Shown: positions 1 through 33,047 of the stretch, piece by piece
Position numbering within the stretch: position 1 is the first letter of the stretch
How the letters are laid out: each line of letters opens with the position of its first letter
IMG/VR virus record: IMGVR_UViG_3300040801_005752
Location: 1 to 33,047 of that record
Source of the DNA: a virus
Length of the DNA: 33,047 bases
Strand: one strand, 5' to 3'
Translations under genes and position numbers: made by a program
The notes under the pieces: model-generated
What the model was told of the DNA's origin: nothing
The model's database searches: none
The model's input: only the letters and a program-made list of their open reading frames with translations

Positions 1-729
1 CCCCACTCGCCACTGGATGTCGATCCTCTCGATGGGCCTCCCCCCGGTGTCGGGAGTGTTCTGGGCTCGAACCTCGAGGCTGGTGGGGCCGAGAACCCCC
101 AGCGTCGGGGCGGGAGCAGGCAGGGGAATGTTCGGAAGAACCTCGCCAGCGTCGTAGGTGAAGGGCGGGGCCGTATAGCCGTTGGTGGCCGTCGCCACCT
201 CACGAATGCGAAGGGGGGATCCCGCAACCGCGCGGAATGAGGGAGGCCTGACCGAGCCACCGTGAAGAATCTGTTGGGTGACTCCGGAAGCCAGAACTTC
301 TGCGGACCCGCTGGCGCCGTATGAGCCTTTGGACTCCGCCACAGTGGACAGCGTGTCCCGCTGTCGAATCGACACGAAGCGGGGCGGAGTGATACTGAAG
401 ATAGTGGTGGGGGACTCCACGTCCTCGATTCGAAGGGTGACCTCAGTGGTGTTGGGGAGGAAGACCTCGATCCCGTCCGTCAGAGAGTACTCGTAGCTGC
501 CCACCAGTATCGGCAGACCATCGGCGGGGGGCTCCAGCGTCGCGCCTCCCGTGTCGTACTCCACACGGCCGTCCTGGTACACGACAACGAAGCCGATATC
601 CAGAGGAACCTGATACGGCCAGGAGGTGACCGCCACCCCGTTCAGGGTTTCGACCGAAAGAGTCAGGCCTCTTGGGTTGGGGGCTCCGGCAGTGAGGTAG
701 AATTCCGGAATTCGACGAATGCGTGCCAT
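1..729 (-). CDS. Surface/tail-associated protein with FN3-like segment, 3' end missing
   Basis: An open frame starts at an ATG at 727-729 and stays open for 243 codons to the left edge, so the C-terminus lies outside the window. The visible part is rich in Thr, Ser, Pro and Val with a beta-sandwich look. Near residues 204-243 the segment with TSLEVRAQN and IERIDIQWRVG resembles a fibronectin type III strand pattern, as found in phage fibre or decoration proteins. It follows the 221-aa Ig-like gene by 8 bp and probably shares its promoter at 1430-1458. The location downstream of the tail tip and fibre genes suggests a virion surface or adhesion role. That role is inferred, and no enzyme motif is seen. 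Confidence 0.75.
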   Translation of the reverse strand, partial: MARIRRIPEFYLTAGAPNPRGLTLSVETLNGVAVTSWPYQVPLDIGFVVVYQDGRVEYDTGGATLEPPADGLPILVGSYEYSLTDGIEVFLPNTTEVTLRIEDVESPTTIFSITPPRFVSIRQRDTLSTVAESKGSYGASGSAEVLASGVTQQILHGGSVRPPSFRAVAGSPLRIREVATATNGYTAPPFTYDAGEVLPNIPLPAPAPTLGVLGPTSLEVRAQNTPDTGGRPIERIDIQWRVG

Positions 730-737
730 GGTCTACC

Positions 738-1403
738 TCAGGAGGGGCGATGTTCGTACGTGACGAGATGGTAGGGGCTGAGAGCAGATGCCCGAGTTGA
801 GTACTCACTGGAGTGAGGGGGGCTGAGCGGCGCGTCTCCGAGATCCAGGGAGAGGATCACCTCGTCGGTTGTGGTGTCGGCGCTCTCGGAATAGATGACG
901 GGGCCGCTGATAGGGGACACATACCCCGTCAGAGTGCCGTCCAATCGCGGCACCAGCGTGCGAGAGTAGTCTCGTCCGGCCTGCCTCAGACTTGCGGAGG
1001 GCACGCCGTCGAAGTTGCCCCACTCTGTGCGAACGATGCTGACCTCGTAACGGCCATCCGAGGCCGGGCCCACTGCGGTGATCTCAGCGGGGGACGCCAC
1101 AAACTCCCCGGGCGCCCTGGTGGTGAAAGCTTTCGATCGGGAGTGGACGCCCTCTCGGCGTGACACCAGGGTGAAGGACTCCGGAAAGTCTTCAGACTTC
1201 AGGACGTACTCTCCCCCCTCGTAGGGCACAGCCTCGCCCGCCGAATTCGTCAGGATGGTCTCTTCGGCCTCTCCACCTTCCCAGACTCCCGGGTGAATCT
1301 GCAGAGTGTCGCCTGCGGACAGAGATTCGGGACCTGAGATTCGAGGTCGGGAGATGATGCGGGACGACGTATCGGAAGAAGTAGAGAAGGTCAGTCTCGT
1401 CAA
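738..1403 (-). CDS. Ig-like surface protein (221 aa), TTG start
   Basis: The start codon is TTG at 1401-1403. It is chosen because a strong ribosome-binding site, GGAGGAG on the minus strand (1410-1416), sits 6 nt upstream and no better ATG is near. Around residues 22-42 the pattern ISGPESLSAGDTLQIHPGVW resembles the opening of the repeated Ig-like module in phage tail and capsid proteins, where G-x-T-L and a G-x-W follow a short ISG lead-in. The rest is beta-rich and unrecognised. It has its own promoter-like motif just upstream and is followed 8 bp later by the partial FN3-like gene. A function in host-surface or particulate binding is inferred from position only. Confidence 0.75.
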   Translation of the reverse strand: MTRLTFSTSSDTSSRIISRPRISGPESLSAGDTLQIHPGVWEGGEAEETILTNSAGEAVPYEGGEYVLKSEDFPESFTLVSRREGVHSRSKAFTTRAPGEFVASPAEITAVGPASDGRYEVSIVRTEWGNFDGVPSASLRQAGRDYSRTLVPRLDGTLTGYVSPISGPVIYSESADTTTDEVILSLDLGDAPLSPPHSSEYSTRASALSPYHLVTYEHRPS

Positions 1404-1429
1404 GGGAGTCTCCTCCGAGGATCGCAGCT

Positions 1430-1458
1430 ACTATAGCGTGGAACGCCTTTGATCTAAA
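1430..1458 (-). promoter_or_regulatory. Promoter-like motif P1 (TTTAGA-17-TATAGT)
   Basis: On the minus strand TTTAGA (1458-1453) is followed by exactly 17 bp and TATAGT (1435-1430). The -35 box overlaps the TAG stop of the upstream 111-aa gene. The predicted transcript would begin near 1423, giving a leader of about 20 nt that contains only the GGAGGAG ribosome-binding site of the next gene. It matches the spacing of nine other sites in the window, with a more degenerate -35 and a better sigma70-like -10. Confidence 0.55.
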
Positions 1459-1789
1459 GCCTCAATAGCCGATCTGCATCGGAAAACTTCGCCGGACTCC
1501 GAGAGTCGTCGATAACAAGCCCCTCACAGGCCTCGATCTCGTGGTTCAGAGCCCTTTCCGGGGGATCATCCGGACCATAGGGCCTCACCAGGTGGGCCAC
1601 CGGCTGACCCGACATCGTTCTCCCAAGTGTCTGAACGTGAGGGTGTCCGGACTCCCCTTGCAATCCGGACTCGCCCGGGGACAGGTGGTGAAAGGAGAGC
1701 ACCCAGGAGTGGCTCAGGATGAGCAGGTCCCCCCTCCGGCTCACTATCAGGGGGGGACCGCCTCTCTGCGGCGTCAGGTGAAGCCTCAT
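1454..1789 (-). CDS. Small hypothetical protein following the tail fibre (111 aa)
   Basis: The ATG at 1787-1789 overlaps the fibre gene's stop by ATGA, so translation is probably coupled. The larger open frame extends further upstream inside the fibre gene, but that part is out-of-frame shadow. The 111-residue product is unrecognised: it starts MRLHLTPQRGGPPLIVSRRG, has a hydrophobic stretch LLILSHSWVLSFHH near residues 22-35 and a polar acidic C-terminus. A small protein directly after a fibre gene can be a fibre chaperone, and the hydrophobic stretch could instead be a short membrane segment. Neither is demonstrated. Confidence 0.65.
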   Translation of the reverse strand: MRLHLTPQRGGPPLIVSRRGDLLILSHSWVLSFHHLSPGESGLQGESGHPHVQTLGRTMSGQPVAHLVRPYGPDDPPERALNHEIEACEGLVIDDSRSPAKFSDADRLLRL

Positions 1790-2925
1790 GCCATTCTTCC
1801 TCGGGCAGTGAGGATCAGATCGAGCGAGCTCGCCTGATCCCCGAACGCAGACTCGATGTCGTTGTAGCTGGTGCGAACTCCCCACGCGGTCGCATCGGGG
1901 TTGCTGGCGCAGATGAGGCCCTGAAACGTGGCCCACCGCTTGCGCCAGTCTGCGTCTCCAATGGGGGTCCGGACGTTCCCCAGATCTCCCGGGTGCACCC
2001 CGCACACAGGCGGCTCGGCGAAGGCTGCGGGGAAGGTCACGAACTGAATGTCGTTGGAGGTAAAGGACATTCGCAGCCGCCTCTCGCAGTACTGACCCCC
2101 TCCGGAAGTTCTCTCGTATCGGCCGTTGCTGTTGGAGCCGGACTCGTGTATGCCCCCCGTTGGCCGACCATCGACTCCGAACGTCACCGGCCGCACAGAT
2201 GTCGCTGGGGTGGTGACGAGGGACCATCCCGACCATTCCCCATCGTTCCTGATTGACCGATAGTGCATGGTTTCGAAGTTTCGGCTGATGCAGATCTGAC
2301 CATGGCGGAATGGGTTGAAGTTGAAGCCCAGGATCATGCCGTACTCACTCTCGGGCCACCCTGTGGGGTCGGAGGACTGAGCGAGGGTGTAGATGCCCTC
2401 CGGCATGGCCGAGGGGCCAACCGCAGCCGACCCCTGGTGGTTGCGAAGCAGGCCCTCCAGAATGCCCTGAACCGACAGACCGTCGCGGTCGAAGGCGAAG
2501 CGACCCTCTCCCCCCACGGTGATGCCCAGGCGGTCCGCGGCGAGAAGGAAAAGGCCGGTGTTCCCGTCATCCTCGAACCCCAGGCCGGGAAGGGCGGGGG
2601 TGCCCGCGCCGAACCGACCAGTCTGCAGGCGGTCGTGGGCATCTGAGTACCGCGAGAGAAGGTTGTTGAGCTGACGAAGCACGTCGGTGCCGCGAGCCCC
2701 GCTGGGCTCGATGGCATAGGGAAGGCTCGAGGAGGTGACCCCACGGTAGGATCCCTGAAGAGTTAGGGAGAGGTTGTTGTTCACCGAGAGGATCTCGTAT
2801 CTGCGATCGTCGGGGCCCAGAAACGCATCTCCCGCGACGATGGACTCGGCCCATTCCGTGCCCGATCCGACCACTTCCGGACTCGCATTCGCAACGGAAA
2901 CGGTGCCCTGCCTATACCAACTCAT
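1786..2925 (-). CDS. Tail fibre protein (379 aa)
   Basis: The ATG at 2923-2925 overlaps the stop of the J-like gene by ATGA. The N-terminus MSWYRQGTVSVANASPEVVG followed by GTEW is the typical virion-attachment start of many phage fibres and tailspikes (W-Y-R-x-G-T-V-S-V, then G-x-G-T-x-W), residues 1-26. Residues 85-150 carry a GLGFEDDGNTGLF motif common in fibre shafts. The C-terminal 120 residues are beta-rich with a SFTSNDIQFVTFPAAF stretch, resembling receptor-binding tip domains of the H-type-lectin or collar kind. No autocleaving chaperone or hydrolase motif was seen. It likely attaches to the tail tip and contacts the host surface. Confidence 0.85.
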   Translation of the reverse strand: MSWYRQGTVSVANASPEVVGSGTEWAESIVAGDAFLGPDDRRYEILSVNNNLSLTLQGSYRGVTSSSLPYAIEPSGARGTDVLRQLNNLLSRYSDAHDRLQTGRFGAGTPALPGLGFEDDGNTGLFLLAADRLGITVGGEGRFAFDRDGLSVQGILEGLLRNHQGSAAVGPSAMPEGIYTLAQSSDPTGWPESEYGMILGFNFNPFRHGQICISRNFETMHYRSIRNDGEWSGWSLVTTPATSVRPVTFGVDGRPTGGIHESGSNSNGRYERTSGGGQYCERRLRMSFTSNDIQFVTFPAAFAEPPVCGVHPGDLGNVRTPIGDADWRKRWATFQGLICASNPDATAWGVRTSYNDIESAFGDQASSLDLILTARGRMA

Positions 2926-5900
2926 CGCCTGTGCTCCTGAACCTGAATTGTGGTGTAGCCGATGTTGCCCCAGCTCCCCCCTCCGTCGATTTTCACCCAG
3001 AGCTCATAGTCAAGCTCTCCTGAGGGGGGTGTTCGATCGTAGATCCGGAACGTGTGGCTGGAGGCGGAAAGCTCAGCCCCCGCGGGGCTGTTGGGGGGCA
3101 GCGCCACACCGTTTCGTCTCACCTGGAACGAGAAGTGACCCACGGCGAAGCCTTCTGGCCTCGTCCCGTCATACGGTCCCGCGAAGGAAGCGTTGAAGTC
3201 AACCTCCACGCGATAGGCCCCGTCGACCTGAATCTTGCGGTCCAAGACCTTGTGCCAGTTGGTGTTGTCGTTGATCTCTAGAAGGGAGGTTCGGACGTCG
3301 AACTTCTCCACCGTGATCTCGTCCTCCCCAATCATCGCAGTGGTGATGTCCGCCCTCCCAATGCGAGCGTAGGGGGTATACAGGCCGGCAGGGTAGGTGA
3401 TACCATCGATTGTCTGGGGGGTCGTGTAGAAGACGAAGGGCGTCTCAGTGTCTCCCGAGGGGGAGACGAGCCGAAAGCGGTCAGCGACGATGTCGAAGCT
3501 CGAGCGAGGCACGGGGGTGCCGTCCTCGTCCTCAACGACATCGGAGACGATATTGAGTCCCGCGACATGTCCGTTCACGTCTACTGTGATCGTACGGGTC
3601 GCCAGAATGCCATCTACCGACTGAGCCAGATCAGTCGCCGTGGCTCGGTTGCCATCCACCTCCGTCGACAGCGACTCGATACTTGTGCTGACCGCGCCGA
3701 GGTCGTCGGCAAACGCACTGATGGCCCGGGTCGCCTGGGCGTAGTTGTTGGAGAACGTGGCATCCAGACGGGTCACCACCTGGGACAGCGCATAGTCCTC
3801 CGTAGAGCGGACCAGCCTCTCCTGTTGCAAAGAGGAGAATGCCCCCCCGACCAGAGTGCTCAGTCGGCTGTAGTCGCTGATCTGAGCAAGGCGACCCGCC
3901 TCCATCTCTTGGCTCAGCTGATTGACCGACTCGAACCCATCCTCTCGATGGCGAGCGCGGGCCTCCTCCGCGGTGAGTATGGACTGCAGGTCAAGGAAGG
4001 CTGTCTCGTTGTTCAGAATGGACTGAGCAGCGTCGCCCGCCTCTCGGAAGGCCGCAGCTGCCTCCCGAGCCTCGCCGCGAATTGCCTCCCATGTTCGACG
4101 ATCAATATCCTCGGGGGAGATGCCGACGTCGGGGGCCCTGATGTCCACCCAGAGTGTGGGTTTGTATCGGCGCTCCCCGATGCGCCGAGCTCTGACCTGA
4201 TACCAGAGATCCCGCACGATCCCGTCGTAGATTATGGCCTCGCCCGAGCTGAGGGGGTAGGCCTGATCATGGACGATCTGCCCGGTGTCTCGAATGCGGA
4301 CCTCGACGCGAACGGACACACCAACCTGTGTGCTCAACCACTGACCTCGAAGGGCAGGGCGCAGAGGAGCCCCTTCAGAGCTCCGGATCGTGTACTGACC
4401 CACTGACCAGCCAGCCAGGTCCGCGTCGACGGGGGGCACCTTGCCGAAGCTGCCGGGGGTCTGAGGACGAGCAACAGTGAGTGAGTGGTCATAGTCCTCA
4501 GGATCGACCTCCTTCAGCAGAAACCCCACAGCCAGAGTGGTCAGGTCCACCTGCTTGCGCATGATCTCGAACTGCTTGTTGGTGTACCCGAACTCCTCGG
4601 AAGTCCAGCTGAGACTGTCGAGAGGGTTCAGAAACGCCGCCGTGCGGGGGAGCCAGACCTCCTGAAGCACCCCCCTGCGGCTGTCCTTCACCTTCTCGAC
4701 GGACACCCGCTGGCACTGACCCAGATAGGGGCAGGCCTCGAAGTCAAGGTCAAGAGTGCGCCGCTCGCCCCGGTCCTCTCTGAGATACTCGGGGAAGTTC
4801 CGGGCTGGAATGTCCCGAGGCTGCCAGAGGCTGTCCGGGTCTCGGTATGTGCCGGTGACATAGTTGAATGTGTTCTCGATGTCGAGGAATGGTGTATGGC
4901 GCCCCGGCATGTCCCGAATCAGGTCTTCGTCGGTGATGCTGAAAATCGGCGCTGCCGGCTCTCCCACCTGAATGATCCAGCTGCCGCCGACATCGGCTAT
5001 CCGGCCGTTGATGGCCGTGAGAATCTTCTCGACGTAGGAGAAGGGAGGTCGGTCAACCTTGACATCGATACTGGAGCGATACCGCCGCTCCTGGGCGCCT
5101 TCCCACATGATGCTCTGGTCGCAAACGGCGGCGGCGATGTCCCAGTAGTTGCTGGGCAGATCAGAGTCGCTGTAGCCTCCACCGTAGATCTCACCCGGGT
5201 CCAGCTTCAGGCCACGGAACAGGTTCCACAGCTGGGCGACGCCGTTCTCGTTGGCCTGAGTGTCCCCGAACGGCAGCAGACCGAGCAGCGGAGTGCGGGG
5301 GTCTCGAATTTCCGGGCCCTTGACCACCCCTGCGTGGGAGGGGATGCCGGTGAAGACCTCTCGGTCCATGTCCGTGGTGACGGCCATGTATGCGCGGCCG
5401 GTGCCGATGTTGGTGTCGACCCACGCATAGTCCGGGTCATCCGAGAATCTCTCAACAAGAGAGGGGATGGCGCGCGTCTGACGGCCGTTGCGCCACAGAA
5501 GCCAGAGGCGAGGCTTGTCATCATTGAAGAACTCCCCCGTGGCGGGCAGCCCGAATTCCTGCGCCTCGCCCTCGAATTCGACATAGGCGTCGTCGGTGAT
5601 CAGCTGAACCAGACTGTGTCCCGGAGCGTCACCCAGACCGATGAACTGCGTGACGTAGCGGTTGTCCTTGCCGTCGGTGAGGGGGGGAGACATGTGGACC
5701 CCCCCGGTGGCGGTTGTGCCCAGGACGAACACACTGGGGTGCTGCTCCCCATTGAGTGTGATGAGGGATTCGATGCCCGGATCTCTGCTATCCGCGAATG
5801 AGGGGGGCTTGGGCTTGAAGACATGGCTGAGGAGCAGGCCCACGCCGACCTTGACCGCGATGCTGGCCACAGTGCTGCCCCCGAGCACAGATGCCACAGC

Positions 5901-5972
5901 CACGACAACGGGGGCAGCATCGGCCGGAGCCGCAGCTGTGCACAGTGTGGCGGTTGCAAGAAGGATTCTCAT
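2922..5972 (-). CDS. Tail tip / host-specificity protein, lambda J-like (1,016 aa)
   Basis: The start is the ATG at 5970-5972, overlapping the upstream stop by ATGA. The open frame continues 28 codons further but those lie inside the upstream gene. Residues 1-52 are hydrophobic (MRILLATATLCTAAAPADAA then VVVAVASVLGG), as usual for J-type proteins. The middle is the long hub-like part of tail tip proteins. Residues about 620-787 are helical and Ala/Glu/Ser-rich. Residues about 790-860 carry TITVDVNGHVAGLNIVSD and FDIVADRFRLVSP, the signature of the DUF1983 part of lambda-J-like proteins. The last 130 residues are a beta-rich domain. In siphoviruses this protein forms the tail tip and binds the receptor. 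The gene order (minor tail, NlpC-like, J, fibre) supports the call. Confidence 0.9.
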   Translation of the reverse strand: MRILLATATLCTAAAPADAAPVVVAVASVLGGSTVASIAVKVGVGLLLSHVFKPKPPSFADSRDPGIESLITLNGEQHPSVFVLGTTATGGVHMSPPLTDGKDNRYVTQFIGLGDAPGHSLVQLITDDAYVEFEGEAQEFGLPATGEFFNDDKPRLWLLWRNGRQTRAIPSLVERFSDDPDYAWVDTNIGTGRAYMAVTTDMDREVFTGIPSHAGVVKGPEIRDPRTPLLGLLPFGDTQANENGVAQLWNLFRGLKLDPGEIYGGGYSDSDLPSNYWDIAAAVCDQSIMWEGAQERRYRSSIDVKVDRPPFSYVEKILTAINGRIADVGGSWIIQVGEPAAPIFSITDEDLIRDMPGRHTPFLDIENTFNYVTGTYRDPDSLWQPRDIPARNFPEYLREDRGERRTLDLDFEACPYLGQCQRVSVEKVKDSRRGVLQEVWLPRTAAFLNPLDSLSWTSEEFGYTNKQFEIMRKQVDLTTLAVGFLLKEVDPEDYDHSLTVARPQTPGSFGKVPPVDADLAGWSVGQYTIRSSEGAPLRPALRGQWLSTQVGVSVRVEVRIRDTGQIVHDQAYPLSSGEAIIYDGIVRDLWYQVRARRIGERRYKPTLWVDIRAPDVGISPEDIDRRTWEAIRGEAREAAAAFREAGDAAQSILNNETAFLDLQSILTAEEARARHREDGFESVNQLSQEMEAGRLAQISDYSRLSTLVGGAFSSLQQERLVRSTEDYALSQVVTRLDATFSNNYAQATRAISAFADDLGAVSTSIESLSTEVDGNRATATDLAQSVDGILATRTITVDVNGHVAGLNIVSDVVEDEDGTPVPRSSFDIVADRFRLVSPSGDTETPFVFYTTPQTIDGITYPAGLYTPYARIGRADITTAMIGEDEITVEKFDVRTSLLEINDNTNWHKVLDRKIQVDGAYRVEVDFNASFAGPYDGTRPEGFAVGHFSFQVRRNGVALPPNSPAGAELSASSHTFRIYDRTPPSGELDYELWVKIDGGGSWGNIGYTTIQVQEHRR

Positions 5973-6352
5973 GGCCGAAACGCTGCTGCTGCACGGTCGG
6001 TCGGCAGCACTCCCATGCCGTGAGTCATCACCACGCTGGCCCATGGGCCAGTACATACCCCAAGGCTGCCTCCGTCTGCGACGTCGAAGAACAGAATGTC
6101 ACCGATCTGAGCCTGAGGCACAGGGATCTCCTTCAAGTGGGCAGCCGCCAGTCCCCGCAGCCCGCCGGGGGGCAGCTGTTCAAGACCCTCCTTCAGAGAA
6201 GCGTAGTCGTACTCGGTGCCAAGCCTGTGCCCAGTCACGACCTCCACTGCTCCGGCGGCGAAGCGAGCACAGTCGTGCCTGCCGTAGTCGAGAGGCCGCC
6301 TGCGGCATTCTTCCAGGTATGACTGCAAACGGCGACGCTGGGCCGACTCCAT
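5969..6352 (-). CDS. NlpC/P60-like tail tip protein (DUF6950 type, 127 aa)
   Basis: Two starts are possible: GTG at 6355 (GTGA overlap with the upstream stop) or ATG at 6352 (TGATG overlap). The ATG is given here. Residues 22-41 contain DYGRHDCARFAAGAVEVVTG, the Cys-containing helix of the NlpC/P60-related families (Cys28), and residues 84-89 are GDILFF, the strand that follows in these proteins. The usual downstream catalytic His is not at its expected place, where the sequence reads SLGVCTG, although HGMG occurs at 111-114. Peptidase activity is therefore uncertain. Homologues sit between the minor tail and J-like genes in many siphoviruses and gene transfer agents, where they may help cross or remodel peptidoglycan during DNA entry. 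Confidence 0.85.
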   Translation of the reverse strand: MESAQRRRLQSYLEECRRRPLDYGRHDCARFAAGAVEVVTGHRLGTEYDYASLKEGLEQLPPGGLRGLAAAHLKEIPVPQAQIGDILFFDVADGGSLGVCTGPWASVVMTHGMGVLPTDRAAAAFRP

Positions 6353-6939
6353 CACGTCTCGTACCCCTGTCGAATCGGCACGCGCCCGCCGATAGTGGAA
6401 TACTGCAGAATGGTGTCCTTGGGATTGCGTGCCCTCTGGGTTGAGTCCGACTTGCGACTGACAATGCCTCGAGTCATGTCGTAGCCGCTCTCCAGTGTGA
6501 GCGTCGTGATCGGGGCCTCACCCTCGTCCGAATTTGGGTAGTCCTCCGTGGCGTCGACGACCTGGCCGAAGAACATGCGCACGGGAATGATCTGGCGGCC
6601 CGAGCAGAGCAGCATGAACCACCTGGCATACGCCATTTTGAGTGTGTAGGTGCGCATGGCCGTCCTCACACCGGGATGGTCGGTGGGCACCGAAAGATCC
6701 TGCTGGACACTCGTGACTCCCACCCCATAGGAGATGGTGTCGGGAGGCATCAGCGACTGGCCGAAGTGATCGATCACCTCCCCCGTATACTCCATTCTCT
6801 CGTCATCGTCGCCCGTCCACAGCGCCACTGTGTGCTGCACATCGTCCGTCCGACTTCGAGCCCTCAGCACCAGGCTGTGGTGAATCACCAGGTTGTCTGC
6901 TGTGGCCATGAGGATCTGGGCTTCGGGGCTGAGAATCAT
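6352..6939 (-). CDS. Minor tail protein, tip assembly (DUF2163-like pattern, 195 aa)
   Basis: The ATG at 6937-6939 overlaps the previous gene's stop by 4 nt. The product shows the layout of the minor tail protein that precedes the NlpC-like gene in many alphaproteobacterial siphoviruses: an early VALWTGDDDERM segment (about residues 38-49), a middle PVRMFFGQVVDA strand (about 119-130), and a C-terminal SRKSDSTQRARNPKDTILQY segment. It is expected to sit in the tail tip complex, analogous in position to lambda L. No enzymatic motif is seen. The family assignment rests on pattern and gene order, not on a search. Confidence 0.75.
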   Translation of the reverse strand: MILSPEAQILMATADNLVIHHSLVLRARSRTDDVQHTVALWTGDDDERMEYTGEVIDHFGQSLMPPDTISYGVGVTSVQQDLSVPTDHPGVRTAMRTYTLKMAYARWFMLLCSGRQIIPVRMFFGQVVDATEDYPNSDEGEAPITTLTLESGYDMTRGIVSRKSDSTQRARNPKDTILQYSTIGGRVPIRQGYET

Positions 6940-7559
6940 GGCAGGGGCCTCAGTTGCTGAGTGAAGGAGAACGAAACGCTTCCGGAATGGTTGTCCGAAC
7001 CCTTGGAGGTCTGATAGCTGTTGGGGTCGACCACCGCCCGCATGAGGGGCCGAGCCACCCGCACCGCGTCGCCATCCCCCACGGCTCGGGGCAGGGGGGG
7101 CCAGATATCCAAATGGTCCAGAGAGAATGACGGATCGGGCTGAACTCTCCAGACTCGGTGTAGTGAGCGCCTGAATGGGGAGCCATACCCAACCGAGAAG
7201 GTCATGCCCGGCCGCCAGTCGAAACTCGCTGTGCTTGTGATCTTGACTCTCTCCTGTTCACCCAGGTAGATCAGCTCGGCAATGTCGGGGGCTCCAACCT
7301 TGTCCTGGCGAGGATCCCACATCAGAAAGCTGGTATTCGGCCGACACAGCTGCTCCACGACGGACTGAATCTCGGCAACGTCAGCATGGTTTCCGCCGGC
7401 AAACTCGACGCTTCCTTCCCACAGCACATCTCCTCGACTGACCGAGGCGTGGCCACCGCCTCGGGTGGAGTACCCCGCTCGCATGTCGCGAGGCTCCATC
7501 GAGATGGCCTTGATTCGGGGAGCCAGAATCTCCCAGAGGTCTGATCCCTGAGTAGTCAT
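6936..7559 (-). CDS. Minor tail protein, distal-tail-like (207 aa)
   Basis: The ATG at 7557-7559 overlaps the tape measure stop by ATGA. It is beta-rich, with LWEGSVEFAGGNHADVAEIQ (about residues 46-65), followed by SFLMWDPRQDKVG and near the C-terminus SGSVSFSFTQQL. This matches the general layout of small proteins directly after the tape measure gene that form the distal tail ring (lambda M or Dit position). Adjacent genes are the tape measure and another tail-tip protein, which supports the role. The specific family is not certain. Confidence 0.7.
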   Translation of the reverse strand: MTTQGSDLWEILAPRIKAISMEPRDMRAGYSTRGGGHASVSRGDVLWEGSVEFAGGNHADVAEIQSVVEQLCRPNTSFLMWDPRQDKVGAPDIAELIYLGEQERVKITSTASFDWRPGMTFSVGYGSPFRRSLHRVWRVQPDPSFSLDHLDIWPPLPRAVGDGDAVRVARPLMRAVVDPNSYQTSKGSDNHSGSVSFSFTQQLRPLP

Positions 7560-10500
7560 CGGTAGGGGCTGCTCCCAATCTGGCGAGTGCGGCTGGGCAG
7601 CACCCGCTTGTCGTATTCCGAGATCTGACCGGCGGACTGGCGACGAGCGCGCTTGTCGACCTCGGCGTTGAACAGTTCTGTGTTCAGGCCGATCGTTACG
7701 TGAACATTCTGCTCAACACCATCGCCAACCTGGCCCCGCTTGGGGTTGCGGATGACCTCCCCCTCGTGCACCATGGCAAGCTTCCCCCCCTTGCCATCCA
7801 TGCCTCCGGTGTTGCCCCACAGGGCCATCTGGCCACCCGTGTCGAAGCCAAGAACACTCGAGAATATGCCGGAGAGAAGCCCGCCGCCTCCGCCGCCTCC
7901 GAGGCCGAACAGCTGCTTGGCGAGAAGCTCAAGGCCCTGGTTGATCCCGCTGCTCAACAGAGACTCACCGATGCGGTTCAGGGCGCCGGACAGGGCATCC
8001 CCGAACGAGTCGGCGCCTCGGGCCGCGTCAGTGAGCGCCGAGCCGATGGTCTGAATTCCGGAGGTCACTTCCGGAAACTGCTGACGGAACATGTCGTTGC
8101 CGAGGTTCTCCATTGATCGGTTGTAGGTCTCAACATCAATCAGCCCTGCCCCATAGACCTCGTTGAGCTCTCGAAGGCTGTCTGCGTAAGACTCGGACTC
8201 GGTGCGGGTTGAGCGGAAGATCTGCTCGGCCTGTCGCTCAAGCTCCAGCTGATATCGCTCGGCCTCTCGGGAGGCCCCCCCTCTTCCGCCGCCTCCGCCG
8301 CCTCCGCCGCCCCCGCCGCCTCCGCCACCTCCGCCGCCACCTCCGCCGCCGCCTTCCCCGTCGCCTGCGAAGTTCTTCTGCGCCTTGAGAATTTCCTGCC
8401 GAAGATCCTCCACCTCGGTTGCCGTGGAAACGATGTCGTCTCGTGCCTCTTTGAGTTGAGACAGCCCGGCGATGTTCCCCGAGCGGATCGCGTCATACGC
8501 GGCGCCCCCCGAGTCGAAAGAGAATTCGGCCCCCGCCACGGCCCCGGCCTGGGATACCGGATCCTTGACGTTGGACAGTTGGGCCTCAGCTACTGCCCGC
8601 TGCCGATTGAGTGCCGTCATTTTCCGATTGGCGACGTCGAGGGCGGCAGCCATGCTGGCTGCTGCGTCAGCGCCTTGGTAGAGATTGGAGCTGACGTCGA
8701 CTGAGCCCAGAGCCGCAGCCTGGTTTGTGGCCTCGATGAGGGAGGCCAGAACCGACTGAGCCGCCTCGTTCATCTGGTCGGCGCCACCCGTCGCATCCTG
8801 TAGGAACACGATGAGGTTGGCCAGGGACGCGGCCTGCTCCTCAAAGGTTCTCTGCCCCGAGATCGCGATCAGCCGATCCTGGAAGTCGAACATCGCCTGT
8901 TCGCTGAGTCCGAGCTGAGTGGCGAGGACCGCCGCATCCCCCACGACCTGGTCAATCGCGGCTTCGGCCATCGCCCTCGAGAGGCTGCCCGCAGCCGAGG
9001 CAGATATCTGAAGTTCTCGGGAGAGACCGGAAGAGTCTCGCAGAGCGTCGGAGAGCCCCGGGAGAGAGCCTCCACCTCCACCGGCTGAACTTAGGGAGCC
9101 GAGGCTCTCCGAGGCCCTCTGCAGGGCTTCTGCGAGGGCGTCCGCATCGTCGACGGGGGGCAGAATGTCGCCAAGGCCCTCACCGGCCGCCTGCAGGCGC
9201 ACCTGGCCATTTGCGGCTCTCTCCAGGCCCTGCTCAAGTGCTGCGATGTTTTCGTTGATTGCAGTGAGGCGAGCCTGCTCTTCCGCAGTCAGCGCCTCGC
9301 TGGCCTGCGTCTGGGAGAGAATTACGTCGCGGGTCTCGATCAGCGCATCCCGAGTGTTGATGGCGTACTGAAGCCGCTGAAAGTCGCGACCACTCATCTC
9401 CTCCTGGGAAACACCTCCGGAAACCAGGCGGAGCTCCCGGATCTTGCTCTCCTCCTCGCCGATACGAGCGATGATGTCCTCGTACCCAAGAAGCTGCAGT
9501 TCCCTCTCCTGCCGCTCCTCTCGAAGGGAGATGATGTTCTCGCGGCGGGCCTGAGCCTCGCCCAGCTTGGTTCGGGCACTCTCTACCGACAGGGAGGCGC
9601 CATACAGCACCATGGTGTTCAGCTCGGAGGTTGCCTTGATCTCCTCCTCCTGAGCTCCAACGACCTCCTCGATGGCTCGAGCCTGAGCCTCAGAGGCACG
9701 GGCCGCAAAGTCGATCGGCCCGAATAGAGACGAGATGCCGTCTACGGAAGTGGCAAGAGCTCGGGTCAGCTGAACGAAACCCTGAGTCGTTGTTCGAAGG
9801 AAAAACGTGAGTCCGGCGTCCCCAAGAGACAGCACCAGGCCCTCAACCGCCGACGCGAGAGAGCGAAGATCCCCCCCGAGGTTGTCCCCCATGGTCTCTG
9901 CCATGCGAGCGGCCTCACCCTCCACGTTGCTCAGCTCTCGCGTCAGGGTCTCGAGGCCGTCGACGTTGCCTACCAGCGCGAGAACCGCAGCACTGGCCTC
10001 GCGGCCGAAGATGCGCATGGCATCAGTGGTGGTAAGTCCGGCCTCCTCAAGCGTCCGGAATACGTCGACGAGGTCGTTGGTCTCGGGGTTCAGGTCGGCC
10101 ATCTCCAAGCCCAGGGCCTCGATGGCCTTGGAGGCCTCGGCCGTGGGCTTCAGCAGAGAGGCCAGGATGCCTCGAAGGTTGGTGCCTGCCAGGGCGCCCT
10201 GAATACCCGCATCGGACAGAACGCCGATGGCCGCAGCCGCGTCGTTCATCGAGATGCCTATGGCCGCAGCGACCGGGCCAACGAACTTCATCGCGGCACC
10301 CAGCTGCGCGACGTTGGTATTGGCCCTGCTGCTCGCGGCAGCAAGGACATCGCTCGCCTGCCCGGCCTCGGAGGCGGAAATGCCGAAGCCCGACATGATG
10401 TTCGAGGCGACGTCAGCGGCCTGGGCAAGCCCCATTCCGGAAGCGGTAGCGAGATCCAGAACGTCTGGAATCGCCGAGACGGCCTGCTCAGCCTCAAAGC

Positions 10501-10894
10501 CGGCCATGCCCAGGAATCGAATGCCCTCAGCAGCCTGGCTGGCGCTGAACCTCGTCTCTGCGCCCAGGGTCCGGGCGGTCTGCTGCATCAGCTCAAGCTC
10601 TTCGGCGGTCGCCCGAGTTACGGCGGCCACACCGCTCATCGACTCCCCAAACTGGGAGATCGTGGAGGTTGCAGACGAGAGGCCCGCGAACACCCCCAGA
10701 GTGGCTGCGAGGGGAGCTGCAGCCCGACCAACCGCCAGCAGGCCCGCACCCAGGCCCTTGGTGCTGCGGCCGAGGCCCTCGGCTCCACGGCCAGCTGCGA
10801 CCGTGGCTCCGGTGAGGGCATTCAGGTCAGTGGTGGCCTTGACGGCCTGTCGGGAGTCGACCTCATACCCCAGGCGCGCGAAGTCAGTGATCAT
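7556..10894 (-). CDS. Tape measure protein (1,112 aa)
   Basis: The start is the ATG at 10892-10894 (MITDFARLGYEVDSRQ). It has a GGAGG box 9 nt upstream and overlaps the end of the G-T frame. Residues about 60-370 match the TP901-type tape measure core (PhageMin_Tail), for example FGESMSGVAAVTRATAEELE and FSASQAAEGIRFLGMAGFEA. Long helical, Ala/Glu-rich segments follow. Residues 848-870 are an unbroken run of 23 glycines. The C-terminus has GG-rich hydrophobic stretches and AMVHEGEVIRNP, a motif seen near the end of many tape measures. It sets tail length and passes into the host during DNA ejection. At roughly 1.5 angstrom per residue the predicted tail is about 165 nm, which is an inference. 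Confidence 0.95.
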   Translation of the reverse strand: MITDFARLGYEVDSRQAVKATTDLNALTGATVAAGRGAEGLGRSTKGLGAGLLAVGRAAAPLAATLGVFAGLSSATSTISQFGESMSGVAAVTRATAEELELMQQTARTLGAETRFSASQAAEGIRFLGMAGFEAEQAVSAIPDVLDLATASGMGLAQAADVASNIMSGFGISASEAGQASDVLAAASSRANTNVAQLGAAMKFVGPVAAAIGISMNDAAAAIGVLSDAGIQGALAGTNLRGILASLLKPTAEASKAIEALGLEMADLNPETNDLVDVFRTLEEAGLTTTDAMRIFGREASAAVLALVGNVDGLETLTRELSNVEGEAARMAETMGDNLGGDLRSLASAVEGLVLSLGDAGLTFFLRTTTQGFVQLTRALATSVDGISSLFGPIDFAARASEAQARAIEEVVGAQEEEIKATSELNTMVLYGASLSVESARTKLGEAQARRENIISLREERQERELQLLGYEDIIARIGEEESKIRELRLVSGGVSQEEMSGRDFQRLQYAINTRDALIETRDVILSQTQASEALTAEEQARLTAINENIAALEQGLERAANGQVRLQAAGEGLGDILPPVDDADALAEALQRASESLGSLSSAGGGGGSLPGLSDALRDSSGLSRELQISASAAGSLSRAMAEAAIDQVVGDAAVLATQLGLSEQAMFDFQDRLIAISGQRTFEEQAASLANLIVFLQDATGGADQMNEAAQSVLASLIEATNQAAALGSVDVSSNLYQGADAAASMAAALDVANRKMTALNRQRAVAEAQLSNVKDPVSQAGAVAGAEFSFDSGGAAYDAIRSGNIAGLSQLKEARDDIVSTATEVEDLRQEILKAQKNFAGDGEGGGGGGGGGGGGGGGGGGGGGGGRGGASREAERYQLELERQAEQIFRSTRTESESYADSLRELNEVYGAGLIDVETYNRSMENLGNDMFRQQFPEVTSGIQTIGSALTDAARGADSFGDALSGALNRIGESLLSSGINQGLELLAKQLFGLGGGGGGGLLSGIFSSVLGFDTGGQMALWGNTGGMDGKGGKLAMVHEGEVIRNPKRGQVGDGVEQNVHVTIGLNTELFNAEVDKRARRQSAGQISEYDKRVLPSRTRQIGSSPYR
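8285..8353 (-). repeat. GGN-codon repeat encoding 23 consecutive glycines
   Basis: A 69-bp stretch made only of GGC, GGA, GGT and GGG codons on the minus strand (gcc/tcc/acc/ccc triplets on the plus strand). It encodes glycines 848-870 of the tape measure and is followed by Arg-Gly-Gly. Codons vary at the third position, with a loose three-codon GGA-GGC-GGC rhythm that suggests expansion by replication slippage. Confidence 0.9.
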
Positions 10895-11282
10895 TCTCCA
10901 GAGCCTCCACGTGAATAGCACCCGCCAGAATGATCTCGTAGATCACCGGATGGAAGGGGCACCTCTCGGAGAAGTATCCCGCACAGAAGTGCTCGCTCAT
11001 CTCATGAACGATCCGGACGTCCTCGAGACTCACGGAACCCCCCTGAAGTTCACGCCAGGCAGAGAGCTCGGCCCAGGTCAGGGGGGAGGGTCCCCCCTGG
11101 TCGACGGTGTAGCGGCCAGCCGACTCGAACAGCATGATGTGTTCCTCCAGCCCCTCGGTGTTGGGCATGGGGGCGTTCACTTTCTGAGACTCGAGCAGCT
11201 GGCCACGACTCAGCTTTCCTCCGGCCGATCGGCTGAGCCATCCTCGGTGGCCGGCCCACTCTCCGAGGTGGCGGAGAAGTTT
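10884..11282 (-). CDS. Tail assembly chaperone G-T: frameshift extension (T part)
   Basis: This -1 frame segment follows the slippery site in the upstream G gene and ends with a TGA at 10884-10886. It has no convincing start of its own. Read through the shift, residues 1-136 come from G and about 132 residues from here, giving a fusion of about 268 aa. The extension includes KLSRGQLLESQKVN, PSPLTWAELSAWRELQGGS and a Cys-containing segment EHFCAGYFSERCPFHP. Its place directly before the tape measure gene is the classic G/G-T arrangement. In lambda-like phages G-T guides tail tube assembly around the tape measure and is absent from the virion. Confidence 0.8.
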   Translation of the reverse strand, partial: KLLRHLGEWAGHRGWLSRSAGGKLSRGQLLESQKVNAPMPNTEGLEEHIMLFESAGRYTVDQGGPSPLTWAELSAWRELQGGSVSLEDVRIVHEMSEHFCAGYFSERCPFHPVIYEIILAGAIHVEALENDH

Positions 11283-11689
11283 CCCCCCAGAACCAGGCGC
11301 GCGTTGACGACCGCGTTGATCAGGTCCCGAAGACGGGGGTAGGCTGCCAGCATCCCCTGCACGTTCTCGGGGGTGGGCTTGATGGGCCCCGGACCGTGGA
11401 TGAGGTTCCACCCACGAACGAACCTCCAGGCCTGCTCCTCGCGGCGGCGCTCGATATCCTCAACCGCCGCGTCCAGCTTCTCCTCCGTCATGTGATTCGA
11501 GGTCTCGGGGAGAGGGACCTTGAGGTTGAGCTTGAGCAGCACCCGCCGACCCGCCAGGGACAGGGGGTTGATCAGCTCCAGCTTGAGTCGATCCCCCGCA
11601 CCGTTGGAGAAGCCGGCAGCCTCGAAGGAGAAGGTGTCCTCGATGGGCTTGTCGGGGACCGAGCTCAGGTTGAGTTCCTCGAAGTTCAT
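11210..11689 (-). CDS. Tail assembly chaperone G (159 aa)
   Basis: ATG at 11687-11689 with AAGGAG 9 nt upstream. The product begins MNFEELNLSSVPDKPIEDTF and has a charged helical middle (EEKLDAAVEDIERRREEQAW) and an acidic, Ser/Glu-rich end. This is typical of the small chaperone between the major tail protein and the tape measure. The last 23 codons lie downstream of a slippery site, from which a fraction of ribosomes should move to the -1 frame to make G-T. The protein is expected to bind the tape measure during tail assembly. The call rests on position, length and the frameshift signal. Confidence 0.85.
   Translation of the reverse strand: MNFEELNLSSVPDKPIEDTFSFEAAGFSNGAGDRLKLELINPLSLAGRRVLLKLNLKVPLPETSNHMTEEKLDAAVEDIERRREEQAWRFVRGWNLIHGPGPIKPTPENVQGMLAAYPRLRDLINAVVNARLVLGGNFSATSESGPATEDGSADRPEES
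11260..11288 (-). promoter_or_regulatory. Programmed -1 frameshift site with downstream hairpin
   Basis: On the minus strand G's codons read CTG GGG GGA AAC. Two canonical X-XXY-YYZ heptamers overlap in the correct phase: G GGG GGA (11288-11282) and G GGA AAC (11285-11279). One nucleotide after the second begins a perfect 6-bp hairpin, TCTCCG / CGGAGA with loop CCACCT (11277-11260). A second possible stem, CCGGCC / GGCCGG, lies further downstream before the G stop codon. The -1 frame entered here is exactly the one that runs on to 10884. Lambda's G-T site, GGGAAAG, is nearly the same as the second heptamer. Confidence 0.8.
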
Positions 11690-11702
11690 GTTGGTCTGCT
11701 CC

Positions 11703-12215
11703 TTACGTTACCGGGTCCGGAGACGCGGGAGTGTAGCGCACCACGCCGACATCATCCTTGGAGAACAGCGGCTGAATGCTGACCTGGGCCTTCAGCAGAC
11801 CCTCGACGTCGGAGATCACCGGGGTGAAGCCGGTGGCGAGGCCCACGCAGACCACCCGGTAGCCCGAGTTGAAATCGTAGATGAAGGTCAGCCGGGTCTG
11901 GCCGTTGGAGTTGGCGTCCAGGATCGCCTGGCCCTCGTCGGACTCGGGGCGGAACACGAATTCGGGGCTCAGCGTCTCCATCGTCTCCGACCGGGCGAAA
12001 TAGATGGTGGAGCCGGCGAGCAGCGGCTCGCTGCCGAAGCTGCGAACCGGGCGCGGGAAGCCACCAGGGCTGGTGACGAAGCCGATCGTCTTGATCTCGG
12101 CTTCGGGGATGGCGTCGATGCCAGCGGCATCGTACGTCGCCGGCACAGTGGTGCTCACCTTGAGCAGAGTGCCGCTCGCCGTGTCGAACAGCGGAAAGAG
12201 GTCTTCGGCGGACAT
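11703..12215 (-). CDS. Major tail protein (170 aa)
   Basis: ATG at 12213-12215 with AGGAGG 5 nt upstream, one of the strongest ribosome-binding sites in the late block, consistent with an abundant product. The sequence is beta-rich throughout (for example GSTIYFARSETMETLSPEFV and TRLTFIYDFNSGYRVVCVGL), compatible with a tail-tube fold, and has no long helices or membrane segments. It lies between the tail terminator and the tail chaperone, the standard place of the tail tube gene. It would polymerise into hexameric rings around the tape measure. Confidence 0.85.
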   Translation of the reverse strand: MSAEDLFPLFDTASGTLLKVSTTVPATYDAAGIDAIPEAEIKTIGFVTSPGGFPRPVRSFGSEPLLAGSTIYFARSETMETLSPEFVFRPESDEGQAILDANSNGQTRLTFIYDFNSGYRVVCVGLATGFTPVISDVEGLLKAQVSIQPLFSKDDVGVVRYTPASPDPVT

Positions 12216-12224
12216 TGGTCCCTC

Positions 12225-12647
12225 CTACAGTATGGCTTGGCAGGACACGAGGACGGGATAGTACATCAGATCGCCATCCTGCACTGGCGAACCGATGGTC
12301 GGGCGGAACTGAACACGCAGCCTCCCCAGGGGATATCCCGGGGGGAAGTGCGCATACAGATCGTCGTAGATCTGGGAGATGTCACCGAACGCTGTGCCGG
12401 CGCGTCCGTAGATGCGGATCACCGCCAGAAGGGGGTGAAGTGATCTCCCCCCGAGCGTGTACGGGCGTCCCTGAAGTGAGGGTGGATCGATCTGCACAAA
12501 GGGCGGCTTCGGACGGTCGCCGGAGTCGAAGACGTGCAGCATGTGGCCCCCAGGCAGGTCGTGCACATGCTCGTAGTACGCCCTCATGAGGGCCGAGGGC
12601 GCAGGAGCAACGGAGCCCTTCCGGACGTAGGCGACAAACTCGCTCAT
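12225..12647 (-). CDS. Tail terminator-like protein (140 aa)
   Basis: The start is the ATG at 12645-12647, which overlaps the upstream stop by ATGA. The much longer open frame to the right is shadow of the upstream genes. The product begins MSEFVAYVRKGSVAPAPSAL and contains RPYTLGGRSLHPLLAVIRIY and IYDDLYAHFPPGYPLGRLRV. The mixed alpha/beta size-140 layout and its place directly before the major tail gene fit the gpU-like tail terminator group, which caps the tail and joins it to the head. Similarity is by layout, not a clear motif. Confidence 0.7.
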   Translation of the reverse strand: MSEFVAYVRKGSVAPAPSALMRAYYEHVHDLPGGHMLHVFDSGDRPKPPFVQIDPPSLQGRPYTLGGRSLHPLLAVIRIYGRAGTAFGDISQIYDDLYAHFPPGYPLGRLRVQFRPTIGSPVQDGDLMYYPVLVSCQAIL

Positions 12648-13033
12648 CGCACCCTCGCTGCATTGCGCTCTACGATGCGCGTCCAGTTGACGGCCGCCTT
12701 CTCGAGGAACATTCTTCCCGCTGCCCCATCGTGACCGTAGTTCACCGCCCGAGCGTACTCGGCGGTCCAGCCTCCCTGCAGCACGTCCCCCAGCTTCATG
12801 GTGGCGACCGTGAATACGGCACTGTCCGGGCCGGAGATGGCAGTACCCCCCAGAAGGCCCGACATGAGGCTGTTGCGCAGGAACCCAGTGTCCACCGGCA
12901 TGTTGCCGCCGCGAGAGATGGGCCTCTGGGCCTCGGAGAACAGATCCTGTACGGACTGGCGAAGAATGTTGGTGAGCAGCATGCGCTGGGCCAGATTCCA
13001 GGCGGCCATGCGGGCGAAGGTGTACACCGTCAT
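12644..13033 (-). CDS. HK97 gp10-like tail completion/connector protein (129 aa)
   Basis: ATG at 13031-13033, overlapping the upstream minor head gene by ATGA. Residues about 45-60 read MPVDTGFLRNSLMSG, the conserved 'P-V-D-T-G-x-L-R-x-S' segment of HK97 gp10-like neck and tail-completion proteins. The C-terminus has EYARAVNYGHDGAAGRMFLE, which fits the 'Y-A-x-x-x-x-x-G' and 'F' pattern of the same family. It lies between the minor head and terminator genes, so a role in joining head and tail is likely. Confidence 0.8.
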   Translation of the reverse strand: MTVYTFARMAAWNLAQRMLLTNILRQSVQDLFSEAQRPISRGGNMPVDTGFLRNSLMSGLLGGTAISGPDSAVFTVATMKLGDVLQGGWTAEYARAVNYGHDGAAGRMFLEKAAVNWTRIVERNAARVR

Positions 13034-14064
13034 GCGGCACCTGCCAGGAAGTCAATGCGAACCTCCGACCAGCAGCGGCAGCGGACCGTGTCCTCCCCCC
13101 CGGCGCCCAGACCCCGATCGCCCGGCCACCGCATCCTGGCCCCTGTCGGAGAGATGAAGGGCTCACCTGGACCAACCTTCTGGCCGTCCATCTCGCGATG
13201 AAGGTCTCGAGTGCGGCTGTCCAGAGTTGCCGACCACTCCGTCGTGACCTGGCCGGGATCGAGGTTGCTCTCCTCGACAACCTGCAGAATGCCCTCGTGC
13301 CGGCCCGCGCCGAAGGACTCGATCATCTCGGATCGAGCGATCGTCTCCGCACGGTGGAGCAGCATTCGATCCTTGTAGCGGTCCACGAGCTGAGTGGCCT
13401 TCTGAGGGGAGAGTGCCTCGCCCTTCTCCATGGCCCTGCGAACCAAAGAGTCGAACCGACGATCTCGGAGCTCCAGGTTGAGGTATCGTCCAACGGTGGA
13501 GGGAGACGTCAGGCTGTCGAAGGCATTGGCGGCTGCGGTCGACTGACCTCGGTGCAGTACGATCGTTCCGCCGGTTCTGCGACCGTCCGGACCTATGCGA
13601 CCGGCGATGTCGAGGGCCACCGAGCGAGGATTGCGGCCCGCGGCCATCCCCCGCTCGAGCGTCTCTCGAATAGACTGACGCTGGCCCTCGGAGATGGAAG
13701 TGACGAAGCGAGACGAGTGATCGCGAAGCCAGCGCTCGGCACGGGGGGATCCCGTGTCGAACGTCATTCTGAGACGGGTGCCCGTCGTGGGGTCGAGGAC
13801 CCGAGGGCCCAGCATCGTCTCGACGGCGTAGTCGCCGCCTGCAGCATGGGCGCGGCCCAGCTGGGCACGAACCTCTCGCCAGTCTCCGGGGCGCCCTCGC
13901 AGCAGGCCCCAGACCTGGTCGACGTCGCCAAGCTCCACAGCGCGAGTGAGCTGAGCCACATCCGCCCGGGAAGAGAGGGCCAGAATGGCCTCGCGAAACA
14001 CGCGAGCGAACACCGGCTCCAGCTGCTCGATGCGCTTGAAGGCTCGCTCGCGGGTGTCGATCAT
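13030..14064 (-). CDS. Minor head protein, Mu gpF / SPP1 gp7 type (344 aa)
   Basis: ATG at 14062-14064, overlapping the head-closure stop by ATGA. The C-terminal third carries the full Mu-F signature: HRAETIARSE (about residues 237-246), EWSATLDSRTRDLHREMDGQ (about 276-295), PTGARMRWPGD (about 306-316) and the CRC pair at 329-331. The N-terminal two thirds are helical, as in the family. Mu-F proteins are minor capsid components near the portal that are often packaged and may assist DNA injection or assembly. Here the gene does not follow the portal but sits among the connector genes, which is unusual. Confidence 0.9.
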   Translation of the reverse strand: MIDTRERAFKRIEQLEPVFARVFREAILALSSRADVAQLTRAVELGDVDQVWGLLRGRPGDWREVRAQLGRAHAAGGDYAVETMLGPRVLDPTTGTRLRMTFDTGSPRAERWLRDHSSRFVTSISEGQRQSIRETLERGMAAGRNPRSVALDIAGRIGPDGRRTGGTIVLHRGQSTAAANAFDSLTSPSTVGRYLNLELRDRRFDSLVRRAMEKGEALSPQKATQLVDRYKDRMLLHRAETIARSEMIESFGAGRHEGILQVVEESNLDPGQVTTEWSATLDSRTRDLHREMDGQKVGPGEPFISPTGARMRWPGDRGLGAGGEDTVRCRCWSEVRIDFLAGAA

Positions 14065-14426
14065 GGCTTCACCACATGCATGTCGTAGAGCACGATGACG
14101 GACGAGGGGTTCGGCTGCAGCGGTCGGGGGGCGACGATGGTGAAGACCTCGCCGGAGATCTCGATCTTGTCGTCCTCGGTGATGGGGGCAGCGCCTGTCA
14201 ACAGCGTGGTGAGGACGCGACGGGAGTCTGCATCGACCAGGCCGCCCTTCACCGCGTTGGCGTCGGGTTCGATCTGAACCCCAACAATGGGCACGTCGGT
14301 GTAGCTGGTCTGCGGGGCCCAGGCCTCGGAGGGCAGGGTGACCTTCCGCTTCAACGTCATCGGTCCGCCGAACTTGGCGATGAGCCGCTCGGCAGTGGAC
14401 TTCGCTGAGGCGTAGTTGAAAGACAT
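14061..14426 (-). CDS. Head closure-like protein (121 aa)
   Basis: ATG at 14424-14426, ten bases after the upstream stop, with a G-rich box before it. The product begins MSFNYASAKSTAERLIAKFG and contains GGPMTLKRKV, followed by a beta-rich body ending ISGEVFTIVAPRPLQPNPSSVIVLYDM. This is the layout of small head-closure proteins ('G-x-x-x-T-L-x-R' near the start, 'G-x-x-Y/F-x-I/V' and 'P' near the end). Its position between the head-completion and neck genes agrees. It probably seals the capsid after packaging. Confidence 0.75.
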   Translation of the reverse strand: MSFNYASAKSTAERLIAKFGGPMTLKRKVTLPSEAWAPQTSYTDVPIVGVQIEPDANAVKGGLVDADSRRVLTTLLTGAAPITEDDKIEISGEVFTIVAPRPLQPNPSSVIVLYDMHVVKP

Positions 14427-14436
14427 CAGTCCCCCC

Positions 14437-14967
14437 TCACGCTCGATCCGAGGGACCGCTGAGCGGCGAGCCCGCGACGAGGTCGCTCACGCCCAGCAGT
14501 GGGGCGAGGATGTCCTGAACCACATACAGGGTGGCTCGGCCTGCCTTCGAGCCCACCGGATTGTCGTAGGACACCCTCAGGGGCCCGACCTGCTCCGATG
14601 CGATTCGGGTTGTGGTGTCCAGAGTCGGAGACAGGGTACCCGGTGAGGCAAGCTCCATTCCAGCGAGATGTGCCGACGCTGCCCGGATCTCCCGAGGAAT
14701 CTCCCCGCTGGGCAGGAGGGAGCCGTCAATGTCGACCGCCCCGGACCGAGGCCAGGCGAGCGCCTGAGACCGCCCCCGGGCACGCCTCCCAGGCCAGGTG
14801 AAGGCGCCGTCGAGGTAGGCGGTGGCCCGGCGAAGAGCCGACTCCTGGTTCGCAACCTCTGTGCCCCAGTCGATCCCCCGATCACCAAGGAACTGGGCGA
14901 CGAAAGCCGAATCGACATAGGCTTCGGCCGCCTCGAGACCCGTGCCGTCTTCCACAATGAGCGGCAT
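14437..14967 (-). CDS. Head completion / head-tail adaptor protein (DnaT-like family, 176 aa)
   Basis: ATG at 14965-14967, overlapping the zinc-ribbon gene's stop by TGATG. The N-terminus MPLIVEDGTGLEAAEAYVDS and the segment RRATAYLDGAFTWPGRRARG followed by QALAWPRSGA match a widespread phage head-completion family often labelled 'DnaT-like ssDNA-binding protein' in databases. The pattern is 'E-D-G-(S/T)-G-x-x-x-A-x-(S/A)-Y', then 'A-x-x-Y-L-D' and 'Q-x-L-x-W-P-R'. Those database names are misleading, since the gene is a connector component next to capsid genes. It is expected to bind under the portal. Confidence 0.85.
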   Translation of the reverse strand: MPLIVEDGTGLEAAEAYVDSAFVAQFLGDRGIDWGTEVANQESALRRATAYLDGAFTWPGRRARGRSQALAWPRSGAVDIDGSLLPSGEIPREIRAASAHLAGMELASPGTLSPTLDTTTRIASEQVGPLRVSYDNPVGSKAGRATLYVVQDILAPLLGVSDLVAGSPLSGPSDRA

Positions 14968-15365
14968 CAGTCCTCCAGTGCCCTCAGGCAGAGCTCGGTG
15001 AGATCGTTGATGTTGCGGCGGAACCAGTCCTTCTGCCCCTCGTCCGCGTCGTCGGGCAGACCTACCCAGGTGGTCAACCGGCCCTGAGAGGATATGGAAG
15101 CGATGAGAAGCGATCCCGGGTCCGCAGCCTTTCTCAGAGTCCGCTCACGAGCGAAGTCCACGGAGCCAACCGAGATGCAACGGAACGGCTGAGCGTCCGT
15201 CACCTCAGCATCATGGTCGACCGCCCAGTTTCCCTCGGTGTTGCTCACCTTCTCGCAGGAAGCGCACCGAATCTCCGAAGTGGAGAGGAGCTGAAAGGTG
15301 GCGCAGCCACATCCGCAGACCCACACCATGGGATCTTCCTTGGGGGGAAACTGGACGATCGACAT
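14967..15365 (-). CDS. Zinc-ribbon protein in the head-tail connector cluster (132 aa)
   Basis: ATG at 15363-15365, overlapping the stop of the 208-aa gene. Residues about 16-37 read VCGCGCATFQLLST then IRCASCEK, giving two CxC/CxxC pairs that form a probable zinc ribbon. The C-terminal half is unrelated (TLRKAADPGSLLIASISSQG, WFRRNINDLTELCLRALED). A metal-binding ribbon next to capsid and connector genes may serve in assembly or DNA contact, or may act in the host cell and merely be located here. The exact role is unknown. Confidence 0.75.
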   Translation of the reverse strand: MSIVQFPPKEDPMVWVCGCGCATFQLLSTSEIRCASCEKVSNTEGNWAVDHDAEVTDAQPFRCISVGSVDFARERTLRKAADPGSLLIASISSQGRLTTWVGLPDDADEGQKDWFRRNINDLTELCLRALED

Positions 15366-15991
15366 CAGGTCGTGGCCTCGTCGGCCGACGAGGCGGCCGC
15401 CTCGCGCCGCTCGAGCTCTTCCCGAATGGCGACGTTGCTGTCCTCGGAATTCACCCCCTCGGGTGCACCCAGAGACACCGCCAGGGACTGACGCTGCTTC
15501 CAGTGCAGGGACTCCCAGTCTTCGGGAATGTTCACCGGCTCGACGGGCTGAGAGCCGCCCTCCGCATTCTTGCCTGCATGGTCGACCTCCCCGGCTCGGG
15601 CTCGGGCTGCACCCTCGGAGTCGCTGCCCTGGGTTGAGGTATCCGCCTCACCGGCGTCCATGTTCAAGCGGCCCGGGGCCTTCAGCTTCTCCCCGCCGCG
15701 GGTGTACGAGGGCTCGTCGAGGCCCCGATTGTCGCCGGGGGCCCGGTCGCCCTTGCCGTCCTCGCCCACCTGAAGCTCCGCCTTGTGCTGTGCCAGGCGG
15801 CGCTTCAGCGGCTGCTCCTCGATCGGAAGCACCAGCCGAAGAACATCGCCCTCCTCGTCGACGTCGAGCGACGAGAGGCGGGCGGTGGTGCGCATCAGAT
15901 CGAGGCGAGCCCGCTCATCGTCGGGTTTCGACTTCGCTCGGGCCTGAGCTCGGTATAGCTCCTGCAGCTTCATTTGATCGTTGATGTTCAC
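15365..15991 (-). CDS. Unrecognised structural-cluster protein (208 aa), GTG start
   Basis: The start is GTG at 15989-15991, supported by AAGGAG (15999-16004) 7 nt upstream. An in-frame ATG six codons later has no such site. The frame extends further right inside the capsid gene, but that part is shadow. The N-terminal 75 residues are helical and basic (KLQELYRAQARAKSK, EEQPLKRRLAQHKAELQ). The rest is low-complexity, rich in Gly, Asp, Glu and Ser, and the end is again helical. No family was recognised. It follows the capsid gene after a hairpin that may lower its expression. It could be a minor head or disordered assembly protein. Confidence 0.7.
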   Translation of the reverse strand: MNINDQMKLQELYRAQARAKSKPDDERARLDLMRTTARLSSLDVDEEGDVLRLVLPIEEQPLKRRLAQHKAELQVGEDGKGDRAPGDNRGLDEPSYTRGGEKLKAPGRLNMDAGEADTSTQGSDSEGAARARAGEVDHAGKNAEGGSQPVEPVNIPEDWESLHWKQRQSLAVSLGAPEGVNSEDSNVAIREELERREAAASSADEATT

Positions 15992-16011
15992 TCGACTTCT
16001 CCTTGACCTGA

Positions 16012-16040
16012 TCCCCCCACGCCACGCTCTGGCGGGGGGA
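16012..16040 (-). terminator. GC-rich stem-loop after the capsid gene
   Basis: Between the capsid stop (16051) and the next gene's ribosome-binding site lies a stem of 10 base pairs: CCCCC-CGCCA against TGGCG-GGGGG with an A bulge and a five-base loop. It lacks a T-tract, so it is more likely a partial attenuator or an mRNA-stabilising 3' structure than a full terminator. Such hairpins after capsid genes are common ways to keep capsid transcript levels above those of downstream genes. Confidence 0.6.
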
Positions 16041-16050
16041 GGCTGTGTGA

Positions 16051-17079
16051 TCAGCCGTTGGTGATCAGCGCCGCGATCGGCACCAGCTTGCGGTCGATGA
16101 CCCGATCCCACATCGCCCCATCACGGAGCTCGGCGAGCGTCGGGCTCTCGCCGGCGACCGAGGCCGCGTCGAAGGCGAAGCCGAAGGGGTGCATCACCCA
16201 GCGCACGCGTTCCCACAGAGTCTCGACTCCGCCGCCGTTGCCCTGGCGCGGCTCACGCTCGAGCTCGACCGGAGTCTTGGTCGGAAGCTCGTCGTAGCCG
16301 ATGGCGCCGCCCGCGAAGATGTAGCTGTGGTACTTGGCCGCTGCGTCGGTCGCGCCGGCACCCGCCGCCGGAATCACGGGCATCCCGTCGTCGACGATGA
16401 CCCGCTTGCCGAGGTAGGTGGGCACCGTCATCTGGCCATTGGCGTCGGGGATGAAGTCGATGTCCTGCTGCGACACCATGCGGGCGTACACCACCGAGTG
16501 CACGGCGATGGCCAGCAGCGACTGCGACTGGTCGCCCATGGTGAAGGACGTGTCGACGAACGCCTGGCGTCCGAAGAGGGTTCCGTCGTCGACATCGCCG
16601 TTCGTCGCGCCCGAGATGTCCCGAACCATGTCGCCACCGTCATTGGCAATGTTGCCGGCGACGACACCACGCACCGTTGCCAGCAGGCGGCGCTGCGACT
16701 GGCGCTGCCAGTAGTTGCCGAAGCGGTTGCGCACGTGCAGCATGGGATCGGTGCCCGCCAGATCGGCGGTCAGGTCGGCGGACGAGTAGCCCTGGTTCAA
16801 GTTGGCAGTGTGTGCCACCTGCTTGCCCGTCGTGACCTTCGCCGGAACGGCGAGATCGTTGGGATCGTCGTTGCTGATGTTCGGCTCGTCGTCGGGGTCG
16901 AGGTCCTTCCAGAACGGCAGAGTGGCAACACTGCCCCCCTCGCTGAACATGCCCCCGAGGGCCTGGTTGCGCACGGCAACCCCGGAATCGAAGAAGGCCG
17001 TGGTCTCGGGGTTGTTCACCGCAGAGTACGACTGATAGACGTCCGGAACGAAGACGTCCGAGATTTGAGTGACGGCCAT
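16051..17079 (-). CDS. Major capsid protein (342 aa)
   Basis: ATG at 17077-17079 with AAGGAGGG 6 nt upstream, the strongest ribosome-binding site in the block. The N-terminus MAVTQISDVFVPDVYQSYSA, the FFDSG motif, and GGSVATLPFWKDL followed by KVTTGKQVAHTANLNQGYSS fit the capsid family in which proteins start 'L-S-D-V-I-V-P-E-V' and carry 'G-G-x-x-x-x-x-P-F-W-x-D-L'. The adjoining segment DLTADLAGTDPMLHVRNRFG and YWQRQSQRRLLATVRGVVAG continues the same pattern. Neighbours are the scaffold-like gene and a hairpin. It forms the icosahedral shell, probably with an HK97-type fold. Confidence 0.93.
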   Translation of the reverse strand: MAVTQISDVFVPDVYQSYSAVNNPETTAFFDSGVAVRNQALGGMFSEGGSVATLPFWKDLDPDDEPNISNDDPNDLAVPAKVTTGKQVAHTANLNQGYSSADLTADLAGTDPMLHVRNRFGNYWQRQSQRRLLATVRGVVAGNIANDGGDMVRDISGATNGDVDDGTLFGRQAFVDTSFTMGDQSQSLLAIAVHSVVYARMVSQQDIDFIPDANGQMTVPTYLGKRVIVDDGMPVIPAAGAGATDAAAKYHSYIFAGGAIGYDELPTKTPVELEREPRQGNGGGVETLWERVRWVMHPFGFAFDAASVAGESPTLAELRDGAMWDRVIDRKLVPIAALITNG

Positions 17080-17091
17080 CTTCGGCCCTCC

Positions 17092-17865
17092 TTAGGTTAG
17101 GCCCGCGAGCTCTCTGAACTTCGTCGGGTCCTGCTCGAACAGTTCCTTGCGATCACGGTCGCCCATTTTCGCGAACTGCTCCTTGGTGATGGCGGCGGAT
17201 CGACCCGCCCCCGGCTGCGCGCCCGACCCGGAAGACCCGGATCCGAGCAGGATGGCATCCCGGCGGGGATGCGCATTGATCAGCTGCTCCATCGCCTCGT
17301 CGAAGTTCGCGACCTCGCCGGGGCGGGACTTGCTGTAGATGGTGTTGCCCGAGGAGTCCTGGGCCACGAGGCGGCCCCCCTCGCGCTTGAAGTGCCGGCC
17401 GAAGCTGTCCTGCAGAAGATCCGCAGGGATGGCCACCTTCTTGGCGATGAATTCGGAGCTCGAGAACGACTGAGCCCGAATTGCGGAGTCGAGCTCGGCA
17501 ATGGCCTCATCCCGCTCTCGCTGCGCCTTCTCGACGTCCTCGCGAACGGCGGCGACTGCAGCCTCACGGGCCTCACGCGCCTTCTCGCTGTCGACCAGCT
17601 GCTTCTCGTCAAGGGCCGACACGGTTTGCAGAGCCTTCCGCGCCGCCTCCGGATCTTCGATCCCCTCGAAGACCTTCAGTCGGCTCTCGGCGGCCGCAGC
17701 CCGCTCGCGGTGACTCTTGGCCTCTGCGTTGCGGGCAGACAGCGCGTCGCGCGCCGACTTGGCGTCGAAGCGGGTCTCCGTCCCGTCGTCCTCGACGTAG
17801 ACGGGGTTGCCCTCCTCGACCTCGGCATAGGTCTTGCCCTCAATCTCGATCGTCTTCAGCTTCAT
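17092..17865 (-). CDS. Scaffold-like capsid assembly protein (257 aa)
   Basis: ATG at 17863-17865, overlapping the portal stop by ATGA. Residues about 1-36 are a short beta segment (MKLKTIEIEGKTYAEVEEGN and PVYVEDDGTE). Residues about 37-135 form a long, highly charged helix or coiled coil (SHRERAAAAESRLKVFEGIE, EDVEKAQRERDEAIAELDSA). Residues about 135-200 carry FIAKKVAIPADLLQDSFGRH and GRLVAQDSSGNTIYSKSRPG, and the end is Gly/Ser-rich. This order, and the position between portal and capsid, is that of phage scaffolding proteins. It would guide procapsid assembly and then leave or be cleaved. No protease motif was seen. Confidence 0.85.
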   Translation of the reverse strand: MKLKTIEIEGKTYAEVEEGNPVYVEDDGTETRFDAKSARDALSARNAEAKSHRERAAAAESRLKVFEGIEDPEAARKALQTVSALDEKQLVDSEKAREAREAAVAAVREDVEKAQRERDEAIAELDSAIRAQSFSSSEFIAKKVAIPADLLQDSFGRHFKREGGRLVAQDSSGNTIYSKSRPGEVANFDEAMEQLINAHPRRDAILLGSGSSGSGAQPGAGRSAAITKEQFAKMGDRDRKELFEQDPTKFRELAGLT

Positions 17866-19505
17866 GTCGAGTCTCCTGCGGCATCCGCCGCTCGCTGTGC
17901 GGCATCCACCGCGTTGCGCCCGTTGGCATCCGCCTCGGGGCCAGAACCGGCCAGGGCCGGGTCGTTCATGTCGAGGGACACATCATCTCTGACAGACGAT
18001 TCCTCGAGCAGTTTCTCCAAATCCTCTTCTGCGTTGAAGTCCGGACCCAGGATGGATCGACGACGGGCCTCACGAAGAACAGTGTCTCGGCTGATGTCTC
18101 GGGTCTCACGCAGCCTGACAACGTCACCGAATGCCTCGCTGCTGTCGTGGCTGAGGTCGAACTCCAGATCGAACTCCAGATTGAAATCCCCCCCGGACTG
18201 GCCAACCCAGTCGAGAGTGATGTCCAGCGCGTGCTCCAGGCACTCACGGGCCTCCAGAGCCCACTCCTGAATGGCGGCGTTGCCCTTGTCGGCGGCGAAC
18301 TGAGTCGTGACCACAGTGAGATTGCCGGACTGTGCCGTGAGGGGCTGACGCCCGAGCTCGCGCAGCTCACGGATGGTGTCCTTGATGTCCGAGGCCAGAA
18401 ACGTCATCGTGGTGGCGGAGGGCTCCAGCGTCTCCCACCGTCCGGACTGCCCCTCGACATTCGGAGGGGCATACAGCACGCGGCCGGGGCCAACCTTGAT
18501 TGGCACAGGACGACCGTCGGTGCCAATTTCCGGCTGCACCCCATTGCCCGCGAGCATGGGAAAGGCTGCCGCGACCTTGACGTTCTCCAGGTGAGTCTCC
18601 TGGCAATACACGCTGATCTGCAGATCGACAGCGCCCTGCATGGGGGGATGAAGCCGCCACGAGGAGCCGATGCGACGTCCCAGACGCAGGGGGACCAGCG
18701 GAATGTAGTCGAGAGTGATCTCCTGCGGATCCTGCACGCGGCGCCAGCTGCTGTCCTCGCGGCCGAGCTCCCAGACTTCGTAGAGCGGTCGGCCGAATTC
18801 CGGACGCAGATCAGTGCCCCCCGTGCGAGGGCGGCTGAGGATGCGCACCCTGCATACAGACATCTCCCGGTGGGTGTCGGGGTCAACTTCGGTGCGATCC
18901 TCCCTCCATCGGGCGTAGACCACCTGCTCTCGCCCGCCGAAGAACCTCGTCCGGACGTCGAGCATGTCCAGTGCCGGGATGTGAACCCACCAGGGACGAG
19001 CGCCGAGCTCACGCTCTTCCTCCACCGTGCTGCCCGAAGGCACGTCCGGGGTGTAATCGACGAAGATCCAGGACATCGCATCGCTGATAGCCGAGAAGAA
19101 CACCGTTGAGGCGAACGAGTGAAGCGACGAGCCCCGACCATCGACGTCCTCGGAGAACGCCTCCAGGTACTCGTTGCTGCCATCCTCGATCTTGACCGTC
19201 TTGGAGAAGGGTCGCTGAGCCAGATTGTCGACCACATCGCGGTAGACGTTGGTCAGCTTGGCATTGGAGATCCGGAATTCGTAGTCCTCGTCGGACTCCA
19301 CGGGGAACCGCTTGATGTAGCGGGTGCGGGCCTGACGCATGGCGTCGAGGCCCCCCATCAGGTCGTCGACCTTCTGCCAGTACCTGGCCATGTGCTCGAA
19401 GTCCGAGGACCGAGAGGCATAGTCGATCGCTCCGGGCCGCGCGGCGTTGGTGTTCGCCACGACGACCGAAGATCCAGGCCGCTGAGCGCCTGCAGGAGCT
19501 CTCAT
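17862..19505 (-). CDS. Portal protein (DUF4055 type, 547 aa)
   Basis: ATG at 19503-19505, overlapping the terminase stop by ATGA. Residues about 38-75 read MARYWQKVDDLMGGLDAMRQ then YIKRFPVESDEDYEFRISNA. This is followed by TNVYRDVVDNLAQRPFSK, the entry pattern of the DUF4055 portal group ('W-x-x-V-D-D-x-x-x-G' ... 'R-x-x-x-A-x-x-x-N'). The middle has WIFVDYTP and HIPALDMLDVR, and the C-terminal part is helical and acidic. The dodecameric portal is the DNA entry and exit channel and docks the terminase. An internal ATG at about residue 38 could be an alternative start. Confidence 0.92.
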   Translation of the reverse strand: MRAPAGAQRPGSSVVVANTNAARPGAIDYASRSSDFEHMARYWQKVDDLMGGLDAMRQARTRYIKRFPVESDEDYEFRISNAKLTNVYRDVVDNLAQRPFSKTVKIEDGSNEYLEAFSEDVDGRGSSLHSFASTVFFSAISDAMSWIFVDYTPDVPSGSTVEEERELGARPWWVHIPALDMLDVRTRFFGGREQVVYARWREDRTEVDPDTHREMSVCRVRILSRPRTGGTDLRPEFGRPLYEVWELGREDSSWRRVQDPQEITLDYIPLVPLRLGRRIGSSWRLHPPMQGAVDLQISVYCQETHLENVKVAAAFPMLAGNGVQPEIGTDGRPVPIKVGPGRVLYAPPNVEGQSGRWETLEPSATTMTFLASDIKDTIRELRELGRQPLTAQSGNLTVVTTQFAADKGNAAIQEWALEARECLEHALDITLDWVGQSGGDFNLEFDLEFDLSHDSSEAFGDVVRLRETRDISRDTVLREARRRSILGPDFNAEEDLEKLLEESSVRDDVSLDMNDPALAGSGPEADANGRNAVDAAQRAADAAGDST

Positions 19506-20980
19506 CGTCCGCCCTCCTGTGTCCCGCTGAGTGGCACAGCGCGTACTTTCATGAGAGAATTGTATGCTCGAGAAGCCGCATCAACCTGGTCGAGAAACTT
19601 GCCGCCAGGGAACACGAGGAGCTCGTCCAGGAACTCGGTGACCCAGTCGCCATCTACGATGACCACGTTGTCGGCCTCCCACTGTGCGGCGAGGGGCATG
19701 GCGCGCGTGACCTTGTCACCCGTCTCGGGAGAGCGACGAAAGACGAAACCCCCCAGTGCGCGAGCGATGGCAGCTGCCCATGCCACTCCGGCCGCTCCCG
19801 GATCGATCGGATAGTCCTGAGTGACCGTGCGCCCATCGGCCTGTGCCTGAAGGCGAATCCGCTTCTCGACCATGAACGGAGCCTCGCGGAACTTCGTCGC
19901 ATGGCCGATGTGCACGAGCCCCTCACGGTCGACGCCGACCTTGACCCCGGCGGTGCGAGGAGCGTTGACGTCAGTCGTCGACGCGAGGTCCCAGCCCCTC
20001 ACCCAGCGCACAGTGCTGGTCGCCCGATCGACGATGTTCACGTGGTCAGCGGAGAAGAGAGCACCCTCACGCGGCACCGGACGCTGCTGAAACTGACCTG
20101 CCGTGGCGAATCGGCCCATGACCTTCTTGTCGCGCTCGACGACAGAGCGAGGGAATCGAGCCTCCATGAGGAGCTCGCCCTCCTCCTTCCTCGGGTCGGA
20201 CCAGCCGATGCTCGTCTTGCATCGACGATTCGGCTCGAATTCCATGGGAAGGCACAGGTGCTCATACCCATAGTCGTTGGCCAGAATCTCCCCCGAGACG
20301 TCTCCCTCGTGCAGTCGCTGCATGACCACGATGATGGCCGACCGTTCCGGATCTACCAGACGAGTCGGGAGCGTCTCCTTGAACACACGGATCGTCGTCT
20401 CTCGGTCGGCCTCACTGTACGCCTTCTCCGGCGAGTGGGGGTCGTCCCAGACCACGATGTCGCCGCGCCTGCCGGTCATCGACTTGACGGCACAGGACTG
20501 ACGGAAGCCCCTCTGCGTGTTCTCGAAATTCGTCTTCTCCGACTGGTCGCTGGTGATGGTGACAGGCTTCTCGTCCTCCTCGAGGAACCTGCTGCCTCTG
20601 CCCCATCGCTCCTGATACCAATCACTCTCGACGAGCAGTCTCGTCTTGCGATTGTCTCGGGTGGCCAGGCCCTGCTCGTAAGACGCTCCGATGAATCTGG
20701 ACCATGGGCGACCGGCCGGACCCCACAACCAGCTGGGCAGCATGACGCTGGTGAGAGTCGACTTCGATGTGCCGGGGGGAATGTTGAGCAGCAGCCGGGT
20801 GATCTCGCCGTCGACGACTGCCTCGAGATGCTCGCAGACTGCCCCCATGTGCCAGCCGTCGACATACTTCACGCCCGGCTCGATGACGTGCCAGCTGCGA
20901 CGAGTGTACGCTTTCAGCGATCGGCAGACGTCCCGCTCGAGTATGATCTTGTCGTCATGGCTGAGGCTGAACTGCTGCAT
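19502..20980 (-). CDS. terL: Terminase large subunit (492 aa)
   Basis: The start is the ATG at 20978-20980 (MQQFSLSHDD), sharing its A with the small-subunit stop (TGATG). The open frame extends 104 codons upstream inside the small-subunit gene, but that part is shadow. The ATPase has a Walker A variant NIPPGTSKST (residues 66-75) and Walker B DIVVWDDP (174-181). The nuclease domain starts at VRGWDLAST (D331) and ends with FLDQVDAASRAYN, the usual acidic 'D-x-x-D-A' closing motif. It drives ATP-dependent DNA packaging and cuts the concatemer. Confidence 0.95.
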   Translation of the reverse strand: MQQFSLSHDDKIILERDVCRSLKAYTRRSWHVIEPGVKYVDGWHMGAVCEHLEAVVDGEITRLLLNIPPGTSKSTLTSVMLPSWLWGPAGRPWSRFIGASYEQGLATRDNRKTRLLVESDWYQERWGRGSRFLEEDEKPVTITSDQSEKTNFENTQRGFRQSCAVKSMTGRRGDIVVWDDPHSPEKAYSEADRETTIRVFKETLPTRLVDPERSAIIVVMQRLHEGDVSGEILANDYGYEHLCLPMEFEPNRRCKTSIGWSDPRKEEGELLMEARFPRSVVERDKKVMGRFATAGQFQQRPVPREGALFSADHVNIVDRATSTVRWVRGWDLASTTDVNAPRTAGVKVGVDREGLVHIGHATKFREAPFMVEKRIRLQAQADGRTVTQDYPIDPGAAGVAWAAAIARALGGFVFRRSPETGDKVTRAMPLAAQWEADNVVIVDGDWVTEFLDELLVFPGGKFLDQVDAASRAYNSLMKVRAVPLSGTQEGGR

Positions 20981-21597
20981 CAGGAGGACCTGCCCCGCTT
21001 GCGGCGCTCGGCGGCGGCCTGACGCTCGGCCTCCTCCTGAGCGTCCAGGGCCTCGAGCACCTGCATCTTCGCGTCCTCGGACAGCGACGAGAGATCCACG
21101 GTTGCCCGAGGAGTCATCGTGCCGTCCTCCGAGGAGTGGTCGATCTGCTCCTTGAGGCCGATATCCCGCATGACGACGCTGGCATTGAGCAGACCTGCAG
21201 CTGCTCCCTCGAACTTCTGTGTCTCGATGACCGACTCGGCCCACTCGATCACATCTTCCAGGTCCTCGCGCGTCTCGCGCCACTGGCGCCATGTCTTGGG
21301 GCTCCAGCCGCAGAACACACAGAGAGCCTTGACGGAGAACGGACGCATCTTCGGAACGGCGTAGACGACCTCGTTCTTGACGCCCAGCCTCCCCTCATGA
21401 AGCGCATTGTCGCTCGCCCAGTCGAAGTACCGCAGGCAGTGCTCATACAGCACTCGAGGGTCGGAGATCCTGACGGACCCTGGCAGAGAGGGGTTGACAA
21501 GCCACAGTCGACCGTGCTCGTCTGCCCGGCCCTCCGGATCGCGACCGAAGAAGTCGTTCCAGGAACCCATCTTTCTGCCGGGAGACCAGTTGCCCAA
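20980..21597 (-). CDS. terS: Terminase small subunit, P22 gp3-like (205 aa)
   Basis: The given start is TTG at 21595-21597, with a weak GGA 8 nt upstream. An ATG nine codons later (21570) is the alternative, with no ribosome-binding site. Residues about 74-104 contain FSVKALCVFCGWSPKTWRQW, a helix-turn-helix-like DNA-binding segment. It is followed by FEGAAAGLLNASVVMRDIGL, the well-conserved 'K-F-x-G-A-A-x-G' and 'A-R-D-L-G-L' region of P22 gp3-type small terminases. The C-terminus is charged and helical and probably contacts the large subunit. It recognises the packaging site, and repeat arrays lie just upstream of this gene. Confidence 0.9.
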   Translation of the reverse strand: MGNWSPGRKMGSWNDFFGRDPEGRADEHGRLWLVNPSLPGSVRISDPRVLYEHCLRYFDWASDNALHEGRLGVKNEVVYAVPKMRPFSVKALCVFCGWSPKTWRQWRETREDLEDVIEWAESVIETQKFEGAAAGLLNASVVMRDIGLKEQIDHSSEDGTMTPRATVDLSSLSEDAKMQVLEALDAQEEAERQAAAERRKRGRSS

Positions 21598-21643
21598 GTA
21601 CGAGATCCACTGCGAGATGGCACGATTTGAAGTGCTCAGGTTC

Positions 21644-21672
21644 TATATGGCGTGGATCGTCGGAGAAGTAAA
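21644..21672 (-). promoter_or_regulatory. Late promoter-like motif (TTTACT-17-CATATA)
   Basis: On the minus strand TTTACT (21672-21667) is followed by exactly 17 bp and CATATA (21649-21644). The flanking bases GCTTTACTTCTCC match the early promoters. The predicted transcript starts near 21637, about 40 nt before the terminase small-subunit start. No other member of the family appears between here and 1458, so this site probably drives the whole 20-kb structural operon. Confidence 0.7.
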
Positions 21673-21720
21673 GCCCCAACCCGGCTCGATTCCGATATTT
21701 TTCGTCGACTTCGGATTCCT

Positions 21721-21755
21721 CGCGTGTCGCGTGTCGCGTGTCGTGTGTCGTGCGC
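21721..21755. repeat. Five-copy 7-bp tandem repeat (CGCGTGT)
   Basis: CGCGTGT occurs three times perfectly, followed by CGTGTGT and CGTGCGC. The array lies about 50 bp upstream of the late promoter and 125 bp upstream of the terminase small-subunit start, in a non-coding stretch. Candidate packaging or operator site. Confidence 0.85.
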
Positions 21756-21802
21756 ATCGCGATCACCCCCCACACAGCGTGCTCTCCCTCCTGTGATCGC
21801 CT

Positions 21803-21853
21803 TCTCACATGCTCACTCTCACATGCTCACTCTCACATGCTCACTCTCACATG
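21803..21853. repeat. 14-bp direct repeat, 3.6 copies (TCTCACATGCTCAC)
   Basis: TCTCACATGCTCAC occurs three times in perfect tandem (21803, 21817, 21831), followed by a fourth partial copy (21845-21853). Unit length and exactness are typical of protein-binding iterons. It lies in the intergenic stretch between the nuclease gene and the terminase genes. Confidence 0.9.
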
Positions 21854-21881
21854 TGCGACGCGCGCAGGGCAGGCAGCCTCG

Positions 21882-21954
21882 AGCACGAGCGTTGGGAGAG
21901 CTCGGGGGCCCGGGGGCCGGGGAAGCCCCCTATCGCTCGTGCTGCGAGCTCTCC
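21882..21954. other. Interleaved inverted repeats with pseudoknot topology
   Basis: Two perfect 10-bp inverted repeats interleave in the order a, b, a', b'. Arm a is AGCACGAGCG (21882-21891) with a' CGCTCGTGCT (21934-21943). Arm b is GGAGAGCTCG (21895-21904) with b' CGAGCTCTCC (21945-21954). Three bases separate a and b, and one base separates a' and b'. Between b and a' lies a G/C-rich segment that can form its own stem (GGGGC 21905-21909 with GCCCC 21925-21929). The 425-bp stretch 21598-22022 holds this element, the two tandem arrays and the late promoter, and no convincing gene. Confidence 0.6.
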
Positions 21955-22022
21955 GCGCGTCTCCGACCCCGGCAGGGCTCGATGGCCCCCTAGGCACGCC
22001 GCCGGGCGCTCCGGTGCGGACG

Positions 22023-22460
22023 TCACACGGACCTCGCGGAGTCAAACACTGCATACCAGAGATCGGAGAAGATCTGAGGGTGAAGTCGATGGTCGTCTAC
22101 CCATCGAGAAGACCAGATGGGATCGTGCCTCTGGTATCGACGATCGAGAGGACAGTCGGAGATGTTCCAGAGGCCGATGGAGGATCCCCCCGGGCCCAGC
22201 CGGGTGCTGAGCTCGAGTGCGAGTATGCTCACTCTCGCTCGCCCGAGCTCACGTGCGCGGATCGCCTGCTCGGGACGCAGCCTGTCGTCGTTGAGCTTGA
22301 GCTCGATCCACCCCGAGACGGGAGACAGCAGTGCGGCAGACCAGAAGATGTCGGGGAATCCGGCCGGGCGCTTGAACTCAGTTCGCCATGTGGTGACGGT
22401 CGAGGGCAGATGTCTGCTCATCGTCTGCCACAGTCCGGACTCTCGAGTGATGGTGGTCAT
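22023..22460 (-). CDS. VRR-NUC-like PD-(D/E)xK nuclease (145 aa)
   Basis: The start is the ATG at 22458-22460, with AAGGA 7 nt upstream. The frame extends 65 codons further, but that part crosses repeats and has no such site. Residues about 28-34 contain KRPAGFPDIFW and about 49-55 GWIELKL, followed by RLRPEQ. This is the G-x-P-D ... E-x-K ... Q arrangement of the VRR-NUC branch of PD-(D/E)xK nucleases. Phage members act on branched or flap DNA during replication, recombination or packaging. It lies downstream of the replication gene in the same direction. The C-terminal 60 residues (SSIGLWNISDCPLDRRYQRH) are unrecognised. Confidence 0.8.
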   Translation of the reverse strand: MTTITRESGLWQTMSRHLPSTVTTWRTEFKRPAGFPDIFWSAALLSPVSGWIELKLNDDRLRPEQAIRARELGRARVSILALELSTRLGPGGSSIGLWNISDCPLDRRYQRHDPIWSSRWVDDHRLHPQIFSDLWYAVFDSARSV

Positions 22461-22917
22461 GTGCTCATCCTTGTCTCTGCGTGTTGCATGAAGATGGGGG
22501 ATCCCCCCGCAGCAGTGGTGTCTCTCCCAGTCAATCTTCCACATCCAATTATCCACCCAGAACCGTCGTTTTACACCACAGAATTCCGTCAGGAGCCCCG
22601 GGGGCCCCCAGGTTCCCTTTTTTCCAAGTCTCACGGGTGACAACCAGGTATACATTTATGTTCTCACACGCGCAAACGCGCGCGGCCGCGCCCGCCGTGC
22701 AAAGAGCAAACCGGGGCCCCGGGAGCTCCCGGGGCTCCCGAGGGGTTTTCCGCTTCAACCCGAGGGGGTTGCCCTCTTTTTGCCTCGGCAAGCCCCCTCT
22801 CAACACAAACCCGCGGCGACCCCAAACGGGGCTCCTGGGGCCCCCGAAGGCCCATGACCCAGCTTCTCGCGACCTCAAACGGGGCTCCTGAGGCTCCCGA
22901 ACTTCCCACAACTTTTC
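22461..22917. other. Structured non-coding region, candidate replication origin
   Basis: This 457-bp stretch between the nuclease and the replication gene holds no convincing gene. It is dense in repeats of a GGGGCTCC / GGAGCCCC type. Near 22816-22901 there is a direct repeat pair, listed separately. There is a long bulged stem (22762-22773 with 22787-22799), a GGGGGATCCCCC palindrome at 22496-22507 just before the nuclease ribosome-binding site, and short AT-rich islands near 22647-22660 (TATACATTTATG) and 22547-22573. A replication origin beside a primase-helicase gene would look like this, but no assay-type evidence is available. Confidence 0.45.
22816..22901. repeat. 33-bp direct repeat pair (30/33 identical)
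   Basis: Positions 22816-22848 and 22869-22901 match at 30 of 33 bases, spaced 53 bp apart. Both start GCGACC, pass through AAACGGGGCTCCTG and end CCCGAA. They lie 17-102 bp after the stop of the replication gene. The GGGGCTCC core recurs at 22727-22740 and downstream of the early operon at 25391-25417. Confidence 0.85.
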
Positions 22918-25287
22918 TCATCCCGAAGCCCTCGCAGTGAGGAATCTCGAGCTCAGAAGTGTGGAGCACCGCGCCCAGTCGGACCACTTCGCGGGCATGT
23001 CGTCCACCACGACCACAGAATTTCGCCTCTTGTACACAATCGACTGACCCAGATAGTGGCCCCCGTGGTGCATCTTTCGGTCCCCTCTGCGCACATTCTT
23101 TCGGGCACTTTCGATGTCTCTGGAGCACACATCGAAGCCCATGCCCTCCAGAAATCGGGTCACTTCGGCAGGCTTGGGCACGTACCTCACACCCCGATCC
23201 TCACAGAAACTCCTCAGGTCTCCCCCGACCAGCATGTCCTCCTCACCGCTGATGTGGTCCGCCAGCAGCTGCTCCCAGGGGCTCACTTGGGACTCCATCA
23301 TCTCCTCCTTGATCGTGGTGAGGGGGGCATCCTGACACAGCCTCGCCCACCCCTCGGGCTTCAGCATCTCTCTCCCATACCATCTGCCAAGCCACAGCAG
23401 ATGCTCGGCGCCACCCCCATTCAGCCACTGCCGATACGCCCCGAAGAACGACTTGTCGGCCTCACTCTTGGGCAGCTTCAGCCAGCGATCCGCCAGCATC
23501 TCCAGCAGGGGATTGCCGCCCCCGGCATGGGGGGTTCTGCTGCTCGTCACATGGGGGATGAACCATCGACGATCCCCCTTGACAACCGAGATAGACGAGA
23601 AGAAGTTGGAGTTGAACAGGAAACAGGTCTCCGCATCCACCGTCCTCTCCCCCTCGTACATCTCCCTGACACTGACCCGATCCTCAGTGATGTACTGCTT
23701 CAGGCGATTGGCGACCTTGAAGCCTCCCTCGTCCTTCATCTCACTCACGATGATCAGCTGGGATCCGTCCGCCCAGTGGCTATACTGCTCAGTCAGAGCG
23801 TGACCGCTCAACCATGTGCAGTTTCGCTGACCGAGCAGCAGGGTGAGAGTGTCGGCGAGGGTGGTCTTCCCGGTGCCGTGGACCTCGGAGATCAGCAGGG
23901 GGGACCACCTCATTCGGTGGCAGGCAATCACCGCGCAGCACCAGCGAATCAGCTCGTGCCTCTCGCGACGATCCGGAATCAGGTGTCGCATGAACACGAG
24001 AAATGGGCTCGCCGCATGCCGCCAGTGGCCCTTCCGGGGCTCCCGAGCTCGCAGCGGCCCGGGGCGGTACTTGTTCAACACCTTGTCGCCCAGCGAGTCC
24101 TCGAAGATCCAGCCGGCCCCGACCCGCCGGACCCCCTTCTCCTCGGCGTGGTCCACCATGAATGGGCGATAGCCCACTCGGGAGATGGACATCAGATGCT
24201 CACTCTTGAACATCTCCTGCGACGGCACCTTCTTGTGCGGGGGGAACTTCGACCTGTAGGCATTGTCGAACTGTGCCGTGGTCAGCTTCATGCGGGGATC
24301 GCCGCGATACACCAGCTTGTTGGAATCCACCTCGAAGAACTGGGACACGAACTCTCGATTCAGAACCCAGTCTGTCTCCCCATTGTCGAGCAGCACCTGC
24401 TTCATGGCAGGCTGCGCCAGCTTCACGCTCAACATCAGCTTGTCGAGGGAATGTTCGAAGCAGGGATCGGCCATGTCCCATCCGCGGGGCGCCCCATTGC
24501 CCATATGATGGTACATCAGAACGAGGCTCGCATTCACGAGCTCACGGCTGACGGCATGCATGGCTTCGTATCCCGCCCGATCGTTGTCGGGCATGAGGAA
24601 CACCTCAACATCACGGCCGAACTGCAGCCAGGGGCCCGACGCCGCACAGGCTGTGCCGCCGGGCCAGGTGCAGTGTCCGTACTCCGACAGCCAGTCGGCC
24701 CAGGGGTGCACCGGGGGGAGCTCCTCGTCGGGCACACCATTCAGCGCTGACTCCTCCCTTCTTCGCTTCGAGGCCACAGCGTCGAGTGCCGCGTCGACGG
24801 CCTTCTCTCCCTCGTGCACCATCACCTTCGATCGGCCTCGCCAGTCGCCATACAGCGGGGCGGGCAGCCCGCTGGGCCAGCCCGCCTGCTGCCAGGTGAC
24901 GCCGTCGTAGATGTGGGGCAGGCACTTCTTTTCCTTTAGGACCGTCCCGTTCCACTCAGTGCCGGCCTCGAGGCGATGGACGACGAGCAGGGCCCGCCGC
25001 GCCTCGTCCTCGTACACATACTCCCGCGCGCCCTCGGGCAGCGGGGGGAGCTTCACACCCACGGGACAGGAGACGGGAGCGATGATCGACAGCAGCCTCT
25101 GGCTGTTCTTCTTGATCCACTCCGCCTGCTTCTTGCTGGGGTCAGGCACCCAGTCGGGCTTGTCCAGTCCTCCATTCTCCGTCACGACGATGCGCGAGGC
25201 ACCCGCGCCAGAGTCTCCGTTGCGATAGATCAGATAGACGCCGCCGCCAGTGGCAGTGGCGCCGATCTGTTGGAAATAGTTGCTCAT
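22918..25287 (-). CDS. Replication protein: Toprim domain plus SF3/DUF5906-type helicase (789 aa)
   Basis: ATG at 25285-25287 with GGAGAA about 8 nt upstream. Residues 155-170 hold a Toprim glutamate motif, VMVHEGEKAVDAALDA (E159-K162). Residues 229-239 hold VFLMPDNDRAG with the D-x-D pair, and WDMAD follows at 270-274. The helicase half has Walker A GTGKTT (471-476), Walker B LIIVSEMKD (511-519), and FLFNSN (556-561) with GDRRWF (571-576), the arrangement of VapE/DUF5906 and SF3-type phage helicases. It probably primes and unwinds DNA at the origin, like other phage primase-helicase fusions. No zinc-binding primase domain or DNA polymerase was seen nearby. Confidence 0.9.
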   Translation of the reverse strand: MSNYFQQIGATATGGGVYLIYRNGDSGAGASRIVVTENGGLDKPDWVPDPSKKQAEWIKKNSQRLLSIIAPVSCPVGVKLPPLPEGAREYVYEDEARRALLVVHRLEAGTEWNGTVLKEKKCLPHIYDGVTWQQAGWPSGLPAPLYGDWRGRSKVMVHEGEKAVDAALDAVASKRRREESALNGVPDEELPPVHPWADWLSEYGHCTWPGGTACAASGPWLQFGRDVEVFLMPDNDRAGYEAMHAVSRELVNASLVLMYHHMGNGAPRGWDMADPCFEHSLDKLMLSVKLAQPAMKQVLLDNGETDWVLNREFVSQFFEVDSNKLVYRGDPRMKLTTAQFDNAYRSKFPPHKKVPSQEMFKSEHLMSISRVGYRPFMVDHAEEKGVRRVGAGWIFEDSLGDKVLNKYRPGPLRAREPRKGHWRHAASPFLVFMRHLIPDRRERHELIRWCCAVIACHRMRWSPLLISEVHGTGKTTLADTLTLLLGQRNCTWLSGHALTEQYSHWADGSQLIIVSEMKDEGGFKVANRLKQYITEDRVSVREMYEGERTVDAETCFLFNSNFFSSISVVKGDRRWFIPHVTSSRTPHAGGGNPLLEMLADRWLKLPKSEADKSFFGAYRQWLNGGGAEHLLWLGRWYGREMLKPEGWARLCQDAPLTTIKEEMMESQVSPWEQLLADHISGEEDMLVGGDLRSFCEDRGVRYVPKPAEVTRFLEGMGFDVCSRDIESARKNVRRGDRKMHHGGHYLGQSIVYKRRNSVVVVDDMPAKWSDWARCSTLLSSRFLTARASG

Positions 25288-25335
25288 GTGTGGGATTCTC
25301 CGTCGACGTGTGAGGGCCGATATGGGCCAGCCATC

Positions 25336-25364
25336 ACTATGCCGGGTGCCGAGGGGGAAGGAAA
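25336..25364 (-). promoter_or_regulatory. Promoter-like motif for the replication operon (TTTCCT-17-CATAGT)
   Basis: On the minus strand TTTCCT (25364-25359), exactly 17 bp, then CATAGT (25341-25336). The -35 departs from the family consensus TTTACT by one base and is preceded by GC as in other members. The predicted transcript starts near 25329 and the leader runs to the start of the replication gene. Between the stop at 25424 and this site lies a GC-rich stem region (25391-25417) built of GGGGCTCC units. Confidence 0.6.
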
Positions 25365-25423
25365 GCGAGGAGTTGTCTGCGGGTCGATTAGGGGCTCCCG
25401 GGGCTCCCGGAGCCTCCTGATCT

Positions 25424-25675
25424 CTACTTCCCCTCGAGCTCCATTCGCTTCAGGGCCAGCCTCACCCCCCGCTCGACGACCTCCATCGCCTTCTCCTCAG
25501 TGTCGTATCTCGCGCCCCGCTCGACCGCCACGCCCGGGAGCGAGATCCGCGCACGCCAGGGGGGATCCTCCTCACGCAGCTTCTCCCACCAGACGACGCC
25601 GACAGCCACCTTGCCGAGATACAGCAGCGACTGCACGCTGCCGGTCGACCCCTTGTGCTTCCTCCACTCCATCAT
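25424..25675 (-). CDS. Small early hypothetical protein (83 aa)
   Basis: ATG at 25673-25675, overlapping the upstream stop by ATGA. The sequence starts MMEWRKHKGSTGSVQSLLYL and has a beta-strand pattern with KVAVGVVWWEKLREED, then ISLPG and an acidic helix DTEEKAMEVVERGVRLALK. This strand-rich core followed by a 'T-x-E-E-A-x-x-x-V-E' helix is common in small phage proteins of unknown role. It is the last gene of its operon. Confidence 0.7.
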   Translation of the reverse strand: MMEWRKHKGSTGSVQSLLYLGKVAVGVVWWEKLREEDPPWRARISLPGVAVERGARYDTEEKAMEVVERGVRLALKRMELEGK

Positions 25676-26064
25676 TCACTCTCCTTCAGCAGTTCCACAG
25701 TTCGCCAGCCAGCATCGGGGTCCGCGCCCCGCGCTCGCTGGCCCTCGCTTCTCGCCCTCTCGCTCGCGCACACGTAGCGGGCGGCGAGGGCGCGATACTC
25801 GATGCCCTCCCACTCGCCCACTGCGTAGACGACCGCGTTGCGGCTCAGAGCGTCGCTCGCCTCCCCCACGGCCCCGCGCACGGTCCGCCACTCGCCTGTG
25901 AGCTCGGCACGGGTGCGCACGCCGTCGGTGCCGGCTCCCATCATGATCACGGCCCAGCGCCGGGTGCCGGGGCCACGTCCCCCTGCCCTCGCGCCGATCG
26001 TCGTGGCCACTGCGGCCTCCTCGTCGGGGGTGCAGTGGATGAACTCGCCATCGTGAGTGGCCAT
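25672..26064 (-). CDS. Early hypothetical protein (130 aa)
   Basis: ATG at 26062-26064 with AGAAAGGA 7 nt upstream, the same extended ribosome-binding site as other early genes. Not recognised. It has an Ala/Arg-rich, largely helical sequence with a cluster EGQRARGADPDAGWRTVELL near the end and TPDEEAAVATTIGARAGGRG near the start. It overlaps the 83-aa gene by ATGA. No catalytic motif or membrane segment was seen. Confidence 0.7.
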   Translation of the reverse strand: MATHDGEFIHCTPDEEAAVATTIGARAGGRGPGTRRWAVIMMGAGTDGVRTRAELTGEWRTVRGAVGEASDALSRNAVVYAVGEWEGIEYRALAARYVCASERARSEGQRARGADPDAGWRTVELLKESE

Positions 26065-26100
26065 TGTTTCGTCCTTTCTGGTGTGGCAGAGTGAGAGAGC

Positions 26101-26292
26101 TCAGTTCGTCACTTCGGCCATGTCGATCTCGAGGCGGAGCTCGTCGGCCTCGGCGGCGCTGAGCTCGTTGTCAAGAACCGCGAGGCGCAGCCACCTGGCG
26201 GCGTGGCCGAGGAAGATCGCGGCCTCGGCGGCGCCGGTGGCCCGCTCGGCTTTGGTCAGAGCGCGGCGGGTGCGGTCAGCGTTGGGGGCCAT
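26101..26292 (-). CDS. Small helical early protein (63 aa)
   Basis: ATG at 26290-26292. The leader carries AGAAAGGA 8 nt upstream, as in other early genes, and the promoter at 26344-26372. The product is almost entirely alpha-helical and rich in Ala, Glu and Arg (TRRALTKAERATGAAEAAIF, SAAEADELRLEIDMAEVTN). It is the first gene of a three-gene operon. Small acidic helical phage proteins of this kind often bind host proteins, but nothing specific is shown here. Confidence 0.65.
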   Translation of the reverse strand: MAPNADRTRRALTKAERATGAAEAAIFLGHAARWLRLAVLDNELSAAEADELRLEIDMAEVTN

Positions 26293-26343
26293 GTCGTTTC
26301 TTCCTTTCTTGTGGAGCGGCCCAGCGCCGCCCCGGTAACAACA

Positions 26344-26372
26344 CTTATGCCCAATCGTGCCGCAGAAGTAAA
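26344..26372 (-). promoter_or_regulatory. Early promoter-like motif P26 (TTTACT-17-CATAAG)
   Basis: TTTACT (26372-26367), 17 bp, CATAAG (26349-26344) on the minus strand, flanked by CCACTTTACTTCTGC and GGGCATAAGTGTTGTTACC. A leader hairpin (8-bp stem, 26313-26320 with 26326-26333, with one G-U pair in the minus-strand RNA) follows the predicted start. Before the promoter, 26390-26410 can form a 7-bp stem GACGAAC / GTTCGTC. Confidence 0.72.
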
Positions 26373-26389
26373 GTGGAATAGCTGCCTCC

Positions 26390-26410
26390 GACGAACTTTT
26401 CTTGTTCGTC
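26390..26410 (-). terminator. Hairpin between DUF2786 gene and promoter P26
   Basis: GACGAAC (26390-26396) and GTTCGTC (26404-26410) form a perfect 7-bp stem. No T-tract follows on the minus strand, so intrinsic termination is uncertain. Its position just before a promoter parallels the terminators of the other cassettes. Confidence 0.4.
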
Positions 26411-26450
26411 AGAGCGCAACCTCCTGTGCCGTAAGGCTCGTCGCGCTCGC

Positions 26451-27179
26451 CTACGACGAGCCAATCTCCTCGCTCGTCGTCTCGTCGGAGGTCAGGCCGG
26501 GGTCCACCCTCTGCTGAAGGCCCGCCGCGTGCCCCATGTCCGCAGCGTTGGACCGCCGCGTGGGCTTCGTACGGGGGGTACGCAGCAGCGGGTACCTCTT
26601 CTGGACCTCGTCGTTCACCACCTGATCCTTGAGCACGACGAGCGCGGTGCCGCCCTCCGCATCCTCCATCGCCTCGCGCCTCTCCTCTGCCATGGTCAGC
26701 AGCCGCGTCGACATGCCGTAGCCGAAGGCGCGGATGTAGTCCGACCTCAGCTTGGCCCAGCTGTGTCGCGTGTCCATCTCCTCCCAGCGCTCCTTGAGCG
26801 CCTTCTTCCAGCTGCGCTCGCTGGCGCCCCGGGCGACCTCCAGGATGTAGCGGGCGACCTCGGTGTCCGCCTCAAGGCCGATGATCTCAGTCTCCCCCAT
26901 CGAGCGGCGGAAGACCACACGCACGTGGCAAAACGCCTCGATGCCGTGGGCGATGGGGTCGTCGACGAGGTGAATGGACCTCTTTCCCGAGCTCACGTCG
27001 ACCTGACGCACGCCGCTGTCGATCTGCTCTCGCAGCATCTCCTCGCTGAGGTCGTGCTTGGTGATCAGCCGGGCCGCCGCGCGGGCCGCGCTCTCGGCTT
27101 CAGCCTCAGTCGCCGCCTCGTCGTTGGCCTTGGCACGGAGGGCTCGCACTCGGCGGATGGCGTCTTGAATATCCGACAT
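26451..27179 (-). CDS. DUF2786-domain protein (242 aa)
   Basis: The start is the ATG at 27177-27179, with GGAG 6 nt upstream. The longer frame to the right is shadow. Residues 6-45 (IRRVRALRAKANDEAATEAE, ARAAARLITKHDL) are a clear DUF2786 helical pair: 'L-x-A-K-A-x-x-x-x-A-T-E-x-E-A-x-x-A-x-x-x-A-x-x-L-x-x-K-H-x-L'. A middle part follows with IIGLEADTEVARYILEVARG, then a basic helical segment SWKKALKERWEEMD, SWAKLRSDYIRAFGYGMS. DUF2786 proteins are frequent in phages and their biochemical role is not established. A divergent paralogue lies at 30002-30535. The ribosome-binding site is partly inside a hairpin. Confidence 0.85.
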   Translation of the reverse strand: MSDIQDAIRRVRALRAKANDEAATEAEAESAARAAARLITKHDLSEEMLREQIDSGVRQVDVSSGKRSIHLVDDPIAHGIEAFCHVRVVFRRSMGETEIIGLEADTEVARYILEVARGASERSWKKALKERWEEMDTRHSWAKLRSDYIRAFGYGMSTRLLTMAEERREAMEDAEGGTALVVLKDQVVNDEVQKRYPLLRTPRTKPTRRSNAADMGHAAGLQQRVDPGLTSDETTSEEIGSS

Positions 27180-27187
27180 GGGTATCT

Positions 27188-27226
27188 CCACTTCGCTGAA
27201 GTGGCCCGGGGGGATCCCCCCGGGCC
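27188..27226 (-). promoter_or_regulatory. Tandem hairpins: 24-bp perfect palindrome and RBS-occluding stem
   Basis: Positions 27203-27226 are a 24-bp perfect palindrome centred on GATC. Directly next to it, CCACTTC (27188-27194) and GAAGTGG (27198-27204) form a 7-bp stem with a three-base loop. The ribosome-binding site GGAG of the DUF2786 gene (27189-27186 on the minus strand) is partly paired in this stem. The two hairpins occupy most of the 56-bp gap between the 93-aa gene's stop and the DUF2786 start. Translation control or mRNA processing is plausible. Confidence 0.6.
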
Positions 27227-27235
27227 TCGGGCTCA

Positions 27236-27517
27236 TCAGAAGTCGATCTGGCTCAGCCGGCCCGAGTCGATGTCGGTCCACTCGATCAGGCGACGATCGA
27301 AGTCCACCACGACGAAGTTGCCCTCGTTGTTCGCGGTCACCCAGACAACGACGATCGGGCACTCGCCGAGCTCCGAAGGGTCGAAGTCGAAGCCGGTGAG
27401 GCTGCGCACACCTTCGCAGTTCTCGGGGGCGACGACCGTGCCGGGGCCTTCGCCACGGAGACGAGCCTGGGCGTCGTTCATGGCGGAGACGGCGACACGT
27501 GCTTGGGAGAGGTTCAT
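27236..27517 (-). CDS. Small early hypothetical protein (93 aa)
   Basis: The start is the ATG at 27515-27517 (MNLSQARVAVSAMNDAQARL), with AGAAAGGA upstream. The longer frame reading into the leader is not a gene. The product is acidic: an N-terminal helix, then LTGFDFDPSELGECPIVVVW and NNEGNFVVVDFDRRLIEWTD, a beta-rich second half. Unrecognised. It is the first gene of the operon that includes the DUF2786 gene. Confidence 0.68.
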   Translation of the reverse strand: MNLSQARVAVSAMNDAQARLRGEGPGTVVAPENCEGVRSLTGFDFDPSELGECPIVVVWVTANNEGNFVVVDFDRRLIEWTDIDSGRLSQIDF

Positions 27518-27564
27518 TGTTTCTTCCTTTCTGACCGGAGCGAGCCGCCGCCCCGGTAACAACA

Positions 27565-27593
27565 CTTATGCCCAATGACGCCGTAGAAGTAAA
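27565..27593 (-). promoter_or_regulatory. Early promoter-like motif P27 (TTTACT-17-CATAAG)
   Basis: TTTACT (27593-27588), 17 bp, CATAAG (27570-27565) on the minus strand. The upstream terminator hairpin (27597-27622) ends three bases before the -35. The leader contains a stem ACCGG / CCGGT (27534-27538 with 27553-27557) and AGAAAGGA seven bases before the ATG of the 93-aa gene. Confidence 0.75.
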
Positions 27594-27596
27594 GTG

Positions 27597-27622
27597 GAAA
27601 AGTTGGCTCCGGGCAACTTTTC
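27597..27622 (-). terminator. Intrinsic-type terminator upstream of P27
   Basis: GAAAAGTTG and CAACTTTTC form a 9-bp stem with an eight-base loop, five bases after the stop of the 130-aa gene (27628). The CTTTTC arm acts as a short T-tract. The stem is symmetrical, so it could terminate in both directions. Confidence 0.7.
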
Positions 27623-27627
27623 TTCGG

Positions 27628-28020
27628 TCAGCCCCGACGACCTCTCTTCAGGGGCCCGGCGGGGGCCAGCCCCAGCGACATCATGAGCTCGTCGCGACGC
27701 CCCCGACCAATCGACACTCGGGTGGACATCGGCCCAGCGACGAGTGACAGCAGATTCATCTTGTTCATGACCTCAGACTCGGTGAGCTCTCCGACCCTCC
27801 ACTCGATGGTGACCGCGATCTGCGGGCTCATCACCTTCCACATGCCCTGAGCGTCTGCCCAGGAGCAGAGCACACGGCTGGCGCCGTGTCGCCTTGCCGA
27901 CTCGGCCAGAACGTTGAATGCGACGCGATGAGCCTTGGTGGGCAGTGCCCGTGTGCCGAGCCTGCTCTTCTCCCAGATGCGGCCATCGTCGTCCACTGCG
28001 GGGTGTGTCACGATCTCCAT
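27628..28020 (-). CDS. Early hypothetical protein (130 aa)
   Basis: The start is the ATG at 28018-28020 (MEIVTHPAVDDDGRIWEKSR), with GAGGAGG 5 nt upstream. A GTG 12 codons further (28056) lacks a site. No family was recognised. The middle contains ALPTKAHRVAFNVLAESARR and RVLCSWADAQGMWKVMSPQI, and the C-terminus is basic (GPLKRGRRG). It is the last gene of a five-gene operon and ends at the terminator of P27. Confidence 0.7.
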   Translation of the reverse strand: MEIVTHPAVDDDGRIWEKSRLGTRALPTKAHRVAFNVLAESARRHGASRVLCSWADAQGMWKVMSPQIAVTIEWRVGELTESEVMNKMNLLSLVAGPMSTRVSIGRGRRDELMMSLGLAPAGPLKRGRRG

Positions 28021-28030
28021 GTCGTCCTCC

Positions 28031-28591
28031 TCACGGGTGATCAGCGGTGCGGCCACGGGACACGCACACCCAGCGCATGCTGAGCAGCGTGTCGGGGGGG
28101 TCCAGCTGCCCTCGCGGGCGGGGGGCCAGCCACATCATCTCGTAGTCGTCGGGGCACACGGCCGGGCGCACGTGATCCACCCCAGGGAGCTCCCAGACGG
28201 GATAGTCACGCTGCTTGATGTCCGCGAGCACCATGCGGCCGTCGCACAACAGGCCAAGGGCGGAGCGAGCACGGGCCAGGTGGGCCTCGCCCAGAGGCGA
28301 CACCTGTGGCTCGCCGGGGGTGCCGTGACTCAGCATCAGCCGCCAGATGTCGAACTCGTGACCCCGACGGCAGAAGACCTCGGCCCGGGCGGGGACGATG
28401 ACGGCCCCCAGCTGAGCAGTGTCCCCCCGCACCATGAAGCACACGGTGCGGGGGGTTTTCCGGTTCTCGTCATACTCCGGCTCATCTGGGTCGACGGAGA
28501 ATGGCAGCAGGCCCTCCTTCAGCGCCTTGGCGGCGTTCACCACGCCCGCCCGGCCGAAGGCGGCCTCTCGCAGTGCGAGCTCGAGGCGCAT
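28031..28591 (-). CDS. Early hypothetical protein (186 aa)
   Basis: The start is the ATG at 28589-28591, overlapping the upstream stop by TGATG. The frame extends further right as shadow. Features: an N-terminal helix LELALREAAFGRAGVVNAAK, then strands with RTVCFMVRGDTAQLGAVIVP, VFCRRGHEFDIWRLMLSHGT, and a C-terminal DDYEMMWLAPRPRG. The CRRGHEFD segment is not a recognised metal site. No function can be proposed. It lies mid-operon. Confidence 0.7.
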   Translation of the reverse strand: MRLELALREAAFGRAGVVNAAKALKEGLLPFSVDPDEPEYDENRKTPRTVCFMVRGDTAQLGAVIVPARAEVFCRRGHEFDIWRLMLSHGTPGEPQVSPLGEAHLARARSALGLLCDGRMVLADIKQRDYPVWELPGVDHVRPAVCPDDYEMMWLAPRPRGQLDPPDTLLSMRWVCVSRGRTADHP

Positions 28592-28968
28592 CACTCCTCC
28601 TCTCCTGGGTCCGTGCTGTGGCCGACCCACAGACTGGGGTTGCTCTTCAGCTGGATCACTTCTTTGCTGATCTCGCCGTAGCGACCGATCCGTGTGTGAA
28701 GATCCACGGTGATGTGATGCTCATCCGCGTCGTCGTCGTGCCAAACGGTCTCGCTGATGCAGGTCTTGACCACGGACTCTCCGTCGATGTCCAGCAGAGA
28801 TGCGTCGAAGCCGACCCGGTCGGCCCGGAGCTCGACCAGGTCCGCCGACTTGTATCGGGGAGACAGCCGCAGAGTGATGACGTCCTTCCGTACCGTCGTT
28901 TCGGTGATCTCTCGACCTTGCATCAGCGGGCCCAGCTTCTCGATGCTAATCGTGCTCATCTTCTTCAT
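28591..28968 (-). CDS. Early hypothetical protein (125 aa)
   Basis: ATG at 28966-28968 with GAGGAG 6 nt upstream. The product starts MKKMSTISIEKLGPLMQGRE and is beta-rich with many acidic residues (HDDDADEHHITVDLHTRIGR, SLLDIDGESVVKTCISETVW). Unrecognised. The stop overlaps the next gene's start. No membrane segment or catalytic motif was seen. Confidence 0.7.
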   Translation of the reverse strand: MKKMSTISIEKLGPLMQGREITETTVRKDVITLRLSPRYKSADLVELRADRVGFDASLLDIDGESVVKTCISETVWHDDDADEHHITVDLHTRIGRYGEISKEVIQLKSNPSLWVGHSTDPGEEE

Positions 28969-28978
28969 GGTCGTCTCC

Positions 28979-29365
28979 TCAGTGTGCGGTTGTCGAGCTC
29001 GTGTTGTTCTGCGCCAGCTGCTGTTGCTCGTATCCCAGCTGGTAGTTGGTCAGCCCCGAGTTGTGCCAGTCGAGGCCCTCCCCGATCGGGTAGTCGACCT
29101 CGGCTGCAGCAGCCAGGCGACCGGCGAGATGGGCCACCAGGCCCATGACCTCCTCGGGATCGAGGTTGTGTCTCAGCAACTCCATGCGGATCGCCAGATC
29201 GGCTGCCGCCAGCTTGTCGTTAGTCATGCTGATTCCCCTTCCTGCTGCAAGTTTGCCTGAAGCTCCCTCCACGCTCAGCCTACGAGCGGCCTCGGTCATG
29301 TTGTCGACAGTCGCACCTGCTCTGGCCAGCGTGACAAGGGCCTCCACCATCTTGTGACAACTCAC
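28979..29365 (-). CDS. Early hypothetical protein with possible internal start (128 aa), GTG start
   Basis: The given start is GTG at 29363-29365. It overlaps the 57-aa gene's stop by GTGA and is preceded by AAGGA seven bases upstream. A second in-frame ATG at 29225-29227 is also well placed, with GGAAGGGG upstream, and would give an 82-aa product (MTNDKLAAADLAIRMELLRH). The N-terminal 45 residues are helical (MVEALVTLARAGATVDNMTE). The C-terminus ends in a polar tail GYEQQQLAQNNTSSTTAH. No family recognised. Dual starts may produce two proteins from one gene. Confidence 0.65.
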   Translation of the reverse strand: MSCHKMVEALVTLARAGATVDNMTEAARRLSVEGASGKLAAGRGISMTNDKLAAADLAIRMELLRHNLDPEEVMGLVAHLAGRLAAAAEVDYPIGEGLDWHNSGLTNYQLGYEQQQLAQNNTSSTTAH

Positions 29366-29535
29366 TTTCCGATCCTTCCGATGATGCGGCCGGTGATCTT
29401 GCCGGCCAGGCGGCGCTTCAAGCGCTGCTCGATGGGGCGCAGGCTGCGGCGCTTGTGCGCCTGCTGTCCCGCCTGCACATCTCCAAGGAACTTGGCCAGG
29501 GCATAGAGAATGCTGCGAAACTTGTTGATGGTCAT
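29362..29535 (-). CDS. Small basic early protein (57 aa)
   Basis: The start is the ATG at 29533-29535 (MTINKFRSILYALAKFLGDV), with AGAAAGGA 10 nt upstream. The longer frame on the right is shadow. The product is strongly basic, with RRSLRPIEQRLKRRLAGKIT and GRIIGRIGK at the end. The N-terminal 20 residues are moderately hydrophobic. It could bind nucleic acid or a membrane, and neither is shown. First gene of a five-gene operon. Confidence 0.65.
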   Translation of the reverse strand: MTINKFRSILYALAKFLGDVQAGQQAHKRRSLRPIEQRLKRRLAGKITGRIIGRIGK

Positions 29536-29581
29536 GTGAGAAGCGTCCTTTCTGGTGGGCCCCTGTGGCCCGACAACAACA

Positions 29582-29610
29582 CTTGTGCCCAACACAGAAG
29601 CAGAAGTAAA
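29582..29610 (-). promoter_or_regulatory. Early promoter-like motif P29 (TTTACT-17-CACAAG)
   Basis: TTTACT (29610-29605), 17 bp, CACAAG (29587-29582) on the minus strand, with the usual CCACTTTACTTCTGC flank. The leader hairpin GGGCC / GGCCC (29557-29561 with 29567-29571) follows and AGAAAGGA comes before the gene. Confidence 0.75.
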
Positions 29611-29612
29611 GT

Positions 29613-29640
29613 GGAAAAGCTGCCCTCGCGCAGCCTTTCC
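29613..29640 (-). terminator. Terminator hairpin upstream of P29
   Basis: GGAAAAGCTGC and GCAGCCTTTCC form an 11-bp stem with one G-U pair in the minus-strand RNA and a six-base loop, a few bases after the stop at 29645. It ends two bases before the -35 of P29. Confidence 0.65.
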
Positions 29641-29644
29641 TGCG

Positions 29645-29995
29645 TCAGATCTCCCAGACGCGGTCACACATCTCGCTGGCCAGGTTGATCGCCTCGTCGT
29701 ACTCGACCTGATTCTCATTGCCGATGTCCATGTCCATCACCCAGGTCATGATCGCATCGACGACGGCTGCGTGGGCCTCGTGGGGGGAGACTCCCCTCTC
29801 CTTTGCTCTCCGCATGAGGGAGAGGGCCGATCGGGCATCGCAGCTGAAATCGGTAGTCACCACATACCCCTCGATCCGAATCTGAGGTCGCCAGTGGTTG
29901 ACCAGCACTTCGGTCGGGGACTCTCCGGCCCCCCATCTCTCAACCATCAGCCTGCGCATGGTTGATTTCAGGCGGCGAATCAGTTTCTCCTCCAT
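29645..29995 (-). CDS. Early hypothetical protein (116 aa)
   Basis: The start is the ATG at 29993-29995, preceded by GGGGAG nine bases upstream. A GTG two codons earlier (29999-30001) is also possible. Sequence begins MEEKLIRRLKSTMRRLMVER and has ESPTEVLVNHWRPQIRIEGY, then a helical acidic C-terminus (NENQVEYDEAINLASEMCDR). No family recognised. It follows the DUF2786-like gene and shares its operon. Confidence 0.68.
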   Translation of the reverse strand: MEEKLIRRLKSTMRRLMVERWGAGESPTEVLVNHWRPQIRIEGYVVTTDFSCDARSALSLMRRAKERGVSPHEAHAAVVDAIMTWVMDMDIGNENQVEYDEAINLASEMCDRVWEI

Positions 29996-30001
29996 GCCCA
30001 C

Positions 30002-30535
30002 TCACTCCCCCCGATCGAAGAGGACGAAGGAGGGGTCGTCGATGTTCCGAGCCAGAGCCTCCCGTCGCATGTCGTCGACCGTCTTCTGAATGTGATGGCG
30101 GCGCAGCGTGGCCCAGGACTTGTTGTTGTGGTCCATGGCCTGCCAGTGGTGCTTCAGGTCGTGCTTCCAGAGGAGCTCGGGAAGCCGGATCGCGGCGACC
30201 ACCAGGGCGCGGGCTGCAGCCACGGCGCCCTCCGTGCCGGTGAAGGTGACGCGACCCCCATCGGTCAGGGTCGGCTCGGTCTCGGTGAGCTCCCCGATCA
30301 TGTTGACGATGTCGAGGTCGGACTGCATCGGAATGCGGCTGACGACGGTCAGGCTCTCCTCGGTCATCTTGACGATGGAGCGGTCCCTGGCCTTGTTCGC
30401 CAACTCGTTGTGCTTGGACAGAACATCGAGAATCACCACTCGAGCATCGGCCAGATCCTCCAGGGTGTCGAGGGGGGCGGCCTCGCCAGCCAGATTCCGA
30501 AGGTGGGCGATCTGGGTGGTCAGTTGCTTGCTCAT
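30002..30535 (-). CDS. Divergent DUF2786-like paralogue (177 aa)
   Basis: ATG at 30533-30535 with AGAAAGGA seven bases upstream. It can be aligned by eye with the DUF2786 gene at 26451-27179. IAHLRNLAGEAAPLDTLEDL and ILDVLSKHNELANKARDRS correspond to IRRVRALRAKANDEAATEAE and ARLITKHDLSEEMLREQ. Near the end, LWKHDLKHHWQAMD then SWATLRRHHI correspond to SWKKALKERWEEMD then SWAKLRSDYI. The shared 'W-K-x-x-L-K-x-x-W-x-x-M-D' and 'S-W-A-x-L-R' positions argue for common ancestry. The canonical 'A-K-A' signature at the front is degraded. Function unknown. Confidence 0.72.
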   Translation of the reverse strand: MSKQLTTQIAHLRNLAGEAAPLDTLEDLADARVVILDVLSKHNELANKARDRSIVKMTEESLTVVSRIPMQSDLDIVNMIGELTETEPTLTDGGRVTFTGTEGAVAAARALVVAAIRLPELLWKHDLKHHWQAMDHNNKSWATLRRHHIQKTVDDMRREALARNIDDPSFVLFDRGE

Positions 30536-30578
30536 CGTTTTGTCCTTTCTGGTGGGCCCCTGCGGCCCGGTAACAACA

Positions 30579-30607
30579 CTTATGCCCAGTTCCGCGGCAG
30601 AAGTAAA
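30579..30607 (-). promoter_or_regulatory. Early promoter-like motif P30 (TTTACT-17-CATAAG)
   Basis: TTTACT (30607-30602), 17 bp, CATAAG (30584-30579) on the minus strand. The flanks are CCACTTTACTTCTGC upstream and GGGCATAAGTGTTGTTACC downstream. The leader has a GGGCC / GGCCC stem (30554-30558 with 30564-30568) and then AGAAAGGA (30550-30543). Confidence 0.78.
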
Positions 30608-30610
30608 GTG

Positions 30611-30636
30611 GAAAAGTTGCCCCGAGGCAACTTTTC
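30611..30636 (-). terminator. Terminator hairpin upstream of P30
   Basis: GAAAAGTTGCC and GGCAACTTTTC form a perfect 11-bp stem with a four-base loop, five bases after the stop of the 282-aa gene. The CTTTTC arm serves as a short T-tract and the structure is symmetric, so it may work in both directions. It ends three bases before the -35 of P30. Confidence 0.75.
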
Positions 30637-30641
30637 TTCGC

Positions 30642-31490
30642 TCAGGCGCCGGAGATCGTCTGTGACGTCACCGTGATCTCCTGCTTGCGGACCATCGGGG
30701 CGTAGTCGTGCATGATGGTGCCGTTCTTGGGGTGGCCCTTCCAGTAGCCCTCGACGAAGTGCCACAGCCCCTCGTGGCCCGGCCGGGCCCGGCCGCCGCT
30801 GGGTGCCCGCTTCCAGTGGGCCCGGCAGAAGTGCAGAGGCATGCTGTCGGTACGAGCTCTGGCCGACTTGGTGGTCGTCTGTGTGGATCCAAGGTTCCAC
30901 GCCACGCGTCGCCAGATGATTGGCACTGCCTCGGGTCCAAGGCGCCTGGCCAGAGCTCGCCTCTGCTGGCGAGGGGGGTTGGTGTGCTCCACGATGCGCG
31001 GCTCGCACAGAAGCGAGCCCATCATGTCCAACACAGTCCCCAGCTGTCCGACGATCTGTCCGCAGTGCTCATGGCTGTAGTCGGGCCGTATCCGTTGAAG
31101 TCGATGGATGGACACCACGTCTACATGCACATCCTGACTTCCGCGATTCAGCTCGGCCAGCGGAAGAAGTCGAGGATCGCCGATCTCGCTCCCTGCAGTG
31201 GACCAGATGCGAGAAGTCTCCCCCCTGGTCCACACCAGGTGAGCCTCGTGAACCATGCGGATGAGGCCGGACAGCCCCTCATGCTCACCAGCCTCGGTCT
31301 CGTAGATCAGAAACCTGGCCGGATGCCGAGTGCTGGCCTCGTACGCTCCGTTCTGTCGGGAGTTGATCATCGCCCCCTCGCTGGCGGCCCGCAGCACCTC
31401 GAAGGGCACCTCGAAGTGGGCAGCGGTCAGCAGCTGGCCCTTCAGCCTGGTGTCCGCCGCCTCGAAGATCTGCTGGGTCATCGGTCCCAT
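30642..31490 (-). CDS. Early hypothetical protein with repeated HF-x-x-x-(H/Y)-W-K motif (282 aa)
   Basis: The start is the ATG at 31488-31490, five bases after the AAAGGA box. An ATG two codons earlier abuts that box directly and is less likely. The C-terminal half contains PRQQRRALARRLGPEAVPII, then LHFCRAHWKRAPSG and GLWHFVEGYWKGHPKNGTIM. This is a 'R-R-x-x-x-R-x-G ... H-W ... G-x-W' layout also seen in conserved phage proteins of unknown function. The N-terminal half is helical (MTQQIFEAADTRLKGQLLTA). It is alone in its unit, transcribed from the divergent region towards the left. Early, probably host-interaction or replication-related. Confidence 0.72.
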   Translation of the reverse strand: MGPMTQQIFEAADTRLKGQLLTAAHFEVPFEVLRAASEGAMINSRQNGAYEASTRHPARFLIYETEAGEHEGLSGLIRMVHEAHLVWTRGETSRIWSTAGSEIGDPRLLPLAELNRGSQDVHVDVVSIHRLQRIRPDYSHEHCGQIVGQLGTVLDMMGSLLCEPRIVEHTNPPRQQRRALARRLGPEAVPIIWRRVAWNLGSTQTTTKSARARTDSMPLHFCRAHWKRAPSGGRARPGHEGLWHFVEGYWKGHPKNGTIMHDYAPMVRKQEITVTSQTISGA

Positions 31491-31529
31491 GGTCATCCTT
31501 TCTTGGGTCTGAGCATCATGCCCACAACC

Positions 31530-31558
31530 AGCATGCCTTGTGATAAGGCAGAAGTAAA
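31530..31558 (-). promoter_or_regulatory. Divergent early promoter-like motif, leftward (TTTACT-17-CATGCT)
   Basis: TTTACT (31558-31553), 17 bp, CATGCT (31535-31530) on the minus strand. The -10 is weaker than in other members. Its -35 lies 23 bp from the -35 of the rightward promoter, and the two -35 regions form an inverted repeat AAGTAAAG / CTTTACTT. Confidence 0.6.
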
Positions 31559-31581
31559 GTCCGAAGAGTTGCCCTCACCGC

Positions 31582-31610
31582 TTTACTTTTGGGCACTTGT
31601 GGGGCAGAAG
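31582..31610 (+). promoter_or_regulatory. Divergent early promoter-like motif, rightward (TTTACT-17-CAGAAG)
   Basis: TTTACT (31582-31587), 17 bp, CAGAAG (31605-31610) on the plus strand, flanked by CCGCTTTACTTTTGG. The leader continues to AGAAAGGA before the ATG at 31638. A remnant of the terminator arm (GAAGAGTTGCCC, 31563-31574) lies upstream. Confidence 0.6.
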
Positions 31611-31637
31611 GAGGTTGTCAACTCAGAAAGGACCGAC

Positions 31638-32024
31638 ATGACCTGCTCCCCCCGAGACGCCGATGCTGTGTACATCACTCCCGGCGGCAACGTGCTGCAC
31701 GTGGTTCACGACGCCCGTGCGACGTTCGTCTACCTGAATTCTATCCCGGGCGCGATGTTCTCCCTCAACCCGGAGTCGTTCAACGACAGGCCAGCAGCCG
31801 CCCACTCGCTGCTTCGGGGTATCGACGCGCTGGAGGGGGGCATGTCCGAGCAGGTCGAGGCGCTGCTGGGGGACTACTCTCGCATGTCGCTGCGGGTCCG
31901 CCGGGTGGGGCACGTCACCGAGCTCGTCGAGTTCAGCGGCCGCGTCGCTGTCGTCATCTACATGCCGCTCGAGTTCTCGGCTCAGGCTCTGGCTGCGGCT
32001 CTTGTGCCGTATCTGGCCCCGTGA
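31638..32024 (+). CDS. Hypothetical protein on the divergent strand (128 aa)
   Basis: ATG at 31638 with AGAAAGGA five bases upstream, the early leader motif. Sequence MTCSPRDADAVYITPGGNVL with a beta-strand core (LHVVHDARATFVYLNSIPGA, RVAVVIYMPLEFSAQALAAA). The stop overlaps the next gene by GTGA. No family recognised. The compact strand-rich layout and its operon partner suggest a soluble cytoplasmic role. Confidence 0.75.
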   Translation: MTCSPRDADAVYITPGGNVLHVVHDARATFVYLNSIPGAMFSLNPESFNDRPAAAHSLLRGIDALEGGMSEQVEALLGDYSRMSLRVRRVGHVTELVEFSGRVAVVIYMPLEFSAQALAAALVPYLAP

Positions 32025-32551
32025 ACATCTTCGCCCTGGACCCCGACCCCCGGCGCTGCGCTCAGGCCCACGCCAACACACATGTCGTCAAGATGCCGAC
32101 GGAGATGGGGCAGATGATGTCGACCGCGCTGCGGGGGGTCGTTTCTTCCGATCTCGCTGACTCCCTGGGTGTCTACCGCGTGACCCATCCGCGCCACCCC
32201 TCGACGCTCTGGGTGGGCGAGACGCGAGACAACTGGCTGTGGGGCACCGAGCTTCTCGCCGAGCTCTGCGCCGAGTACCGCCACCGCTACGGTCGTCATC
32301 GGGGCGAGGGCCACGCCACGGCTCGCCTCATCCCCACTTTTCAGGCTGCTGCACACCACATCCCCCCGGGGCCCCTCACCCCCTGGGCCATGGCTCTGCC
32401 AGACGACCTCAAGCGGCATCATCCTGTGCTGGCCTATCGACACTACTACGTTCGGGACAAGGCGCATCTGCTCAAGTACAGGGACAGAGAGCCCCCCTTC
32501 TGGATCACCACCCTGGGGGGTTTTGCTCAAGTGGTTGATTTGCAAGGGTAA
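32021..32551 (+). CDS. Pyrimidine dimer DNA glycosylase-like protein (176 aa), GTG start
   Basis: The GTG at 32021 overlaps the previous stop by GTGA. The longer frame starting further left is shadow. The start MNIFALDPDPRRCAQAHANT then HVVKMPTEMGQMMSTALRG matches a widespread phage family that begins 'M-N-I-x-x-L-(D/S)-x-D-P-x-x-A-A-x-x-x-x-x-x-H-V-V-K-M'. The C-terminal HPVLAYRHYYVRDKAHLLKY then PPFWI fits the family's 'Y-R-x-Y-Y-x-x-x-K' ending. Databases often label this family pyrimidine dimer DNA glycosylase, but activity in phages is mostly unproven. A role in DNA repair or nucleotide handling is possible. Confidence 0.8.
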   Translation: MNIFALDPDPRRCAQAHANTHVVKMPTEMGQMMSTALRGVVSSDLADSLGVYRVTHPRHPSTLWVGETRDNWLWGTELLAELCAEYRHRYGRHRGEGHATARLIPTFQAAAHHIPPGPLTPWAMALPDDLKRHHPVLAYRHYYVRDKAHLLKYRDREPPFWITTLGGFAQVVDLQG

Positions 32552-32559
32552 CTTTCCGC

Positions 32560-32588
32560 TTTACTTGTGCAGCCCTGCGCCCCATACT
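32560..32588 (+). promoter_or_regulatory. Rightward early promoter-like motif (TTTACT-17-CATACT)
   Basis: TTTACT (32560-32565), 17 bp, CATACT (32583-32588) on the plus strand, with the flank GGGTAACTTTCCG upstream, which resembles the right arm of the early terminators. The leader carries AGAAAGGA before the ATG at 32630. Confidence 0.72.
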
Positions 32589-32629
32589 GGTTGGGTCAAC
32601 AGGTTCCGACAACACAGAAAGGACCACCC

Positions 32630-33047
32630 ATGTCTGCCCCACTTCACGAGGCTCAGAACCTCCCTCCCGACGCCGAGGTCACGGCCGAGAACATCTCGGT
32701 CATCGAGACCCGTCATCTTCTGAACGTGTTCAACGCCCTCACAGGCAAGAGCGTGAAGAAGTTTCGGTCCCGTGCCGAGGGGGAGAAGCGCGTGCTGAAG
32801 GTGCTCGAAGACACCAACCACGTTCTCCACGCCGACGGCACCGTGGCCCCGGCGGGGACCGGGCATGGCGGCCCCCACGTCGCTGGGACCCTTGACATCA
32901 ACGACTCACCGGAGGATACTGAACCCATGGAAAACTTCGACATGACCGAGACTGTCGAGAAGGACGAGGCGAGCACCCAGGAGGCCGCCGAGACGGACGA
33001 GGCGAGCATCCAGGAGGCCGCCGAGACGGACGAGGCGAGCACCCAGG
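32630..33047 (+). CDS. Acidic repeat protein, 3' end missing
   Basis: ATG at 32630 with AGAAAGGA six bases upstream. The frame is open for 139 codons to the right edge. Residues about 24-60 hold ETRHLLNVFNALTGKSVKKF and RAEGEKRVLKVLEDTN, a short helical motif ('L-x-x-x-x-N-x-x-T-G-K-x-x-K-K-F-x-S-R') seen in several phage and plasmid proteins. From residue 112 an acidic 11-residue repeat (DEASTQEAAET) begins. The product may be long and largely disordered outside the first 60 residues. Function unknown. Confidence 0.75.
   Translation, partial: MSAPLHEAQNLPPDAEVTAENISVIETRHLLNVFNALTGKSVKKFRSRAEGEKRVLKVLEDTNHVLHADGTVAPAGTGHGGPHVAGTLDINDSPEDTEPMENFDMTETVEKDEASTQEAAETDEASIQEAAETDEASTQ
32963..33047. 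repeat. 33-bp in-frame tandem repeat, 2.6 copies, at the right edge
   Basis: Units at 32963-32995 and 32996-33028 are nearly identical (GACGAGGCGAGCA then CCCAGGAGGCCGCC), and a third copy is cut by the window edge at 33047. The array encodes acidic 11-residue repeats, and the array length may vary between isolates. Confidence 0.9.

Follow-up and report, generated by a model that had tools for sequence, protein, structure and literature searches.

The phage genome analysed here carries nine promoter-like sites that share a core of fixed spacing, and at four of these sites the core is embedded in a larger cassette resembling the promoter early stem-loops (PeSLs) of T4-type phages. We consider it likely that the nine sites are promoters for the host RNA polymerase with a 17-bp core, which at four sites would lie inside a duplicated terminator-promoter-leader cassette. 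This is in our view a good finding, not a startling one.

The sequence is an IMG/VR virus record of 33,047 bases with 64% GC (the window, meaning this whole stretch of DNA). The record is linear; it is perhaps a fragment, from which a regulator gene may be missing. Its genes are those of a tailed phage, most of them on the minus strand, and encode among others a tail fibre (2922-6056), the tape measure (7556-10921), head morphogenesis (13030-14064), the major capsid protein (16051-17079), the portal (17862-19505), the terminase large subunit TerL (19502-21292), a gp3-like packaging protein (ORF 20980-21597) and a primase (22918-25287). To the right of the primase gene lie small genes, mostly of unassigned function, with plus-strand genes from 31638 on. 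Terminase, capsid, portal and tape measure match tailed-phage families other than T4-type, and no T4 structural gene was seen among the gene products compared. Neither tRNA genes nor Rfam matches were found in the 33,047-base window. A protein encoded at 32021-32551, between two of the promoters, matches PHROG 624, which is annotated 'DNA binding protein' in T4-like Acinetobacter phages (about 39% identity). Several repeats were noted along the way. Repeats of 9 bp (CCGCCGCCT) follow one another at 8259-8366, within the tape measure gene, and give a repetitive stretch of small residues. Three 33-bp direct repeats within a plus-strand ORF at 32948-33047 reach the very end of the record and may mark the point where the assembly broke. 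Between the primase and terminase genes about 1.2 kb (21600-22920) have little coding signal, apart from a possible minus-strand ORF near 22040-22440; this gap holds 14-bp tandem units (ATGCTCACTCTCAC) at 21795-21857 and long GC-rich inverted repeats at 22586-22744, and is possibly a replication or packaging region.

A first-pass annotation had described ten sites as one promoter family spread across the whole phage. All ten sequences were recovered at their positions with hexamers exactly 17 bp apart; eight have the perfect TTTACT that had been reported, and a C precedes the TTT in all ten, one more than the nine for which CTTT had been claimed. At the proposed CATA-type -10, six sites begin with CATA; the remainder read CACA (29582), CATG (31530), CAGA (31582) and TATA (1430). 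Membership was tested by leave-one-out matrices, each built from the other nine sites and compared with 200 dinucleotide-preserving shuffles. Nine sites exceeded the shuffles, whereas site 1430 was at chance level (3.6 expected). With the core columns, at most 0.01 matches per 33 kb are expected for each of the nine. When both blocks were scanned for with the spacer varied from 13 to 22 bp, no rival set of sites appeared at other spacings, and the matches with 19- and 21-bp spacers at 21640-21642 are site 21644 out of register. The cassette copies are related to each other and are therefore not independent observations. In cross-training restricted to core columns, matrices from the four cassette sites and from the five other sites recovered each other, and a matrix from the five non-cassette sites only placed all four cassette sites within the top nine places of the window; hence the duplicated copies alone do not account for the family. 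When a 20-column matrix was trained on the cassettes alone, 25336 and 32560 scored weaker (E 1.22 and 0.57).

All ten sites lie wholly outside the gene calls. These calls cover about 88% of the window and were made manually, a few of them roughly; as a check, codon scores were examined for the gaps at 1430 and 21644, and start codons behind the sites for the other gaps. Both strands are used as claimed, with seven of the nine sites on the minus and two on the plus strand. The description of the family as running across the whole phage was overstated: eight of nine sites cluster within the rightmost 8 kb, the ninth is 21644 ahead of the terminase genes, and the left 21 kb have none of them. We conclude that the proposal is largely right: nine sites form one family, CTTTACTT-N16-CATA, with 17 bp between the hexamers. 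Site 1430 (1430-1458, minus strand, TTTAGA-17-TATAGT) was dropped, as it failed in every matrix version (E 3.2-3.6, rank 11 to 13 with a core matrix untrained on it). It agrees with the ordinary sigma70 hexamers at 9 of 12 positions, a degree of agreement for which chance predicts 2.3 sites in 20 kb, and is possibly a plain sigma70-type promoter or a chance match.

The leftmost member (21644-21672, minus strand, TTTACT-17-CATATA; E <0.01 with the core and 0.005 with the broad, 20-column matrix) is non-coding by codon score and stands before the terminase and structural genes. The -10 box of the next (25336-25364, minus, TTTCCT-17-CATAGT) lies 48 nt before the primase ATG; with E 0.01 (core) and 0.11 (broad) it is the weakest of the nine in the broad matrix. 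Four minus-strand cores belong to cassette copies 1 to 4, namely TTTACT-17-CATAAG at 26344-26372, 27565-27593 and 30579-30607 (copies 1, 2 and 4) and TTTACT-17-CACAAG at 29582-29610 (copy 3). A divergent pair consists of a leftward half at 31530-31558 (minus, TTTACT-17-CATGCT) and a rightward half at 31582-31610 (plus, TTTACT-17-CAGAAG), and the last core, TTTACT-17-CATACT, is at 32560-32588 on the plus strand. The two promoters of the pair (31530-31610) stand back to back with 23 bp separating their -35 hexamers, and would drive a 284-aa protein of unassigned function leftward and small genes rightward. Judged from this layout, a regulator could readily control both promoters from here.

We numbered core positions from the predicted start, set 7 nt after the -10 box. 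C-36, T-35, T-34, T-33, T-29 and A-11 are present in all ten sites, and A-32, C-31, T-30, T-42, G-14, C-12 and A-9 in nine of ten. At position -7 the nine family sites have T in three, G in five and A in one. Start codons follow 27 to 51 nt downstream of the -10 box at eight sites, and a Shine-Dalgarno sequence lies between the -10 box and the start codon at seven. Taken together, the fixed spacing, the invariant A-11, the start-codon distances, the Shine-Dalgarno sequences and the use of both strands make the reading of these sites as promoters of one family well supported at the level of sequence.

The ribosome site has the heptamer AGAAAGG. Of nine copies in the window, eight precede a start codon, and seven of these lie behind a family site: at 26303-26309, 27526-27532, 29547-29553, 30544-30550 and 31497-31503 on the minus strand (sites 26344, 27565, 29582, 30579 and 31530) and at 31625-31631 and 32616-32622 on the plus strand (31582 and 32560). 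The eighth, at 26073, serves a gene that has no promoter of the CTTTACTT family. Since AGAAAGGA stands downstream of each, we treat the seven sites as an early-type class, with early and late labels inferred from gene content. Only the core is present at 25336 (primase) and 21644 (terminase), which lack both AGAAAGG and the cassette hairpins. Thus, the statement that one promoter class serves early and late genes holds for the core only, and its late part refers to the single site 21644, which is without the flanking elements of the early class. The use of one promoter class had been called unusual; in a small phage it is less so than claimed.

The four cassette copies, at 26344, 27565, 29582 and 30579, are about 115 bp long with 75% mean column identity. 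Each has the order terminator-like hairpin, promoter core, GTGTTGTT, leader hairpin, AGAAAGGA ribosome site and start codon. The 5' part comprises CTGA, a hairpin of the GAAAAG...CTTTTC type, CCACTTTACTTCTG or a close variant and then an unconserved stretch; the 3' part comprises TGGGCA(T/C)AAGTGTTGTT, the GC-rich leader hairpin and AGAAAGGA shortly before the ATG. The first-pass annotation overlooked this arrangement, which explains much of the uniformity at these four sites.

Terminator-like hairpins were found on the minus strand at 27597-27622 (copy 2, 9 pairs), 29613-29640 (copy 3, 11 pairs) and 30611-30636 (copy 4, AAAAGTTGCC-TCGG-GGCAACTTTT, 11 pairs). In three copies the hairpin starts about 5 bases past the stop codon of the upstream ORF, and no terminator-like stem on the minus strand between 20 and 33 kb is longer than those of these three. 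This region has 15 terminator-like sites against 4.7 expected, and the region from 1 to 20 kb has one. The T-run behind the cassette hairpins is interrupted (TTTTCCACTTTACTT). In copy 1 (26344) the common stem is broken and a different 11-bp stem lies slightly upstream (26386-26414, minus strand, an inverted repeat with fold z -6.2), and of the half-sites GGCAGCTATTCCAC remains but its partner does not. From this pattern we infer that a terminator overlaps in function with an upstream promoter element. The leader hairpins, all on the minus strand, lie at 26313-26333 (p 0.006), 27534-27557 (p 0.008), 29557-29571 (p 0.05) and 30554-30568 (p 0.026) in copies 1 to 4, with p values against mononucleotide shuffles. 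Across the four copies 88.6% of cells pair and shuffled ones do likewise; with only four related rows, pair counts cannot prove the structure.

These features suggest how the system may work. Host RNA polymerase, most likely with the vegetative (sigma70-type) factor, would read the nine sites via the CTTTACTT -35 region and the CATA-type -10. In the cassettes, the hairpin behind the upstream gene would end the transcript of that gene, and the promoter directly behind it would start a new one. The leader hairpin near the 5' end may then protect or shape the new transcript, and the common AGAAAGGA ribosome site would start translation. Such a cassette would insulate short gene units and give them equal expression. 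Three more early-type sites would work with the core and ribosome site, and the primase gene and the terminase/structural operon with the core only. While the family, its spacing and positions, the hairpin potential and the common leader and ribosome site can be read from the DNA, the transcription start, termination, the choice of sigma factor and the idea that the copies arose by duplication are predictions.

The 17-bp spacing at every site is within the 16-18 bp of sigma70-type promoters, and the A-11 present in all ten sites is typical of sigma70-family promoters. TTT replaces TTG in all ten sites, leaving 3-4 of 6 matches to a TTGAC-like -35. Judged by the hexamers, this TTT and a T-7 in three of nine sites only are poor for sigma70. 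The nine sites agree with TTGACA/TATAAT at 7-8 of 12 positions, a score that decides neither for nor against the variant host sigma or helper factor proposed in the first-pass annotation. The -35 of the E. coli lac promoter is TTTACA, hence sigma70 can work with TTT if an activator assists. Among the phage proteins scanned, which covered part of the ORFs, neither a sigma factor nor a polymerase was found. We tentatively prefer the vegetative host sigma, possibly helped by an upstream element or activator.

A different division of labor is conceivable, in which an undescribed phage-encoded activator binds the CTTTACTTCTG block, perhaps together with the neighbouring GGCAACTTTTCC half-site, and redirects host polymerase by replacing the sigma -35 contact, in the manner of MotA and AsiA at T4 middle promoters, while host sigma still reads the -10. 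We regard this as unlikely, yet it is the alternative to be taken most seriously. The conserved block runs from -36 to -27, longer than a hexamer and without the TTG that a -35 would have. If the reading were true, one phage-specific switch would control the structural operon as well as the early-type units of either strand. The MotA box of T4 has the consensus WWTGCTTTA, which gave a single one-mismatch match in the window against 1.9 expected and none at the sites. T4 middle promoters resemble the present sites in having a conserved non-TTGACA block upstream of the -10; there the MotA box (GCTT) takes the place of the -35, with its centre at -30 and a distance of 13 bp to a near-perfect -10 (PMC2988021). 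However, these promoters demand an excellent -10 (PMC2988021), and neither the MotA box nor such a -10 was seen at the present sites. No MotA- or AsiA-like protein was recognised among the proteins scanned, and with such sites before most early-type genes, little would remain from which the activator itself could be expressed.

That an alternative host sigma factor reads the sites seems improbable. The pattern CTTTAC-15-nnnCAT fits the sigma32 type (CTTGAA, CCCCAT) at 6-10 of 12 positions in the nine sites, best at 32560 (CCCCAT) and 21644 (CGCCAT); but most sites have only the CAT of CCCCAT. Agreement with sigma28 is 4-7 of 12. A sigma54 reading was prompted by GGGCATAAGTGTTGTT, and GGGCATAAGTGTTGT in the cassettes resembles a sigma54 site at 7-8 of 11 positions. 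It was rejected, as GG-N10-GC (-24/-12) is absent at eight of ten sites and occurs in 25336 and 31582 at no common position. We give least credence to the repeats being operator or recombination sites near gene starts instead of promoters. The cassette hairpin is indeed also an 11-bp DNA dyad centred near -50 and adjoining gene starts, and the dyads of the extended start-associated sequences (ESAS) of cluster K mycobacteriophages have likewise been interpreted as protein-binding sites (PMC3203893). Nevertheless, the two-block core of fixed spacing is found in nine sites and the dyad is intact in three only. Furthermore, the SAS consensus GGGATAGGAGCCC is at chance level, with one match at up to 2 mismatches in the window against 1.5 expected, not at any of the sites.

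Composite cassettes of this kind have precedents, of which the PeSLs of T4-type phages (Arbiol 2010; Comeau 2014; via PMC4503421 and PMC3950731) appear nearest as far as these accounts describe them, with the SAS/ESAS elements as a more distant analogue. The title of Comeau 2014 names a composite conserved promoter-terminator motif, and such a motif, repeated between small early-type genes, is what the present phage has in common with them. A stem-loop that would act as terminator is joined to the promoter in one intergenic motif (three of four cassettes scored terminator-like), and four copies, 75% identical, lie between genes of one genome. As these sources present PeSLs, the differences are that our phage is not T4-type, that its promoter core differs, that it has only four full copies and that its cassette also fixes a leader hairpin and ribosome site. 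PeSLs are described there as mediating gene shuffling between related phages, of which the present phage gives no evidence. We suggest that the cassettes may work like PeSLs but do not file them as members, because the phage is of another kind. A similar promoter-terminator arrangement is known from the archaeal virus HGTV-1 (PMC3950731). SAS/ESAS are alike in being a conserved block repeated at gene starts, and about half of them are directly preceded by an inverted repeat; however, SAS is a translation-start motif and the 17-bp ESAS arms have a variable spacer and little RNA-pairing support (PMC3203893), whereas the common part here is a promoter core of fixed spacing.

Streptomyces phage phiC31 has many near-identical, phage-specific non-consensus promoters before its early genes, several of them adjoining terminators; we liken them to the present sites by this general description, not by sequence. 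Searches for relatives of the motif itself gave 39 IMG/VR stretches matching a loose core pattern, with one occurrence each and no convincing repeated set in a matrix scan. Longer cassette patterns had no IMG/VR match. The 80 TerL-related bacterial loci (1.6 Mb) held only scattered single or double motif matches, and no relatives of the capsid and early genes were found in contig collections. No other contig with a repeated motif set was found, in a search that may omit records very near the window.

The closest relative of TerL is from Roseovarius (60%) and its relatives are mostly alphaproteobacterial, the capsid is closest to phages of beta- and gammaproteobacteria and the tail protein to Paracoccus and Rhizobium-group phages. 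As judged from such matches, these affinities do not fix the host. Nor does AGAAAGGA, since it fits a 16S tail ending in CCUCCUUUCU that is common to many bacterial groups. The chromosome of a Roseovarius MAG (OX638333.1) carries three TerL relatives at three places with the same 60% best-segment identity, possibly repeated prophages.

What is new, on the sequence evidence, is a cassette variant with an atypical -35 in a non-T4 phage; the packaging trick as such is already known from other phages. If our reading is true, composite terminator-promoter cassettes would not be confined to T4-type phages, and an unrelated phage would have its own version that also fixes leader and ribosome site. 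Such cassettes would give inserted genes ready-made, insulated expression, and the non-consensus core would, given a host, be a handle for finding the polymerase or factor on which the phage relies.
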